Part shown: piece after piece, positions 1 through 64,000 of the stretch
Layout: each line of letters starts with the position of its first letter
How positions within the stretch are numbered: position 1 is the stretch's first letter
Assembly (NCBI RefSeq): GCF_019599145.1
Contig: NZ_CP080647.1
Location: 7,874,001-7,938,000 of the forward strand
Reading direction: 5' to 3'
Length of the DNA stretch: 64,000 nt
DNA from: Streptomyces akebiae
Lineage (GTDB): Bacteria > Actinomycetota > Actinomycetes > Streptomycetales > Streptomycetaceae
The notes under the pieces: model-generated
What the model was told of the DNA's origin: nothing
Databases searched by the model: none
What the model saw: the letters and a program-made list of their open reading frames with translations, nothing else
Position numbers and translations under genes: made by a program

Positions 1-1
1 C

Positions 2-424
<423 letters not shown>

Positions 425-467
425 GGCGTCCGAGCCTCAGCCCCTGTCACGTCGAGAAGCACAGGGC

Positions 468-492
468 GGCCCGCGGGAACTCCCCGCGGGCC
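468..492. terminator. Bidirectional terminator between uvrA and the PfkB kinase
   Basis: A perfect 10-base inverted repeat (GGCCCGCGGG and its complement) surrounds a 5-base loop between two convergent genes. A smaller 7-base hairpin overlaps the uvrA stop at 421-440. There is no U-tract, as is usual for Streptomyces terminators. Confidence 0.6.
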
Positions 493-532
493 GTCGCCTG
501 TTCACCCGTCAGCCGCCCCGGCCCACCGGCGG

Positions 533-1474
533 TCAGCCCTCTCGCACCTCGGGTGCGAGGGACGGCGGCTCGCCCACCTCCGCCGCGTACGGGGGCTGCG
601 CGCCCGCTCGGGAGCAGGTGATCGCCGCCGCGCGGGCCGCGAAGCGGAGCAGACCGGCCCAGTCCTCGGCGCCCAGGGCTGCGACGGCCGCGTCGGAGAG
701 GGCGTCCCGGGCCGCCAGGCCGTGCAGGAGGGCCGCGTTGACGGTGTCACCGGCGCCGATGGTGTCGACGACATCGGTCTTCTCGCCCGGTACGGAGTGC
801 CTCCCACCCACCCGGGTGTGGACGGTCAGCCCCTCGCCGCCGTGGGTGACGACGACGGCGGCCGGTCCGGAGTCCAGCCACAGACGCGGAGTGCCGCCGA
901 GCCACCGCGCGTCCTCCTCGGAGAGCTTGAGCAACGACACCGAGGGCAGCCAGCTGTGGAACCGGGCCCGATAGGCGTCCGCGTCCGGGATCAGACCCGG
1001 CCGGATGTTGGGGTCGAGGGCGGTGAACACGCCTTGGGCGGCGGTCGTGTGCAGCAGCTTCTCGTACGCGCTCGCGCCGGGCTCCAGGACCAGTGAGCAG
1101 GTGCCGAAGGAGACGGCCCGGGTGCCCTCGGGAAGCCGGTCGGGCGTCACGAACAGGCGGTCGGCGCTGCCCTCGACGTAGAAGGAGTACCGGGCCGAGC
1201 CGTCCGTGCCGATCGAGGCCAGGGCGAGGGTCGTGGGCTCGGGGCCCCGCTGCACGGCGGCCACGTCCACCCCCGCCTCGCGCAGGCCGGCCAGCAGGGC
1301 CTCTCCGTAGACGTCGTACGACACCCGGGAGCAGAAGGAGGTGGGGGAGCCGAGACGGCCGAGCGCCACGGCCGTGTTGTAGGGGCCGCCGCCGCGGGCC
1401 GGCCGCAGCTCCACGAGCACGCCCGCGCCCTGCGGGACGAGGTCGATCAGGGCTTCACCGGCGACGACGATCAC
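533..1474 (-). CDS. PfkB-family sugar kinase (fructokinase-like)
   Basis: The 313-residue protein is an ATP-dependent carbohydrate kinase of the PfkB/ribokinase family. The N-terminus IVVAGEALIDL, the GGGPYNTAVALGRLG segment at about residues 29-43 and the signature DTIGAGDTVNAALL near residue 240 (catalytic Asp in GAGD) are all present, and the length is normal. The family phosphorylates fructose, ribose or related sugars; the exact substrate cannot be told from sequence, though the short N-terminal layout resembles bacterial fructokinases. The start is GTG at 1472-1474 with an AGAAAGGAT ribosome site about 10 bases upstream. It is a single gene, convergent with uvrA. Confidence 0.85.
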   Translation of the reverse strand: MIVVAGEALIDLVPQGAGVLVELRPARGGGPYNTAVALGRLGSPTSFCSRVSYDVYGEALLAGLREAGVDVAAVQRGPEPTTLALASIGTDGSARYSFYVEGSADRLFVTPDRLPEGTRAVSFGTCSLVLEPGASAYEKLLHTTAAQGVFTALDPNIRPGLIPDADAYRARFHSWLPSVSLLKLSEEDARWLGGTPRLWLDSGPAAVVVTHGGEGLTVHTRVGGRHSVPGEKTDVVDTIGAGDTVNAALLHGLAARDALSDAAVAALGAEDWAGLLRFAARAAAITCSRAGAQPPYAAEVGEPPSLAPEVREG

Positions 1475-1576
1475 GGGACGGATCCTTTCTGGGGGCTTCC
1501 GGCCGGAAAGTATCGCAAAGGCGTGCGCATCGCGACGGGCGTCCGCCCCGGTGCCGGGCCTCCGCTCCGCAGCCGC

Positions 1577-2560
1577 TCACTCCCAGTCCCAGCCGATTCC
1601 CACGATCCCCGTCCGTACCCGGGGTTCGACGAGGTGCACCGAGCGGTGGAGGCCGCTCAGGGCGAGGTTCTGCCGGCCGCCGCGCGGGGCCGCGGCGGAG
1701 TGCTGGCTGAAGCGGTGGCAGCGCAGGGGCAGGGCACGTTCGTCGAAGCGGACCTGGAGGGCGTACTGGCCGCCCGTGGAGCGGAAGCCGCGGACGTACT
1801 CGGTGCAGACACCGGCCGTGCCGTCGTCGAAGCCGTAGCGGAAGAGGTGTGTGTCGCCGCTGCGCAGCCGGGTGTCGAAGAGCAGCTCGGCGACCAGGAC
1901 ACCGGTGTCCCGGTCCCAGCGCACCCGCCCGCTGCGGCAGTTCTCCAGGGCACGGACGCCCATCCGCTCCGGGGCGCAGCCCGGGTCGCCGTGGTGGACG
2001 GCCACATAGCGGTCCACACCGTCCTTGTGGGCGCGCACGATCTGCTGGGACTCGCGGCCCAACAGCTCCCGACAGGCACCGACCCGGACCCGCTCGTGGT
2101 GGCCGATGGTGTGCACCCCGCTGTCGCGCGGCACCTCCAGTTCGGCGAGAAGTCGTTCGAGGACGCCGGAGGCCTCCACGACGGAGCGGTACGAGCGGCC
2201 GGCGGGGCGTCGCGGACCGGACTGCTCGTCGGCCCGGGCGAGCAGCCGGATCAGCGACTCGTCCGGGAGCTGGAGGATCTCCTCCAGGGCCCGCACCGCC
2301 CGCAGCGACTCAGGACGCTGCGGGCGCCGGGCGCCCTGCTGCCAGTAACTGAGGCTGGTGACACCGACCTTGACCCCGTGGCGCGTCAGGTGGTGCTGCA
2401 CGCGCTGCAGCGGCAGTCCGCGGGCGGCGATCGCGGCGCGCAGGGCGACATGGAAGGGGCCGCCCCGCAGGGCCGACTCCAGCTCCGCCGCGGCGACGTC
2501 CGCGACGGCTGCGACGTCCGTGACCGCCGCGACGTCCGCGTGCTCTGTGGCGTGCCGCAT
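1577..2560 (-). CDS. XRE-type helix-turn-helix regulator
   Basis: The predicted 327-residue cytoplasmic protein has a DNA-binding region at roughly residues 35-100, with ALRAAIAARGLPLQRVQHHL followed by VGVTSLSYWQQGARRPQRP, the arrangement of an XRE/Cro-like helix-turn-helix. The rest (residues 110-327) is a Streptomyces-type domain with no recognised enzymatic motif, rich in charged residues and ending GIGWDWE. The start was chosen at ATG 2558-2560 because GGAAAGG lies 8 bases before it; the open frame continues upstream to 2764 without a comparable ribosome site. Targets are unknown. The 2561-2788 gap holds a GTGTTG/CAACAC inverted repeat that could be an operator. Confidence 0.7.
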   Translation of the reverse strand: MRHATEHADVAAVTDVAAVADVAAAELESALRGGPFHVALRAAIAARGLPLQRVQHHLTRHGVKVGVTSLSYWQQGARRPQRPESLRAVRALEEILQLPDESLIRLLARADEQSGPRRPAGRSYRSVVEASGVLERLLAELEVPRDSGVHTIGHHERVRVGACRELLGRESQQIVRAHKDGVDRYVAVHHGDPGCAPERMGVRALENCRSGRVRWDRDTGVLVAELLFDTRLRSGDTHLFRYGFDDGTAGVCTEYVRGFRSTGGQYALQVRFDERALPLRCHRFSQHSAAAPRGGRQNLALSGLHRSVHLVEPRVRTGIVGIGWDWE

Positions 2561-2726
2561 GCAGGGACCTTTCCGTAGACGAGTGCGAGTGCGCGACGTG
2601 TGCTCGGGACCGCGCGTGCCGATCGGGCACCCGGCGGACGCTCGGGGCCCCAGGAACCCTGGGCGGCCGTCCGTCTTCACATCCGTAGGACCGCGTTCCT
2701 CGCCCCGAGTTCCCCCGCATTGAAGC

Positions 2727-2750
2727 GTGTTGACCAAGTCCCGACAACAC
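2727..2750. promoter_or_regulatory. Inverted repeat upstream of the XRE-type regulator
   Basis: GTGTTG and CAACAC are separated by 12 bases in the 228-base gap upstream of the regulator gene and downstream of the response regulator. The spacing suits a dimeric repressor site. Autoregulation is inference only. Confidence 0.3.
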
Positions 2751-2788
2751 CTGCCGCGTGACATGGCCGGACACCGTCGCCGGGATCG

Positions 2789-3163
2789 TCACGGCGCGGA
2801 CGGCCCGTGACCGGGCCCCGACAGGTCCCGCAGCGCCTCTCCCGAAAGCTTCGACTTGTGCAGAAAACCCCGGGCGGGACTGGCGGCGACGAGTTCCTGG
2901 ATGTCGTCCAGCGGGTGCGTGGAGATGAGGACGATGACGGAGGCGGCCGTGCGGGCGAGCCTCGGCGCGAGCTCCAGTCCGCTCTCGCCGTCCAGGTCGA
3001 TGTCCAGCAGGACCAGATCCGGGGCCAGTTCCACGACCCGTGCCAGCGCCTCCGTGCCCGTGGACGCCACCCCGACGACGGATACGCCGTCGCGCTCCAG
3101 CAGCTTACGGGCGGCCTCCAGGAACCGGGCACTGTCATCGACGATGAGACAGCGCATGGACAT
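2789..3163 (-). CDS. Single-domain response regulator (receiver only)
   Basis: The protein, about 124 residues, consists of one CheY-like receiver domain and no output domain. Visible features are the acidic pair in LIVDD near the N-terminus, the phospho-acceptor Asp in LLDIDLDGESGLE, and the conserved Lys in FLHKSKLSGE. It probably passes a phosphoryl signal or competes for the kinase rather than binding DNA itself. The start is ATG 3161-3163, with GGAAGG 8 bases upstream; GTG at 3167-3169 is an alternative. It is transcribed divergently from the solute-binding-protein/histidine-kinase operon, and the gap carries a 16-base palindromic element also found before the LuxR-type regulator at 9290, linking the genes into one system. 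Confidence 0.85.
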   Translation of the reverse strand: MSMRCLIVDDSARFLEAARKLLERDGVSVVGVASTGTEALARVVELAPDLVLLDIDLDGESGLELAPRLARTAASVIVLISTHPLDDIQELVAASPARGFLHKSKLSGEALRDLSGPGHGPSAP

Positions 3164-3197
3164 GGGCACAGCCTTCCAAGGTGGTCAGGGCCATACA

Positions 3198-3213
3198 TTC
3201 CGGCTAGCCGTAA
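3198..3213. promoter_or_regulatory. Shared 16-base element TTCCGGCTAGCCGTAA, copy 1
   Basis: The core CGGCTAGCCG is a perfect 10-base palindrome with identical flanks (TTC and TAA) to a second copy at 9211-9226. It lies 35 bases upstream of the single-domain response regulator start and inside the divergent promoter region of the lipoprotein operon. It is a candidate operator for the LuxR-type regulator encoded at 9290. Confidence 0.6.
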
Positions 3214-3367
3214 AGTGTCGTCGCCGACGGACACCCGTCAGCGGGAACCCGCTCAAGTGCTGCGCCGGGTCGAGGGGTTCACTCTCACTCAGGGAATCGC
3301 ACACGACACGAGGAGTAGCATGTCGTGGCCCTGGGGGCCGTGCCGTCCGGTCGAGTGGGGGTGTGCG

Positions 3368-4762
3368 ATGAAGACGCAACGCCGGGACCTCGGAAAACGT
3401 CCCGTCCGCCGTGCCCTGCTGTCGGGCGCGGCGGCCGTCGTGCTGCTCCTGACCGGCTGTGGCGCCGGTGACGGCGACGGCCGGGTGGACGAGGAGGACA
3501 AGGCGGCGGGCGACACGACCTGTGACGGCAGGATCGACGGCACCGCACACATCACGATGTGGTTCCACGCGGGCCAGAGCGGCGAGCAGACCACGCTGAG
3601 GAGCCAGGTCAAGGAGTTCAACCGAGCCCAGGAACAGGTACGGGTCGAACTGGTCACCCTGCCCGAGCAGCGCCCGTACACCGAGCTGGTGCTGTCCGCG
3701 GCGGCCAGCGGCGATCTGCCGGACCTGCTCGACTTCGACGGCCCGAACCTCTACAGCTACGCCTGGTCCGGCACGCTCAGGCCGATCGACTCCTGCGTAC
3801 CCGCGAGGACCAGGAAGGACCTGCTGCCCTCCCTCCGCGAACAGGGCACGTACGACGGGCGGCTGTGGGGGGTCGGCACGTTCGACTCCGGACTCGGCCT
3901 GTACGTACGGCCGTCGGTGCTGAAGGACGCGGGCGTGCGCATCCCGAAGGGGATCGACGACGCCTGGACCGCCGACGAGTTCACGGGGATCCTGCGCACG
4001 CTGCGCGAGGCGGGCTACGAGGCGCCGCTCGACCTGAACTTCATCGACTCCAAGACCGCCGACGAGTGGAACACCTACGCCTTCGCGCCGGCCGTGTGGT
4101 CCGCCGGCGGCGACCTCATCGACCCCGAGGAGTTCCGCACGGCCGACGGGTTCCTCAACAGCCCCGAGTCCGTCGAGGCGCTCACCACCATGCAGCGCTG
4201 GGTGGAGGAGGGATACGTCGACAGGGACCGGAAGGAGGACAAGAGCGCCTTCGTGAAGGGCCGCACACCCATCTCCTGGATGGGGCACTGGAAGTACGGG
4301 GAGTTCAGCGAGGCCCACCCCGGCGACGTGGCGATCGTGCCGCTGCCCGACTTCGGCACGGGCACCGTCACCGGCATGGGGTCCTGGCAGTGGGGCATCC
4401 CCTCCGGGGACGCCGACGGCGACGCGGTGTGGCGCTTCCTGGAGTACCTGCTGCGCCCCGAACAGGTGGCCAGGATGAGCGAGGCCAACGGCGCGATCCC
4501 GGGGACCGAGGGCGCCGTGAAGCTGTCCCCGCTGTACGACGAGGACGGCGCGGAGCGGCTGTTCATCGAGCAGTTGCGCGGCGGTGCCGCCCGGCCGAGG
4601 CCGCAGACACCGGCGTACCCGGCGGTCACCGTCGCCTTCTCGCACGCGGTCGCCGACATCGTCTTCTCCGGAGCGCCCGTCGAGAGGACGCTGGACGACG
4701 CGGTCGAGGCCATCGACCAGGACCTCGCCGCCCACGACGGTTACCCGAAGAGCGGCCCGTGA
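3368..4762 (+). CDS. Solute-binding lipoprotein (family 1 extracellular), copy 1
   Basis: The 464-residue secreted lipoprotein resembles sugar ABC-transporter binding proteins. It has a basic N-terminus with RR, a hydrophobic segment and a lipobox LLTGC with acceptor Cys31. The mature part shows the binding-protein pattern ITMWFH, EFNRAQ, LPDLLDFDGPNLYSYAW and PISWMGHWKYG. It is closely paralogous to the next gene over the whole mature length, with shared blocks such as SGLGLYVRPSVL and GTAW-like tails. No permease or ATPase gene is nearby; instead a sensor kinase follows, so it may act as a periplasmic-type ligand sensor subunit. The TGA stop overlaps the GTG of the next gene (GTGA). Confidence 0.85.
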   Translation: MKTQRRDLGKRPVRRALLSGAAAVVLLLTGCGAGDGDGRVDEEDKAAGDTTCDGRIDGTAHITMWFHAGQSGEQTTLRSQVKEFNRAQEQVRVELVTLPEQRPYTELVLSAAASGDLPDLLDFDGPNLYSYAWSGTLRPIDSCVPARTRKDLLPSLREQGTYDGRLWGVGTFDSGLGLYVRPSVLKDAGVRIPKGIDDAWTADEFTGILRTLREAGYEAPLDLNFIDSKTADEWNTYAFAPAVWSAGGDLIDPEEFRTADGFLNSPESVEALTTMQRWVEEGYVDRDRKEDKSAFVKGRTPISWMGHWKYGEFSEAHPGDVAIVPLPDFGTGTVTGMGSWQWGIPSGDADGDAVWRFLEYLLRPEQVARMSEANGAIPGTEGAVKLSPLYDEDGAERLFIEQLRGGAARPRPQTPAYPAVTVAFSHAVADIVFSGAPVERTLDDAVEAIDQDLAAHDGYPKSGP

Positions 4763-6165
4763 CCCGCTCCGCCCGCCCCCGGCGAAACGCTCCCCGACTG
4801 CCCGGACGGACCGCCGCTTCGAGGACGTCGCACCGCGCGCGGGCGGCGCTCGTGCTCTGCATGACCCTGCTGCTCGGGGGCTGCGAGGCGGGCGGGGACC
4901 ACGGCGAGCAGCACCCCCGGCGGACCGCCGACGCGACCTGCGACGGGCGCATCGACGACCCCGCGCAGATCACGCTGTGGTTCCACCAGCCGTCGGCGCG
5001 CGGTGAGCTGGAGGCCGTACGCGCCCAGGTCCGGGCGTTCAACACCGCCCAGGACGAGGTGACGGTCCGCCTCGTGGACGTCCCGGAGGGCGACTACGAG
5101 GACCTGGTCCGCACGGCCGCCGCCGACGGGGAACTGCCCGACCTGCTCGACTTCGACGCGCCGAAGCTGTTCAGCCACGCCTGGGCCGGCCACCTGAGGC
5201 CGATCGACTCCTGCGTCCCGAAGTCCCTGCGCGCGGACCTGCTCCCCTCCGTCCTCGAACAGGGCACCTACCGGGGCCGGCTGTGGGGCCTCGGCACGTT
5301 CGACTCCGGACTCGGCCTGTACGTACGGCCGTCGGTGCTGAGGGACGCGGGCGTGCGCATCCCGAAGGGCGTCTCCGACGCCTGGACCGCCGACGAGTTC
5401 ACCGGCATCCTGAAGAAGCTGCGCATCCTGGGCTACGACAGACCCCTCGACCTCCAGCTGCCGTGGGCCGACACCGAATGGGGGACGTACGGCTTCGCGC
5501 CGGCCGTCTGGTCGGCGGGCGGCGACCTGATCGAGCGATCCACCTATCGAACGGCCGACGGAGTGCTCAACGGGCCGCGGTCGGTCGAGGCGCTGACGAC
5601 GCTGCAGGGCTGGGCGAAGGCGGGATACGTGGACGCGAACAAGGACCTCGACGCCTTCCAGAAGGGCCGCAGTCCCGTGTCCTGGACCGGTCACTGGTGG
5701 TACGGGCGCTACACCGAGGCCCACCCCGGCGACGTGGCGATCGTGCCCCTGCCCGACTTCGGCACGGGCAGCGCCACCGGGATGGGTTCCTGGCAGTGGG
5801 GCGTACCCGCGGGCGGGGCCGACGGCGACGCGGTCTGGCGCTTTCTGTCCTTCCTGCTGCGCCCCGACGAAGTCCTGCGGATGACGGACGCCAACGGCGG
5901 GATCCCCGCCACCGGCACCGCGATCGAACGCACCGACGCGTTCGCCGAGGGAGGGCCCGCGCGCCTCTACATAGACCAGCTGCGGGGCGGCACCGCCCGC
6001 CCCCGGCCGCAGACCCCCGCCTACCCGGCGATCACCGACGCCTTCGCCGAGGCGTTCGCGAAGATCATGCGGGGAGCGGCGGTACGGCCCGCCCTGGACG
6101 AGGCGGTCCGCGCCGTCGACAAGGACCTGGCGGACCACGGTCACTACCCCCCGACCGGACCGTGA
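4759..6165 (+). CDS. Solute-binding lipoprotein (family 1 extracellular), copy 2
   Basis: The 468-residue paralogue of the preceding gene begins at GTG 4759 inside the GTGA overlap. Its basic N-terminal stretch is longer, and the lipobox LLGGC has its acceptor at Cys42. The same mature blocks recur: TCDGRIDDPAQITLWFH, LPDLLDFDAPKLFSHAW, SGLGLYVRPSVLRDAG, PVSWTGHWWYG and GMGSWQWGVP. Differences concentrate in the middle (DLQLPWADTEWGTYGF against the other copy's DLNFIDSKTADEWNTYAF), where ligand contacts could lie, so the two may bind different ligands. It ends 9 bases before the histidine kinase start, indicating one operon of two binding proteins and one kinase. Confidence 0.85.
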   Translation: MTRSARPRRNAPRLPGRTAASRTSHRARAALVLCMTLLLGGCEAGGDHGEQHPRRTADATCDGRIDDPAQITLWFHQPSARGELEAVRAQVRAFNTAQDEVTVRLVDVPEGDYEDLVRTAAADGELPDLLDFDAPKLFSHAWAGHLRPIDSCVPKSLRADLLPSVLEQGTYRGRLWGLGTFDSGLGLYVRPSVLRDAGVRIPKGVSDAWTADEFTGILKKLRILGYDRPLDLQLPWADTEWGTYGFAPAVWSAGGDLIERSTYRTADGVLNGPRSVEALTTLQGWAKAGYVDANKDLDAFQKGRSPVSWTGHWWYGRYTEAHPGDVAIVPLPDFGTGSATGMGSWQWGVPAGGADGDAVWRFLSFLLRPDEVLRMTDANGGIPATGTAIERTDAFAEGGPARLYIDQLRGGTARPRPQTPAYPAITDAFAEAFAKIMRGAAVRPALDEAVRAVDKDLADHGHYPPTGP

Positions 6166-6174
6166 GGCCCGGCC

Positions 6175-8982
6175 GTGCTCCGCCCACCGCCCAGCCGACC
6201 AGCCCCCGCGCCGCGCCCCGCGGCGGAACCGGCACCCCGCCGCGCCACGACCGCGGACACCGTCCCGTTCCTGGCCCGGCTGCGCGTCGCCCGCAAGCTG
6301 ACGCTGCTCGTCCTGCTGCCGGTCACCGTCCTGCTGGCCGTCACCGCGGTCGCCGCCGTCGCCCAGTGGCGGGAGGCCCGGACCCTGCGCGACTTCGACA
6401 CCGCGATCGAGGTGTCCTTCGAGATCAGCGAGGTCTCCGACGCCGTCGCCCGTGAGCGCATCGCCGCGGTGGAGGCCCGGCTGAGCGCCGGTCCGGACAC
6501 CCTGCGCCGGCGGTCGGAGGCCCAGCGGATCACCGACCACACCCTGCGACGGGCCTTCGAGGAGACCGTCGGCCGGACGGAGTCCGACGACGCCGGGATC
6601 CTCGACGCCGTACGCCGCCAACTGCACGCCCTCCGGGTCCAGACGGGCACCGGGTCGCTCCAGGCGCAGACCGTCGCCCAGCGGTACGAGGCCATCGAGA
6701 ACAAGGTGCTCGACATCGTCGCCGGCCTCGAAGCCGGACGTCCCACCAGGGCCTCGGGCCGGGCGGCGGACGCCCACATCGCGATGCTGCGGGCCGTCGC
6801 CGCCGCCGAGAGCGAACGCGCGGAGCTCGCCATCCTCTTCCACACGCCCAGCGACGGACGCACCACCGCCACCGCGGGCCGCTGGACCGAGCTGGAGAAG
6901 GCCCAGCTCAGGGCGTTCCAGCAGACCGCGTCGGACGAGCTGAAGGCCGAACTGCACACCGCGAGCTTCCGGGCCCCCGGACGCGCCGTCCGCACGGCCC
7001 GCGACCTGGTCGCCGACCCCGATCCCCGGCCCGCCGAATGGCCCGCGTACGACGACTGGCTCAGCGAGTCCGAGGACTACGCCGACGCCCTGCGCGGCAT
7101 CCGTGACCGGGCCGCCCGGGAACTCGACGACACCGCCCACCGCGACCTGCGCACCACCCGGACCCGGACCTTCACCGAACTCACGATCTGCCTCGTCGTC
7201 CTGGCCCTCGTCATCTTCTTCGCGCTGACCCTGTGCCGCTCGATCACCCGCCCCCTCGGCCAGGTCTCCGAGGGCGCCCGGGCCCTGTCGGACGGCGATC
7301 TCTCGTACGACATCCGCTACACGGGACACGACGAACTCGGCGACGTCGCCGACACGTTCCGCGAGCTGCGGGTGACCAGCGAGCGGCTGGCGGGCGAGAT
7401 CCGGGCCATGAACACGGCGATCGACGCGGGCCGGCTCGGACACCGGGCCGACGTCGACTCCTTCCACGGCACCTGGGCCCAGCTGCTGGGCGGCATGAAC
7501 GGCACCATGGCGTCCTTCGCCGCGGCCCACGGCCGGCGCCGACGGGCCGAACGGGAACTGGAGGGCATCTTCAACCTCTCCCTGGACCTGCTCTGCATCT
7601 GCGGCGTCGACGGCTACTTCAAGCGCGTCAACCCCGCCTTCGAACGCACCCTGGGCTATCCGGTCCGGACACTGACCTCCCGGCCGTTCCTCGACTTCGT
7701 CCACGAGGACGACCGGGACAGCACCCGGGCGGCCGTGGCGCTGCTGGCGAGCGGCGCCGAGGTCGCCGAGTTCGAGAACCGGTACCTGCGTGCCGACGGA
7801 ACCGAACGCTGGCTCCAGTGGAGCGCCCGCTCGGTCCCCGAGGAGGGCCTCATCTACTCCGCCGCCCGCGACGTGACCGAGAGCCGCCGCGCCGCGCTCG
7901 AACAGGCCGCGCTGCGCCGGGTCGCCACCGCGGTCGCGCGCGGCGTGCCGCCGTCCGACGTGTTCGCGACGGTGGCCGAGGAGGTCGCGTCGCTGCTGGG
8001 CACGGCCGCGGCCGTCATACGGTACGAGCCCGGCGGCGGCATCAAGGTCCTCGGGATCGCGCACGCGCGCGTGGACGACGTCGAGGCCGCCTGCCTGACC
8101 CGCCGGGAGGCGCCCGCCAGGACCATCGACGAGGTGGCCCGGACCCGGTGCGTGGCCCGGTCGGACACCTCCGTGGGCGCCCCCATCGTCGTGGACGGCC
8201 GCATCTGGGGAGTGGTCGTGGCCGCCTCGCTGCTCGATCCGCTGCCCGACGGTGCCGAGTCGCGGCTCGCCGACTTCACGGGGCTGATCGCCACCGCGAT
8301 CGCCAACGCCGACAGCCGGGACCAGCTGACCGCCTCACGCGCGCGCGTGGTGGCCGCGGGCGACGCCTCACGGCGCCGCATCGAACGCGACCTTCACGAC
8401 GGTGTCCAGCAGCGCCTGGTCTCCCTCCAGCTGGAGCTGCGGATGACGGAGACCCTGGTGGACGACCCCTCCTCGGAACTCGCCCGACAACTGGACCACC
8501 TGGCCAAGGGCCTCGACGACACCTTCCAGGACCTGCTCCAGGTCGCCCGGGGCATCCACCCGGCCGTCCTCTCCAAGGGCGGCCTGGGCCCCGCCCTGCG
8601 CTCCCTGGCCCGCCGCTGCGCCATCCCCGTGGAGCTCGACCTCGGATTCGCCCGCACCCGCTTCCCGGAACAGGTCGAGGTGGCCGCGTACTACGTCACC
8701 TCCGAGAGCCTCACCAACGCCGTCAAGCACGCGCGCGCGAGCGTGGTGACCGTGGCGGCCGAGGAACACCCGGGCGTGCTGGAACTGCTCATCCGGGACG
8801 ACGGCGTCGGGGGAGCCGAACCCGACCGGGGATCGGGACTGATCGGGCTCATCGACCGGGTGGAAGCGATCGGCGGCAGGTTGACGGTCACCAGCCCGCC
8901 CGGCGAAGGGACGACGTTGAGCGTGCGGCTGCCGCTGCCCCGGCCCGGGGAGGCCGCGACGGCCGACGCGACACGCGTATGA
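6175..8982 (+). CDS. Membrane sensor histidine kinase (NIT-like sensor, HAMP, PAS, GAF, HisKA_3)
   Basis: The 935-residue membrane kinase has a first transmembrane helix at about 41-63, then a large extracellular helical domain (to about 330) resembling the nitrate-sensing NIT domain, including EVSDAVARERIAAVEARLS. A second helix follows at about 332-350, then HAMP (350-405), PAS (about 462-580, with FNLSLDLLCICGVDGYF) and GAF (about 580-725). The HisKA_3 phospho-acceptor motif RDLHDGVQQRLVSLQ lies near 740 and a HATPase with ESLTNAVKHA and DDGVGG near 840-925. It should autophosphorylate on the His of DLHDG and signal to the LuxR-type regulator at 9290. Start GTG 6175 is 9 bases after the lipoprotein stop. 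The NIT assignment is by helical pattern and less certain than the kinase core. Confidence 0.85.
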   Translation: MLRPPPSRPAPAPRPAAEPAPRRATTADTVPFLARLRVARKLTLLVLLPVTVLLAVTAVAAVAQWREARTLRDFDTAIEVSFEISEVSDAVARERIAAVEARLSAGPDTLRRRSEAQRITDHTLRRAFEETVGRTESDDAGILDAVRRQLHALRVQTGTGSLQAQTVAQRYEAIENKVLDIVAGLEAGRPTRASGRAADAHIAMLRAVAAAESERAELAILFHTPSDGRTTATAGRWTELEKAQLRAFQQTASDELKAELHTASFRAPGRAVRTARDLVADPDPRPAEWPAYDDWLSESEDYADALRGIRDRAARELDDTAHRDLRTTRTRTFTELTICLVVLALVIFFALTLCRSITRPLGQVSEGARALSDGDLSYDIRYTGHDELGDVADTFRELRVTSERLAGEIRAMNTAIDAGRLGHRADVDSFHGTWAQLLGGMNGTMASFAAAHGRRRRAERELEGIFNLSLDLLCICGVDGYFKRVNPAFERTLGYPVRTLTSRPFLDFVHEDDRDSTRAAVALLASGAEVAEFENRYLRADGTERWLQWSARSVPEEGLIYSAARDVTESRRAALEQAALRRVATAVARGVPPSDVFATVAEEVASLLGTAAAVIRYEPGGGIKVLGIAHARVDDVEAACLTRREAPARTIDEVARTRCVARSDTSVGAPIVVDGRIWGVVVAASLLDPLPDGAESRLADFTGLIATAIANADSRDQLTASRARVVAAGDASRRRIERDLHDGVQQRLVSLQLELRMTETLVDDPSSELARQLDHLAKGLDDTFQDLLQVARGIHPAVLSKGGLGPALRSLARRCAIPVELDLGFARTRFPEQVEVAAYYVTSESLTNAVKHARASVVTVAAEEHPGVLELLIRDDGVGGAEPDRGSGLIGLIDRVEAIGGRLTVTSPPGEGTTLSVRLPLPRPGEAATADATRV

Positions 8983-9289
8983 CCGCCCGAAGCGTACGCG
9001 GTGAGGCCCGTTCAAAGGGGGGAGTCCGGGTCTCGGTACGGGCGTACGTTCCGGGCGGTCGAATCGGACGGCGGAGACGGCCGTCCGGCTCTCGGGCATG
9101 CGGAGGTCTCGCCGTCTCTCGTCAGAGGCACCGGTTCCACCCGCGGTCGCGCTTCTTCGAGCATTGCGGGCAAACGTTCAGGTGTCTTCACGGCCCGCCC
9201 CCAACTAGGCTTCCGGCTAGCCGTAAGACCGTGTTCAGGCAGGCTGTCGGGACGAACAGGACAGGTCGGGCAAGGGGGAGGCCGAGACC
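8983..9289. other. Intergenic region upstream of the LuxR-type response regulator
   Basis: This 307-base stretch has no gene. It contains the second copy of the 16-base palindromic element (9211-9226) and a GGGGGAGG-like purine run just before the ATG at 9290. It likely contains an independent promoter for the response regulator, although no clear -10/-35 pair was identified. Confidence 0.5.
9211..9226. promoter_or_regulatory. Shared 16-base element TTCCGGCTAGCCGTAA, copy 2
   Basis: It is identical over 16 bases to the element at 3198-3213 and in the same orientation. It sits 64 bases upstream of the LuxR-type response regulator start. Two exact copies 6 kb apart, both in front of genes of the same signalling locus, suggest an autoregulatory operator. 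Confidence 0.6.
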
Positions 9290-9961
9290 ATGGAGGCCGA
9301 TCAGAATCCGGTGCGCGGGCGAGTGGTGCTCGCGGACGACGACGTGCTCCTGCGGGAAGGGCTGGCGAGCCTCTGCGAGCGCGTCGGCTACGAGGTGACC
9401 GGGCAGGCCGGCGACGCCGCCGGGCTCTTGGAGCTGGTGGAGAACGAGCTTCCGGACATCGCGATCGTCGACATCCGGATGCCGCCGACGCAGTCGACGG
9501 AGGGGCTGAAGGCCGCGCGGGAGATCCGGGAGCGGTATCCGTCGGTCGGGATCCTCGTGCTGTCGGCGTTCGTCGAGGTGGAGGACGCGTTGGAGCTGCT
9601 GGCCGGCGGGCGCAGCATCGGATATCTGCTCAAGAGCCGGATCACCGTCGTGGAGGAGTTCCTGGAGACGCTGGACAGGATCCGGCGGGGCGGGTCGGTG
9701 GTGGACCCGTCGCTGGTGCAGGAACTGGTCGCCGCGCAGAGACGTGACGATCCGCTGTCGATGCTCAGCAACCGGGAGCGGGAGGTTCTCGGCCTGATGG
9801 CCGAGGGGCGGTCCAACGCGGGGATCGGCCGTCGGCTGTGGGTCACCGAGGGGACGGTCGAGAAGCATGTGCGGAGCATCCTGGGGAAGCTGCGGCTGCC
9901 CGAGGAGCCGGACGACCATCGCCGGGTGCTGGCCGTGCTGACGTTCCTGGAGACGCGCTAG
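9290..9961 (+). CDS. NarL/FixJ-family response regulator (receiver plus LuxR HTH)
   Basis: The 223-residue two-domain response regulator has an N-terminal receiver with VVLADDDVLLREGL (acidic pocket), the phospho-acceptor Asp in IAIVDIRMPP near residue 60, and the Lys in YLLKSRI. The C-terminal LuxR-type helix-turn-helix reads LSNREREVLGLMAEGRSN then VTEGTVEKHVRSIL. It is the natural partner of the HisKA_3 kinase encoded 307 bases upstream. The 16-base palindrome in front of this gene is a plausible binding site, and the other copy would place the lipoprotein/kinase operon and the one-domain regulator under its control (inference). Confidence 0.92.
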   Translation: MEADQNPVRGRVVLADDDVLLREGLASLCERVGYEVTGQAGDAAGLLELVENELPDIAIVDIRMPPTQSTEGLKAAREIRERYPSVGILVLSAFVEVEDALELLAGGRSIGYLLKSRITVVEEFLETLDRIRRGGSVVDPSLVQELVAAQRRDDPLSMLSNREREVLGLMAEGRSNAGIGRRLWVTEGTVEKHVRSILGKLRLPEEPDDHRRVLAVLTFLETR

Positions 9962-10050
9962 GCGCGCTGACATCACGCGTGGTGCGTGGCGGGATCGGGC
10001 CTTGTCCACAGGGCCCCGTGTTGTCACTCCCCGCCAGTAGGGTGTGAAGC

Positions 10051-12135
10051 ATGGCCGATCCCTCCAGCTACCGCCCCAGCCCGGGGCAGATCCCGGATTC
10101 CCCCGGGGTGTACAAGTTCCGCGACGAGCACCGCCGGGTGATCTACGTCGGGAAGGCGAAGAGCCTGCGTCAGCGCCTGGCCAACTACTTCCAGGACCTG
10201 GCCGGCCTTCATCCGCGCACCCGCTCGATGGTCACCACGGCCGCCTCCGTGGAGTGGACCGTGGTGTCCACGGAGGTCGAGGCGCTTCAGCTGGAGTACT
10301 CCTGGATCAAGGAGTTCGACCCCCGGTTCAACGTCAAGTACCGCGACGACAAGAGCTACCCGTACCTCGCCGTCACGATGAACGAGCAGTACCCGCGCGT
10401 GCAGGTGATGCGCGGTCACAAGAAGAAGGGCGTGCGGTACTTCGGGCCGTACGCGCACGCGTGGGCGATCCGTGACACCGTCGACCTGCTGCTGCGCGTC
10501 TTCCCCGTACGCACGTGCTCCGCCGGGGTCTTCAAGAACGCGACCCGCACCGGCCGCCCCTGTCTGCTCGGCTACATCGGCAAGTGCTCGGCCCCCTGCG
10601 TCGACCGGATCTCCGCCGAGGACCACCGCGAACTGGCCGACGAGTTCAGCGACTTCATGGCCGGGCGCACGGGCACGTACATCCGTCGCCTGGAGAAGCG
10701 GATGACGGACGCGGCAGAGGAGATGGAGTACGAGCGGGCCGCCCGGCTGCGTGACGACATCGAGGCCCTGAAGAAGGCCATGGAGAAGAACGCGGTCGTG
10801 CTCGCCGACGCGACCGACGCCGACCTGATCGCCGTCGCCGAGGACGAGCTGGAGGCGGCCGTCCAGATCTTCCACGTCCGCGGCGGACGGGTGCGCGGCC
10901 AGCGCGGCTGGGTCACCGACAAGGTCGAGGCCGTCACCACCGGTGACCTCGTCGAACACGCGCTCCAGCAGCTGTACGGCGAGGAGACGGGCGACTCCGT
11001 GCCCAAGGAGGTCCTCGTCCCGGCGCTGCCCGACCCCGTCGGACCCGTGCAGGAATGGCTCGCCGGCCGCCGCGGGGCGGGCGTCTCCCTGCGTATCCCG
11101 CAGCGCGGGGACAAGAAGGCGCTCATGGAGACGGTCGCGCGCAACGCCCAGCAGTCGCTCGTGCTGCACAAGACCAAGCGCGCCTCCGACCTCACCACCC
11201 GCTCCCGCGCCCTGGAGGAGATCGCCGAGGCCCTCGACCTGGACAGCGCGCCGCTCAGGATCGAGTGCTACGACATCTCCCACCTCCAGGGCGACGACGT
11301 CGTGGCCTCCATGGTCGTCTTCGAGGACGGGCTGGCCCGCAAGAGCGAGTACCGCCGCTTCCAGATCAAGGGCCGGGTCGGAGACACCCAGGTCTGGCAC
11401 GGCGAGGGACAGGACGACGTCCGCTCCATGCACGAGGTCATCGCCCGCCGCTTCCGGCGCTACCTCGCGGAGAAGGAGAAGACCGGCGAGTGGGTCGAGG
11501 AGGACGGGAACGCCGGGCCCGACGGGAACGCCTTCACCGAGGAGGACGGCCGCCCCAAGCGGTTCGCCTACCCGCCCCAGCTCGTCGTCGTCGACGGCGG
11601 GCAGCCCCAGGTGGCCGCCGCCCGCCGCGCGCTCGACGAACTGGGCATCGACGACATCGCCGTCTGCGGCCTCGCCAAGCGCCTGGAGGAGGTCTGGGTG
11701 CCCGGCGAGGACGACCCGGTGGTCCTGCCCCGCACCAGCGAGGGCCTCTATCTGCTCCAGCGCGTCCGCGACGAGGCCCACCGCTTCGCCATCACCTATC
11801 AGCGCACCCGACGCGCCAAGCGTTTCCGGGCGAGCCCCTTGGACGACGTGCCCGGCCTCGGGGAGGCTCGCAAGCAGGCCCTGCTGAAACACTTCGGCTC
11901 GCTGAAGAAGCTGCGCGCCGCGACGATCGAGCAGATCTGCGAGGTTCCGGGCATAGGGCGCAAGACGGCCGAGACGATCGCCGCGGCCCTCGCCCAGGTG
12001 GCTCCGGCCGCACCCGCCGTGAACACGGCGACGGGAGAGATCATGGAGGAAGAGGAGCCCGGTACGACGGCGGACCCCTCTGGGGAGCCCGTGGCCGCGG
12101 GTGCCCCGGACCGGCGGCGAGGGCAGGAGACATGA
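10051..12135 (+). CDS. uvrC: UvrC, excinuclease ABC subunit C
   Basis: The 694-residue UvrC makes the dual incisions during nucleotide excision repair after UvrA/UvrB damage loading. Its domains are in normal order: GIY-YIG nuclease at the N-terminus ([23 protein letters not shown]), UVR motif with [18 protein letters not shown] near 230, RNase H-like C-terminal nuclease ([27 protein letters not shown]), and tandem helix-hairpin-helix motifs ([26 protein letters not shown]). A poorly conserved tail of about 40 residues follows. The ATG start is at 10051. Its TGA overlaps the ATG of rapZ (ATGA), so rapZ is translationally coupled. Confidence 0.97.
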
Positions 12136-13220
12136 CCGAGCACGACGAGCGTCCGGGACTCCCGGACCACGCAGAACCCCCTGACCACGCAGAACCCCCT
12201 GAGCGCTCAGAGCGTCCAGAACAGCAGCACCACGAGCACACAGCGGAGCGCGGGTCGGCCCACAGCGCGGCGGGCGACGACACCTCCCCGCACCCAGCGC
12301 CACAGGAAGACGGAGCACACGTGAGTACGGGCATCGAAACAGCCGGGGTCCCCGAGGCGGCCATCCCCGAGCTGGTCATCATCTCCGGCATGTCCGGCGC
12401 CGGACGGTCGACGGCCGCCAAGTGTCTGGAGGACCTCGGCTGGTTCGTCGTCGACAACCTGCCGCCCGCGCTGATCCCTACCATGGTGGAGCTCGGCGCC
12501 CGCTCCCAGGGGAACGTGGCGCGGATCGCGGTCGTCGTCGACGTCCGCGGCCGCCGCTTCTTCGACAACCTCCGCGACTCCCTCGCCGATTTGGAGACCA
12601 AGCACGTCACCCGGCGGATCGTCTTCCTGGAGTCCTCCGACGACGCCCTGGTGCGCCGCTTCGAGTCGGTGCGCCGCCCGCACCCCCTCCAGGGCGACGG
12701 CCGCATCACCGACGGGATCGCCGCCGAGCGGGAGCTGCTGCGCGAGCTGCGCGGCGACGCCGACCTGGTCATCGACACCTCCAGCCTGAACGTGCACGAG
12801 CTGCGCGCCAAGATGGACGCCCAGTTCGCGGGTGAGGAGGAGCCCGAGCTGCGGGCGACCGTCATGTCCTTCGGCTTCAAGTACGGCCTCCCGGTCGACG
12901 CCGACCTGGTCGTGGACATGCGCTTCCTGCCCAACCCGCACTGGGTCCCCGAGCTGCGCCCGTACACCGGCCTCAACGAGGAGGTCTCCGCGTACGTCTT
13001 CAACCAGCCCGGCGCCAAGGAGTTCCTCGACCGCTACACCGAGCTGCTCCAGATGATCGCCGCCGGCTACCGCCGCGAGGGCAAGCGGTACGTGACCATC
13101 GCGGTCGGCTGCACCGGAGGCAAGCACCGCTCGGTCGCCACCTCCGAGAAGCTGGCCGCCCGCCTCGCCTCCCAGGGCGTCGAGACCGTGGTCGTGCACC
13201 GGGACATGGGGCGCGAGTGA
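12132..13220 (+). CDS. rapZ: RapZ/YvcJ-family P-loop nucleotide-binding protein
   Basis: The protein has the RapZ layout: P-loop [18 protein letters not shown] with Arg in place of the usual Lys, [12 protein letters not shown], a nucleotide-binding [22 protein letters not shown] block, and C-terminal [11 protein letters not shown]. coli RapZ controls glmZ/GlmS; in Gram-positives the family binds nucleotides and its RNA role is unclear. The start at ATG 12132 overlaps uvrC and gives 362 residues. The first 63 are charged and repetitive ([13 protein letters not shown]). A GTG at 12321-12323, preceded by GGAAGACGGAG, would give a normal-sized protein and is a real alternative. It sits in the conserved uvrC-rapZ-yvcK-whiA string. 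Confidence 0.92.
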
Positions 13221-14287
13221 CCGGACGTGCTGCTCTGCGGTTGGGCAGACTGCGCCGCGTCACCCCCGAGGGCCGAGCGGGCCAGCCCGCCGAGGCCCGC
13301 GGGGCAAGGCCCCGCCGCCGCGGCGCCCAGCCCAAGGTCGTCGCGCTCGGCGGCGGCATGGGCCTGTCCGCCTCGCTCGCCGCGCTGCGCCGGATCACCG
13401 GCGACCTCACCGCCGTCGTCACCGTGGCCGACGACGGCGGTTCCAGCGGACGCCTCCGTGACGAGCTGGGCGTCCTGCCGCCCGGCGATCTGCGCAAGGC
13501 GCTGGCCGCGCTCTGCGGCGACGACGACTGGGGCCAGACCTGGGCCCGCGTCATCCAGCACCGCTTCCAGTCCCAGGGCGACCTGCACGAGCACGCGGTC
13601 GGCAATCTGCTGATCGTCGCCCTGTGGGAACAGCTCGGCGACCACGTCCAGGCCCTCGACCTGGTCGGCAGGCTGCTGGGCGCCCAGGGTCGTGTCCTGC
13701 CCATGTCGGCCGTGCCCCTGGAGCTCCAGGCCCTGGTCAAGGGCCACGACCCCGCCCGCCCGGACGAGGTCGACACCGTGCGGGGGCAGGCGACCGTCGC
13801 GCTCACCCCGGGCGAGGTGCAGTCCGTGCACGTCGTGCCGCACGACCCGCCCGCCGTCCCGGAGGCCGTGGCCGCGGTCCGCGACGCCGACTGGGTGGTC
13901 CTCGGCCCCGGCTCCTGGTTCTCCTCGGTGATCCCGCACCTGCTCGTGCCCGAGCTGCTCGACGCCCTCACCGAGACCAAGGCCCGACTCGTGCTGTCGC
14001 TGAACCTCGCCCCGCAGCCGGGAGAAACCGATGGCTTCTCCCCGCAGCGTCATTTGGAGGTTTTGGCACGACACGCCCCTAAACTCGCCCTGGACGTGGT
14101 GCTGGCCGACGAGGCCGCCGTGCCCGACCGCGACTCTCTGACCGACGCCGCCAAAGGGTTCGGCGCCGCGGTCGAGCTGGCGCCGGTGGCCCGGACCGAC
14201 GGATCTCCGCGGCATGATCCGGAGCTGTTGGCCGCCGCGTACGACCGTATTTTTCGGATGCATGGAAGGATCGGCCCATGGCGATGA
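13217..14287 (+). CDS. yvcK: YvcK/CofD-like protein (gluconeogenesis factor family)
   Basis: The 356-residue protein has the YvcK/CofD-like core: [49 protein letters not shown] and [18 protein letters not shown]. In Bacillus and mycobacteria the family binds UDP-sugars and affects cell-wall precursor metabolism and growth on gluconeogenic carbon. Residues 1-37 are a basic, Arg-rich extension. The start is GTG 13217 within a GTGA overlap with rapZ; its end overlaps whiA by 10 bases. The overlaps indicate a polycistronic message with balanced expression of the four genes. Confidence 0.92.
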
Positions 14288-15267
14288 CGGCAGCGGTGAA
14301 GGACGAGATCTCCCGGCTACCCGTCACCCGGACCTGCTGCAGAAAGGCGGAGGTCTCGGCGATCCTGCGGTTCGCGGGCGGGCTGCACCTGGTGAGCGGC
14401 CGCATCGTGATCGAGGCGGAGCTGGACACCGCGATGGCGGCCCGCCGCCTCAAGCGGGACATCGCGGAGATCTTCGGCCACGGCTCCGAACTGATCGTGA
14501 TGGCACCCGGCGGCCTGCGCCGCGGTTCCCGTTACGTCGTCCGGGTGGTCGCCGGCGGTGACCAGCTGGCCCGCCAGACCGGCCTGGTGGACGGGCGGGG
14601 CCGGCCGATCCGGGGTCTGCCGCCCCAGGTGGTCTCCGGGGCCACCTGCGACGCGGAGGCGGCCTGGCGCGGCGCCTTCCTGGCCCACGGCTCGCTCACC
14701 GAACCCGGCCGGTCGTCCTCCCTGGAGGTGACCTGCCCGGGCCCGGAGGCCGCCCTCGCACTGGTCGGCGCCGCCCGCCGGCTGTCGATCGGGGCGAAGG
14801 CGCGCGAGGTGCGGGGCGTGGACCGGGTCGTCGTACGGGACGGGGACGCCATCGGCGCGCTCCTGACCCGCCTCGGCGCCCACGAGTCCGTGCTGGCGTG
14901 GGAGGAGCGGCGGATGCGCCGCGAGGTCCGGGCCACGGCGAACCGGCTCGCCAACTTCGACGACGCCAACCTGCGCCGCTCGGCCCGTGCCGCCGTCGCC
15001 GCCGGCGCCCGGGTGGGCCGCGCCCTGGAGATCCTCGCCGACGACGTCCCCGAGCACCTCGCGGCCGCCGGACGGCTGCGCATGGAGCACAAGCAGGCCT
15101 CCCTGGAGGAGCTGGGCGCGCTCGCCGACCCCCCGCTGACCAAGGACGCCGTCGCGGGACGGATCCGGCGGCTGCTCGCCATGGCCGACAAGCGCGCCTC
15201 GGACCTCGGCATCCCGGGGACCGAGGCCAGCCTCACCGAGGAGATGGCCGAGAATCTCGTGGGGTGA
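14278..15267 (+). CDS. whiA: WhiA sporulation regulator
   Basis: The 329-residue WhiA combines an N-terminal LAGLIDADG homing-endonuclease-like fold without nuclease activity and a C-terminal DNA-binding domain. Characteristic stretches are [21 protein letters not shown] at the start (residues 4-24), [15 protein letters not shown] near 225, and [20 protein letters not shown] near 285 containing the helix-turn-helix. In Streptomyces, WhiA acts with WhiB to switch aerial hyphae from growth to sporulation septation. The ATG at 14278 lies inside the end of yvcK. A strong hairpin follows the gene. Confidence 0.97.
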
Positions 15268-15291
15268 CACCACCCCCGGAAATCTCAACTC

Positions 15292-15329
15292 GCCGGTGCC
15301 GACGCTCATTTGGGGCTGTCGGCACCGGC
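15292..15329 (+). terminator. Terminator after whiA
   Basis: A perfect 12-base inverted repeat (GCCGGTGCCGAC and complement) with a 14-base loop starts 25 bases after the whiA stop. It probably ends the uvrC-whiA message. Confidence 0.65.
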
Positions 15330-15446
15330 TTCCCGCTTTCTGCGTGAATTCCGTGATTGGCCTGTGAGGCCTCCTTGACTTGGCCCAGATCTGACATGAG
15401 CCTGGCGTCTGTTCGCTACTGGGGTGAACCACTCCAAGGGGGGCTC

Positions 15447-18401
15447 ATGAGACGAAGAGCGAGATCGATCCTCGCTGCCGGCGCGCTCCTGCTGGGCGGC
15501 GGTGCGGGACTCGCACCGCTCGCCCAGGCGGCCGAGAACGACGGCTCGGACACCGAGGAAGTCAAGGTCTTCCGCGCCGAGGTGACGAAGAAGCAGATAC
15601 CGCTGCTGCTCGCGGCCGGGCAGGACGGTCACGAACTCAGCGAGCAGGCGCCGGAGAAGGGCACCGCGTCGGTCGAGGTCTACCTCACCGACAAGCAGGC
15701 GGACGCCCTTGAGGAGCAGGGCGTCGAGCTGAAGGAACACCGCCTCACCAGCAAGGCCGAGGCGCGCGTGGACGCGGCGGGCGACGGGGTCTATCGCCCC
15801 TACAGCGGCGCCGGCAACCTCAAGGAGGAGATCCTCCGGACGGGTCAGGAGCACCCCTCCCTGACCAAGGTGGTCTCCCTCGGCAAGACCCTGCGGGGCC
15901 AGGACATCCTCGCGGTCAAACTGACCAAGAACGCCAAGAAGACCAAGGACGGCGCGAAACCGTCGGTGCTGTACCTGTCCAACCAGCACGCCCGTGAGTG
16001 GATCACGCCGGAGATGACCCGGCGCCTGATGCACCACTACCTGGACAACTACAAGACGGACAAGCGGATCAAGAAGATCGTCGACTCCACCGAGCTGTGG
16101 TTCGTGATCTCCGCCAACCCGGACGGCTACGACTTCACGCACCAGGCCGACGGCAACCGCCAGTGGCGCAAGAACCTGCGGGACGTCAACGGCGACAACG
16201 CCATCACCGTCGGCGACGGCGTCGACCTCAACCGCAACTTCGCCTACAAGTGGGGCTACGACAACGAGGGCTCCTCCCCGTTCCCCACCAGCGAGACCTA
16301 CCGCGGCGACGGCCCGAACTCGGAGCCCGAGACCAAGGTCCTGGACGCCTTCGAGAAGCGCATCGGCTTCGAGTACGGCATCAACTACCACTCGGCCGCC
16401 GAACTCATCCTCTACGGCGTCGGCTGGCAGGTGGCCAGCCCCAGCCCCGACGACGTGCTCTACAAGTCGCTGGCCGGCACCCCGGAGAACCCCGCGATCC
16501 CCGGGTACCACCCCCAGCTCTCCTCCGAGCTGTACACGACGAACGGCGAGGCGAACGGCCACGCCTCCAACGTCAACGGCGCGGCGTTCTTCACCCCCGA
16601 GATGTCGACCTGCCAGACGGCGTCGAACATCGACCCGGACGACGCCTGGAAGCCCGAGGACTGCGCCTCGGTCTTCACGTTCCCGGACGACGAGAAGCTG
16701 ATCCAGCAGGAGTTCGAGAAGAACATCCCCTTCGCGCTCTCCGTCGCCGAGTCCGCCGTCAAGCCCGACCAGCCGAAGTCCTCGGTCGGCATCGACGCTC
16801 CCGACTTCACCCCGGCCGCCTTCACCACGTCGTACTCGCGCGGCGCCGACCAGACCATCTCCGTCGTCGCCCGCAAGTCCGTTCGCGACAAGGAGCTGAG
16901 GTACCGGATCAACGGCCGCGGTCCCACGTACGACCAGACGCTCAAGGCCTGGAAGGGCGGTGAGACGTTCGGCGGCGCGGACAACCTGTACTTCGACGAG
17001 TACCGGGCCAAGGTGCAGGACGGCGAGCCGGGCGACAAGGTCGAGGTCTGGTTCACCGGTGAGACGAAGAGCGGCAAGCCGACCAAGAGCGAACGCTTCA
17101 CCTACACGATCGCCGAACGCCCCAAGGCCGACACGCTCGTCGTCGCCGAGGAGGGCGCGACCGCGACCCAGACGCAGGTCTATGTGGACGCGCTGAAGGC
17201 CAACGGCAAAAAGGCGCTCGTCTGGGACGTCGCGACCCAGGGCGCGCCCGACGCGCTCGGCGTACTGAAGCACTTCAAGCAGGTCGTGCACTACACGGGC
17301 GCCGTCCGGCCGGGCGTCGCCACCCAGCTCGCCCTGCGCGCCTACCTCAACGAGGGCGGCAAGCTGATCGAGGCGGGCGAGAGCGCCGGAGGCTCGGTCG
17401 ACCTCGGCGGCGGCACCCTGTCGAACGATTTCAGCCAGTACTACCTGGGTGCCTACAGCCGTACCTCCCTGCCGAACGCCACCGCCTTCGCCGGCCTCGC
17501 CAAGCTCGACGGCTTCTCGGGGGCCCTCGGCGACGCGCCCGGAAACCCGCTGAACACCGCCGGATCGTTCGGTGTCACCTCCGACGCGCTGCCCGTGGAG
17601 ACGTTCCCGCAGTTCGCGAGCGCCGGCGCGGGCCAGTACCCCGGGACGGTCAACCCGTACGGCCCGTACGAGGGCGCGTCCATGGCGGCCGCCACGCACA
17701 CCGACTACGCGTGGAACCGACTCACCCGCACCATCGACCTCACGTCGGTGACCGCGGCGGACAAGCCGACCCTGCGCACCCAGCTGCTGTGGAGCACGGA
17801 GGAGGGCTACGACCACGCCCTCCTGGAGGCGCACACCGTCGGGGCGGACGACTGGACGACGCTGCCGGACACCGGTGGTGCCACCTCCACCACCGTGCCC
17901 ACCGAGTGCGAGGCCGGGTTCTTCGTCCAGGGCCACCCGGCCCTCAAGCGGTACCTGACCGTGGGCTCCGGGGGCTGCACGCCCAGCGGCACCAGCGGCG
18001 CCTGGAACAGCTTCACCGGGGCCTCGGACGGCTGGCAGCAGGTCGAGTTCGACCTGTCCGCGTACGCCGGCAAGACGGTCGAGGTGTCGCTCAGCTACGT
18101 CACCGACCCGGGCAGCGGCGGTCGCGGTCTCCTCGCCGACAACGCCTCCGTCGTCATCGGCGGCACGCCCGGCGCGGTGGAGGGCTTCGAGACGTCGCTC
18201 GGTGCGTGGAGCACCCCCGGCCCGCCCGCGGGCAGCCCGGCGGTCGTGAAGGACTGGGGACTGTCGGGTGAACTGTTCAAGACCTTCGGCGCGGTCACCA
18301 CGGACGACACGGTGCTGCTGGGCTTCGGTCTGGAGCAGGTCGTCTCGGCGGCCGACCGCAAGGCACTGCTCGGCAAGGCACTGGCGGCACTGAAGGACTG
18401 A
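15447..18401 (+). CDS. Secreted zinc carboxypeptidase (peptidase M14)
   Basis: The 984-residue exported metallopeptidase carries a Sec signal peptide (MRRRARSILAAGALLLGGG, cleavage near AQA-AE). The M14 domain covers about 125-430. Zinc ligands are seen in SNQHAREWITPEM (His, Glu) and NYHSAAEL (His), substrate-binding NPDGYDF and DLNRNFAYKWG are present, and the catalytic Glu lies in FFTPEMS. It should release C-terminal residues from extracellular peptides. The long C-terminal part holds a GATase-like region and a jelly-roll/MAM-like module (about 810-930) seen in other secreted Streptomyces proteases. Start ATG 15447 follows AAGGGGGG. It is monocistronic, between the whiA terminator and a hairpin at 18441. 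Confidence 0.9.
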   Translation: MRRRARSILAAGALLLGGGAGLAPLAQAAENDGSDTEEVKVFRAEVTKKQIPLLLAAGQDGHELSEQAPEKGTASVEVYLTDKQADALEEQGVELKEHRLTSKAEARVDAAGDGVYRPYSGAGNLKEEILRTGQEHPSLTKVVSLGKTLRGQDILAVKLTKNAKKTKDGAKPSVLYLSNQHAREWITPEMTRRLMHHYLDNYKTDKRIKKIVDSTELWFVISANPDGYDFTHQADGNRQWRKNLRDVNGDNAITVGDGVDLNRNFAYKWGYDNEGSSPFPTSETYRGDGPNSEPETKVLDAFEKRIGFEYGINYHSAAELILYGVGWQVASPSPDDVLYKSLAGTPENPAIPGYHPQLSSELYTTNGEANGHASNVNGAAFFTPEMSTCQTASNIDPDDAWKPEDCASVFTFPDDEKLIQQEFEKNIPFALSVAESAVKPDQPKSSVGIDAPDFTPAAFTTSYSRGADQTISVVARKSVRDKELRYRINGRGPTYDQTLKAWKGGETFGGADNLYFDEYRAKVQDGEPGDKVEVWFTGETKSGKPTKSERFTYTIAERPKADTLVVAEEGATATQTQVYVDALKANGKKALVWDVATQGAPDALGVLKHFKQVVHYTGAVRPGVATQLALRAYLNEGGKLIEAGESAGGSVDLGGGTLSNDFSQYYLGAYSRTSLPNATAFAGLAKLDGFSGALGDAPGNPLNTAGSFGVTSDALPVETFPQFASAGAGQYPGTVNPYGPYEGASMAAATHTDYAWNRLTRTIDLTSVTAADKPTLRTQLLWSTEEGYDHALLEAHTVGADDWTTLPDTGGATSTTVPTECEAGFFVQGHPALKRYLTVGSGGCTPSGTSGAWNSFTGASDGWQQVEFDLSAYAGKTVEVSLSYVTDPGSGGRGLLADNASVVIGGTPGAVEGFETSLGAWSTPGPPAGSPAVVKDWGLSGELFKTFGAVTTDDTVLLGFGLEQVVSAADRKALLGKALAALKD

Positions 18402-18440
18402 GCGCCGACTGGGCCGAACGGCTGAGGAAAGACCTCGTGG

Positions 18441-18482
18441 GCGGCCCTCCGGACGTCTGAAATCAGATGATCGGAGGGCCGC
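18441..18482 (+). terminator. Terminator after the M14 carboxypeptidase
   Basis: An 11-base perfect inverted repeat (GCGGCCCTCCG and complement) encloses a smaller TCTGA/TCAGA hairpin. It begins about 40 bases after the stop. Confidence 0.65.
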
Positions 18483-18511
18483 TCAAAAGGTAATCACCTT
18501 GTAAAACCAGG

Positions 18512-18545
18512 GCGGTCCGTACCCCTACTGGCGAGTACGGACCGC
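18512..18545. promoter_or_regulatory. Inverted repeat in the gap leader/promoter region
   Basis: Two 11-base arms (GCGGTCCGTAC and complement) with a 12-base spacer lie about 125 bases before the gap start. A smaller CGCCGG/CCGGCG pair sits closer to the gene. This could be an operator for a central-metabolism regulator, a leader RNA structure, or a second terminator for the upstream gene; sequence alone does not decide. Confidence 0.4.
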
Positions 18546-18559
18546 ACCGGCATGTATAG

Positions 18560-19681
<1,122 letters not shown>

Positions 19682-19711
19682 TCGACAGAGCGGGCACTTC
19701 CGTGTGAGAGC

Positions 19712-19749
19712 AGGGCTCGGGCGGCGCAGGGACGCGCCGCCCGAGCCCT
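19712..19749 (+). terminator. Strong hairpin between gap and pgk
   Basis: A perfect 15-base inverted repeat (AGGGCTCGGGCGGCG and complement) with an 8-base loop begins about 30 bases after gap. It is likely a full or partial terminator separating gap from pgk-tpiA. Confidence 0.7.
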
Positions 19750-19817
19750 GACGCACGTACAAAAGCGGTTCCTCCTACGATCACGAGCACCACAAGTCCT
19801 CCTCGGGAGCCCTCTTC

Positions 19818-21029
19818 ATGAAGACGATCGACGAGCTCCTCGCCGAGCCAGTCGCCGGCCGGCGGGTCTTCGTCCGCGCCGACCTCAACGTGCCGCTCGA
19901 CGGCACCACCATCACCGACGACGGCCGCATCCGCGCCGTCCTGCCCACCGTGAAGGCGCTGGCCGAGGCGGGCGCGCGCGTCGTCGTCGCCTCCCACCTC
20001 GGCCGCCCCAAGGGCGCCCCGGACCCGGCCTTCTCCCTCGCCCCGGCCGCCGCCCGCCTCGGTGAACTCCTCGGCGCCGACGTGGCGTTCGCGACCGACA
20101 CGGTCGGCGAGTCCGCCACCGCCACGGTCGCGGGCCTGGCCGACGGCCAGGTCGCCGTGGTCGAGAACCTGCGCTTCAACGCCGGTGAGACGAGCAAGGA
20201 CGACGCCGAGCGCGGCGCCTTCGCCGATCAGCTGGCCGCCCTCGCGGACGTCTACGTCGGCGACGGGTTCGGCGCGGTGCACCGTAAGCACGCCTCGGTC
20301 TTCGACCTCCCCGCCAGGCTGCCGCACTACGCCGGCTACCTCATCGCCACCGAGGTCGGCGTCCTGAGGAAGCTCACCGACGACGTCCAGCGGCCCTACG
20401 TCGTCGCGCTCGGCGGCGCCAAGGTCTCCGACAAGCTCGCCGTCATCGACCAGCTGCTCGGCAAGGCCGACCGCATCCTCATCGGCGGCGGCATGGCGTA
20501 CACCTTCCTCAAGGCCAAGGGCCACGAGATCGGCAGCTCCCTGCTCCAGGAGGACCAGCTCGACGCGGTCGCCGAGTACCTGGAGCGCGCGGAGAAGACC
20601 GGCGTCGAACTGGTCCTGCCCGTCGACGCCGTCGTCGCGCCCGCCTTCCCGGACCTGAAGAGCAAGGCTCCGGCCGACGCCACCTCGGTGGCGGCGGACG
20701 CCATGCCCACCGATCAGATGGGCCTGGACATCGGTCCGGAGTCCCGCAAGCTCTACGCCTCGAAGATCGCGGACGCCGCCACCGTCTTCTGGAACGGCCC
20801 CATGGGCGTCTTCGAGCACCCCGATTTCGCCGAGGGCACCAAGGCGGTCGCCCAGGCACTCCTCGATTCCGAGGCCTTCACGGTCGTCGGCGGCGGAGAC
20901 TCCGCCGCGGCCGTGCGCATCCTGGGCTTCGACGAGAACGCATTCGGCCACATCTCGACCGGTGGTGGCGCCTCCCTCGAATACCTCGAGGGCAAGACGC
21001 TCCCCGGCCTCGCCGCACTGGAGGACTGA
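19818..21029 (+). CDS. pgk: Phosphoglycerate kinase
   Basis: The 403-residue enzyme moves the acyl phosphate of 1,3-bisphosphoglycerate to ADP. The N-terminal RRVFVRADLNVPLDG is the PGK signature; ALGGAKVSDK, the nucleotide-binding FWNGPMGVFE and the hinge/terminal GGGDSAAAV with HISTGGGASLEYLEG are all intact, and the length is normal. The start is ATG 19818. The stop is 6 bases before tpiA, so pgk and tpiA form one unit. Confidence 0.97.
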   Translation: MKTIDELLAEPVAGRRVFVRADLNVPLDGTTITDDGRIRAVLPTVKALAEAGARVVVASHLGRPKGAPDPAFSLAPAAARLGELLGADVAFATDTVGESATATVAGLADGQVAVVENLRFNAGETSKDDAERGAFADQLAALADVYVGDGFGAVHRKHASVFDLPARLPHYAGYLIATEVGVLRKLTDDVQRPYVVALGGAKVSDKLAVIDQLLGKADRILIGGGMAYTFLKAKGHEIGSSLLQEDQLDAVAEYLERAEKTGVELVLPVDAVVAPAFPDLKSKAPADATSVAADAMPTDQMGLDIGPESRKLYASKIADAATVFWNGPMGVFEHPDFAEGTKAVAQALLDSEAFTVVGGGDSAAAVRILGFDENAFGHISTGGGASLEYLEGKTLPGLAALED

Positions 21030-21035
21030 CCCTCA

Positions 21036-21812
21036 ATGAGCACGCGTACGCCCCTGATGGCGGGCAACTGGAAGATGAACCTCAACCACCTCGAGGCCAT
21101 CGCCCACGTCCAGAAGCTCGCCTTCGCCCTCGCCGACAAGGACTACGAGGCCTGTGAGGTCGCGGTCCTGCCGCCCTTCACCGACCTGCGCTCGGTCCAG
21201 ACCCTGGTCGACGGCGACAAGCTCAAGATCAAGTACGGCGCCCAGGACCTTTCGGCCCACGACTCCGGCGCGTACACCGGCGAGATCTCCGGCCCGATGC
21301 TGGCCAAGCTCAAGTGCACGTTCGTCGCGATCGGCCACTCCGAGCGCCGCCAGTACCACGACGAGACCGACGAGATCGTCAACGCCAAGGTCAAGGCCGC
21401 CTACAAGCACGGACTCACCCCGATCCTGTGCGTCGGCGAGGAGCTGGAGGTCCGTGAGGCGGGCAACCACGTCTCCCACACCCTCGCCCAGGTCGAGGGC
21501 GGCCTCAAGGACGTCCCCGCCGAGCACGCCGAGACCGTCGTCATCGCCTACGAGCCCGTCTGGGCCATCGGCACCGGCAAGGTCTGCGGCGCCGAGGACG
21601 CCCAGGAGGTCTGCGCGGCCATCCGCGCCAAGCTCGCCGAGCTGTACGGTCAGGAGCTGGCCGACCAGGTCCGCATCCAGTACGGCGGCTCCGTCAAGGC
21701 CGGGAACGTCGCCGAGATCATGGCCCAGGCCGACATCGACGGCGCCCTCGTCGGCGGTGCCTCGCTGGACGCCGACGAGTTCGTCAAGATCGTGCGCTTC
21801 CGCGACCAGTGA
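21036..21812 (+). CDS. tpiA: Triosephosphate isomerase
   Basis: The 258-residue enzyme interconverts dihydroxyacetone phosphate and glyceraldehyde-3-phosphate. Landmarks are [10 protein letters not shown] (catalytic Lys), [10 protein letters not shown] (catalytic His), [12 protein letters not shown] (catalytic Glu, flexible loop 6) and [11 protein letters not shown] for phosphate binding. The length is slightly above average, as in other actinobacteria. It follows pgk by 6 bases. Its substrate dihydroxyacetone phosphate is also the predicted input of the aldolase in the biosynthetic cluster 20 kb away. Confidence 0.97.
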
Positions 21813-21843
21813 GTAGGCGGTAGCAGCGAGACGTCGTACTCTT

Positions 21844-21874
21844 GCGGGGACCGGCCGCCGCGGCCGGTCCCCGC
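21844..21874 (+). terminator. Hairpin between tpiA and secG
   Basis: A perfect 14-base inverted repeat (GCGGGGACCGGCCG and complement) has a 3-base loop, 31 bases after the tpiA stop and 33 bases before secG. It is probably a terminator; partial read-through into secG is possible. Confidence 0.65.
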
Positions 21875-21907
21875 AGTCCATCAGAATCCGAGGAAGTTGG
21901 TCCAGCC

Positions 21908-22144
21908 GTGGTTATGGGGTTCTCGATCGCCCTGATCGTCTTCAGCCTGCTGATGATGCTGCTGGTGCTGATGCACAAGGGCAAGGGCGGCGGCCTCTCC
22001 GACATGTTCGGTGGCGGTATGCAGTCCTCCGTCGGCGGCTCCTCGGTCGCCGAGCGCAACCTCGACCGGATCACCGTCGTGGTCGGTCTGCTGTGGTTCG
22101 CGTGCATTGTCGTACTCGGCATCCTGATGAAGGTCAACAACTGA
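21908..22144 (+). CDS. secG: SecG, preprotein translocase subunit
   Basis: The 78-residue membrane protein of the SecYEG channel has two transmembrane helices (about residues 4-22 and 55-74) separated by the typical KGKGGGLSDMFGGG loop, which matches SecG. The start was taken as GTG 21908, preceded by AGGAAG 11 bases upstream; ATG at 21914 would shorten it by two residues. The longer open frame to 21842 runs through the terminator hairpin and is not used. The position after tpiA is conserved in actinobacteria. Confidence 0.95.
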   Translation: MVMGFSIALIVFSLLMMLLVLMHKGKGGGLSDMFGGGMQSSVGGSSVAERNLDRITVVVGLLWFACIVVLGILMKVNN

Positions 22145-22277
22145 CCCTCAGGCCGACACCGGCGAACAACGCGTCACGGACGCACCATTCCGCACGTAAA
22201 GCCCCATGCCGGGTACGCGACTTCGAGCGCGGCCTATCATGGGGCTTGCGTCTGTGGGCGGGATGTAACTCCAATCA

Positions 22278-22306
22278 CTGGACGCGCGTTGGGCCTTACG
22301 TAGACT
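22278..22306 (+). promoter_or_regulatory. Candidate promoter for the RbpA-family gene
   Basis: CTGGAC (22278) and TAGACT (22301) are separated by 17 bases, resembling a housekeeping Streptomyces promoter. It lies about 65 bases before the GTG start at 22373, within the 228-base gap after secG. It was assigned by eye only. Confidence 0.4.
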
Positions 22307-22372
22307 GAGGCGCTCGCAGCGAAGCGAAACGCCGACTCGCTTCGCCGCACCATCACGCAGGGAGTTACGACC

Positions 22373-22708
22373 GTGGCAAGTGGCAACGCGATCCGAGGAA
22401 GCCGGGTCGGGGCGGGGCCGATGGGCGAAGCCGAGCGCGGCGAGTCCGCACCCCGGCTGCGCATCTCCTTCTGGTGCTCCAACGGACACGAGACCCAGCC
22501 GAGTTTCGCCAGCGACGCACAGGTCCCCGACACCTGGGACTGCCCGCGCTGCGGCTTCCCGGCCGGACAGGACCGGGACAACCCGCCGGACCCACCGCGC
22601 ACCGAGCCCTACAAGACGCACCTCGCCTACGTCCGCGAGCGGCGCAGCGACGCGGACGGCGAGGCGATCCTCGCCGAGGCGCTCGCCAAACTACGGGGCG
22701 AGATCTAG
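22373..22708 (+). CDS. RbpA-family RNA polymerase-binding protein (RbpB-like paralogue)
   Basis: The 111-residue protein is related to RbpA, the actinobacterial activator that binds the RNA polymerase beta-prime/sigma region. The RNAP-binding core is recognisable: FWCSNGHETQPSFA, then WDCPRCGFPAG, the positions of the RbpA zinc-site ligands, and a C-terminal THLAYVRERRSDADGEAIL helix corresponding to the sigma-interaction domain. The N-terminus is longer and diverges from the classical RbpA beginning, so this is more likely the second paralogue (RbpB). The GTG start is at 22373. A hairpin follows directly. Confidence 0.8.
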   Translation: MASGNAIRGSRVGAGPMGEAERGESAPRLRISFWCSNGHETQPSFASDAQVPDTWDCPRCGFPAGQDRDNPPDPPRTEPYKTHLAYVRERRSDADGEAILAEALAKLRGEI

Positions 22709-22717
22709 CGAACGACA

Positions 22718-22746
22718 CCGGCCGGGCACCGAGGGTGCCCGGCCGG
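22718..22746 (+). terminator. Terminator after the RbpA-family gene
   Basis: A perfect 13-base inverted repeat (CCGGCCGGGCACC and complement) with a 3-base loop begins 10 bases after the stop codon. Confidence 0.75.
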
Positions 22747-22798
22747 AGACGTATGGAGCTGGAGGCGTATGGTGCAGTGACTGGCTCTTCCGCAGGTC

Positions 22799-23799
22799 AG
22801 GCCGCTTGTCAGTGGGTCCCTCTCCAGCTTCGGGGACGCACTGCGTACGGCCGCGCTGCCGCTGCCCGAGGTGACATCGACCAACGGCCGCTGCTCGTCG
22901 CCTCGGTCACGGCCTGCGGCCATCTGCCCTGGCTCGTGTCCGGGCTGTTCGGCGGGGCCGTCGCCGACCGCGTGGACCAGCGGCGGGCCATGTGGGTCGT
23001 CGACGTCGTGCGGGGGCTGCTGGGGGCGGGCTTCGCTGGAGCCGTGGCCCTCGACAGGTCCTCGATCGCCCTGCTGATCGCCGTGGCCTTCGCCCTGACC
23101 ACACTCCAGACGCTGCTCGACAACGCGGCGACGGCCCTGCTGCCCGCCGTGGTGGGCCGGGACGCCCTGGGCGCGGCGAATGCCCGGTTGACGACCGGTC
23201 AGCAGGCCGCGGGCGGACTGGTGGCCGCGCCGCTCGTGCCGCGCCGGACTGGCGGACACCGGGGCGGGACATGGCCCTGCGCGGACTGTGCGACGCCACC
23301 GCGCTGTGCGACGTCGGGTTCACGACGGTGACGACCGCCTACGCCGTGGGCGGGCTCGCCGGGGGAGCGGTGAACGGACGCCCGGTGATCCGCGTCGGGA
23401 GAGAGCGGGCCGTGCTGCCGGCCGGTGCGGCGCCCATCGCGGCGTTGCTCGCGATGGGCACGGTGCGCGGTCCGGCGGCACTCGCGGTGAGCCTCGCCGT
23501 GTGCGGCGCCACGGGGATGGTGGGGAACGTCAACTCCACGCCCCTGATGCAACAGCGCACCTCCGCCGACCTGCGCTCGGCCGCGTCGGGTCCGTCTTCC
23601 GGACCCTCGGCGCGGCGGGGGCGCCCCTCGGTGCCCTCCTGGGCGGAGCCGTCGCCACGGCCTGGGTACGCGCACGTCGGCCCTGCTCGCCGCCGCCTTC
23701 TTCGTCGTGTCGGTCGTCACGCTGATACCGGCGCTCAGGAGGGACGTATCTGTTGTTGTGCCGGACGACCGGGGGACGACAGCTCGTGTTCCGTCGTGA
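22799..23799 (+). pseudogene. Decayed MFS transporter
   Basis: MFS exporter remnants are spread over several reading frames. FGDALRTAALPL appears in one frame at about 22829, then LLVASVTACGHLPWLVSGLFGGAVADRVDQRRAMW with following helices in a second frame to about 23230. GLCDATALCDVGFTTVTTAYAVGGLAGG continues in a third to about 23590, then FRTLGAAGAPLGALLGG, and finally FFVVSVVTLIPALRRD back in another frame, ending at TGA 23797. At least four frame changes are needed, and the middle of the protein (about TM6-7) is short, so it cannot make a working 12-helix transporter. It lies between the RbpA-family gene and pgi. Confidence 0.8.
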
Positions 23800-23872
23800 T
23801 CAATTAGGTTGGAACGGCAGCGGGGCGAGGTACGCAGGCAGGACCAGGTAGGAAAGAAGGCTGAAGTCCGAG

Positions 23873-25525
23873 ATGAACGCAGAAAGCCGTACCAGGCTCA
23901 ACCAGACGCCGGAGTGGAACGCGCTGGCCGAGCACCGGGAGCAGCAGGGCGACGTCCGGCTGCGCGAGTTGTTCGCGGCCGACCCGGGACGCGGTGCCGG
24001 GTACACGCTGGAGGTCGGCGATCTGCACGTCGACTACTCCAAGCATCTGGTCACCGACGAGACACTGCGGCTGCTGCGCGAGCTGGCCGCCGCGACCGAC
24101 GTGTTCGGGTTGCGGGACGCCATGTTCCGCGGCGAGAAGATCAACACCACCGAGGACCGTGCCGTCCTGCACACCGCGCTGCGCGCCCCGCGCGACGCCG
24201 TGATCGAGGTCGACGGCGAGAACGTGGTGCCCGGTGTGCACGCCGTGCTCGACAGGATGGGCGGCTTCGCCGAGCGCATCCGCTCCGGCGAGTGGACCGG
24301 CCACACGGGCAGGCGTATCAAGAACGTCGTCAACATCGGGATCGGCGGCTCCGACCTCGGCCCGGCGATGGCGTACGAGGTGCTGCGCTCCTACACCGAC
24401 CGCGATCTGACCGTCCGTTTCGTGTCCAACGTGGACGGGGCCGATCTGCACGAGGCGGTGCGGGACCTGGACGCGGCCGAGACACTGTTCATCATCGCCT
24501 CCAAGACGTTCACCACGATCGAGACGATCACCAACGCGACCTCCGCGCGTGACTGGCTGCTCACCGAGCTGAAGGCCGGCTCCGAGGCCGTCGCCAAGCA
24601 CTTCGTGGCGCTCTCGACGAACGCCGAGAAGGTGTCGGACTTCGGCATCGACACGGCCAACATGTTCGAGTTCTGGGACTGGGTCGGCGGGCGGTACTCC
24701 TACGACTCGGCGATCGGGCTGTCCCTGATGATCGCGATCGGCCCCGACCGCTTCCGGGAGATGCTCGACGGATTCCGGATCGTCGACGAGCACTTCCGTA
24801 CGGCACCCGCCGAGTCCAATGTGCCCCTGCTGCTGGGCCTGTTGGGGATCTGGTACGGCAACTTCCACGACGCCCAGTCGCACGCGGTGCTGCCCTACAG
24901 CCACTACCTGTCCAAGTTCACCGCCTACCTCCAGCAGCTGGACATGGAGTCCAACGGCAAGTACGTGGGCCGGGACGGGGTACCGGTGGAGTGGCAGACC
25001 GGGCCGGTCGTCTGGGGCACGCCGGGGACGAACGGGCAGCACGCGTACTACCAGTTGATCCACCAGGGCACGAAGCTGATCCCCGCGGACTTCATCGGGT
25101 TCGCGGAGCCGGTCGCCGAACTCAGTGACCCGCTCAAGGCGCAGCACGACCTCCTGATGGCCAACTTCTTCGCGCAGACCCAGGCGTTGGCCTTCGGCAA
25201 GACACCGGACGAGGTGCGGGCGGAGGGCGTGCCGGAGGAGCTGGTGCCGCACAAGACGTTCAGGGGGAACCACCCGACGACCACGATCCTGGCGAAGGAG
25301 CTGACCCCGTCGGTCCTCGGTCAGCTGATCGCGCTGTACGAGCACAAGGTGTTCGTCCAGGGTGCCATCTGGAACATCGACTCCTTCGACCAGTGGGGCG
25401 TCGAACTGGGCAAGGTCCTCGCCAAGCGCGTCGAGCCGGCGCTCACGGAAGGGGCCGAGGTGCCGGGACTGGACGAGTCCACGAAGGCCCTGGTCGCCAA
25501 GTACCGGGCGCTGCGCGGACGGTAG
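23873..25525 (+). CDS. pgi: Glucose-6-phosphate isomerase
   Basis: The 550-residue enzyme interconverts glucose-6-phosphate and fructose-6-phosphate. It has [16 protein letters not shown] and [16 protein letters not shown] for phosphate binding, [18 protein letters not shown] (PGI signature) and the C-terminal [18 protein letters not shown]. Length and ATG start (23873) are normal. It is convergent with the ketoreductase that ends the biosynthetic cluster, so the cluster's left edge is at the pgi stop. Confidence 0.97.
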
Positions 25526-25532
25526 CCGTGCG

Positions 25533-25575
25533 GGGTGGGGAGGCGGGCGGCCGCGCGACGTCCACTTCCCCACCC
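25533..25575. terminator. Possible bidirectional terminator between pgi and fabG
   Basis: A 9-base inverted repeat (GGGTGGGGA and complement) with a 25-base loop fills the 87-base gap between the convergent pgi and ketoreductase genes. The long loop makes this uncertain. Confidence 0.4.
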
Positions 25576-25612
25576 GGTCCGCGGGGCCGGCGGTCCAGGG
25601 CCTCGCCGGGCC

Positions 25613-26329
25613 TCAGTGTCCCAGTCCGGCGCCTCCGTCGACGGGGATCACGGCGCCGCGTACGTACCCGGCGTCGGCCAGGAAGGCCACCGCCTCGGCG
25701 ACCTCCTCGGGGGTGCCCAGGCGTCCGGCGGGGGTGGTCCGCAGCAGCGCGCGGCGCTGCTCCGCCGTGAGGGCGCGGCTCATGTCGGTCTCGGTGAGGC
25801 CGGGGGCAACGACGTTGCAGGTGATGTCGCGGGGGCCGAGTTCCTGGGTGAGGGAGCGGGCGAAGCCGACCAGACCCGCCTTCGCCGCGGCGTAGTTGGT
25901 CTGGCCGGGGGCGCCGCGCAGGGCGGCCGTGGAGGAGATCAGGACGATACGGCCGTGGCCCGCGCGCAGCATGCCCCGCACCGCGCGCTGGGCGACACGG
26001 AAGGCCCCGGTGAGATTGGTGTCGACGACCGAGGTGAAGTCCTCCTCGGTCATCCGGACCAGCAGCCGGTCCTGGGCGGCGCCGGCGTTGGCGACCAGGA
26101 CGGAGACCGGGCCGTGGGCGGTCTCGGCCTCCTTGAAGGCCTGGTCGATCTGACCGCTGTCCGTCACATCGCACCGCACGGCGAGGAGCCCCTCGGAGGG
26201 AGGGGGTCCGTCGCCCCGGTGGGTCACGGTGACCCGGTCCCCGGCCGCCGCGAAACGGCGGGCGACGGCGAGCCCGATGCCCCTGTTCCCGCCGGTGACG
26301 AAGACCGAACGGGCCGTGGCCTGTGTCAT
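25613..26329 (-). CDS. fabG: FabG-type 3-oxoacyl-ACP reductase (polyketide ketoreductase)
   Basis: The 238-residue classical SDR has VTGGNRGIGLAVARRF (NADP-binding glycine motif), LVANAG, the catalytic Ser in LISSTAALRG and YxxxK in NYAAAKAGLV, and it ends with DGGAGLGH as FabG proteins do. In this cluster it most likely reduces the beta-keto group after each KS extension on the carrier protein. It is the last of fourteen minus-strand genes; its ATG (26327-26329) overlaps the transporter stop by 4 bases (ATGA). A fatty-acid role cannot be excluded, but coupling to the cluster argues for a dedicated ketoreductase. No dehydratase partner is seen in the operon. Confidence 0.88.
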   Translation of the reverse strand: MTQATARSVFVTGGNRGIGLAVARRFAAAGDRVTVTHRGDGPPPSEGLLAVRCDVTDSGQIDQAFKEAETAHGPVSVLVANAGAAQDRLLVRMTEEDFTSVVDTNLTGAFRVAQRAVRGMLRAGHGRIVLISSTAALRGAPGQTNYAAAKAGLVGFARSLTQELGPRDITCNVVAPGLTETDMSRALTAEQRRALLRTTPAGRLGTPEEVAEAVAFLADAGYVRGAVIPVDGGAGLGH

Positions 26330-28071
26330 CGCGCTGTCCTTTTCTCCGTCGAGCCTGACGGTGTATCCGCCGAGTCCGGCGGTGAGTCCGGTGGCTTCCT
26401 CGCCGAGTCCGGTGGTGAGTCCGGTGGCTTCCTCGCCGAGTCCGGTGGTGAGTCCGGCGGCGTCGTTGCCCGGTCCGGCGGTGAGTCCGGCGGAGTCTTT
26501 GCCGACTCCGGCGGTTTCTGTGTCGGGTCCGGCGAGCGGGGGCGCAGGCCCACGACGGCGACCGCGCATCCGACGAGTGCGAGGGCGGCGACGGAGAGCG
26601 TGGCGGCGTCCATGGCGTCGAGGAAGGCGCGGTCGGCGGTGGTGGCCAGTCCGGGCAGGTCCAGGGAACGGGACAGGGAGCGGGCCGCCTCGGGGGAGGT
26701 GCGGGCCTGTTCCTCGGCTGCCGGGGACAGGTCCGTCGTGGCGCCGGGCAGTTCGGCGTCGGCCATCCGCCGTCGGTAGACGCCGGAGAGGATCGAGCCG
26801 GCCATGGCCACACCGAGGGTGCCGCCGACCTGTCGGGTGACGCTGTTGACGGCGGAGCCGGCGCCCGCGAGCTGCGGCGGCACCCCGCGCATCATCACGG
26901 CCGTGACCGGCGTGCCGACCAGGCCCATGCCGAAGCCCTGGATCCACAGCAGGACGGCGACGATCCAGAGGGGGGTGCGCCCGTCGAGCCAGGCGTAGGC
27001 GACGTAGGTGACGGCGGTGGCCAGGACGCCGGAAGCGACCGTCCAGCGGGCCGACACCAGGCGGCTCAGTGCCGGGGAGGCCTGACTGCCCAGGACGATG
27101 CCGACGGCGGCGGCGATCATCACGGTCCCCGCGTCGGCGGGGGAGAGGCCCCGGGGACCCTGGAGGTAGAAGGCCGCGTAGAACAGGTGACCGGCCAGCG
27201 CCATGAAGGCGATCAGCAGGACCGCACTGCCCGCCGTGAAGCCGGGCTGCCGGAACAGCCGCAGGTCCAGACTGGGCGTCGCGGACCTGCGCTGACCGGC
27301 GACGAACACGGCCAGGAGCACACCGCCCAGCACCAGGGGCAGGAGGACGCGCGGGCCGTACCAGGCGCTGCCGCCGCCGAGTTCGATGACGCCGTAGACG
27401 ACGCCGCCCAGGCCGAGCACCGACAGGGCGAGGCCCGGCAGGTCGAGCACCCGGCGGCGGGAGCCGCCGAGGTCGGGAACGACGGCCAGGACCGCCAGCA
27501 GGCACAGGGCCACGATCGGTACGTTGACCAGGAACACCGAGCCCCACCAGAAGTGGCTGAGCAGTGCCCCGCCCGCGACGGGGCCGACGGCCACGCCGAG
27601 ACCGCTCGACGAACTCCAGATCGCGATCGCCCGGGTGCGTTTCTCCTCCGGGGTGCTCTGCACGATGACCGTCAGCGTCGCGGGCATGAGCAGACCGCTG
27701 CCCGCCCCCATGAAGGCCCGCGCCACGATCAGCCACGCTGGGCTGTCCACGAACGCGCCCGCGCCGGAGGCCACGCCGATCAGCGCGAGCCCGGCGACCA
27801 GCGTCTTCCGGGGGCCGAAACGGTCGGCCAGCGCGCCCCCCGCGAACAGGGTGCCTGCGACGACCAGGGTGTAGGCGCTCGCCACCCACTCCAGTTCGCC
27901 GGGGGTCGCGCCCAGGCCCTTCACCGGGTCGGCGAGGGTGGTGACGGCGACGTTGAGGATCGAGGTGTCCAGCCAGATCAGCATCTGGGCGCAGACCACG
28001 ACCAGGAGGACGGGCCAGGAGCGGGCGGGTGGGGCGGCGGGTGCCGCGGTCGTCCGGCTCACGGTGCTCAC
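26326..28071 (-). CDS. MFS drug/metabolite exporter, DHA2 (14-helix, EmrB/QacA-like)
   Basis: The 581-residue membrane protein is a proton-coupled exporter of the DHA2 family. LIWLDTSILNVAVTTLA in helix 1, GGALADRFGPRKTLV (motif A) and 14 predicted hydrophobic segments support this. After the last helix (near residue 505) a tail of about 75 residues consists of PPDSPPDSARK-type repeats, encoded by 33-base direct repeats. It is likely the product or self-protection exporter for the cluster. The GTG start at 28069-28071 overlaps the lyase stop (GTGA); the stop overlaps fabG. Confidence 0.88.
   Translation of the reverse strand: MSTVSRTTAAPAAPPARSWPVLLVVVCAQMLIWLDTSILNVAVTTLADPVKGLGATPGELEWVASAYTLVVAGTLFAGGALADRFGPRKTLVAGLALIGVASGAGAFVDSPAWLIVARAFMGAGSGLLMPATLTVIVQSTPEEKRTRAIAIWSSSSGLGVAVGPVAGGALLSHFWWGSVFLVNVPIVALCLLAVLAVVPDLGGSRRRVLDLPGLALSVLGLGGVVYGVIELGGGSAWYGPRVLLPLVLGGVLLAVFVAGQRRSATPSLDLRLFRQPGFTAGSAVLLIAFMALAGHLFYAAFYLQGPRGLSPADAGTVMIAAAVGIVLGSQASPALSRLVSARWTVASGVLATAVTYVAYAWLDGRTPLWIVAVLLWIQGFGMGLVGTPVTAVMMRGVPPQLAGAGSAVNSVTRQVGGTLGVAMAGSILSGVYRRRMADAELPGATTDLSPAAEEQARTSPEAARSLSRSLDLPGLATTADRAFLDAMDAATLSVAALALVGCAVAVVGLRPRSPDPTQKPPESAKTPPDSPPDRATTPPDSPPDSARKPPDSPPDSARKPPDSPPDSADTPSGSTEKRTAR
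26370..26490 (-). repeat. 33-base direct repeats in the DHA2 transporter tail
   Basis: Two perfect 33-base copies (26382-26414 and 26415-26447) are flanked by degenerate copies. They code for an 11-residue Pro/Asp/Ser/Lys-rich unit after the last transmembrane helix. The length is probably variable between strains by slippage. Confidence 0.8.
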
Positions 28072-29549
28072 CGCGTGCCTCCGTTCTTCTCGTCATCGCG
28101 CGGCTCCGCGCCCAGCTCGTCGTATCTGCGCAGGGCCCGGTCGATCAGGGCCTCGGCCGCGCCCGTGTACCGGGCGGGGTCGAGCAGTTCCGACAGCCGG
28201 TCGGGGGAGAACCGGGCGGACAGTTCCGGGTCGGCGGCCAGCACCGCGCTCAGGGGGCGGCCGGTGTCGGCGGCCTCGGCCGAGGCGGCGGTCAGGAGCT
28301 TCTTCGCGCGGACCTTGCCGAGCACCGGGGCCAGCGCCACGTTCAGGCGTTCGGTGACGATGGCGCCGCCGGTCAGGTCGAGGTTGGCCCGCATGCGCTC
28401 GGGGTGGACGATCACCCCTTCCGCGAGCTCGACGGCGGTGTGCGCGGCCCCGCCCGTCAGCCGCAGCGCCTCCCGCAGCGGCTGCCACTCGGCGTGCCAC
28501 GCACCGGCGGGCCGCTCGTCCTCGGCGAGCAGACACTGCGCCAGCACGAGGGCGTGCGCGGGGACCTGCCGGGCGGCCGACACGATCAGCGTGGCCAGCG
28601 CGGGGTTCCGCTTCTGCGGCATGGCCGAGGAGGCGCCGCGCCCGGCCCCCGCCGGCTCGGACAGCTCACCGATCTCCGTACGGGACAGCGTCTGCACGTC
28701 GAGCGCGAACTTCCCGAGCGCCCCGGTGACGAGCTGGAGCGCGGCCCCGAGTTCGGCGACGGGAGTACGGACGGTGTGCCAGGGGAGTGTGGGCTCGGCG
28801 AGGCCCAGCGCCTCGGCGAACGGCTTGAGCAGCTCCAGCCCGCCCTCGCCGGGGTCGCCGCTGCCCGTTCCGCCGTTCGTTGCGGCCGGGCCCCCGCGGT
28901 CCAGCACCGCGTACTCCCGATACGCGGCCAACGTCCCGCCCGCTCCTCCCAACTGCGCCGGAAGCCGCGCGGCCACCGCCCGCACCCGCACCGACGCGTC
29001 GGCGACGAGGTCCAGCCACCCCGCCGCCTTCAGCCCGAAGGTCGTCGGCACCGCGTGCTGGGCGAGGGTGCGGCCGGCGAGAACGGTGTGACGGTGGGTG
29101 TCGGCCAGCGAGGCGAGGGCGGCCATCACGCGGCGCAGGTCCGCCGCGATCAGATCGAGCACCCGACGGCCGATCAGCATCGCCGCCGAGTCCAGGATGT
29201 CCTGGCTGGTGGAGCCCCGGTGCACATACTCCGCGGCGACCGGATCCCTCGCGGCGACGACCTCGCCGAAGACGGTGACCAGGGCGACCACCGGGTTGGC
29301 GGCCGCCCGGGCGGCGTGGGCCAGCGCGACCAGGTCGAGCCGGTCCGCGCGGGCCGCCTCGGCGATGGTCTCCACGGCGGCGGCGGGCGTCAGCCCGACC
29401 GCGTGCTGGGCGCGGGCGAGGGCCACTTCGGCGTCCAGCATGGCCTGCAGCCACGCCTCGTCGGTCACCTCGGCCGCGACGGGTGTGCCCGCCCACGTGG
29501 GGGCGAGCAGGCCCGCGTCGGTGCCCGCGGACATCGCGTTCATGCTCAT
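28068..29549 (-). CDS. creD: CreD-like nitrosuccinate lyase (fumarase/aspartase superfamily)
   Basis: The 493-residue lyase has HRGSTSQDILDSAAMLI near residue 120 and the superfamily signature SSAMPQKRNP near residue 305, whose mobile loop carries the catalytic Ser. By overall sequence it falls with 3-carboxymuconate cycloisomerase-like proteins. Cremeomycin CreD, of the same superfamily, splits nitrosuccinate to fumarate and nitrous acid. The gene follows a CreE-type flavoenzyme with a 4-base overlap, the arrangement of the aspartate-nitrosuccinate pathway, so I assign nitrous acid release. The start at ATG 29547-29549 overlaps the creE stop. A true PcaB role is unlikely because no protocatechuate genes are present. 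Confidence 0.85.
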   Translation of the reverse strand: MSMNAMSAGTDAGLLAPTWAGTPVAAEVTDEAWLQAMLDAEVALARAQHAVGLTPAAAVETIAEAARADRLDLVALAHAARAAANPVVALVTVFGEVVAARDPVAAEYVHRGSTSQDILDSAAMLIGRRVLDLIAADLRRVMAALASLADTHRHTVLAGRTLAQHAVPTTFGLKAAGWLDLVADASVRVRAVAARLPAQLGGAGGTLAAYREYAVLDRGGPAATNGGTGSGDPGEGGLELLKPFAEALGLAEPTLPWHTVRTPVAELGAALQLVTGALGKFALDVQTLSRTEIGELSEPAGAGRGASSAMPQKRNPALATLIVSAARQVPAHALVLAQCLLAEDERPAGAWHAEWQPLREALRLTGGAAHTAVELAEGVIVHPERMRANLDLTGGAIVTERLNVALAPVLGKVRAKKLLTAASAEAADTGRPLSAVLAADPELSARFSPDRLSELLDPARYTGAAEALIDRALRRYDELGAEPRDDEKNGGTR

Positions 29550-31756
29550 CGACTCCTCGTGCCGGATGTCCGTCGTGGGGGTGGAACGACGGTGACCTCG
29601 TGGCTCCCGGACGCCGGCCCTGGCTCCGGCTCCGGCCCTGTTTCCGGTCTCGCCCCCGCCCCTGTCCCCGGCTCCGGCGCCAGTACCGGTCCCAGTCCCA
29701 ACGCCGCCCGTGCGATCGCGTCCGAGTCCTCCAGCGTCACCGAGCCGACGCCGGGCCTGATGCCGACCGCCGTCACCCAGCGCACCCCCTCCACCGGCAC
29801 CCCGAAGGCGAACCGGTTCGGATGCGGCCGGCCCGCGGCGTCCACCAGCCGTGGCGGACCGTCGGTGACCGCCAGCCCGCCGGGCTCGTGACCCGGCTCG
29901 CCCGGCAGCCGGTACGGGCCGCACGCGCCGGACACGAGCAGCCCGCGGAGCAGCGGGTCGGTGCTCCGCCGCAGGTCCACGGCGGGCAGCCGGGCCTCGA
30001 TCAGGGCGGCGACCCGCACCGGAGGGTCGTCCACCGACTCGGCGTCCACGAGGAAACCGGCCTCGCCGACGCCCTCCGCCACCTGGGCGCCGGGCGCCCA
30101 CGCCCGTACCCTCATCCCCGGCCCGAGCACCCGCACGACCTCCGCCTCGATCAACGCGATCAGCTGCTCGACACGGAAGGCGGGCGGGCCGATCGAGGTG
30201 AAGGCGTTCAACGGGGTGTACCAGCCGTCGAGTTCGGCGCGGTACGAGTCGCCGGAGACTCCGCCGTGGTCGACGACGAGCCGGATCTCGTTGCGCAGGT
30301 CCCGCAGGGCGTCCAGCGCCGCCTTCAACGGGCCGTGCACATTGCCGCGGCGGGCCTCGGCGACGTCCCGGCGCAGATACGTCAGCAGCCAGCTCCGGAA
30401 GTCGGCGCGGCCGGTGAACCTCCGCTCGCCGTAGGGGTGTTCGATCCGCGTCCAGTCCCATCGCTCGCCGGGCGGGACCGCGTGACGGTCGAGCAGGGCC
30501 GCCTCGCCCCGTCCGTCCGCGTCCGCGCGGCACGACCGTACGAACTCCTCGGCCTCCTCCGGCCCTCGGGCGGCGCGGATCCACGCCTCGTGGTAGACGG
30601 TCCGTACCTCGCGGTCGACGAGCGGCCAGAGGTCCTGGCGGAAGCCCAGGGGGCGTCCGTCGGCCACCCGGCGCCGCAGCCCCGCGATGACGTCCGGGGT
30701 CAGGAAACGCGGCTCGTGGCGCCCGAGCGCGCCCTTCTCGTTCTCGCCCCGGGCGTGGTACGGGACGCCACGCCGCGAACCGGCGTACAGCACGGGCTCG
30801 TTGCCGCTCGGGAGGTACACGAGACCGGACTCGCCCTCCTTGAACGTGCCGCCGCGGCCCTCGGTGAGCAGGGCCACGCAGTCGAAGAAGTTCAGGCCCA
30901 GTCCCCGCAGGGCGACCGGGGTGCCCGGCGCGATCCCGCTCAGGTCGGCGTCGGCCGGGTTGGCCGGGGCCACGTAGGCGAGGCCGTGGCGGTCGGCGAA
31001 GGAGCGCAGCGCGCGCTCCTGCGGCGACGGCGTCAGATCGCCGTGGCCCAGGGCCAGCACCACCGCGTCCAGCCCCGACAGCCGGTCGCCGTTCGCCAGC
31101 GTCACCCGCTGCGGCCGACCCGCGGCCGCCTCGCTCCGCCGGTCTGCCACCTCCTCGCCCCGCCGGCCCGCGGTGTCCTCGTTCCGCACGGTCGCGGGGT
31201 CGTCGGTCAGCGCGGTCGCGGGGTCGTCGGTGAGCGCGACCGCCGTCGTCCGGTGGGTGCGGACCGTCACATGGGCGGGGGCCGTGCGTAACAGGTGCCG
31301 GAAGACCCATTCCAGGTAGTGGCCGTGGAACGCGCGGGTCGGATAGGTGTCGGGGCCGAGCCGCCGGGCCTCCTCCACGACCCGCGCGGGCAGCGTCTGT
31401 ACGACGTCCCGGCCGACCGCCTGACCGTAGTCGTGCTCGCAGTCCCGACCGACGGCCCGGTCGCGGATCGCGCACGCCCAGGCGTACAGGCTCGGTCCCG
31501 GCACCGAAGGTCCCGCGCAGTCCACGCTGTCGTCGGTGAACAGGGTCACCTGGGAGGCGACCGTGTTCATCAGCAGCTCGCCCGGCTGGTCCGTGCGCCA
31601 GACCGCGCCCGCGCCCGGCGGGTACGGATCGACGAGGTGGACCTCGACCGGCCGCCCGACCCCGCCCGCGTTGGCGCAGATCCGCTCCAGCACGGAGAGC
31701 CCGCGCGGACCGGCGCCGATCACACAGACGGCGAGCGCGTCCTCGGCACGGGTCAT
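29546..31756 (-). CDS. creE: CreE-like flavin N-monooxygenase (aspartate to nitrosuccinate)
   Basis: The 736-residue FAD/NAD(P)-binding protein has the N-terminal dinucleotide motif VIGAGPRGLSVLERI (about residues 12-26), LVDPYPPGAGAVWRTDQP and the large C-terminal region typical of this family. CreE of cremeomycin synthesis oxidises the amino group of aspartate to a nitro group in three steps, giving nitrosuccinate for CreD. The pairing with the CreD-like gene is the main functional evidence. The ATG (31754-31756) overlaps the SDR stop. Leu156 uses the rare TTA codon (31289-31291). A 24-base tandem duplication at 31190-31237 adds a repeated ALTDDPAT segment. Confidence 0.87.
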   Translation of the reverse strand: MTRAEDALAVCVIGAGPRGLSVLERICANAGGVGRPVEVHLVDPYPPGAGAVWRTDQPGELLMNTVASQVTLFTDDSVDCAGPSVPGPSLYAWACAIRDRAVGRDCEHDYGQAVGRDVVQTLPARVVEEARRLGPDTYPTRAFHGHYLEWVFRHLLRTAPAHVTVRTHRTTAVALTDDPATALTDDPATVRNEDTAGRRGEEVADRRSEAAAGRPQRVTLANGDRLSGLDAVVLALGHGDLTPSPQERALRSFADRHGLAYVAPANPADADLSGIAPGTPVALRGLGLNFFDCVALLTEGRGGTFKEGESGLVYLPSGNEPVLYAGSRRGVPYHARGENEKGALGRHEPRFLTPDVIAGLRRRVADGRPLGFRQDLWPLVDREVRTVYHEAWIRAARGPEEAEEFVRSCRADADGRGEAALLDRHAVPPGERWDWTRIEHPYGERRFTGRADFRSWLLTYLRRDVAEARRGNVHGPLKAALDALRDLRNEIRLVVDHGGVSGDSYRAELDGWYTPLNAFTSIGPPAFRVEQLIALIEAEVVRVLGPGMRVRAWAPGAQVAEGVGEAGFLVDAESVDDPPVRVAALIEARLPAVDLRRSTDPLLRGLLVSGACGPYRLPGEPGHEPGGLAVTDGPPRLVDAAGRPHPNRFAFGVPVEGVRWVTAVGIRPGVGSVTLEDSDAIARAALGLGPVLAPEPGTGAGARPETGPEPEPGPASGSHEVTVVPPPRRTSGTRSR
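31190..31237 (-). repeat. 24-base tandem duplication inside the creE-like gene
   Basis: Two adjacent 24-base units differ at one base and keep the reading frame. They add an ALTDDPAT repeat in a variable linker of the flavoenzyme. Confidence 0.75.
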
Positions 31757-32673
31757 TCCTGGCCCAGCCCGTCACGCCAGCTCGGTCTGGCCGGCTTCCA
31801 GCCCAGGACCGTACGGGCCCTGTCGTTGGCGGCGCCGTGCGCGGAGGTGAGCTGGTGGGTCATGAACCAGCCGAGGAGCCGGGGCGCGAGGTCCGCCGGG
31901 ACCGTGCGCGGGGAGGGAGCGGCGAGCATCCGGGCCAGGTGCGGCAGCCACTGCGCGGCGGGGGCCGGATCGTCGTCCGTCACATGGAACACCCCGGTGG
32001 CGTCGGACTCGACGGCCGTCACGGCTGCCCCCACCGCGTCCTCGACGTGCAGGAACGACATGATCCCGGCCCCGCCGCCCGGCAGCGGCAGCCGGCCGGC
32101 CTGTACGGATCGCGCGGTGGCGCCGGTACGGGCGTACGCCGTGCGGGGGCCGTACAGCGTGCCGTAGCGCAGCACCACGCCCTCCAGGGCGCCGGCCGTC
32201 ACCTGCCGTTCCAACTCGGCGACGGCCCGAACGGTCGAGGCCCAGCCGGGGTCGGGGGCGTCGACGTACAGGGGCGCGTCCTCGTCCAGGACCGGGCCGC
32301 CGGCCGGGGCGGCGGCGAAGGCGATGGACTGGGCGACCAGTCGGCGCGTGCCGGCCGCGCGAGCCGCCTCGATCAGGTGGGCGGTGCCCTCGACGCGCAG
32401 GCGTGCCGTGCGGGCGAAGGCCTCCGGCGGGTCGTCCCGCAGCAGCCGCAGGGCGGACATCTGATGGACGACGACCTCGGGCCGGGCGGCCGACACCGCC
32501 GACAGCACGGCCTCGCGGTCCAGGGCGTCGGCGACCACCACCTCGTCCGCCTCCGGGGCCCGGCCCCGTGACCCCTGCCGTACCAATGCGCTCACCCGAT
32601 GGCCTCGCGCCCGCAAGGCGCCCACCAGCGGATGTCCGACCACGCCGGTGGCCCCGGCGACGAGTACGCGCAT
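31753..32673 (-). CDS. Atypical extended SDR (NAD-dependent epimerase-like)
   Basis: The 306-residue Rossmann protein begins MRVLVAGATGVVGHPLVGAL (cofactor glycine motif) and has the extended-SDR block VVLRYGTLYGPR near residues 165-176. The usual YxxxK catalytic pair is absent: the corresponding region, around residues 144-153, reads WASTVRAVAE. The enzyme can bind NAD(P)H but probably does not do standard carbonyl chemistry. In the avenalumic acid pathway one enzyme (AvaA6, as I recall) replaces the diazo group by hydride; this SDR is one candidate for that step. The start ATG 32671-32673 is 3 bases after the preceding gene, and the stop overlaps creE. Confidence 0.75.
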   Translation of the reverse strand: MRVLVAGATGVVGHPLVGALRARGHRVSALVRQGSRGRAPEADEVVVADALDREAVLSAVSAARPEVVVHQMSALRLLRDDPPEAFARTARLRVEGTAHLIEAARAAGTRRLVAQSIAFAAAPAGGPVLDEDAPLYVDAPDPGWASTVRAVAELERQVTAGALEGVVLRYGTLYGPRTAYARTGATARSVQAGRLPLPGGGAGIMSFLHVEDAVGAAVTAVESDATGVFHVTDDDPAPAAQWLPHLARMLAAPSPRTVPADLAPRLLGWFMTHQLTSAHGAANDRARTVLGWKPARPSWRDGLGQE

Positions 32674-32676
32674 GGC

Positions 32677-33282
32677 TCAGCCCTCCGAACCGGGGACGAC
32701 AGCGGTGGGTGCGGTGGGTGCGGTGGGTGCGGTGGGTGTGGTGGCCGCGGTGGTCGGGGCGACCCGGATGAGCAGGCGGCACGCCTGGGCGCCGTTCCGC
32801 AGACACGACTCGGCCCTGTTCTCCGTGAGGGTCACGCCGAGACCCTCGGACCAGCCGGCGTGGACGGCGGTGCACGGGCAGCGGTAGCCCTCCAGCGAAC
32901 CGGCCATCCGGACCATGGTGATCGCGAAGTTGCGCTTGAGGGTGAGGACGATCAGGTCCTCGTCCTCGACCTCGGTGGCGGCGTTGCGCAGCTCCGGCGG
33001 GAACATCCGGTCGCCGCAGTCGTCGTAACGGCGGCGCAGCTCCTCCAGGTCCTTGCGGCCGTCGCCGGTGTCGGGGAGGGGGCCGTGCAGCCGGGCGACC
33101 CGCTGCCCGACGTGCAGGGCGACCTTCCCCATAGCCTCCGCGTTGATCTCGTTCGCGACCTCCTGCCCGAACCGCGCGGCCACCCCCTGGTACCAGTTGG
33201 CGTCGTGCTGCCACCACAGCCGGTACGCCTCACCGGCCCGGGCGCGGTGGTTGACGCCCTCGGCGTCGGTGTGCGTGCTCAT
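32677..33282 (-). CDS. DUF6125-like protein of unknown function
   Basis: The 201-residue predicted soluble protein starts with a helical region, AYRLWWQHDANWYQGVAARFG then EINAEAM, resembling the DUF6125/ATC-hydrolase-like family, whose members share a W-x-HD-x-x-W-[FY]-Q-x-V pattern. The second half contains YRCPCTAVHAGWSEG and ESCLRNGAQACR: four Cys and one His that could hold a metal or cluster, although this is a guess. The C-terminus is a TPTAPTAPTAPTA repeat from 9-base units. It is translationally coupled with the ligase before it (ATGA at 33279-33282). A role in the diazotisation or polyketide steps is implied only by position. Confidence 0.6.
   Translation of the reverse strand: MSTHTDAEGVNHRARAGEAYRLWWQHDANWYQGVAARFGQEVANEINAEAMGKVALHVGQRVARLHGPLPDTGDGRKDLEELRRRYDDCGDRMFPPELRNAATEVEDEDLIVLTLKRNFAITMVRMAGSLEGYRCPCTAVHAGWSEGLGVTLTENRAESCLRNGAQACRLLIRVAPTTAATTPTAPTAPTAPTAVVPGSEG
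32704..32745 (-). repeat. 9-base tandem repeats in the DUF6125-like gene tail
   Basis: GGTGGGTGC-type units are repeated about four times and encode a Thr-Ala-Pro tail. This is simple low-complexity sequence. Confidence 0.7.
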
Positions 33283-35111
33283 ACGTGCTGCTCCTCGGCG
33301 GCGACCACGTCAGCCGTGTGGGCGGCGAACCGGTCGCGCATCACTCGTTTGAGAACCTTGCCGGTGGCGCCCTTGGCCACGTCATCGGGCCTCATCCGCA
33401 GGGCCCGGGTCACCGGCGGGAACCCGGCGGCCGTCAGCACCGCGTTGACCCGCCCGGTCCACTCCTCGTCGACGCCCGTCACGGGTCGCGGCTCGTCGTC
33501 CCGCGGCCCGCTCCGCCGCTCGTCGGCTCCCGCTCCGCTCCGCTCCTCGTCGGCTGCGCTCCCGTCGGCGAGTTGGAGCAGCGCGTACGCCTCCGCCACG
33601 CCGTCGCCGTCCCAGTCCGCGCGCACGCCGTCGGGGGCGACCCCGACCACCGTGCAGTCGCCGAGCTCCGGCAGCGCGGCCAGGAGCAGTTCCTCGGTGC
33701 GGGTGCTGAAGACGATCCCCGCCGGGGTGCGGATGGCGTCCGGGGCCCGGTCGAGGTGGTAGAAGTTGCCCTCCTCGTCCCGGTGGGCGAGGTCCCCGGT
33801 GAGCCAGTAGCCGCCGAGCCTCATCCGGTTCCAGGTCAGCGAGTCGTTCCAGTAACCGGGCGTCAGCGTGGGGGACTTGAGGCCCAGGCGGCCGATCCGT
33901 CCGGGCGGCAGCGGGGTGCCGTCCTCGGCGAGCACGGCGGCCTCGGCGAAGCTGATCGGCTTGCCGACGCAGCGGGAGTAGGCGGAGGTGTCCTTGGTGT
34001 GCCGGTTGTGGAAGACCGAGTAGCCGGCCTCCGACGAACCGAGCCCGTCCACGAAGACCGAGCCCTCGACGCGGACGCGGCTCAGGTCGCGCCGGATCTC
34101 GACCCGGGTCCCGTGCTGGACGAGCGCCCGGATGTGCGCCTCGTGCGCCGCGTCCCCGGTGTTGAACCACACCTGCACGCTGGACAGATCACGCGCCGTC
34201 AGATCCTCCGCCGCCATCTCGCCGAAGGTCCCGGCGAAGGCCAGCACGGTCGTCGGCCGGAACTCCTCGACGGCGTCCAGCACGTCCGTGCCGCGCTGGC
34301 TGGAGAGCAGCTTGATGTCCGTGCGCAGCAGCAGGCAGTACAGCAGCGTCGCCACCATCGCGTTGTGCGCGCCCGGCAGTCCCACCAGCGTGCGCTCCAT
34401 GTCGGCGCCGGTGGAGAACCGCAGCCGGTGCACCTGGGCGTACATCAGCGTCCGATGGGTGTGCGGCACCCCCTTCGGCAGGCCGGTCGTGCCGGAGGAG
34501 TGGGAGATGAGCACCGGGTCGGTGGGGTCGTGCCGGTAGGGGTACGACGCCGGAAGCGACGCGCGGTGCTCCGGGCGGACGTCGGCGGCGGTCAGGCGGA
34601 AGCCGAGCCCGAGGCCGTCACCCCCCGAGTCCCCCGAGCCCTCCGCGCTCCCCGAGCCTCCCGCGCCCTCTGCCCCTCCCGCATCCCCGGCCAGTACCTC
34701 GCGGTGTGCCGCGTCCGTGAAGGCGCCCACCGCGCCCTGGCGGCGGACGTACTCCCGGGCGATCTCCGGCGCGAGGTTGCCGTTGACGAACGACGGCACG
34801 GCTCCGATCGACGTCAGCGCGAGGAAGTTCACCGCGAACTCGGCGGCGGAGAAGGAGTGGATGGCCACCGGGTCGCGGGGCCGCACACCGTGGGCCGCGT
34901 ACCAGCCCGCGTAGGTCTCAACCGCCTCGTACAACTGTCCGAGCGTCAGCACCTCGGGTCGGCTGCCGTCCGGTGCGCGCCAGGTGCCGTCGGTGTGCAA
35001 CACCGGTTCGTCGAGCGGGCGTTCGTACGCGCGCAGTCGCTGCAGGACGTTGCCGGCGCCGAGTTCCGTGTCGGAGCAGATCCGCGCCCGCTCCTGCCTA
35101 CTGATGAGCAT
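33279..35111 (-). CDS. AMP-ligase-family enzyme, candidate diazotase (CreM/AvaA7-type)
   Basis: The 610-residue adenylate-forming enzyme has the P-loop-like ISHSSGTTGLPKGVPHTHR, the YWLTGDLAHRDEEGNFYHLDR block and the C-terminal catalytic Lys region GATGKVLKRVM. Two acidic or Ser/Gly-rich linkers (around residues 148-166 and 530-560) make it longer than the other ligase in the operon. Some relatives (CreM in cremeomycin, AvaA7 in avenalumic acid) use ATP to couple nitrous acid to an aryl amine and form a diazo group. Since the other ligase suits acid loading, I assign this one as the likely diazotase; the roles could be swapped. The start ATG 35109-35111 overlaps the preceding gene. Confidence 0.7.
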   Translation of the reverse strand: MLISRQERARICSDTELGAGNVLQRLRAYERPLDEPVLHTDGTWRAPDGSRPEVLTLGQLYEAVETYAGWYAAHGVRPRDPVAIHSFSAAEFAVNFLALTSIGAVPSFVNGNLAPEIAREYVRRQGAVGAFTDAAHREVLAGDAGGAEGAGGSGSAEGSGDSGGDGLGLGFRLTAADVRPEHRASLPASYPYRHDPTDPVLISHSSGTTGLPKGVPHTHRTLMYAQVHRLRFSTGADMERTLVGLPGAHNAMVATLLYCLLLRTDIKLLSSQRGTDVLDAVEEFRPTTVLAFAGTFGEMAAEDLTARDLSSVQVWFNTGDAAHEAHIRALVQHGTRVEIRRDLSRVRVEGSVFVDGLGSSEAGYSVFHNRHTKDTSAYSRCVGKPISFAEAAVLAEDGTPLPPGRIGRLGLKSPTLTPGYWNDSLTWNRMRLGGYWLTGDLAHRDEEGNFYHLDRAPDAIRTPAGIVFSTRTEELLLAALPELGDCTVVGVAPDGVRADWDGDGVAEAYALLQLADGSAADEERSGAGADERRSGPRDDEPRPVTGVDEEWTGRVNAVLTAAGFPPVTRALRMRPDDVAKGATGKVLKRVMRDRFAAHTADVVAAEEQHV

Positions 35112-35997
35112 GGCTCTCCGTCTCGTCTCGTTCCCCGTCCCGGCGCAGCCGCCGGTGGGCGGCGGCCAGGTCGAACAGGCCTTGGATGCTGCCGCTGTGC
35201 GGAGCCGCGGCCGAGCGCTCCCCGGCGCAGGTCTCCGTCGAGCGGATGGTCAGGGGGGTGCCGGAACCGGGGTCCGCGCCGGCAGGGGGGCGGCCGAGCA
35301 GGACGGCCGCCGCCAGGGCGGCGGACGCGGGCAGGTCCGGGACCGCGCGGCCGTCGCCGGCGGCCAGCTCCCGGTGCACGGCGGCCCATCGCTCGCCGCC
35401 GCCCAGTTCCACGCCCACCACCAGGACCTGGTCCAGTTCCGGGTCCTCCAGGAGGAGGTCGGCCATGGCCAGCAGTTCGGTCACCGGATCGTCGAGGGTC
35501 GACAGGCTGAACATCTGCCCGGTGATCCCGAACTCCCGGCTGAGGTGCCCCAGCACGGAGTTGGCGGTGGCCTGCATGAAGAGCAGCGGGTTGTGGACCC
35601 GGCCCGAGACCACGCGCCGGCTCGCCAGATCGGCCGTGGTGGTGTCGCCCATCAGGCTCGCCAGCACGACGGCCGTGCGGGAGCCTCCCCCGCCGGGCCG
35701 CTCGGTCAGACACCGCGCGGCGACCTCGTACACCAGCGGGCTGAACGCCGACTCCACGAACCCGGGCAGGCGCGGCAGCGGGATGTCGCCGTCCCGTCCG
35801 GTGCCGTGGGTCGCGGTGGCGCCGGCCAGGACCGCGAGCGGCGCACGCGGCGTCATCTCGCCGGCCGACCCGGTCTCGTCACGGCTCGCCGACGCGGGTT
35901 CGCTTCCGCCGGCCGACGCGGGTTCGCTTGCGCCCGCCGACCGGGTTTGGTCCCCCCTCGCCGACGCGGCTTTCCTGTGACTGTCCGTCGTCGTCAC
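35098..35997 (-). CDS. Short beta-ketoacyl-synthase-like protein (chain-length-factor-type partner)
   Basis: The 299-residue protein resembles only part of a ketosynthase: AFSPLVYEVAARCL, VVLASLMGDTTTADLASRR, NSVLGHLSREFGITGQMFSL and GVELGGGERWAAVHREL. It lacks the catalytic Cys-His-His set, and its size fits the KS N-terminal-like proteins in aryl-polyene and similar type II systems. The likely job is to pair with the complete KS encoded just upstream. The first 45 residues are a low-complexity ASEPASAGG-type linker. The start is GTG 35995-35997, overlapping the KS stop (GTGA), with GGAG 5 bases upstream; the frame extends further but without need. Confidence 0.75.
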   Translation of the reverse strand: MTTTDSHRKAASARGDQTRSAGASEPASAGGSEPASASRDETGSAGEMTPRAPLAVLAGATATHGTGRDGDIPLPRLPGFVESAFSPLVYEVAARCLTERPGGGGSRTAVVLASLMGDTTTADLASRRVVSGRVHNPLLFMQATANSVLGHLSREFGITGQMFSLSTLDDPVTELLAMADLLLEDPELDQVLVVGVELGGGERWAAVHRELAAGDGRAVPDLPASAALAAAVLLGRPPAGADPGSGTPLTIRSTETCAGERSAAAPHSGSIQGLFDLAAAHRRLRRDGERDETESHAHQ

Positions 35998-37313
35998 GGT
36001 CGCTCCAGGACGAGTGCGGTGTTGGCGCCCCCGAAGGCGGCGTTGATGGTGAGGGCCCGGCGGAGGTCGGCCTGTCGGGGCCTGTTCGGCACGTAGTCCA
36101 GGTCGCACTCCGGGTCCGCCCGCGTGAAGTTGGCGGTGGGCGGCAGCACGCCCTCCGTCAGCGCCAGCATCGTGATCACGAACTCCACGACTCCGGCGGC
36201 CTCCAGGAGATGGCCGGTGGTGCTCTTGGTGGAGCTGACCGGGATCGCTTCGGCCCGCTCCCGGAGGGCGGCGCGCAGCCCCCGGGTCTCGGCGCCGTCG
36301 TTGTACTTGGTGCCGGTGCCATGGGCGTTGACGTAGCCGAGGCTCGACCCGTCGGGGTCCCCGGCCAGCCGCAGCGCCTGCCGGGCCGCGCGGGCCAGGC
36401 CGACGCCGTCCGGGTGCGGCTGCGCGATGTGGTGGGCGTCGGTCGCCGCACCCCAGCCGACCACACCCGCCAGCGGCCGGGCCCCGCGCCGCCGCGCGTG
36501 CTCGGCCGACTCCAGCACGACCGCCGCGACCCCGTCGCCGAGCAGCAGCCCGGTGCGGTCGGCGCTGAACGGCCGCACCGTGCCGTCACGCGACAGCGCC
36601 CGCCCCGAGTCGAACTTCCCGAACGTCTCCTCCTCCACGAGATAGCCGCCGGCGCACACCGCGACATCGATCCGCCCGGAGGAGATCAGCCGGCAGCCGT
36701 GGATGATCGCGGCGGCGGAGGCCACACAGGCGTTGGTGAAGGTGAGCCGGGGCCCGGTCAGCCCGAGGCCTGCGGCCAGCGACTCGGCGAGATACGCGGG
36801 GACGGCGTCGGCGAGCCGGGCGGCCGCCGGTCCGGCCGGTTCCGCGGCGAGCCCCGCCGCCCCGACGGGCGGCCCGTCGTCGGGGAGGGCGTGCCCCGCG
36901 TCGGTCTCGTCGAGCGCGCGGGCTCGGGGCGTGCCGCGGCCCGTACCGCCGCCGCCGTTCTCGTCGGCCGCCGGTGCCGCCGCCTCCCGCCAGTACCGCG
37001 TGATGCTCGTGCAGTCGCCCGCGATGCCCAGCAGGACCGCCGCCTCGGTGCCCCTGGGCAGGCCCGCCATGTCGAGGGCTTCCGCTCCGCAGCGCGCGAG
37101 GGCGGGACGCAGCGCCCAGTGCTCCATCGCGTCGGGGCCCTCGGGGGCGGCGCCGGCCATCGGGGTGCGGTAGGGGCCGGTGTCGAACCGGGTGGTGGGG
37201 GCGAAGGAGGGGACACCGGCGAAGACACCGCGCCGCAGGGCGTCCGGACCGGTGCCGAAGGCGGTGCGCACGCCGAACCCGGTCACCGTCACCTCACCGG
37301 TCAACGCGCTCAC
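35994..37313 (-). CDS. Beta-ketoacyl synthase (type II KS)
   Basis: The 439-residue condensing enzyme keeps the whole catalytic triad: Cys196 in TNACVASAA, His331 in VNAHGTGT and His368 in KSTTGHLLEAAG, so it should be active in decarboxylative Claisen condensation with malonyl-ACP. The end INAAFGGANTALVLE is typical of KS-alpha/FabF. With the short partner encoded next, it would extend an aryl starter (3-amino-4-hydroxybenzoyl) held on a carrier protein; two rounds would give the carbon count of avenalumic acid. Start is ATG 37311-37313, overlapping the end of the second ACP gene by 20 bases. Confidence 0.9.
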   Translation of the reverse strand: MSALTGEVTVTGFGVRTAFGTGPDALRRGVFAGVPSFAPTTRFDTGPYRTPMAGAAPEGPDAMEHWALRPALARCGAEALDMAGLPRGTEAAVLLGIAGDCTSITRYWREAAAPAADENGGGGTGRGTPRARALDETDAGHALPDDGPPVGAAGLAAEPAGPAAARLADAVPAYLAESLAAGLGLTGPRLTFTNACVASAAAIIHGCRLISSGRIDVAVCAGGYLVEEETFGKFDSGRALSRDGTVRPFSADRTGLLLGDGVAAVVLESAEHARRRGARPLAGVVGWGAATDAHHIAQPHPDGVGLARAARQALRLAGDPDGSSLGYVNAHGTGTKYNDGAETRGLRAALRERAEAIPVSSTKSTTGHLLEAAGVVEFVITMLALTEGVLPPTANFTRADPECDLDYVPNRPRQADLRRALTINAAFGGANTALVLERP

Positions 37314-37629
37314 CCCCCTCCACCGCCCCCGCCGCGCCGGCCGCGCCCAGGAACTCCGTGAGCCGCCGCAGCGAGGTCAGACCCGCGATGTCCTCGTCGC
37401 CGGGCTCCACGACCAGGCCGTACCGCTCCTCCACCACATGCAGCAGCCACACCAAGCCCAGGGAGTCCAGGACCAGCTCGGCGTCCTCGTCGAGGTCGTC
37501 CGGGACGCCGGGGAAGATCTTGCGGTCGGACAGCAGCTCACGGACGAGCCCGGTGGTGAGGACGGCCGGAGGGGAGCCGTCCTGAGGGGCGGCTTCCGTG
37601 ACGGACGGTGTGGAGGTCTCCGCGCTCAT
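37294..37629 (-). CDS. Acyl carrier protein 2
   Basis: The 111-residue carrier protein has its phosphopantetheine attachment Ser at residue 56 in ELVLDSLGLVWLL. A disordered Ala/Pro/Ser N-terminus of about 22 residues and a short Ala/Gly-rich end flank the four-helix core. The VWLLHVVEERYGL helix differs from normal FabC-type ACPs, as expected for a dedicated partner. It probably carries either the aryl starter or the extended chain. The ATG overlaps the stop of the first ACP (ATGA at 37626-37629) and its end overlaps the KS start. Confidence 0.85.
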   Translation of the reverse strand: MSAETSTPSVTEAAPQDGSPPAVLTTGLVRELLSDRKIFPGVPDDLDEDAELVLDSLGLVWLLHVVEERYGLVVEPGDEDIAGLTSLRRLTEFLGAAGAAGAVEGGERVDR

Positions 37630-37901
37630 GCCTTCGCCCCGCGCCCGACGACCTCGGCGACGAGCCCGCCGAGGGTCAGCGAGGCCAACGGCTCGATGTC
37701 GGTGTCCGGGATCTCCACACCGAACCGCGACTCCAGACGCAGCGTCAGCTCGATCAGGCTCAGGGAGTCCAGCTCCAGGCCGCCGACGGTCACCGGGCTC
37801 TCGTCGGTGATCCCGTCCCGGCTCAGCAGGATGTTCATCTCGTCGATGACCGTGGTCAGGACGAACTCGCGGATCTCGTTGTCCAGGGTGGACGTGCTCA
37901 T
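37626..37901 (-). CDS. Acyl carrier protein 1
   Basis: The 91-residue ACP has the phosphopantetheine Ser46 in GGLELDSLSLIELTLRL. The start was taken as ATG 37899-37901 because GGAG lies 9 bases upstream; other in-frame ATGs at 37910 and 37916 lack a ribosome site and the frame continues to 37940. It lies 85 bases after the preceding ligase gene, the largest gap in the operon, so translation is probably independent here. No phosphopantetheinyl transferase is encoded in the cluster, so a host enzyme must activate it. Confidence 0.87.
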   Translation of the reverse strand: MSTSTLDNEIREFVLTTVIDEMNILLSRDGITDESPVTVGGLELDSLSLIELTLRLESRFGVEIPDTDIEPLASLTLGGLVAEVVGRGAKA

Positions 37902-37986
37902 GATCGCCATCTCCATGGGGGAATGTCGTGAGAAGGTCATGCGAAAGGTCGTGCGCGGGGCAGGGGGAGGGAGACCCGTCGGGCCG

Positions 37987-39402
37987 CTACGCGCCGCTCG
38001 CCGCCGCCTGGAGCGTCGCCGCCTGGCGGACCAGCTTCCCGTTCGACGTGCGGGGCAGGGACTCCATCAGCCGGATCACCCGGGGCAGCTTGTAGTCGGC
38101 CAGCCGCTCCCGGCACCAGCGCAGCAGTTCCTCCGCCGACGGGCTCTCGGCCCCGGCGGCGACGGCCACGTACGCCTCGGTGACGTCCTCGTGGACCAGG
38201 ACCGCCTGTTCGACGGCCGGGTGCGCGCGCAGCACGTGCTCGACCTCGGTGAGGTCGACCTTGAGGCCGCCGATGACGACGAGGGAGTCGGCGCGGCCGC
38301 CGACGGTGACCGTTCCGTCGGCGGCGACCGCGGCCCGGTCCCGGGTGTGCAGCCAGCCGTCGGTGTACTGGGTGCCGCCGGAGTCGAAGAGGTACGGCGA
38401 CTCGGCGAGCGCTACGTCCAGTTCGCCCTTGTGCTCCCGGACCACCACACCCGGTGCGGGCCGGCCGACGGAGGGCCGGAGCGTGCCGCCGACGTCGATG
38501 GCGACGATGCCGGTCTCGGTGGTGCCGTAGGCCTCGCCGACCGTGACGCCGTACCGCTCGGCGAACCGCGCGGCGACCTCGGGAGGCATCAGCTCGCCAC
38601 CGGAGACGGCGGTCCGCAGCGCGGGCAGCGCGGGCGGATCGAGGGCGGCCGCGAGCAGCTCGTAGTGCATCGGCACGCCGAAGAGGGCGGTGATGCGGTG
38701 GTCGAGGGAGGTCCGCAGGATGTCGCGGGCCGAGACCCGGGGCGCGAAGACGACGGAGACCCCGGCCGCCAACGCGTGCAGCAGTCCGCCGAGCAGGCCG
38801 AAGCTGTGTGCGGTGGAGCTGAGCAGCAGCAACCGGTCTCCCTCGACCGGCATCCCGGGGACCGCCGCGAACGCCTCGACCTCTGCGGCGATCGACCCGG
38901 CGCTCCGGCCGATCACCTTGGGCCGCCCGGTCGACCCCGAGCTGAACTGGACCAGCCGGTGCCCGCCCTCGGCCGCCCGCCCCGCCCTGCGGCACTCGGT
39001 GGCGACCTCGTACTCGGACCGGAAGCCGAACGCGGCCCGGACGTTGGCACCGGCCCGGACCATGAACTGCGGCCGGCAGACGGCACACAGCGCGTCGACC
39101 TCCGCGGGCTTCAGCCGGAAGTCGAAGAGCATCACCTGCGCGCCCAACCGCCACAGCGCGAGCAGGACCTCGACCTGGGTGAAACTGGGCGGCGTCCGCA
39201 GCCCCACCGTGCTGCCGGGCCCGATGTCGTAACCGGCGAACACGGCGGCCTGCTTGGCGACCCGCTCCCGTAACTCCCCGCGTGTGACGGTCTCCCGCTG
39301 ATGCGTCAGATAGGGCAGGCCGTCGTCCCGTGCGTCGAACAGCCGCTGGACCAGGACGCTCATCCCGTCCTCGCCGGCCGCGGCCGCCACGAGTGAGCCC
39401 AT
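37987..39402 (-). CDS. Aryl acid AMP-ligase (likely 3,4-AHBA-ACP ligase)
   Basis: The 471-residue adenylate-forming ligase has LVQFSSGSTGRPKVIGRSA (A3 core), VGEAYGTTETGIVAID (A5), DGWLHTRDRA (A7) and the C-terminal SLPRTSNGKLVRQAA with catalytic Lys. The length is typical of compact benzoate/aryl acid ligases. Positioned between the 3,4-AHBA synthesis genes and the ACP genes, it probably activates 3-amino-4-hydroxybenzoate and loads it onto a carrier protein. Leu44 is encoded by TTA (39271-39273), a rare codon. The start at 39402 is 6 bases after the GriH-like gene. Assignment relative to the second ligase is by size and position. Confidence 0.78.
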   Translation of the reverse strand: MGSLVAAAAGEDGMSVLVQRLFDARDDGLPYLTHQRETVTRGELRERVAKQAAVFAGYDIGPGSTVGLRTPPSFTQVEVLLALWRLGAQVMLFDFRLKPAEVDALCAVCRPQFMVRAGANVRAAFGFRSEYEVATECRRAGRAAEGGHRLVQFSSGSTGRPKVIGRSAGSIAAEVEAFAAVPGMPVEGDRLLLLSSTAHSFGLLGGLLHALAAGVSVVFAPRVSARDILRTSLDHRITALFGVPMHYELLAAALDPPALPALRTAVSGGELMPPEVAARFAERYGVTVGEAYGTTETGIVAIDVGGTLRPSVGRPAPGVVVREHKGELDVALAESPYLFDSGGTQYTDGWLHTRDRAAVAADGTVTVGGRADSLVVIGGLKVDLTEVEHVLRAHPAVEQAVLVHEDVTEAYVAVAAGAESPSAEELLRWCRERLADYKLPRVIRLMESLPRTSNGKLVRQAATLQAAASGA

Positions 39403-39408
39403 GAGGTC

Positions 39409-40611
39409 TCAGACCTCCTTGCAGAACTCGCCGATGGGCAGGCCCACATGGCGCTTGTCCTGGGCCAGATAACCGAGCAGTTCGTCACCGGTCCGCAGTT
39501 CGGTGACATTGAGGACCTTGCCGCCGGGGCCGAGCACCCGCACATGCCAGTCGTCCTGCACGGTGAGGCTGACCAGCCGCCCGTCCTCCGCGTGGGTGCG
39601 GATCTCCAGCAGCGGCCGGGACTCCAGCTTGGCCCGCCCGACCACCACGCGCCGGGTGCGGCCGTCGGCGCCGACCGCCAGCAGGGCGCTGCCGGAGCCG
39701 ACCTCGCTGAGGTAGTTGGTGCGGTTGTCGGGGCCCAGCGTGTACGAGTGCAGGGCGCCGGCGTTGACCCGGAACGGACGGGTCGGCATGTACGGCAGCG
39801 GGTGGGTCTCACTGCAGCAGAGCACGAAACCGGAGGAGTACGAGCCGACGAGGATGCCCTCGTCCTCCTCGAAGTGCGAGCAGGTGTCCACGCAGACCCG
39901 GTCGCCGAGCCCGACGTGCCGGATGCTCTCGACGGTGAGCGTGGACAGCTCCAGCTGCGGGGTGGTCGCCTCCAGCAGCCGGGCCAGCGCGAACACGTCG
40001 TCCGCGCCGCGGGGCGTGAACAGGATGCCGTCCGAACCCCGTTCGAGCACGTCGAAGACGATGGCCGCCTCCTCCAGGTCCCCGACGACGGTCACCAGCT
40101 TCCCCTCGGCCGACTCGGCCGCCGCGAGCACGATCTCCAAGGGGATCTTCGTCGGATCGGCGAAGTGGATCACCGTGTAGGGCAGCGCCATCGCGCCCAC
40201 GCACGACAGCTGGAGGGTGCGGTCGTCCCGTACGTCGACGAAGCCGGCGACCGGTGTGCCGGTGGCGGCCCGGTTCTCCGCGGCGAGGGCTTCCAGCTCG
40301 TCCTGGGCGGTGAATCCGCGCAGCAGCAGGTCGGGTCCGGCACCGGCCGGGGCCTTGCCCTCGGCTCTGGCATCGGCCTTGCCCTCGGCCGCGCCCCTGG
40401 CCTCCTTGTCGCCCTTGTCGGCGGACCTCTTCGCGGGAGCGGCGGCCGGGGCCCCGCCGGCCAGCACCCGGGTGACCGTCGGCGGCAGTGTCCCCAACAG
40501 CTCGGCGTCGGCGGAGACCACCCCGGCCATCCGGGCGTGGACGGCCGCGTCCACCACCGCCTGGAGCTGCGGACGGGGGACTTCACGGAGATCGATCCAC
40601 GCGAACCTCAT
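39409..40611 (-). CDS. griH: GriH-like 3-dehydroquinate synthase II family enzyme (3,4-AHBA synthase)
   Basis: The 400-residue protein belongs to the archaeal-type 3-dehydroquinate synthase family: RFAWIDLREVP at the start, FTPRGADDVFALARLLE, VCVDTCSHFEEDEGILVGSYSSGFVLCCSET and RPFRVNAGALHSYTL. GriH of grixazone synthesis, in the same family, cyclises the C7 product of GriI to 3-amino-4-hydroxybenzoate. The pair with the adjacent GriI-like aldolase is diagnostic. An Ala/Lys/Gly-rich linker (residues about 57-90) interrupts the N-terminal half. The ATG overlaps the aldolase stop (ATGA at 40608-40611). Confidence 0.9.
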   Translation of the reverse strand: MRFAWIDLREVPRPQLQAVVDAAVHARMAGVVSADAELLGTLPPTVTRVLAGGAPAAAPAKRSADKGDKEARGAAEGKADARAEGKAPAGAGPDLLLRGFTAQDELEALAAENRAATGTPVAGFVDVRDDRTLQLSCVGAMALPYTVIHFADPTKIPLEIVLAAAESAEGKLVTVVGDLEEAAIVFDVLERGSDGILFTPRGADDVFALARLLEATTPQLELSTLTVESIRHVGLGDRVCVDTCSHFEEDEGILVGSYSSGFVLCCSETHPLPYMPTRPFRVNAGALHSYTLGPDNRTNYLSEVGSGSALLAVGADGRTRRVVVGRAKLESRPLLEIRTHAEDGRLVSLTVQDDWHVRVLGPGGKVLNVTELRTGDELLGYLAQDKRHVGLPIGEFCKEV

Positions 40612-41432
40612 GCGACACCTGCCACGATCGTCGAGTAATGGGGAGAGGTAGTCATGCTCATGTCATTGCTGACCCCGTCGCCGTGCACGACGGCGGCGAG
40701 CCGGGACACCAGGGAGGCGGGGGAGGGGGAGGAGAAGATCCGGCGGCCGACGGCCAGCCCCCGGCAGCCCGCGGCCATCACGGCGGTGCCGTACTCGATG
40801 AGGTCGGAGCCGTCGGGCGGACCGCCGGCCGCGAGGACGGGGATGGGGCTGTGGGCCACCACCTCGGCCATGCGGTCGAGCGGCAGGGCCACCGAGGTCT
40901 TCACCATGTCGGCGCCCAGGTCCGCGGCGACGTTCACGATGTGCGCGAGGAGTGCGGGATCGTGCGGGTTCTCGATCCGGGGGCCTCGCGGGTAGACCAT
41001 CGCGATCAGCGGCATGCCCCAGGTGTCGCAGGAGCGGGCCACCGCCCCGAGGTCGGCGAGCTGGCGCCCCTCGGTGTCCGAGCCGATGTTCACATGGACG
41101 CTGACCGCGTCGGCGCCCAGGGCCACCGCCTCCTCCACGTCGCCGACCAGCACTTTGGCGTCGACATCGGCGGAGCAGGCCGTGCTGGCGCTCAGATGCA
41201 CCACCAGCGCGCAGCTCCGCAGGAGGGCCGGATCGAGCGTGCGGGCCCGCCCCTTGTGGACGATGATCCCGTCGGCGCCGCCGGCCACCAACGCCTTCAA
41301 CAACTCTTCCCACTGACCCGGAGGAGCGACCGGACCGTCCGAAACGCTGTGGTCGAGCGGTATCAGCAAATGCCGGTCGTCGCCGACCAGCGAAAGTCTT
41401 CTCCAACGTAATGGCTTGCCACTTTTCAGCAT
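40608..41432 (-). CDS. griI: GriI-like class I aldolase (DhnA family, C7 precursor synthesis)
   Basis: The protein, about 274 residues, is a class I fructose-bisphosphate-aldolase-like enzyme. LLIPLDHSVSDGP begins the barrel, DAVSVHVNIGSD follows, and the Schiff-base Lys is in GADMVKTSV; IFSSPSP ends the core. GriI joins aspartate 4-semialdehyde with dihydroxyacetone phosphate to make the C7 precursor of 3-amino-4-hydroxybenzoate, which GriH cyclises. It is the first gene of the operon. ATG 41430-41432 is preferred (GGAAGG upstream) over the TTG at 41529-41531. Codon 8 is TTA (41409-41411), so the entry gene of the pathway probably needs the bldA tRNA. Confidence 0.9.
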   Translation of the reverse strand: MLKSGKPLRWRRLSLVGDDRHLLIPLDHSVSDGPVAPPGQWEELLKALVAGGADGIIVHKGRARTLDPALLRSCALVVHLSASTACSADVDAKVLVGDVEEAVALGADAVSVHVNIGSDTEGRQLADLGAVARSCDTWGMPLIAMVYPRGPRIENPHDPALLAHIVNVAADLGADMVKTSVALPLDRMAEVVAHSPIPVLAAGGPPDGSDLIEYGTAVMAAGCRGLAVGRRIFSSPSPASLVSRLAAVVHGDGVSNDMSMTTSPHYSTIVAGVA

Positions 41433-41888
41433 GGGAAAAGCGCCTTCCGATCCATGTCCGAAAAACGATGGTCGTAGAAGTTTCAAGTTCAGCCGGACGT
41501 CAGCATTCCGTGCGTGATCGGCAGTTGGCAAGGCGTGACCGTCGGCAAATTTTTATGCGGGTCAACGCATGAATATTGACAGTGAGTTGACAGGATCTTC
41601 AGGGTTGACGGGGTCCAAGGGTGGTGTTCGTGGCCAATTTTGGCGACCTGTCCGCACGCATAGCGGGATCACATGTTTTAAATGTCGTTGTCCTGCGTAA
41701 TCGACGCGTATTCCTCCGTCGAAAAAGTTCGACGAAGTCGGCGGGCGGTTCCTTTTCCGAGGGTTCCTTGTGGGATTCGAATTTCCCGGCCTAGGGTGAC
41801 AGCCACACTCCGGTTCGTGTTTCATGCGTGGCCGTCCCCATCTGGGCCCGGACCATTCGTGTCCGGGCATACCGGAAGTGAGCCCCCC
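41433..41888. promoter_or_regulatory. Divergent promoter region of the biosynthetic cluster
   Basis: This 456-base region between the griI-like operon and the divergent MFS gene is clearly richer in A+T than its surroundings. It contains GTCAACG (41561), TTGACAG (41576 and 41587, 11 bases apart) and TTGACG (41605), an array of related half-sites on one face of the helix, and the MFS promoter candidate at 41768-41797. No cluster regulator gene is present, so control would come from elsewhere. Confidence 0.6.
41768..41797 (+). promoter_or_regulatory. Candidate promoter for the divergent MFS gene
   Basis: TTGTGG (41768) and TAGGGT (41792) are separated by 18 bases, about 92 bases before the ATG at 41889. 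The fit to a Streptomyces housekeeping promoter is moderate. Confidence 0.4.
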
Positions 41889-43262
41889 ATGCCCGAATCC
41901 CCGTCCAGAACCGTCGCCGAGGCCGCCGACCCCAGACCCGCCTCCTTACCGGTCTCCCCCTCGGCCGGGACCAGCAAGGCGCCCAAGGTCGCCGCCGCGA
42001 GCCTCATCGGCACGACCATCGAGTACTACGACTTCGCCGTCTACGGCACGGCCTCCGCGCTCGTCCTCGGCCCCGCGTTCTTCCCCTCCGGCAACCCGAC
42101 CGTCTCCTCCCTCGCCGCGTTCCTCACCTTCGCGGCGGCCTTCCTGTCCCGCCCCCTCGGCGTCGTGCTCTTCGGCACGATCGGCGACCGGCTGGGCCGG
42201 CGACGCGCCCTGGTCGCCTCCCTCCTGCTCATGGGCCTCGCGACGGTCGGCGTCGGGCTGCTCCCGACCTACGAGAGCGCCGGACTCCTCGCCCCCGTCC
42301 TCCTGGTGACCCTCCGTCTGCTGCAGGGCGTCAGCATGGGCGGCGAGTGGGGCGGCGCGGTCCTGCTGGCCGCCGAGCACGCCCCGCCCGGCCGACGGGC
42401 CCTGTACGCCGCCGTCCCGAACATCGGCCCCTCTCTCGGTTTCCTGCTCTCCAGCGCCGTCATCCTCCCGACCCTGAACATCGTGGGCCGCGACGGCTTC
42501 ACCGACTGGGCCTGGCGGGTGCCGTTCCTGCTCAGCGCGGTGCTCGTGGTGGTCGGGCTGTGGGTGCGGTCGACGGTGTCGGAGTCGCCGGTCTTCCAGG
42601 ACCCGCCCTCGGCGGGGACGTCCCCGGTGTCCCCGGCGTCGCCGGTGTCGCGCTTCCCGCTCGGCACGCTCGTCGCGCGGTACCCCGGCCGGCTGCTGCT
42701 CGGCACCGGCGCGGCGATCGGCGGGTCCGCCGTCTACTACCTGACGATCGTCTACAGCCTGTCCTACGGGCCGAAGTCGCTCGGCATCCCACAGAACACG
42801 ATGCTCACCGCGGCGAGTGTGGGGGCGGCCGCCGGCATCGCGGTCACCCTGCCCGCCGCCCGGCTGGCGGACCGGGTCGGTCGCCGTCCGCTGATGCTGA
42901 CGGGTGCGGTCGGGTGCGTGGTCTGGGCCGTGCCGATGTACGGCTCGCTCAGCACGGGCAACGGGTACGTCATCACCGGTGCGTACACGGTGGGTCTCAT
43001 GCTGCTCGCCCTGATGTTCTCGCCGGTGGCGGCGTTCCTGGCGGAGCTGTTCCCGGCGAGGCTGCGCTACACCGGGGCGTCGGCGGCGTTCATCCTGGCC
43101 AATACGCTCGGGGGCGGGTTCGCTCCGCTCGTGGCGACGTGGCTGAACAGCCAGTGGTCGTCGCCGTTGGTGCTGGGGTTCTACACCGGCGGGCTGTGCC
43201 TGGTCAGCCTGCTGTGCCTGTGGGCGCTGCCGGAGACGCGGGAGGACGACTTCACCGCCTGA
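41889..43262 (+). CDS. MFS transporter, metabolite:H+ symporter (MHS) family
   Basis: The protein, about 457 residues with 12 membrane segments, belongs to the MHS family (ProP/KgtP/ShiA relatives): GTTIEYYDFAVYGTASALV in helix 1, GDRLGRRRALVASLL motif A and MGGEWGGAVLLAAEHAP. Members usually import organic acids, shikimate or betaine with protons, so it could bring in a precursor or export the acidic product. ATG 41889 is used because GGAAG lies 10 bases upstream; the frame extends to 41682. Codon 20 is TTA (41946-41948). It diverges from the cluster operon and is convergent with pgl, so it belongs to the inserted segment. Confidence 0.85.
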   Translation: MPESPSRTVAEAADPRPASLPVSPSAGTSKAPKVAAASLIGTTIEYYDFAVYGTASALVLGPAFFPSGNPTVSSLAAFLTFAAAFLSRPLGVVLFGTIGDRLGRRRALVASLLLMGLATVGVGLLPTYESAGLLAPVLLVTLRLLQGVSMGGEWGGAVLLAAEHAPPGRRALYAAVPNIGPSLGFLLSSAVILPTLNIVGRDGFTDWAWRVPFLLSAVLVVVGLWVRSTVSESPVFQDPPSAGTSPVSPASPVSRFPLGTLVARYPGRLLLGTGAAIGGSAVYYLTIVYSLSYGPKSLGIPQNTMLTAASVGAAAGIAVTLPAARLADRVGRRPLMLTGAVGCVVWAVPMYGSLSTGNGYVITGAYTVGLMLLALMFSPVAAFLAELFPARLRYTGASAAFILANTLGGGFAPLVATWLNSQWSSPLVLGFYTGGLCLVSLLCLWALPETREDDFTA

Positions 43263-43373
43263 GCCTCCTCGCTCCCGCCGCCCCCTACCCGTTCCGTTCC
43301 GTCCCCAGGGGTCACACGCCCCTTCGACCCACGGTCACGAACTCGGGGCTCCTCCCCGGACCCCGTTCTCGCA

Positions 43374-43408
43374 GTTCCCCCGCGCCCCCGAAGAGGGGCG
43401 CGGGGAAC
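43374..43408. terminator. Bidirectional terminator between the MFS gene and pgl
   Basis: The arms GTTCCCC(C)GCGCCCC and GGGGCGCGGGGAAC pair over 14 bases with one bulge and a 6-base loop. Near-identical hairpins are common at Streptomyces gene ends. It lies between convergent genes and marks the right edge of the cluster. Confidence 0.7.
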
Positions 43409-43413
43409 CTCGT

Positions 43414-44196
43414 TCACGGCGACGCCGGCGGATACAACGAGCGTGGCAACCGCGACGCCGCAGCCGCGTCCAGCAGCCACAAGGTCCGCGCCCTCCCGGC
43501 CGCCCCCGCCGCCGGGGCCTGAATCTCCCCCGCACCGGACAACGCGATGGCCGCCGCCCCCGCCTTGTCCTCCCCGGCCGCGAGCAACCACACCTCACGC
43601 GCCGCCCGGATCGCCGGCAACGTCAGGGTGACCCGCGTCGGCGGCGGCTTCGGCGCCCCACGCACCCCCACGACCGTCCGCTCGGTCTCCCGTACGGCAG
43701 GCAACTCGGGGAAGAGCGAGGCCACATGGGTGTCCGGCCCGACCCCCAGCATCAGCACGTCGAACGTCGGCACGGCACCGTGGTTCTCCGGCCCCGCCGC
43801 CCGCGCCAGCTCCTCCGCGTACGACGCGGCCGCCGCGTCCACATCGGCACCCCACGGCCCGTCCGAAGCGGGCATGGCGTGCACCCGCTTCGGGTCCAGC
43901 GGCACCGAGTCCAGCAGCGCCGCACGGGCCTGGGTGACATTGCGCTCGGCGTCGCCCTCGGGCAGGAACCGTTCGTCGCCCCACCACAGATCCAGCCGGC
44001 CCCAGTCGATCGCGTCCCGGGCGGGCGCCGCCGCCAGCGCGGCGAGCAGCCCGTTGCCGTTGCGACCACCCGTGAGGACGACCGAGGCGTAGCCGCGCGA
44101 GGCCTGCGCGTCCACGATCTTGGTGATCAGCCGGGCCGCCGCGGCCTGTGCCATCAGCTCCTTGTCGTGGTGCACGACCAACTGCGGTGTGCTCAT
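43414..44196 (-). CDS. pgl: 6-Phosphogluconolactonase
   Basis: The 260-residue DevB/SOL-family enzyme hydrolyses 6-phosphoglucono-lactone to 6-phosphogluconate, the second oxidative pentose-phosphate step. It shows ASVVLTGGRNGNGLLAAL, the DLWWGDERFLPEGDAERN signature and a DVLMLGVGPDTHVASLFP active-site block (the typical motif has GMGPDGHTASLFP). The ATG overlaps the opcA stop (ATGA at 44193-44196). It is the last gene of the tkt-tal-zwf-opcA-pgl operon. Confidence 0.95.
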   Translation of the reverse strand: MSTPQLVVHHDKELMAQAAAARLITKIVDAQASRGYASVVLTGGRNGNGLLAALAAAPARDAIDWGRLDLWWGDERFLPEGDAERNVTQARAALLDSVPLDPKRVHAMPASDGPWGADVDAAAASYAEELARAAGPENHGAVPTFDVLMLGVGPDTHVASLFPELPAVRETERTVVGVRGAPKPPPTRVTLTLPAIRAAREVWLLAAGEDKAGAAAIALSGAGEIQAPAAGAAGRARTLWLLDAAAASRLPRSLYPPASP

Positions 44197-45497
44197 GACG
44201 TCGCCTTCTTCACGGGCGGCATCTGCGCGGGGGTCGGCCGCTCGGAGTCACCGTCGTCGGCCGACCCCGTGGAGGCCCCCGATCCGGCCGACCCCGTCGA
44301 ACTCGGCGTCCCCGATGGAGCGGCCGGAGCGGCCGGAGGCAACGCCGCGGCCGCCCGCGCCGCGGAGGCGGCCGACGCGACGGCCGCGCCGAGCCCCGGA
44401 CCGGAGCCGGAAACGGCACCCGGAACGGACGCCGACGCACTCCCCGGCACACCGGGTGAGGAGGACGCGTCCCCCGGCACACCGGACGCGGCCACCGGCC
44501 CGGTGCCCCCGGACCCGGCCCCCGCCGCGGTCGCCGCCGACAGCGCGCTGCCCGGCGCCCCGCTCACCCCGCCGCCGCCCAACCGGTCCACGCCGAACCG
44601 CAGCGCCGACGCGTACGTGTCGTCGGGGTCGAGCCTGCGCAGCTCCTCCGCCAGCAGCTCGGACGTCTCGCGGCGCTTCAACGCCACCGCCCGGTCCGGC
44701 TGGTCCTCCAGCGTGAGCAGCGCCAGCCCGCCGTTCGGCCGGTACAGCCGGATGGGGCCGGTGCTGGTCAGCATCCGCACCTCGTTGAGGCCGGGCCCGG
44801 CCGACACCCCGCGCCGTACGTGCACATGGAGCCGGTCCGCCAGCCACATGGCCAGCAGTTCCACGCTCGGGTTGTACTGCTCGCCCTGCACCTCCGCGGA
44901 GATGACCTCGCAGTCCACCTGGTCGAGCGCGGCGGCCAGCATGGAACGCCAGGGGGTGATCCGGGTCCAGGCGAGATCCGTGTCGCCGGGCTCGTAGTTC
45001 TCCGCGCGGGTCCGCAGCTCGTCGATCGGCTTCTCGGCGGCGTAGCTGTCGGTGACCCGGCGCTGGGCGAGCGCGCCCAGCGGGTCACGGGCCGGGTCGA
45101 GCGGCGCGTTCACCGGCCACCACACCACCACCGGAGCGTCCGGCAGCAGCAGCGGAAGCACCACCGACTGGGCGTGGTCCGCGACCTCGCCGTAGAGCCG
45201 CAGCACGACCGTCTCGCCGGTGCCCGCGTCCGCGCCCACCCGTACCTCGGCGTCGAGGCGGGACTTCGTACGGTCGCGCGGGGAGCGGGAGACGCGCTTG
45301 ATCACCACGATCGTGCGTGAGGGGTGCTCGCGGGAGGCGTCGTTGGCGGACTTGAGCGCGTCGTACGCGTTCTCCTCGTCCGTCACGATGACCAGCGTGA
45401 GCACCATGCCGACCGCAGGGGTGCCTATCGCCCGGCGGGCTTTCACCAGCGCCTTGTTGATCTTGCTGGCCGTGGTGTCCGTGAGGTCCGTCTTCAT
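44193..45497 (-). CDS. opcA: OpcA, glucose-6-phosphate dehydrogenase assembly protein
   Basis: The protein, about 434 residues, matches OpcA over residues 1-310 (TASKINKALVKARR, NPSVELLAMWLADRL and other blocks); the C-terminal 120 residues are an Ala/Gly/Ser/Pro-rich low-complexity tail ending PPVKKATS. OpcA associates with and activates the Zwf dehydrogenase in actinobacteria and cyanobacteria. The start at ATG 45495-45497 overlaps the zwf stop (ATGA), which favours coupled synthesis of both partners. The longer frame to 45557 reads into zwf and was rejected. Confidence 0.93.
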   Translation of the reverse strand: MKTDLTDTTASKINKALVKARRAIGTPAVGMVLTLVIVTDEENAYDALKSANDASREHPSRTIVVIKRVSRSPRDRTKSRLDAEVRVGADAGTGETVVLRLYGEVADHAQSVVLPLLLPDAPVVVWWPVNAPLDPARDPLGALAQRRVTDSYAAEKPIDELRTRAENYEPGDTDLAWTRITPWRSMLAAALDQVDCEVISAEVQGEQYNPSVELLAMWLADRLHVHVRRGVSAGPGLNEVRMLTSTGPIRLYRPNGGLALLTLEDQPDRAVALKRRETSELLAEELRRLDPDDTYASALRFGVDRLGGGGVSGAPGSALSAATAAGAGSGGTGPVAASGVPGDASSSPGVPGSASASVPGAVSGSGPGLGAAVASAASAARAAAALPPAAPAAPSGTPSSTGSAGSGASTGSADDGDSERPTPAQMPPVKKATS

Positions 45498-47032
45498 GGC
45501 CGGCGCCAGCTCCGTCCGTCTCGCTGCAGCATCTCGTCCGCCTCGACGGGACCCCACGTGCCCGCCTGGTACTGCGCGGGCCTGCCGTGCTTGTCCCAGA
45601 ACTCCTCGATCGGGTCGAGGATCTTCCAGGACAGCTCGACCTCCTCGGTGCGCGGGAAGAGATTCGAGTCGCCCAGGAGGACGTCGAGGATCAGGCGCTC
45701 GTACGCCTCGGGCGAGGACTCCGTGAAGGACTCGCCGTACGCGAAGTCCATCGACACGTCCCGGATCTCCATCGACGTGCCGGGCACCTTGGAGCCGAAG
45801 CGGACCGTGACGCCCTCGTCGGGCTGGACGCGGATGACGATCGCGTTCTGGCCCAGTTCCTCGGTGGCGGTGGAGTCGAAGGGGGAGTGCGGGGCGCGCT
45901 GGAAGACGACGGCGATCTCCGTCACCCGGCGGCCGAGACGCTTGCCCGTCCGCAGATAGAAGGGGACACCCGCCCAGCGGCGGTTGTCGACCTCGACCTT
46001 GATCGCCGCGTAGGTGTCGGTCTTCGACTTGCGGTCGATGCCGTCCTCTTCGAGGTAGCCGATGACCTTCTCGCCGCCCTGCCAGCCGGCCGCGTACTGC
46101 GCGAACACGGTGTCCCGGCCCAGGTCCTTCGGCAGCCTCACCGCGCCGAGCACCTTGGTCTTCTCGGCGGCGAGCGCGTCCGCGTCGAAGGAGGCGGGCT
46201 CCTCCATCGCGGTCAGCGCCATCAGCTGCAGCAGGTGGTTCTGGATGACGTCACGGGCGGCACCGATGCCGTCGTAGTAGCCGGCCCGGCCGCCGATGCC
46301 GATGTCCTCGGCCATCGTGATCTGCACGTGGTCGACGAAGGAGCGGTTCCAGATCGGCTCGAACATCGTGTTGGCGAAGCGGAGCGCCAGGATGTTCTGG
46401 ACCGTCTCCTTGCCCAGGTAGTGGTCGATGCGGAAGACCTGGTCCGGGGCGAAGACCTCGTGGACGACCTTGTTGAGGTCCTCGGCGGACTCCAGGTTGT
46501 GCCCGAACGGCTTCTCGATGACCGCCCGGCGCCACGACCCGCTGCTCTGGTCGGCCAGCCCGTGCTTCCTCAGCTGCTGGATGACGACCGGGAACGCGGA
46601 CGGCGGCACGGAGAGGTAGAAGGCGAAGTTGCCGCCCGTGCCCTGTGCCTTGTCCAGCTCCTCGATGGTGTCGCGCAGCCGCTCGAAGGACTCGTCGTCG
46701 TCGAAGGTGCCCTGGACGAACCGCATGCCCTGGATGAGCTGCTGCCAGACCTCCTCGCGGAAGGGCGTCCGCGCGTGCTCCTTGACCGCGTCGTGCACCT
46801 CCTGCGCGAAGTCCTCGTTCGCCCACTCCCGGCGCGCGAAGCCGACGAGCGAGAAGCCCGGCGGCAGCAGTCCGCGGTTGGCGAGGTCGTACACGGCAGG
46901 CATCAGCTTTTTGCGTGACAAATCGCCAGTGACACCGAAGATCACCAGGCCCGACGGCCCCGCGATACGCGGGAGCCGTCGGTCTGCGGCGTCACGAAGC
47001 GGATTCGCTCCGGTGACGGGTAGAGGTGCCAA
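45494..47032 (-). CDS. zwf: Glucose-6-phosphate 1-dehydrogenase
   Basis: The 512-residue enzyme oxidises glucose-6-phosphate and produces NADPH. It has the cofactor motif VIFGVTGDLSRKKLMPA, the active-site signature RIDHYLGKETVQN with catalytic Lys/His, and the C-terminal SWKILDPIEEFWD. It begins with TTG (47030-47032), after GGAGGG in the end of tal, 5 bases downstream of the tal stop; no ATG or GTG precedes the conserved NPLRDAADRRLPRIAGP. NADPH from this step could also serve the ketoreductase and flavoenzyme of the neighbouring cluster. Confidence 0.96.
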   Translation of the reverse strand: MAPLPVTGANPLRDAADRRLPRIAGPSGLVIFGVTGDLSRKKLMPAVYDLANRGLLPPGFSLVGFARREWANEDFAQEVHDAVKEHARTPFREEVWQQLIQGMRFVQGTFDDDESFERLRDTIEELDKAQGTGGNFAFYLSVPPSAFPVVIQQLRKHGLADQSSGSWRRAVIEKPFGHNLESAEDLNKVVHEVFAPDQVFRIDHYLGKETVQNILALRFANTMFEPIWNRSFVDHVQITMAEDIGIGGRAGYYDGIGAARDVIQNHLLQLMALTAMEEPASFDADALAAEKTKVLGAVRLPKDLGRDTVFAQYAAGWQGGEKVIGYLEEDGIDRKSKTDTYAAIKVEVDNRRWAGVPFYLRTGKRLGRRVTEIAVVFQRAPHSPFDSTATEELGQNAIVIRVQPDEGVTVRFGSKVPGTSMEIRDVSMDFAYGESFTESSPEAYERLILDVLLGDSNLFPRTEEVELSWKILDPIEEFWDKHGRPAQYQAGTWGPVEADEMLQRDGRSWRRP

Positions 47033-47037
47033 GGTGT

Positions 47038-48156
47038 TCAGCCCTCCGAGGGTGCGAGGCGCTGGAGCTCCGCCTCGGTCGACTTGAGGAGGTCGTTCCA
47101 GGACGCCTCGAACTTCTCGACGCCCTCGTCCTCCAGCAGCTGCACGACCTCGTCGTAGGAGATCCCGAGCTTCTCGACCGCGTCCAGCTCGGCACGCGAC
47201 TGCTCGTACGTCCCGGCGATCGCGTTGCCGCGGATCTCACCGCTCGCCGCGGTGGCCTCCAGCGTGGCCTCCGGCATGGTGTTCACCGTGTTGGGCGCGA
47301 CCAGCTCGTCCACGTACAGCGTGCTCTTGTACGCGGGGTCCTTGACGCCGGTCGAGGCCCACAGCGGACGCTGCTTGTTGGCGCCCGCGCTCTCCAGGGC
47401 CGCCCAGCGGCCGTCGGAGAAGACCTCCTCGTACGCCTGGTAGGCGAGACGGGCGTTGGCGACACCGGCCTTGCCGCGCGCGGCCTTGGCCTCGTCGGTG
47501 CCGAGCGCGTCGAGGCGCTTGTCGATCTCGGTGTCCACCCGGGACACGAAGAAGGACGCCACCGAGTGGATCTTCGACAGGTCCAGGCCGCGCTCCTTGG
47601 CCTTCTCCAGACCGGCCAGGTAGGCGTCCATGACCGCGCGGTAGCGCTCCAGCGAGAAGATCAGCGTGACGTTGACGCTGATGCCGAGGCCGATGGTCTC
47701 GGTGATCGCGGGCAGGCCCGCCTTCGTCGCCGGGATCTTGATCAGGGTGTTGGGGCGGTCCACCAGCCACGCCAGCTGCTTGGCCTCGGCGACCGTCGCC
47801 TTGGTGTTGTGCGCGAGACGGGGGTCGACCTCGATGGAGACCCGGCCGTCCTGGCCGCCGGTCGCGTCGAAGACCGGGCGCAGGATGTCGGCGGCGTCGC
47901 GGACGTCCGCCGTCGTGATCATGCGGATGGCCTCTTCGACGGTGACCTTGCGGGCGGCGAGGTCGGAGACCTGCTGCTCGTAGCCGTCACCGCTGCTGAT
48001 CGCCTTCTGGAAGATCGACGGGTTGGTGGTGACGCCCACGACGTGCTGCTGGTCGAGCAGCTCGGCGAGGTTGCCGGACGTGATGCGCTTGCGCGACAGG
48101 TCGTCCAGCCAGATCGCCACGCCTTCCTCGGAGAGGCGCTTGAGTGCGTCTGTCAT
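47038..48156 (-). CDS. tal: Transaldolase
   Basis: The 372-residue class I transaldolase has [13 protein letters not shown], the Schiff-base Lys140 in NTLIKIPAT and [13 protein letters not shown], and belongs to the long actinobacterial type. It transfers dihydroxyacetone units between sedoheptulose-7-phosphate and glyceraldehyde-3-phosphate. The start is ATG 48154-48156. It is 33 bases from tkt and 5 from zwf in one operon. Confidence 0.96.
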
Positions 48157-48189
48157 GGAATTACATCTCCTACGTGTCGTGTGTAAGCG

Positions 48190-50277
48190 TCAGCGCTGAG
48201 CGGCGGCCAGGGATTCCTGCGCGACCGCGGCCACGTTCTCGGCAGTGAAGCCGAACTCGCGGAAGAGGACCTTGCCGTCGGCCGAAGCGCCGAAGTGCTC
48301 CAGCGAAACGATGCGACCGGCGTCGCCGACGTACCGGTGCCAGGTCAGCCCGATCCCGGCCTCGACCGCGACACGCGCCTTGACGGACGGCGGCAGAACG
48401 CTGTCCCGGTACCCCTGGTCCTGCTCCTCGAACCACTCCACGGACGGCATGGACACCACCCGCGTGGGCACCCCCCGCGCCTGCAGCTGCTCCCGGGCCT
48501 CCACGGCCACGTGCACCTCGGAACCGGTGGCGATCAGGATGACCTGAGCCTCCCCGCCGTCGGCGTCGAACAGGACGTAACCGCCCTTGGCGGCATCCTC
48601 GTTGGCCTCGTACGTCGGCACGCCCTGACGGGTCAGCGCCAGACCGTGCGGGGCGCCCTTGCCGAACTCCTTGGTCCAGCGCTTGAGGATCTCGCGCCAG
48701 GCGATCGCCGTCTCGTTGGCGTCGGCCGGGCGGACCACGTTCAGGCCGGGGATCGCGCGCAGCGAGGCGAGGTGCTCGACCGGCTGGTGGGTGGGGCCGT
48801 CCTCGCCCAGACCGATGGAGTCGTGCGTCCACACGTACGTCACCGGAAGGTGCATCAGCGCGGACAGCCGCACGGCGTTGCGCATGTAGTCGGAGAAGAC
48901 GAGGAACGTGCCGCCGTAGATACGGGTGTTGCCGTGCAGCGCGATGCCGTTCATCTCCGCGGCCATGGAGTGCTCACGGATACCGAAGTGGATGGTCCGG
49001 CCGTACGGGTTCGCCTCCGGCAGCGGGTTGTCCGCCGGCAGGAACGAACTGGTCTTGTCGATCGTGGTGTTGTTCGACCCGGCGAGGTCGGCGGAGCCGC
49101 CCCACAGCTCGGGGATCACCGCGCCCAGCGCCTGGAGGACCTTGCCGGACGCGGCACGCGTCGCGACACCCTTGCCCGTCTCGAACTCCGGCAGGTGCGA
49201 CTCCCAGCCCTCGGGCAGCTCGCCCGCGCTGATCCGGTCGAACTCGGCGGCGCGCTCGGCGTTGCCGTCACGCCACTCCTGCAGCTGCTTCTCCCAGACG
49301 GCACGGGCCTCACGGCCGCGCTCGCCGAGGGCACGCGTGTGCTCGAGGACCTCGTCGGCGACCTCGAAGTTCTTCTCCGGGTCGAAGCCGAGGACCCGCT
49401 TGGTGGCGGCGACCTCGTCCGCGCCGAGCGCCGAGCCGTGCGCGGCCTCGGTGTTCTGCGCGTTCGGGGCGGGCCAGGCGATGATCGAACGCATCGCGAT
49501 GAACGACGGCCGGTCGGTGACGGCCTTCGCGGCCTCGATCGCCGCGAACAGCGCGGCCGGGTCGAGGTCGCCGTTCTCCTTGGGCTCCACACGCTGCACG
49601 TGCCAGCCGTAGGCCTCGTACCGCTTGGTGACGTCCTCGGAGACGGCCGTCTCGGTGTCACCCTCGATGGAGATGTGGTTGTCGTCCCACAGCAGCACGA
49701 GGTTGCCGAGCTTCTGGTGACCCGCGAGCGACGAGGCCTCGGCGGAGATGCCCTCCTGGAGGCAGCCGTCACCGGCGATCACGAAGACGTGGTGGTCGAA
49801 CGGCGACTCGCCGACGGCGGCCTCCGGGTCGAACAGACCACGCTCGTAGCGCGCGGCCATCGCCATGCCCACGGCGTTGGCGACACCCTGGCCGAGGGGC
49901 CCGGTCGTCGTCTCGACGCCCTTGGTGTGTCCGTACTCGGGGTGGCCGGGGGTCTTGGAGCCCCAGGTGCGGAAGGCCTCCAGATCCGTCAGCTCCAGGC
50001 CGAAACCGCCCAGGTACAGCTGGATGTAGAGGGTCAGGGAGGAGTGGCCGGCGGACAGGACGAACCGGTCACGGCCCACCCAGTCGGGGTCGGCGGGGTC
50101 GTGGCGCATCACCTTCTGGAAGAGGGTGTACGCGGCGGGCGCGAGGCTCATCGCCGTCCCCGGATGGCCGTTGCCGACCTTCTGGACGGCGTCGGCGGCC
50201 AGGATCCGGGCGGTGTCGACGGCCCGCTGGTCCAATTCGGTCCACGCGAGGTCTGTAGTGGTCGGCTTGGTGCTCAC
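48190..50277 (-). CDS. tkt: Transketolase
   Basis: The 695-residue thiamine-diphosphate enzyme has GHPGTAMSLAPAAYTLF, the ThDP/Mg motif GDGCLQEGISAEASSLAGH with DDNHIS, and the pyrimidine-domain segment THDSIGLGEDGPTHQPVEH. It moves two-carbon units in the pentose phosphate pathway and yields erythrose-4-phosphate. The start is GTG 50275-50277 after a purine-rich ribosome site. It is first of the five-gene operon, with the promoter in the 373-base divergent gap to ctaB. Confidence 0.96.
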   Translation of the reverse strand: MSTKPTTTDLAWTELDQRAVDTARILAADAVQKVGNGHPGTAMSLAPAAYTLFQKVMRHDPADPDWVGRDRFVLSAGHSSLTLYIQLYLGGFGLELTDLEAFRTWGSKTPGHPEYGHTKGVETTTGPLGQGVANAVGMAMAARYERGLFDPEAAVGESPFDHHVFVIAGDGCLQEGISAEASSLAGHQKLGNLVLLWDDNHISIEGDTETAVSEDVTKRYEAYGWHVQRVEPKENGDLDPAALFAAIEAAKAVTDRPSFIAMRSIIAWPAPNAQNTEAAHGSALGADEVAATKRVLGFDPEKNFEVADEVLEHTRALGERGREARAVWEKQLQEWRDGNAERAAEFDRISAGELPEGWESHLPEFETGKGVATRAASGKVLQALGAVIPELWGGSADLAGSNNTTIDKTSSFLPADNPLPEANPYGRTIHFGIREHSMAAEMNGIALHGNTRIYGGTFLVFSDYMRNAVRLSALMHLPVTYVWTHDSIGLGEDGPTHQPVEHLASLRAIPGLNVVRPADANETAIAWREILKRWTKEFGKGAPHGLALTRQGVPTYEANEDAAKGGYVLFDADGGEAQVILIATGSEVHVAVEAREQLQARGVPTRVVSMPSVEWFEEQDQGYRDSVLPPSVKARVAVEAGIGLTWHRYVGDAGRIVSLEHFGASADGKVLFREFGFTAENVAAVAQESLAAAQR

Positions 50278-50650
50278 CCTGGGTCAGGGCTCCTCTCCAC
50301 ATGTCTCGTGCCGGTGTTCTTCACGGCACCGGCCGTTGTCGAGCCTACCCCCGTAGGAACGCGCATTTTTTCGAGTCATTCCAGACTGCCGGGACCGGAT
50401 CCGGTCCGCCTCCCGACCTGCGTTCCGCATGGTGAGACCAGGGGGTTCCGCGGTTCGACATCTGAATACGGAGCCGCTCATCCGACTGCTCAACCGAAGT
50501 GTGTTCGGCTCCCCGCCGGGCGCCCGCCAACACGACCCCACCCCCTTGAAAGGCTGACTCTGGGCAACGTCTACAGTGGCGTGGTACGCGCGAGCCGTCA
50601 CGGGGAGTTCACATCCCAAGGCTTGCTGGGAGTCTCTGTCAGGGGTGTGC
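50278..50650. promoter_or_regulatory. Divergent promoter region between tkt and ctaB
   Basis: This 373-base non-coding stretch contains a perfect 16-base palindrome, GGACCGGATCCGGTCC (50392-50407), and a short A/T run with TTTTTTCGAGTCATT near 50366. It must contain promoters for the pentose-phosphate operon and the heme O synthase gene. No convincing -10/-35 pairs were fixed. Confidence 0.5.
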
Positions 50651-51607
50651 GTGACGGCCGTCGAATCCCGTCCACCGGGAGTGCTGGGCGCGAGCAACAC
50701 GAGCAGCAGCCGGGGTCAGCGGCCGATCGGGGCCCGAGTCAAGGCCTTCGTGGCGCTGACGAAGCCGCGGATCATCGAACTGCTGCTGATCACCACCGTG
50801 CCGGTGATGTTCCTTGCGGAACAGGGCGTCCCGGACCTCTGGCTGGTGCTCGCCACCTGCGTCGGTGGCTACCTCTCGGCGGGCGGCGCCAACGCGCTCA
50901 ACATGTACATCGACCGCGACATCGACGCCCTCATGGAGCGCACCTCCCAGCGTCCGCTGGTCACCGGGATGGTCACCCCTCGTGAGGGCCTGGTCTTCGG
51001 CATCACCCTCGCGGTGGTCTCCACCGCCTGGTTCGGCGTCCTCGTCAACTGGCTGTCCGCCTGGCTGTCGCTCGGGGCTCTCCTCTTCTACGTCGTCGTC
51101 TACACGATGATCCTCAAACGGCGTACGTCGCAGAACATCGTCTGGGGCGGCATCGCCGGCTGCATGCCGGTCCTCATCGGCTGGTCCGCGGTGACGAACT
51201 CGATGTCGTGGGCCGCGGTCATCCTCTTCCTGGTCATCTTCTTCTGGACGCCGCCGCACTACTGGCCCCTCTCCATGAAGGTGAAGGACGACTACGCCCG
51301 CGTCGGCGTGCCGATGCTCCCGGTCATCGCCTCCAACCGGGTCGTGGCCCGCCAGATCGTCCTCTACAGCTGGGTGATGGTCGCGGTCTCCCTCCTCCTC
51401 ACCCCCCTCGGCTACACGGGCTGGTTCTACACGGCGGTCGCCCTGGTGACCGGCGGCTGGTGGCTCTGGGAGGCCCACGCCCTGCAGACCCGGGCGAAGA
51501 ACGGCGCGACCGGCGGCAAGCTGAAGGAGATGCGCCTCTTCCACTGGTCGATCACGTACGTCTCCCTGTTGTTCGTGGCCGTCGCGGTGGACCCCTTCCT
51601 GCGCTGA
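50651..51607 (+). CDS. ctaB: Protoheme IX farnesyltransferase (heme O synthase)
   Basis: The 318-residue UbiA-family membrane enzyme attaches a farnesyl group to heme B to make heme O for cytochrome oxidase. It has [19 protein letters not shown], the prenyl-diphosphate/Mg motif [20 protein letters not shown] (Asn/Asp pattern), [13 protein letters not shown] and about nine hydrophobic segments. The start is taken as GTG 50651 (AGGGG close upstream); GTG 50645 is also possible. Its companion ctaA (heme A synthase) is encoded 2.4 kb away on the other strand. Confidence 0.95.
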
Positions 51608-51629
51608 GGCGCGCCCGTCGAACGCGCGA

Positions 51630-51655
51630 GGGTGAGTGGTCAACCCCACTCACCC
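51630..51655 (+). terminator. Terminator after ctaB
   Basis: A perfect 10-base inverted repeat (GGGTGAGTGG and complement) with a 6-base loop lies 22 bases after the ctaB stop. Confidence 0.7.
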
Positions 51656-51697
51656 CGCCCGTCGCCCCGGCGCATACCCATCGGTAGCATCCTGCCC

Positions 51698-52060
51698 ATG
51701 GCAGACACCAAGCAGGCAGACGAGGCCAAGGACGCCAAGGCCACCGCGAAGGCCGACCGCAAGGCGGCCAAGCTGGCCAAGCAGATCCGCTCCTTCGCGG
51801 CGGCGCACCGAGGAGCCGAGGCCCAGGTCGCCTACATCGGCCAGCTCGGAGCACGGATCGTCCTGGTCGGCGAGGACGGCGGCTGGGGCGACCTCGTGGC
51901 CCCCACCCACGCCATCGCCGAGCAGGCCGTACAGAAGGCCGGCGTCACCGTCCACGAGGACTTCGACGGCGAGTTCGCCGCCAAGGTGCGGACCGGCCCG
52001 TACGAGTGGTCCCGGATGGCCGGAATCCAGGTCGGCGGCCCCAGCAACAGCAACACCTGA
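51698..52060 (+). CDS. Conserved hypothetical small protein
   Basis: The 120-residue soluble protein has a Lys/Ala-rich helical N-terminus (ADEAKDAKATAKADRKAAK) followed by a compact alpha/beta region with EAQVAYIGQLGARIVLVGEDG and a WGDLVAPTHAIAEQA segment. No enzyme motif or membrane segment was seen, and I do not recognise the family. The start is ATG 51698; a longer frame to 51632 passes through the ctaB terminator. It stands alone between two hairpins. Confidence 0.65.
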   Translation: MADTKQADEAKDAKATAKADRKAAKLAKQIRSFAAAHRGAEAQVAYIGQLGARIVLVGEDGGWGDLVAPTHAIAEQAVQKAGVTVHEDFDGEFAAKVRTGPYEWSRMAGIQVGGPSNSNT

Positions 52061-52077
52061 GCCCGGCTCACCCGTTA

Positions 52078-52101
52078 GGACCTGTGGGAGTTCACAGGTC
52101 C
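52078..52101 (+). terminator. Hairpin after the small hypothetical gene
   Basis: A 9-base perfect inverted repeat (GGACCTGTG and complement) with a 6-base loop lies 17 bases after the stop. The hairpin ends 16 bases before the amidohydrolase ATG, so it could also affect that gene's leader. Confidence 0.6.
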
Positions 52102-52117
52102 AGCCTCGGGGAGCCCG

Positions 52118-53224
52118 ATGATCGACACGCCGTCCCTCGTGGACCAGTACTGCCACGGCGTACTGCGCACGGAGCTGGGCCTCGGCACCTTCGAGGCCCA
52201 GCTCGCCCGCAGCGAGGGCCCACCGGCCCCCGGCACCACCTTCTTCGACACCCAGACGGGCTTCGCGGTACGCCGCTGGTGCCCGCCCCTGCTGGGCCTG
52301 GAACCGCACTGCCCACCGGCCCGCTACCTCGCCCGGCGCCGCGAACTGGGCGTCCTCGAAGCCGGCCGCAGACTCCTGCGCGGCAGCGGGGTCACCACCT
52401 ACCTCGTCGACACGGGCCTGCCGGGCGACCTCACCGGCCCGCGCGAGATGGCCTCCGCCGGCGACGCGGACGCCCACGAGATCGTCCGCCTCGAACTCCT
52501 CGCCGAACAGGTCGCCGACACCTCCGGCACCGTCGAGTCGTTCCTGGCCAATCTCGCCGAGTCCGTGCACGCCGCCGCCGCGAACGCCGTCGCCTTCGCG
52601 TCGGTCGCGGGCGTACGGCACGGCCTGGCGTTCGCGCCCGAGCCACCCGGCCCCGGCGAGGTGCGCGGCGCGGTGGGGCGCTGGCTCGCCCACCGGCCGG
52701 TCGGCGGGTCGCTCACCGACCCGGTCCTCCTGCGCCATCTGCTGTGGATCGCCGTCGCCTCGGGCCGCCCCCTGCAACTCCACGCGGGCCTCGGCGAACC
52801 GGGCCTGCGGATCGACGCCACCGACCCCGTCCTGCTCACCGACTTCGCCCGTGCCACGGCGGGCCTGGGCACCGACCTGATCCTGCTGCACGGCTACCCC
52901 TACCACCGCCACGCCGCCCACCTCGCCGTCGTCTTCCCGCACGTCTACGCCGACCTGGGCGCCGAACTGGTCCGCACCGGCGCACGGGCCACCGCCGTAC
53001 TCGCCGAGATCCTGGAACTCGCCCCCTTCGGCAAGCTCCTCTTCTCCAGCGGCGCCCACGGTCTGCCCGAGCTGCACGTGGTCGGGGCCCGGCTGTTCCG
53101 CGAGGCGCTGGCACGGGTGCTCGGGACGTGGGTGGCGGAGGGCGCCTGGTCACTGGCGGACGCCCAGCGCGTGGCGGGACTGATCGCGGCCGACAACGCG
53201 CGACGGGTGTACGGGCTGGAGTGA
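52118..53224 (+). CDS. Amidohydrolase-superfamily protein
   Basis: The 368-residue TIM-barrel metal-dependent hydrolase is of the amidohydrolase-2 type. DQYCHGVLRTEL opens the barrel where metal ligands usually sit, LQLHAGLGEPGLRIDATDP provides a barrel His, LILLHGYPYHRHAAHLA another, and the LLFSSGAHGLPEL plus NARRVYGLE end matches the family's final strands and helix (often NAxRLYxL). The DxH-like metal site at the N-terminus is atypical (DQYCHG). The substrate is unknown; relatives act on carboxylic acids or amides. It is followed by a nucleotidyltransferase gene 45 bases downstream. Confidence 0.75.
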   Translation: MIDTPSLVDQYCHGVLRTELGLGTFEAQLARSEGPPAPGTTFFDTQTGFAVRRWCPPLLGLEPHCPPARYLARRRELGVLEAGRRLLRGSGVTTYLVDTGLPGDLTGPREMASAGDADAHEIVRLELLAEQVADTSGTVESFLANLAESVHAAAANAVAFASVAGVRHGLAFAPEPPGPGEVRGAVGRWLAHRPVGGSLTDPVLLRHLLWIAVASGRPLQLHAGLGEPGLRIDATDPVLLTDFARATAGLGTDLILLHGYPYHRHAAHLAVVFPHVYADLGAELVRTGARATAVLAEILELAPFGKLLFSSGAHGLPELHVVGARLFREALARVLGTWVAEGAWSLADAQRVAGLIAADNARRVYGLE

Positions 53225-53269
53225 GCCGCCGGGTGTACGGCGCCCGGGCGGGCTGTACAGACTGGGCGC

Positions 53270-54055
53270 ATGACACGCAGCGACGCGACCGCCGGCTTAC
53301 CCGGCCCTGCCCCCGGCCCTGTCACCGGCACCGGCACAGCGGCTCTGCTCGGCCGCTTCCTCGACGAACTCCGCGCACTCGCCCCGCTCGCCGTCTGGGC
53401 CCACGGCTCCCTCGGCGGGGGCGACTACCGGGAGGGCCGCAGCGACCTGGACCTGATCGCCGTCCTGGACGGCCCGGTCACCACCCGCACCGCGTGGACG
53501 GCCGGACGACTGCACGCCCGGCTGCGCCACCACCCCCTCGCCGCCCTGCTGCACTGCACCTATCTGACGCCGGCCACGGCGGCCGACGCCGAGCGCAGAC
53601 ACCTCACATGGGCGCACGAGCACCTGTTCCGGCGGACGGTCACCCCGGTCACCCGGCGCGAGCTGCACACCTTCGGCCTGGTCCTGCACGGCGAACCGCC
53701 CGGGGCCCTGGTGCCGCCCGTCTCCGACATCGAGCTGGACGCCTTCGTCGTCCGCGACCAGAAGGAGTTCTGGCGCCCGGCGGTGGACAGGGCCCACCTC
53801 TGGGATCGGGACGTCTGGGTCGACCTCGGACTGCTCACCTTCGCCCGCGCCACCGCCACCCTGCGCGACGGCCGCCTGATCTCCAAGCGCGAGGCCCTGG
53901 ACCTGCTGCCCACGCTGGGCGCGCCCGCCGAGGTGGTCGCGGACATCGCGCGGCGCCGGGACGGCGGACCGAGCGAAGAGGTGCCGTACCGGGCCGAGCT
54001 GACCCGGCTGTTCCTCGGACCCGCGATCGACGACCTGGTGGCCGCGTACGGCTGA
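53270..54055 (+). CDS. Nucleotidyltransferase-fold protein (AadA/DUF4111-like)
   Basis: The 261-residue protein has the nucleotidyltransferase signature GSLGGGDYREGRSDLDLIAV near residues 46-65 (GS then DxD), followed by a helical region like aminoglycoside adenylyltransferase C-terminal domains. AMP or nucleotide transfer to a small molecule is expected from the fold; the substrate is unknown. Leu10 is encoded by TTA (53297-53299), suggesting bldA-dependent, late expression. The ATG start follows the amidohydrolase by 45 bases; it ends convergent with ctaA, with only one base between the stops. Confidence 0.75.
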   Translation: MTRSDATAGLPGPAPGPVTGTGTAALLGRFLDELRALAPLAVWAHGSLGGGDYREGRSDLDLIAVLDGPVTTRTAWTAGRLHARLRHHPLAALLHCTYLTPATAADAERRHLTWAHEHLFRRTVTPVTRRELHTFGLVLHGEPPGALVPPVSDIELDAFVVRDQKEFWRPAVDRAHLWDRDVWVDLGLLTFARATATLRDGRLISKREALDLLPTLGAPAEVVADIARRRDGGPSEEVPYRAELTRLFLGPAIDDLVAAYG

Positions 54056-54056
54056 C

Positions 54057-55112
54057 TCAGCCGCGCGCCGCGACCGGCGCCTGTGCCGCCGGAGCGGGCG
54101 CGTCGACCTCGTCCACCGGCCGTTCCCGCAGCGACAGCAGCACCCGGAGGGTCGCGATCCACACCAGGCACGAGCCGAACATATGGGCGCCGACCAGGAC
54201 CTCGGGGAGGTCGGTGAAGTACTGCACATAGCCGAGGAGGCCCTGCGCGAGGAGGATCAGGAACAGGTCGCGGGTGCGGCGCAGCGGACCGGCGGGGGCG
54301 TCCACGGCCTTGAGCACGAACCACAGGGCGAAGGCCAGCGTCACCACGATCCAGGCCAGCACGGCGTGCAGCTTGGTGACGTTCTCCCAGTTCAACGGGA
54401 TGCGCTCGACCTCGCTGGAGTCACCCGCGTGCGGGCCCGCGCCCGTGACGACCGTGCCCACCGCGATCAGCAGCAGCGTCACGCCGACCAGGACCCACAC
54501 CAACTGCCGCACCGCCTGGCCGACCAGCGGACGCGGGGCCGAGTCGCCCTCGCCGGTGCGGTGCCACATCACGGCGGCGACGGCGATCAGCGCGGTCGAC
54601 AGCATGAAGTGCGCGGCCACCGTGTACGGGTTGAGACCGACCAGCACGACGATGCCGCCGAGCACCGCGTTGCCCATGACGACCCAGAACTGGGTCCAGC
54701 CCAGCCGGGTGAGGTCGCGCCGGTACGGCTTCTGGGAGCGGGCGGCGACGATCGCCCAGCCGACCGCCGCGCACAGCACGTACGTCAGCAGGCGGTTGCC
54801 GAACTCGATGTAGCCGTGGACACCCATCTCACGGGTGGCGGTGAGCGAGTCGTCGGTGCACTTGGGCCAGGTCGGGCAGCCGAGGCCCGACCCGGTGAGC
54901 CGTACGGCACCGCCGGTCACCACGATGACCACCGCCATGACGAGGGCGGCGAGGGCCGCGCGCCGGACCGTTCTGGGGTCCGGGGTCCAGCGTTCGGCGA
55001 TGAAGGCGAGCGGGTTGCGCGCGGCGGAGACGAGGTCGTCACGGGTCACTTTCGGCACGCCCCCCATCGTAGGCCGCCGCTTGTGCACGTATTCACGAGG
55101 GGTGCGGGCCAT
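54057..55112 (-). CDS. ctaA: Heme A synthase, COX15/CtaA family
   Basis: The 351-residue membrane protein with about eight hydrophobic segments converts heme O to heme A by oxidising a methyl group. Typical features are GGAVRLTGSGLGCPTWPKC (with the Cys pair), GYIEFGNRLLTYV, TVAAHFMLSTALI and KLHAVLAWIVV (heme-ligand His). ATG 55110-55112 was selected because AGGAGG lies 7 bases upstream; a shorter start near VPKVTRDDL would fit other Streptomyces annotations. It is 24 bases downstream of the ABC permease, so probably expressed with the transporter. Confidence 0.93.
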   Translation of the reverse strand: MARTPREYVHKRRPTMGGVPKVTRDDLVSAARNPLAFIAERWTPDPRTVRRAALAALVMAVVIVVTGGAVRLTGSGLGCPTWPKCTDDSLTATREMGVHGYIEFGNRLLTYVLCAAVGWAIVAARSQKPYRRDLTRLGWTQFWVVMGNAVLGGIVVLVGLNPYTVAAHFMLSTALIAVAAVMWHRTGEGDSAPRPLVGQAVRQLVWVLVGVTLLLIAVGTVVTGAGPHAGDSSEVERIPLNWENVTKLHAVLAWIVVTLAFALWFVLKAVDAPAGPLRRTRDLFLILLAQGLLGYVQYFTDLPEVLVGAHMFGSCLVWIATLRVLLSLRERPVDEVDAPAPAAQAPVAARG

Positions 55113-55136
55113 TGCCACGCCTCCTGTGACCTGCGG

Positions 55137-55916
55137 CTACTCCCAGCGGAAGAAGCGTGCCGCCGCGCCCAGCCCGAGCACCGCCCACCCGGCGAGAATC
55201 CCGAGGTCGCCCCACGGCACCCCGGCGCCGTGCTGCAGGACGTCCCGCAGCCCGTCCGACAGGGCCGCGATCGGCAGCAGCCCGAGCACGCTCTGCGCCG
55301 CGTCCGGGAACTTCTCCAGCGGGACCACGACGCCACCGCCCACCAGCAGCAGCAGGAAGACGAGGTTCGCCGCCGCCAGCGTCGCCTCCGCCTTCAGCGT
55401 GCCCGCCATCAGCAGACCGAGGCCCGAGAAGGCGGCCGTGCCGAGGACCAGCAGGAGCAGTACGGCGAAGGGGTTCCCGTGCGGGTTCCAGCCCATCGCG
55501 AAGGCGATCACCGTGAGCAGGACGACCTGGAGGGCCTCCGTGACCAGCACGGACAGGGTCTTCGCCGCCATCAGGCCCCAGCGGGGGAGCGGTGAGACCG
55601 CCAGCCGCTTCAGCACGCCGTAGCGGCGCTCGAAGCCGGTGGCGATGGCCTGGCCGGTGAACGCCGTCGACATCACGGCGAGTGCCAGGACGCCGGGCGC
55701 CAGGAAATCGACCGCCTCGCCCTCACCCGTGTCGACGATGTCCACCGAGCCGAACAGCACCAGCAGCAGCGTCGGGATGACGACCGTCAGGAGCAGCTGC
55801 TCGCCGTTGCGCAGCAGCATCCTCGTCTCCAGCGCCGCCTGCGCCGCGATCATGCGGGGGAGCGGGGCGGCCCCCGGCTTCGGTGTGTAGGCGCCCGTGC
55901 CCGTACGCGCGCTCAT
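55137..55916 (-). CDS. ABC transporter permease (ABC-2 / DrrB type)
   Basis: The 259-residue permease has six predicted helices: an N-terminal cytosolic part, then LLLTVVIPTLLLVLFGSVDIV and the ABC-2 family block FERRYGVLKRLAVSPLPRW, and the conserved LLVGGGVVVPLEKFPDAAQSV. It is an exporter subunit pairing with the ATPase encoded upstream; the ATPase stop overlaps its ATG (ATGA at 55913-55916). DrrAB-type exporters move drugs or lipids. The neighbouring ctaA and ctaB suggest a link to cytochrome oxidase biogenesis or heme handling, but this is inference. Confidence 0.87.
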   Translation of the reverse strand: MSARTGTGAYTPKPGAAPLPRMIAAQAALETRMLLRNGEQLLLTVVIPTLLLVLFGSVDIVDTGEGEAVDFLAPGVLALAVMSTAFTGQAIATGFERRYGVLKRLAVSPLPRWGLMAAKTLSVLVTEALQVVLLTVIAFAMGWNPHGNPFAVLLLLVLGTAAFSGLGLLMAGTLKAEATLAAANLVFLLLLVGGGVVVPLEKFPDAAQSVLGLLPIAALSDGLRDVLQHGAGVPWGDLGILAGWAVLGLGAAARFFRWE

Positions 55917-56836
55917 GAACGCAGCTCCTTGCCCGTGAGCTCCAGGAAGACGTCTTCGAGGGTGTGCCGTTCCACCGAGATCCGGTCCGGCATCACCCCG
56001 TGCTGGGCGCACCAGGAGGTGACGGTCGCGAGGAGCTGCGGATCGATCTTGCCGGTCACCCGGTACACACCGGGTGTCGGTTCTTCGGCGGTGGAGTCCG
56101 CCGGCAGCGCCTTCAGCAGGGAGGCGACGTCGAGGGCCGGGCGGCCGGTGAAGCGCAGGGTGTTCTCGGCGCCGCCCCGGCACAGCGCCTCGGGCGACCC
56201 CTGGGCCATGACCCTGCCGCCGTCGATGATCGCGACGTCGTCCGCGAGCTGTTCGGCCTCGTCCATGTAGTGGGTGGTGAGGATGACCGAGACCCCGTCC
56301 GCGCGCAGGTCCCGGACCAGCTCCCAGGTGGCCCGGCGGGCCTGCGGGTCGAGGCCGGCGGTCGGCTCGTCGAGGAAGACCAGCTCGGGCCGGCCGACGA
56401 CGGCCATCGCGAGGGCGAGCCGCTGCTGCTGACCGCCGGAGAGCCGTCGGTACGTCGTACGGCCGCAGCTGCCGAGGCCCAGGCGCTCGACGAGGGCGTC
56501 CACGTCGAGGGGATGGGCGTGCAGCTTGGCCACGTGGCGGAGCATCTCGTCGGCGCGGGCGCCGGAGTAGACACCGCCGGACTGGAGCATCACGCCTATC
56601 CGGGGGCGCAGCGCGGCGGCCTCGCGGACCGGGTCGAGGCCGAGTACGGAGACCGAGCCGGAGTCCGGTTTCCGGTATCCCTCGCAGGTCTCGATCGTGG
56701 TCGTCTTGCCCGCGCCGTTCGGCCCGAGCACGGCGGTCACGCCCACCCCGGCCACCAGGTCCAGGCCGTCCACCGCGGTCTTGTCGCCGTACCGCTTCAC
56801 CAGGGACCGGACCTGGACCACGGGGTCACTTCGCAT
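55913..56836 (-). CDS. ABC transporter ATP-binding protein (DrrA-like)
   Basis: The 307-residue ATPase has the Walker A GPNGAGKTTTIETCEGY, the signature RLSGGQQQRLALAMA, the Walker B LVFLDEPTAGLDPQ and the H-loop TTHYMDEAEQLA, followed by a DrrA-type C-terminal domain that ends HTLEDVFLELTGKEL. The start ATG 56834-56836 is 10 bases after the AAC(3)-like gene stop; a TAGACT 7 bases upstream could be the -10 of a leaderless internal promoter (weak). It is translationally coupled to its permease. Confidence 0.92.
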   Translation of the reverse strand: MRSDPVVQVRSLVKRYGDKTAVDGLDLVAGVGVTAVLGPNGAGKTTTIETCEGYRKPDSGSVSVLGLDPVREAAALRPRIGVMLQSGGVYSGARADEMLRHVAKLHAHPLDVDALVERLGLGSCGRTTYRRLSGGQQQRLALAMAVVGRPELVFLDEPTAGLDPQARRATWELVRDLRADGVSVILTTHYMDEAEQLADDVAIIDGGRVMAQGSPEALCRGGAENTLRFTGRPALDVASLLKALPADSTAEEPTPGVYRVTGKIDPQLLATVTSWCAQHGVMPDRISVERHTLEDVFLELTGKELRS

Positions 56837-56846
56837 GGGCCCGAGT

Positions 56847-57680
56847 CTAGGTACGCGGCCGGGTGCCGAGGCGGGCGGGTCCGGAGATCTCCTCCTCACG
56901 GGGACGGTGCACGGGGAGCCAGCGCTCGGCGTACGCCACCGCGTCGGCCACCGGGAACAGCCGTACGTCCGCCGCGCCCGCCCTGGCCCGCGGGATGCCG
57001 CGGTCGCGTTCGAAGTCGTACCCGAGTTCGTCGAACCGGTCCGAGTCGATCGACACCTCGGTCACCACCTCCCAGCCGTCAGGGCCCGGCCTGCCGACCT
57101 CGACCAGCGGCGCGGGGATCCGGTACTCGGCCAGGTGGAAGCAGGTGCAGGCGTCGTAGCCGGCGCCGAGCAGCAGGACCCGGGCGCCCGCCGCCTCCAG
57201 CCGGGCCAGGGGGCTGCGCTCGCCCAGGCGGCAGTCGGGGGCGTGGTCCGCGAGGATCGCCGCCGCGCCCGGGCCGATCGCCGCGAAGGACGTCTGGGGG
57301 TGTGCGCTGCGCAGGGCGCCCGGCCAGGTCCGCACCGTCTCGGGGACCACCCCGACCCCGCGGGTGGGGGTGAGCGCCGGGTCGTAGCGGGGCATGGTCG
57401 CCCGAATGGTCTCCCACCACTCCTCGGGCACCGGCGGACGCGCCCAGAGCGCGGGGTCCGAGAGGTCGCCGGACTGGCTGGGAACGACCAGGGTGCCGTC
57501 CGGGCCGAGTGCGTCGAGCAGCGCGTGCACGACCGTCACGGCGCCTCCGCAGACCCAGCCGAGCGAGCTGAGCGATGAGTGCACGAGGAGGGTCTCGCCG
57601 GGCTCGACACCGGCGGCGCGCAGGTCCGCCGCCAAGCCGGCGCGGGTGACAAGTGGGCCGGTGGGAGGGGTTGTCGACAT
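56847..57680 (-). CDS. AAC(3)-family N-acetyltransferase
   Basis: The 277-residue protein matches the aminoglycoside 3-N-acetyltransferase family (Antibiotic_NAT): [20 protein letters not shown] near the N-terminus (residues 29-48), [20 protein letters not shown], and [19 protein letters not shown] containing the catalytic His. Members acetylate aminoglycosides or act in biosynthesis; many chromosomal ones have unknown natural substrates, so resistance cannot be claimed. It is upstream of and adjacent to the ABC exporter, possibly co-transcribed. The ATG 57678-57680 has no strong ribosome site. The gene diverges from the sufR-like regulator. Confidence 0.85.
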
Positions 57681-57754
57681 GGTGTGGCAGTCTTCCCGAG
57701 CCGCCTTCGCGGCGCCACCGTTTTGATCGATCGGTGATCGTTTCCCCAGGTCAG

Positions 57755-57770
57755 CTTAGGTATGCCTAAG
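57755..57770. promoter_or_regulatory. Inverted repeat CTTAGG-TATG-CCTAAG before the suf regulator
   Basis: Two perfect 6-base arms with a 4-base spacer lie in the divergent gap between the acetyltransferase and the SufR-like gene, about 70 bases before the latter. The half-sites recall iron-box (DmdR/IdeR) sequence TTAGG/CCTAA, but the spacing is shorter than the usual 19-base box. It may be the binding site of the SufR-like protein itself or of an iron regulator. Confidence 0.5.
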
Positions 57771-57840
57771 TGATGCACGGCACCGCCGGTCGCCCGGACG
57801 CGGCTTGCCCAGCTCTGAGGAATTACGCAACAATGGCGTT

Positions 57841-58575
57841 GTGAAAAACGTCGGCGAGGCCCCGCAGGAGGAACTCGCGACCGGTGAGCGGTCCACCCGC
57901 AACCGGGTCGCGCGGTCCATCCTGTCCCACGGCCCGTCCACGGTGGCCGACCTCGCCGGGCGTCTGGGGCTGACCCAGGCGGCTGTTCGTCGGCACCTCG
58001 ACGCACTGGTCTCCGACGATGTCGTCCAACCCCGTGAGCAGCGCGTCTACGGCACGCGTACCCGCGGGCGCCCGGCCAAGGTGTTCGCCCTGACGGCCTG
58101 CGGCCGGGACGCCTTCGACCAGTCGTACGACAAGCTCGCCGCCGACGCGCTCCGCTGGATCGCCGACCAGGAGGGTGGGGAGCAGGCGGTCGCCGCCTTC
58201 GCCCGCGCCCGGGTCGCCGCCCAGGCCGGGGCCTACCGCGCGGCTGTCGAGGCCGCGGACCCCGAAGCGAGGACCGAAGCCCTGGCCAAGGCCTTGAGTG
58301 CCGACGGGTACGCTGCTACGGCACGCAGTGCCCCCCACCCCCACCAGGGTGAGCAGCTCTGCCAGCACCACTGCCCGGTAGCCCATGTCGCCGAGCAGTT
58401 CCCGCAGCTCTGCGAGGCCGAGACCGAGCTCTTCGCCGAACTGCTCGGTACGCACGTCCAGCGGCTGGCCACCATCGCCCACGGCGACGGTGTCTGCACG
58501 ACGTTCATCCCCAGAGTTACCAAGACAGCCAACGACACCGCATCTGCAAGTACCGCCGGGAGGAACCCCGCATGA
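57841..58575 (+). CDS. sufR: SufR-like iron-sulfur winged-helix regulator
   Basis: The protein, about 244 residues, has a winged-helix HTH at about 25-85 ([20 protein letters not shown] then [11 protein letters not shown] and [10 protein letters not shown]). The C-terminal region carries several Cys: [24 protein letters not shown] and GDGVC, the pattern by which SufR-type repressors hold an Fe-S cluster. In Streptomyces and cyanobacteria such proteins repress the suf operon when clusters are sufficient. The start is GTG 57841; an earlier TTG-initiated frame at 57805 is unlikely. Its stop overlaps the sufB ATG (ATGA), so it heads the operon and probably controls its own expression. Confidence 0.87.
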
Positions 58576-59996
58576 CGCTCCCCATCGAGGAGACTGCCCA
58601 CCCCGAGCTCGAGGGTCTGGGCAACTACGAATACGGCTGGGCCGACTCCGACGTGGCCGGTGCATCTGCCAAGCGCGGTATCAACGAGGACGTCGTCCGC
58701 GACATCTCCGCCAAGAAGAACGAGCCGGAGTGGATGACCAAGCTCCGTCTCAAGGGCCTGCGCCTGTTCGAGAAGAAGCCCATGCCGAACTGGGGCTCGG
58801 ACCTGTCGGGCATCGACTTCGACAACATCAAGTACTTCGTGCGCTCCACGGAGAAGCAGGCGGAGTCCTGGGAGGACCTGCCCGAGGACATCAAGAACAC
58901 GTACGACAAGCTCGGCATCCCCGAGGCGGAGAAGCAGCGTCTCGTCGCGGGCGTCGCGGCCCAGTACGAGTCCGAGGTCGTCTACCACCAGATCCGCGAG
59001 GACCTGGAGGAGCAGGGCGTCATCTTCCTCGACACCGACACCGCGCTCAAGGAGCACCCGGAGCTCTTCAAGGAGTACTTCGGGACGGTCATCCCGGTCG
59101 GTGACAACAAGTTCGCGTCGCTGAACACCGCGGTGTGGTCCGGCGGCTCCTTCATCTACGTGCCGAAGGGTGTGCACGTCGAGATTCCGCTCCAGGCCTA
59201 CTTCCGTATCAACACGGAGAACATGGGCCAGTTCGAGCGGACGCTGATCATCGTCGACGAGGACGCCTACGTCCACTACGTCGAGGGCTGTACGGCTCCG
59301 ATCTACAAGTCGGACTCCCTGCACTCCGCGGTGGTCGAGATCATCGTGAAGAAGGGCGCCCGCTGCCGCTACACGACCATCCAGAACTGGTCGAACAACG
59401 TCTACAACCTGGTCACCAAGCGCGCCGTGGCGTACGAGGGCGCGACCATGGAGTGGATCGACGGCAACATCGGCTCCAAGGTCACCATGAAGTACCCGGC
59501 CGTCTACCTGATGGGCGAGCACGCCAAGGGCGAGACCCTCTCCATCGCCTTCGCGGGCGAGGGCCAGCACCAGGACGCCGGCTCCAAGATGGTCCACATG
59601 GCGCCGAACACCTCGTCCAACATCGTGTCGAAGTCCGTGGCGCGTGGCGGTGGCCGTACCTCCTACCGCGGTCTGGTAGAGATCGGCGAGGGCGCCGCCG
59701 GATCCAAGTCGAACGTGCTGTGCGACGCCCTTCTCGTCGACACCATCTCCCGTTCCGACACCTACCCGTACGTCGACGTCCGTGAGGACGACGTGTCCAT
59801 GGGCCACGAGGCGACCGTCTCCAAGGTCTCCGAGGACCAGCTCTTCTACCTGATGAGCCGCGGTCTGAGCGAGTTCGAGGCGATGGCGATGATCGTGCGC
59901 GGCTTCGTCGAGCCGATCGCGAAGGAACTGCCCATGGAGTACGCCCTGGAGCTCAACCGGCTGATCGAGCTGCAGATGGAAGGCGCGGTCGGCTAA
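58572..59996 (+). CDS. sufB: SufB, Fe-S cluster scaffold subunit
   Basis: The 474-residue scaffold component of the SufBCD complex assembles nascent iron-sulfur clusters. It has [36 protein letters not shown] with a conserved Cys, [16 protein letters not shown] and [15 protein letters not shown], and the C-terminal [17 protein letters not shown]. The length is typical and ATG 58572 overlaps the regulator gene. It forms a beta-helix heterodimer with SufD, driven by the SufC ATPase encoded downstream. Confidence 0.97.
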
Positions 59997-60057
59997 GGCC
60001 TGCCCTCCATCACCAGCTAGCGAAATCTGACGTAGGAAAGAGAGCAGACCGACAGCC

Positions 60058-61251
60058 ATGGCTGAGGCTCAGAACATCCCCGTGGGGTCCACCACCGCGG
60101 GCCAGATCGCGGTGGCCGCAGAGTCGACCGTCGCCACGCGCATGAGCGCGCCCCCGTCCTTCGACGTGGCGGACTTCCCCGTGCCGCACGGCCGCGAGGA
60201 GGAGTGGCGGTTCACCCCGCTGGAGCGCCTGCGCGGGCTGCACGACGGCACCGCCGTCGCCACCGGCCCCGGTGTGAAGGTCGACGTCCACGTGCCCGAC
60301 GGCGTCGTCGAGGAGCTCGTCGGCCGTGACGACCCGCGCCTCGGCAAGGCCGGCACCCCCGTGGACCGCGTCGCCGCCCAGGCGTACTCGGCCTTCGAGC
60401 GGGCCGGAGTCGTCTCCGTCCCCAAGGAGACGGTCCTCACCGAGCCGATCCGCATCGCCGTGCACGGCGAGGGCGGCGTGGCCTACGGTCACCAGCTCAT
60501 CGAGCTGGGCAACTTCGCCGAGGCCGTCGTGGTCATCGACCACACGGGCGACGCGGTGATGGCCGCCAACGTCGACTTCGTCCTCGGTGACGGCGCCAAG
60601 CTGACCGTCGTCTCCGTCCAGGACTGGGACGACACGGCCGTCCACGTGGCCCAGCACAACGCCCTCATCGGCCGGGACGCGAGCTTCAAGTCGGTCGTGG
60701 TGACCTTCGGCGGCGACGTCGTCCGCCTCCACCCCCGTGTCTCCTACGCCGGAACCGGCGGCGAGGCCGAGCTGTTCGGGCTCTACTTCACCGACAAGGG
60801 GCAGCACCAGGAGCACCGCCTCCTGGTCGACCACAACACCCCGCACTGCAAGTCGAACGTGGTCTACAAGGGCGCGCTCCAGGGCGACGGCGCCCACGCG
60901 GTCTGGGTCGGCGACGTGCTGATCGAGGCCAAGGCCGAGGGCACCGACACCTACGAGATGAACCGGAACCTGGTCCTCACGGACGGCGCCCGGGTCGACT
61001 CGGTGCCGAACCTGGAGATCGAGACCGGCGAGATCGTCGGCGCCGGACACGCCTCGGCGACCGGCCGCTTCGACGACGAGCAGCTCTTCTACCTGATGGC
61101 CCGCGGCATCCCGGCCGACGAGGCCCGCCGCCTCGTCGTCCGCGGCTTCTTCGCCGAGCTGGTCCAGCAGATCGGTGTGGACGACATCCAGGAACGCCTT
61201 CTCGCGAAGATCGACGAGGAGCTGGAGACCGTGTCTGGATCGGGTCGATGA
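60058..61251 (+). CDS. sufD: SufD, Fe-S cluster assembly subunit
   Basis: The 397-residue SufB/D-family protein is more divergent than SufB: GREEEWRFTPLERLRGLHDG, HHH-free NTPHCKSNVVYKGALQG, SVPNLEIETGEIVGAGHASATG and the family end FDDEQLFYLMARGIPADEARRLVVRGFF. It partners SufB and takes part in iron acquisition. The ATG at 60058 follows a 61-base gap after sufB and its end overlaps the Rieske gene by 4 bases. Confidence 0.95.
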   Translation: MAEAQNIPVGSTTAGQIAVAAESTVATRMSAPPSFDVADFPVPHGREEEWRFTPLERLRGLHDGTAVATGPGVKVDVHVPDGVVEELVGRDDPRLGKAGTPVDRVAAQAYSAFERAGVVSVPKETVLTEPIRIAVHGEGGVAYGHQLIELGNFAEAVVVIDHTGDAVMAANVDFVLGDGAKLTVVSVQDWDDTAVHVAQHNALIGRDASFKSVVVTFGGDVVRLHPRVSYAGTGGEAELFGLYFTDKGQHQEHRLLVDHNTPHCKSNVVYKGALQGDGAHAVWVGDVLIEAKAEGTDTYEMNRNLVLTDGARVDSVPNLEIETGEIVGAGHASATGRFDDEQLFYLMARGIPADEARRLVVRGFFAELVQQIGVDDIQERLLAKIDEELETVSGSGR

Positions 61252-61568
61252 CCACCTACGTACGCGCCTGCGGGCTGAGCGAGCTGGAGGAGGACACCCC
61301 GAAGCGGGTGGAACTCGACGGCACGCCGGTCTCGGTCGTGCGGACCGAGGGCGAGGTGTTCGCCATCCACGACATCTGCTCCCACGCGAACGTCTCGCTC
61401 TCCGAGGGCGAGGTGGAGGACTGTCAGATCGAGTGCTGGCTGCACGGCTCCGCGTTCGACCTCAGAACCGGCAAGCCGTCCGGCCTACCCGCGACGCGCC
61501 CCGTCCCCGTTTACCCCGTAAAGATCGAAGGGGACGACGTGCTCGTCTCCCTCACCCAGGAGTCCTGA
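61248..61568 (+). CDS. Rieske [2Fe-2S] ferredoxin
   Basis: The 106-residue Rieske-fold protein has ICSHANVSLSEG and CQIECWLHGSAFDL, providing the C-x-H and C-x2-H cluster ligands of the NirD/ferredoxin subgroup. It is coupled to sufD (ATGA at 61248-61251) and sits 7 bases before sufC, the typical suf-operon place in actinobacteria. It may give electrons to cluster assembly or sulfur handling; the exact role is not established by sequence. Confidence 0.93.
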   Translation: MTTYVRACGLSELEEDTPKRVELDGTPVSVVRTEGEVFAIHDICSHANVSLSEGEVEDCQIECWLHGSAFDLRTGKPSGLPATRPVPVYPVKIEGDDVLVSLTQES

Positions 61569-61575
61569 GGCACCC

Positions 61576-62340
61576 ATGGCAACGCTTGAAATCCGAGACC
61601 TGCACGTCACCGTCGAGGCCGACAACGCCACGAAGGAGATCCTCAAGGGCGTCGACCTCACCGTGAAGCAGGGCGAGACGCACGCCATCATGGGCCCCAA
61701 CGGCTCCGGCAAGTCGACCCTCGCCTACTCCCTCGCGGGTCACCCGAAGTACACGATCACCGGCGGCACCGTGCTGCTCGACGGCGAGGACGTCCTGGAG
61801 ATGTCCGTCGACGAGCGCGCCCGCGCGGGCCTGTTCCTGGCGATGCAGTACCCGGTCGAGGTCCCGGGCGTGTCCGTGTCGAACTTCCTGCGGACCTCCG
61901 CCACCGCCATCCGCGGCGAGGCCCCCAAGCTGCGCACCTGGGTGAAGGAGGTCAAGGAGGCCATGCAGCGCCTCAACATGGACCCCGCCTTCGCCGAGCG
62001 CAACGTCAACGAGGGCTTCTCCGGCGGTGAGAAGAAGCGACACGAGATCCTCCAGCTGGAGCTGCTCCGGCCGAAGGTCGCGATCCTCGACGAGACGGAC
62101 TCCGGTCTGGACGTCGACGCGCTCCGGGTCGTCTCCGAGGGCGTCAACCGCGTCCGCGAGACCGGCGAGGTCGGCACCCTGCTGATCACGCACTACACGC
62201 GCATCCTGCGCTACATCAAGCCCGACCACGTGCATGTCTTCGCGAACGGCAAGATCGTGGAGTCGGGCGGCCCCGAGCTCGCCGACAAGCTGGAGAACGA
62301 GGGCTACGAGGCATACACGAAGGGTGGCGCATCCGCGTGA
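61576..62340 (+). CDS. sufC: SufC, Fe-S assembly ATPase
   Basis: The 254-residue ABC-type ATPase has Walker A GPNGSGKSTLAYSLAGH, the SufC-specific signature region FSGGEKKRHEILQLELLRPK, Walker B VAILDETDSGLD and the H-loop THYTRILRYIKPD. SufC powers conformational change in the SufBCD complex and is not a transporter. The ATG is at 61576; the stop overlaps the sufS GTG (GTGA). Confidence 0.97.
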   Translation: MATLEIRDLHVTVEADNATKEILKGVDLTVKQGETHAIMGPNGSGKSTLAYSLAGHPKYTITGGTVLLDGEDVLEMSVDERARAGLFLAMQYPVEVPGVSVSNFLRTSATAIRGEAPKLRTWVKEVKEAMQRLNMDPAFAERNVNEGFSGGEKKRHEILQLELLRPKVAILDETDSGLDVDALRVVSEGVNRVRETGEVGTLLITHYTRILRYIKPDHVHVFANGKIVESGGPELADKLENEGYEAYTKGGASA

Positions 62341-63593
62341 CACAGCTGCCGGGCCTCCTCGACACCGAGGCGATCCGCAAGGACTTCCCCATCCTGGACC
62401 GTCAGGTCCACGACGGCCGGAAGCTCGTGTACCTGGACAACGCGGCGACCTCGCAGAAGCCGCGCCAGGTGCTGGACGCCCTGAGCGAGTACTACGAGCG
62501 CTACAACGCCAACGTCCACCGCGGTGTGCATGTGCTCGCCGAGGAGGCCACGGCGCTGTACGAGGGCGCGCGCGACAAGGTCGCGTCCTTCATCAACGCG
62601 CCCAGCCGCGACGAGGTGATCTTCACCAAGAACGCCTCCGAGTCGCTGAACCTCGTGGCGAACATGCTGGGCTGGGCCGACGAGCCCTACCGGGTGGACG
62701 CCGAGACCGAGATCGTCATCACCGAGATGGAGCACCACTCCAACATCGTGCCGTGGCAGCTGCTCTCGCAGCGCACGGGCGCGAAGCTGAAGTGGTTCGG
62801 GCTGACCGACGACGGCCGGCTCGACCTGTCCAACATCGACGAGGTCATCACGGAGAAGACGAAGATCGTCTCCTTCGTCCTGGTGTCCAACATCCTCGGC
62901 ACGGTCAACCCCGTCGAGGCGATAGTGCGCCGGGCACAGGAGGTCGGTGCCCTGGTCTGCATCGACGCCTCCCAGGCCGCGCCGCACATGCCGCTGGACG
63001 TACAGGCGCTCCAGGCCGACTTCGTGGCCTTCACCGGCCACAAGATGTGCGGCCCGACGGGCATCGGCGTGCTCTGGGGCCGCCAGGAGCTTCTGGAGGA
63101 CCTGCCCCCGTTCCTCGGCGGCGGCGAGATGATCGAGACGGTGTCGATGCACTCGTCGACGTACGCTCCCGCCCCGCACAAGTTCGAGGCGGGCACCCCG
63201 CCGATCGCGCAGGCGGTCGGCCTCGGCGCGGCGATCGACTACCTGAACTCCATCGGCATGGACAAGATCCTCGCCCATGAGCACGCGATCACCGAGTACG
63301 CGGTGAAGCGGCTGACGGAGGTACCGGACCTCAGGATCATCGGCCCCGCCACGGCCGAGGACCGGGGCGCGGCGATCTCCTTCACCCTCGGCGACATCCA
63401 CCCGCACGACGTGGGCCAGGTCCTCGACGAGCAGGGCATCGCGGTCCGGGTCGGCCACCACTGCGCCCGCCCCGTCTGCCTGCGGTACGGAATTCCCGCG
63501 ACCACCCGAGCGTCGTTCTATCTGTACTCCACGCCGGCCGAGATCGATGCCCTGGTCGACGGCCTGGAGCACGTACGGAACTTCTTCGGCTGA
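62337..63593 (+). CDS. sufS: SufS, cysteine desulfurase (class II)
   Basis: The 418-residue PLP enzyme removes sulfur from cysteine as a persulfide. It has VYLDNAATSQKPRQVLDALS, TEMEHHSNIVPWQLL, VCIDASQAAPHMPLD, the PLP Lys in AFTGHKMCGPTGIGVLWG, and the catalytic persulfide Cys in RVGHHCARPVCLRYG, followed by the C-terminal ARASFYLYST-type end. It transfers sulfur to SufU encoded next. The start is GTG 62337 in the overlap with sufC; 16 bases separate it from sufU. Confidence 0.97.
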   Translation: MTQLPGLLDTEAIRKDFPILDRQVHDGRKLVYLDNAATSQKPRQVLDALSEYYERYNANVHRGVHVLAEEATALYEGARDKVASFINAPSRDEVIFTKNASESLNLVANMLGWADEPYRVDAETEIVITEMEHHSNIVPWQLLSQRTGAKLKWFGLTDDGRLDLSNIDEVITEKTKIVSFVLVSNILGTVNPVEAIVRRAQEVGALVCIDASQAAPHMPLDVQALQADFVAFTGHKMCGPTGIGVLWGRQELLEDLPPFLGGGEMIETVSMHSSTYAPAPHKFEAGTPPIAQAVGLGAAIDYLNSIGMDKILAHEHAITEYAVKRLTEVPDLRIIGPATAEDRGAAISFTLGDIHPHDVGQVLDEQGIAVRVGHHCARPVCLRYGIPATTRASFYLYSTPAEIDALVDGLEHVRNFFG

Positions 63594-63609
63594 GGGGACG
63601 AGCGATCGC

Positions 63610-64000
63610 ATGAAGCTGGACTCGATGTACCAGGAAGTCATCCTGGACCACTACAAGCACCCCCACGGGCGGGGCTTGCGGGACGGTGACGCCGAGGTAC
63701 ACCACGTGAACCCGACGTGCGGCGACGAGATCACCCTGCGAGTGAAGTACGACGGCACGACCATCGCGGACGTGTCGTACGAGGGCCAGGGCTGCTCGAT
63801 CAGCCAGGCCTCGGCCTCCGTGCTGAACGACCTCCTCGTCGGCAAGGACCTCGCGGACGCGCGGAAGATCCAGGAGACCTTCCTGGAGCTGATGCAGTCC
63901 AAGGGGAAGATCGAGCCGGACGACGCGATGGAGGAGGTGCTGGAGGACGCGGTCGCGTTCGCCGGTGTCTCCAAGTACCCCGCCCGGGTCAAGTGCGCCC
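63610..64000 (+). CDS. sufU: SufU, sulfurtransferase/scaffold (N-terminal part, cut by window end)
   Basis: The first 130 residues of an IscU-like SufU are present: MYQEVILDHYKHPHGRG, the zinc/sulfur ligands NPTCGDEITLRV with Cys then Asp, and YEGQGCSISQASASVLND with the second Cys; KYPARVKCA near the end brings the third Cys before the window stops. SufU accepts persulfide sulfur from SufS in Gram-positive bacteria. The ATG at 63610 has GAGGGGACGAG upstream. The remaining 3' part lies outside the window. Confidence 0.95.
   Translation, partial: MKLDSMYQEVILDHYKHPHGRGLRDGDAEVHHVNPTCGDEITLRVKYDGTTIADVSYEGQGCSISQASASVLNDLLVGKDLADARKIQETFLELMQSKGKIEPDDAMEEVLEDAVAFAGVSKYPARVKCA

Follow-up and report, generated by a model that had tools for sequence, protein, structure and literature searches.

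Which product is assembled by the cluster of 14 tightly packed minus-strand genes that runs from 41,432 to 25,613 in the window, the whole 64,000-nucleotide stretch of Streptomyces akebiae DNA that was analyzed? Its gene content is that of an ava-type cluster, and it is very likely, judging from the sequences, that the cluster is intact and makes avenalumic acid, a plant-type phenolic acid whose biosynthesis places an amino group on the ring and then uses nitrous acid to take it off again. The cluster, found in a genome of 10.55 Mb in two contigs, is a further copy of a published system, with more than 100 such clusters already in print, and it affords a clear, testable product forecast. Its genes are in frame, share a strand and show the high G+C at third positions that is typical of coding DNA, and their order, I-H-A1-A2-A3-A4-A5-A6-B-A7-E-D, is that published for ava, with C and A8 following. 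Families were called using Pfam and NCBIfam models with their curated cut-offs. The genes and the borders of the cluster, with their assigned functions and the basis for each, are as follows.

43414..44196, minus strand: pgl, right border, outside the cluster; then opcA-zwf-tal-tkt
41889..43262, plus strand: divergent MFS metabolite:H+ symporter, shikimate-transporter-like; probable avaF counterpart
40608..41432, minus strand: avaI, GriI-type aldolase that opens the route to 3,4-AHBA (PF01791, NF005556)
39409..40611, minus strand: avaH, GriH-type 3,4-AHBA synthase of the 3-dehydroquinate synthase II family (PF01959, NF002625)
37987..39402, minus strand: avaA1, ligase loading 3,4-AHBA on the starter ACP (AMP-binding; function by homology with AvaA1/CmaA1)
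37626..37940, minus strand: avaA2, ACP that carries the malonyl extender, with the motif DSLSLIEL (ACP model over cut-off)
37294..37629, minus strand: avaA3, starter ACP, DSLGLVWLLH (DSL site; Trp and His)
35994..37313, minus strand: avaA4, ketosynthase (KS match; Cys196/His331/His368)
35098..35856, minus strand: avaA5, half-size chain length factor (CLF), 252 aa (weak match to the N-terminal KS half)
33279..35111, minus strand: avaA6, ATP-dependent 3-aminoavenalumate diazotase (AMP-binding ligase; NF058622)
32677..33282, minus strand: avaB, 201 aa, no clear family (Bet3/V4R/phenol-sensor fold in the model)
31753..32673, minus strand: avaA7, NADPH-dependent 3-diazoavenalumate denitrifying reductase, atypical SDR (epimerase-type SDR; NF058621)
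29546..31756, minus strand: avaE, CreE-type flavin monooxygenase, aspartate to nitrosuccinate (PF13454; homologues at the same place in ava loci)
28068..29549, minus strand: avaD, nitrosuccinate lyase, releases nitrous acid (NF052556)
26326..28071, minus strand: avaC, DHA2-type MFS exporter (MFS family match)
25613..26329, minus strand: avaA8, FabG-type ketoreductase (FabG-type KR match)
23873..25525, plus strand: pgi, left border, outside the cluster (gene call, locus comparison)

The first-pass annotation had listed I/H and E/D genes, ligases, ACPs, a KS and its partner, an SDR, a ketoreductase and an exporter, and all of these are present in frame with Pfam or NCBIfam matches; its list omitted only AvaB, the 201-residue gene at 32,677-33,282. 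It had also described a single operon, which holds for the 14 minus-strand genes but not for the gene at 41,682-43,262, which lies outside because it is on the plus strand and divergent. The reading frame of this MFS symporter gene is open from 41,682, with a likely start at 41,889. A homologue lies upstream of I, likewise divergent, in many ava loci, and the gene is probably the AvaF counterpart.

Relatives were collected by scanning GTDB species genomes with a diazotase alignment. This search confirmed 92 stretches, of which the best 80 were kept; these gave 76 loci, and 71 of them (L028-L098) were used, five remote ligases (L099-L103) being dropped. The genes from I to A7 are contiguous and in the same order in 56 of the 71 loci (best 80 of 92 stretches), although in one S. 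scabiei locus (L088) the A7 is only a relic. The gene set is therefore not a chance assembly.

The 3,4-AHBA pair of an ava-type cluster is present, with both subfamily models over their cut-offs. I, a DeoC-type aldolase (PF01791), starts at an ATG at 41,432 with GGAAGG upstream, in a frame open to 41,531, and scores 309.8 against a cut-off of 241 with NF005556; H, of the DHQS II family (PF01959), scores 578 against 375 with NF002625. Against the BagB_FevI and BagC_FevH models, they fall short (266.5 versus a cut-off of 500 and 402.3 versus 750, respectively). The two adenylate-forming ligases and two ACPs that had been claimed correspond to A1 and A6, both AMP-binding, and to A2 and A3, both with a DSL site. 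A3 is under the ACP cut-off (14.5 versus 20.8 bits), yet its DSL site is present, and its W..H motif is kept wherever A3 was found, in 64 of 64 loci among the best 80 of 92 stretches. Trp and His of the starter ACP have been tied to ligase recognition (PMC10777205, cited here from excerpts, as are PMC11705231 and PMC13061610). The ketosynthase A4 retains the full Cys-His-His set (Cys196/His331/His368), as first described, whereas in A5 the active Cys is replaced and the C-terminal KS half is missing. Together with A8 and C, the complete AvaA4/AvaA5-type KS-CLF, ACP, A1, ketoreductase and transporter set is in place.

The genes for adding and removing the diazo group are present as well. A6 matches NF058622 (3-aminoavenalumate diazotase) with 1016.8 bits against a cut-off of 975, and A7 matches NF058621 (3-diazoavenalumate denitrifying reductase) with 520.1 bits against 400. 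The earlier description of A7 as an atypical SDR is apt: the protein is epimerase-type, Tyr-x-x-x-Lys is absent from the region examined in 60 rows, and Trp144 is invariant in 60 of 60. The aspartate-nitrosuccinate pair E/D adjoins A7. D exceeds the NF052556 nitrosuccinate lyase cut-off (665.8 versus 650 bits); no NCBIfam model matched E, and its CreE-type assignment stands on PF13454 and on its homology to E at other ava loci. Among 392 sampled Streptomyces genomes, the diazotase model is matched at E ≤1e-150 in 27 and over its cut-off in 25, and AvaA7 exceeds its cut-off in 24, all within the 25 with AvaA6. This restriction of AvaA7 to genomes with AvaA6 is a strong sign that the two proteins work together.

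The ava cluster of Streptomyces sp. RI-77, reportedly linked to avenalumic acid by Kawai et al. in 2022, had been named as the comparison, and gene content, the order from I to D and an AvaA6 identity of 87% confirm that choice. Table 1 of PMC10777205, as excerpted, lists the RI-77 genes as F, C, I, H, A1-A6, B, A7, E, D and A8; the content is shared, E, D, A6 and A7 are present in both clusters, and the gene-order comparison that had been proposed shows agreement from I to D. In the RI-77 table, avaC stands before avaI, whereas the window has C after D and ahead of A8; L045, which stands closest to RI-77 in the A6 tree, shows this placement too. RI-77 falls in an A6-tree clade neighboring that of the window. 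The window's A6 and AvaA6 P0157 (UniProt AVAA6_STRSQ) are 87% identical over aligned columns (80% by BLASTP), and its CLF has 77% identity over 242 aligned residues to P0336, a Streptomyces sp. record that carries the name chain length factor. From their names and because both fall next to L045 in the trees, P0336 is probably the AvaA5 of RI-77, and P0157 is likewise taken as its AvaA6. Attempts to isolate avenalumic acid from RI-77 itself did not succeed, and the cluster there is probably silent (PMC11705231, excerpts). By analogy, the cluster in the window may therefore be silent as well.

These similarities allow a pathway to be proposed, whose basis in the window is gene content, protein families and the CLF clade, the reactions being in print for homologues only. 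I and H would form 3-amino-4-hydroxybenzoate, which A1 would place on ACP A3. The KS-CLF A4/A5 would then add two malonyl units carried by A2, A8 would reduce the keto group, and dehydration is thought to fall to fatty acid synthase. 3-Aminoavenalumic acid would be freed by a putative thioesterase. E and D would convert aspartate to nitrous acid, with which A6 would diazotize the aryl amine at the expense of ATP, and A7 would exchange the diazo group for hydride of NADPH. Transport across the membrane would be mediated by C and perhaps also by F. The most likely role of AvaB is to bind the phenolic aryl-acyl chain while it is being assembled. For the homologues, loading on A3, malonyl extension on A2, reduction and release as 3-aminoavenalumic acid have been described, as have diazotization by A6 with nitrous acid from E/D and the swap for NADPH hydride by A7 (excerpts of PMC10777205 and PMC11705231). 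Nitrite from aspartate, diazotization and the exchange of the diazo group for hydride, which the first-pass annotation had foreseen, are thus published ava steps.

The same logic of nitrite supply occurs in other systems. Cremeomycin (cre) shares the CreE/CreD-type supply and an ATP-dependent diazotase, but its diazo group stays; spinamycin (spi) shares both as well, but there E and D are naturally fused, the product is a hydrazide and the substrate lacks the ring hydroxyl (excerpts of PMC11705231 and PMC13061610). A close system with a different product is cma of Kutzneria albida, which makes p-coumaric acid and has the core I-H-A1-A2-A3-A4-A5-A6-B-A7-E-D in common with the window (PMC10777205, excerpts). 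In the excerpts, cma has cmaG (an FMN oxidoreductase) and cmaR (LysR) and is without A8 and C. The window is the reverse: A8 and C are present, and the gene calls at 25,613-43,262 include neither a cmaG- nor a cmaR-type gene.

The chain length factor bears on the product. In a tree of 70 CLF rows, the window and P0336 fall in a 41-row clade (SH-aLRT 98), and Kutzneria and other loci form a separate 26-row clade (SH-aLRT 99), with three rows outside both; this is a quick tree with long-branch warnings and no bootstrap, in which K. albida is not itself a row and is represented by K. viridogrisea (L076) together with other Kutzneria rows. The cma CLF shares only 35.4% with AvaA5 according to the excerpts of PMC10777205, which describe three CLF clades; the clades of our tree need not correspond to those three. 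As a guide to chain length, the CLF clade rests on two characterized clusters. Because the half-size CLF of the window lies in the AvaA5 clade, apart from the Kutzneria type, two malonyl extensions and avenalumic acid are the likeliest outcome and our best forecast. The aryl polyene KS-CLF ApeO-ApeC (6qsp) also pairs a KS with a half-size CLF (6qsp_B, 238 aa), and it is the third-best fold match of the window's CLF model, which is of low confidence (pLDDT 66). Searching the CLF sequence against solved structures with phmmer gave only chance matches. Given these chance-like matches and the low confidence of the model, the CLF structure was given little weight.

An alternative is that the cluster serves another tailored product, such as 3-aminoavenalumic acid, 3-diazoavenalumic acid or a conjugate made with the help of genes elsewhere in the genome. 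Variants of this kind are known: E/D is absent from 25 of the 71 loci, A7 is absent in some, and eight of the 71 are followed by genes for an additional acyl ligase and a methyltransferase-like protein (all among the best 80 of 92 stretches). N-acetyl shunt products were also seen in a heterologous host (PMC10777205, excerpts). In the window, however, E, D, A6 and A7 lie intact side by side, and a tblastn search of all 64 kb with the additional ligase returned only the weakly related A1 (27% identity), so that we regard a tailored product as unlikely. With these four frames open and a CLF of the AvaA5 clade, avenalumic acid is preferred over its 3-amino or 3-diazo analogue. A cma-type cluster yielding p-coumaric acid by one malonyl extension instead of two, with otherwise equal chemistry, is highly improbable given the CLF clade, the presence of A8 and C and the lack of called cmaG or cmaR genes, even though core genes and order are identical and CmaA6 takes both substrates (PMC10777205, excerpts).

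AvaB is the one member of the cluster for which published work left the role open, and here a structural and contextual case can be made. Its predicted model has a Bet3/V4R/phenol-sensor fold, although TM-scores against the phenol-sensor domains of MopR, PoxR and DmpR and against Bet3 (TRAPPC3) are only about 0.4-0.55, and AvaB stands alone, with no output domain, unlike MopR, PoxR and DmpR. Against solved structures, the sequence found nothing at E ≤1 and a single chance-like match at 1.6. When 58 AvaB members were searched against Pfam at E ≤10, V4R was not among the 11 families listed, in a search whose HMMER filters lose weak matches; DUF6125 was matched in 57 of 58 and ATC_hydrolase in 45 of 58, mostly weakly. 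The conserved residues are Cys89, Cys135, Cys137, His141, Trp144, Cys160 and Cys168, and the cysteines may resemble a metal site of the phenol sensors.

AvaB genes adjoin A4-like ketosynthase genes, also at places that have no nitrite genes or AvaA7 nearby, and for this reason AvaB most likely belongs to chain assembly, binding the phenolic aryl-acyl chain. Loci L137-L140 carry a remote A6 match (25-27%, E 1e-6 to 1e-9). A more specific proposal, which we advance tentatively, is that AvaB might be the first member to be recognized in a family of stand-alone V4R/Bet3-fold proteins serving aryl-primed type II PKSs, binding the phenolic or amino-aryl head of the ACP-bound chain, much as phenol sensors bind phenol, and then either presenting it to partner enzymes or performing the release or dehydration step through a conserved Cys. 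Cys89 would be the candidate cysteine, from a loose comparison with Bet3, which is covalently palmitoylated. It is improbable that AvaB belongs to the nitrite/diazo side, for example as a sensor of nitrite or NO, and has no part in the PKS; a likeness to H-NOX would favor such a role, and the ketosynthase context described above favors chain assembly. In the literature searched, no report of the AvaB fold was found, and fold and context are new as far as searched.

The nitrite genes themselves are a variable part of such clusters. Of the 71 loci (best 80 of 92 stretches), 33 have a complete E/D pair, 25 have none, three have a partial pair and ten are undecidable at contig ends. The pair is missing in about half of such clusters, 72 of 134, in the excerpts of PMC10777205; what is added here is that its state changes between sisters. 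On the A6 tree, the E/D state changes at least 15 times (61 rows with a state, the three partial pairs scored as absent and RI-77 as present from print), and the A7 state changes at least five times. Two sister pairs illustrate the difference: the window has E/D and S. caniscabiei does not, and S. torulosus has it whereas S. ossamyceticus does not. E/D was lost by deletion in L033, L037 and S. djakartensis, because remnants remain: in L033 and L037, about 45 bp directly after A7 match the start of the S. torulosus E/D region, and in S. djakartensis residues 1-171 of E adjoin residues 399-488 of D. A scar of this kind was not found in most other loci without E/D.

Such near-identical clusters with and without nitrite genes raise the question of where the nitrite comes from. 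In 13 Streptomyces genomes with AvaA6 over cut-off and no complete in-cluster E/D, a second pair (an E-like gene with a nitrosuccinate lyase over cut-off next to it) was found elsewhere in six and not in seven; in one of these genomes (G372), the cluster lies at a contig end. An extra pair occurs in one of 12 genomes with in-cluster E/D (6/13 versus 1/12, Fisher p = 0.073). Among sampled genomes without AvaA6 over cut-off, the lyase is present in 87 of 367 (6/13 versus this background, Fisher p = 0.094), a lower bound obtained as 102/392 less 15, with split matches outside E 1e-190 and a neighboring E not required. A second nitrite pair in genomes lacking in-cluster E/D is thus not clearly above background. 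Many of these genomes also carry a further E-like gene (53-59% identity) with no lyase adjoining, and E alone was not counted as a nitrite pair because such lone genes are common.

A loss of A7 was followed up in S. scabiei 87.22, whose in-cluster A7 is reduced to a 47-residue match. This relic had suggested accumulation of a diazo compound as the end product, an idea rejected because the same genome has an intact A7 (526.8 bits) elsewhere, at a distance of about 1.03 Mb.

The cluster of the window is flanked by the 3′ ends of pgi and pgl, with the opcA-zwf-tal-tkt and gap-pgk-tpi genes adjoining. For this location, no report was found in the literature searched, and a paper joining avenalumic acid and S. 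scabiei may exist. pgi adjoins the cluster in 11 of the 71 loci, or 10 of the 56 that span at least 20 kb, and both pgi and pgl are seen in nine of 71 (best 80 of 92 stretches throughout): S. scabiei, S. stelliscabiei, S. caniscabiei, S. ipomoeae, S. torulosus, S. tailanensis, S. adelaidensis and two further species. Only pgi is seen in S. ossamyceticus, where the contig ends, and in S. neyagawaensis, which has no pgl within 3.7 kb. In the A6 tree, a quick tree with no bootstrap, the window groups with 11 rows in a single clade (SH-aLRT 95), with pgi in the locus for 10 of the 11 and a contig too short to tell for the eleventh. In 18 other Streptomyces genomes, pgi and pgl face each other with a gap below 1 kb in eight (about 70-200 bp in seven; three of the gaps were read from coordinates), and in the other 10, no pgi lies within 1.5 kb of pgl. 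Because the pgi-pgl site is clade-wide and the two genes face each other without the cluster in other genomes, the cluster was most likely inserted between these convergent core genes and then inherited in the window's clade, which gives it a fixed chromosomal home in a group that includes scab-associated Streptomyces; S. neyagawaensis lies outside this clade.

An acyl-ligase gene of ~550 aa and a convergent methyltransferase-like gene form a module that recurs behind eight of the 71 diazotase-bearing ava clusters and, in three genomes, behind a stand-alone gene for AvaA7, the denitrifying reductase. Its acyl ligase scores under all NCBIfam cut-offs shown. The module occurs at the following loci:

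L104, 9,734-13,284: stand-alone AvaA7 followed by module
L105, 9,900-13,759: stand-alone AvaA7 followed by module
L106, 3,887-7,564: stand-alone AvaA7 followed by module
L040, L041, L050, L053, L064, L077, L083 and L085: module downstream of the ava cluster

Copies of the module share 84-94% identity, even between Streptomyces and Lentzea, whereas the diazotases of the module-bearing Lentzea are only 62-63% identical to that of the window. Given this disparity in sequence identity, the module has probably been mobile in recent times.

The stand-alone AvaA7 of L104 is that of S. scabiei 87.22. The in-cluster gene is a remnant with a 47-residue match (L088, 12,243-12,447), and an intact copy lies ~1.03 Mb from the cluster (L104, 9,734-10,657). 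Four other clusters (L067, L070, L072 and L082) retain the diazotase and AvaB, the 201-aa protein, with neither AvaA7 nor the E/D nitrite pair seen after AvaB.

The cluster of the window lies between the core genes pgi and pgl. The gap between them (25,526-43,413 in the window) may be a general place of insertion: of 18 other Streptomyces genomes examined, 10 have no pgi within 1.5 kb of pgl. The ava cluster of S. neyagawaensis (L062) also adjoins pgi; in the quick diazotase tree, its diazotase falls in a different clade from those of the other clusters at this site, which suggests either recombinational replacement or a second insertion.

Four Streptomyces loci (L137-L140) contain genes resembling those for the A1 ligase, the A2 and A3 ACPs, the A4 KS, the half-size A5 CLF and AvaB, along with a second FabF-like KS gene and an aminodeoxychorismate-synthase-like gene. 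L138 also encodes an AurF-type p-aminobenzoate N-oxygenase. By gene content, these loci look like type II PKS clusters that would use an amino- or nitrobenzoate primer.

The second contig of the S. akebiae genome (~0.29 Mb) has 34 ketosynthase matches across ~64-256 kb, most of them within very long frames of up to 9,901 aa. The region reads as a modular type I PKS of giant size and may be plasmid-borne.
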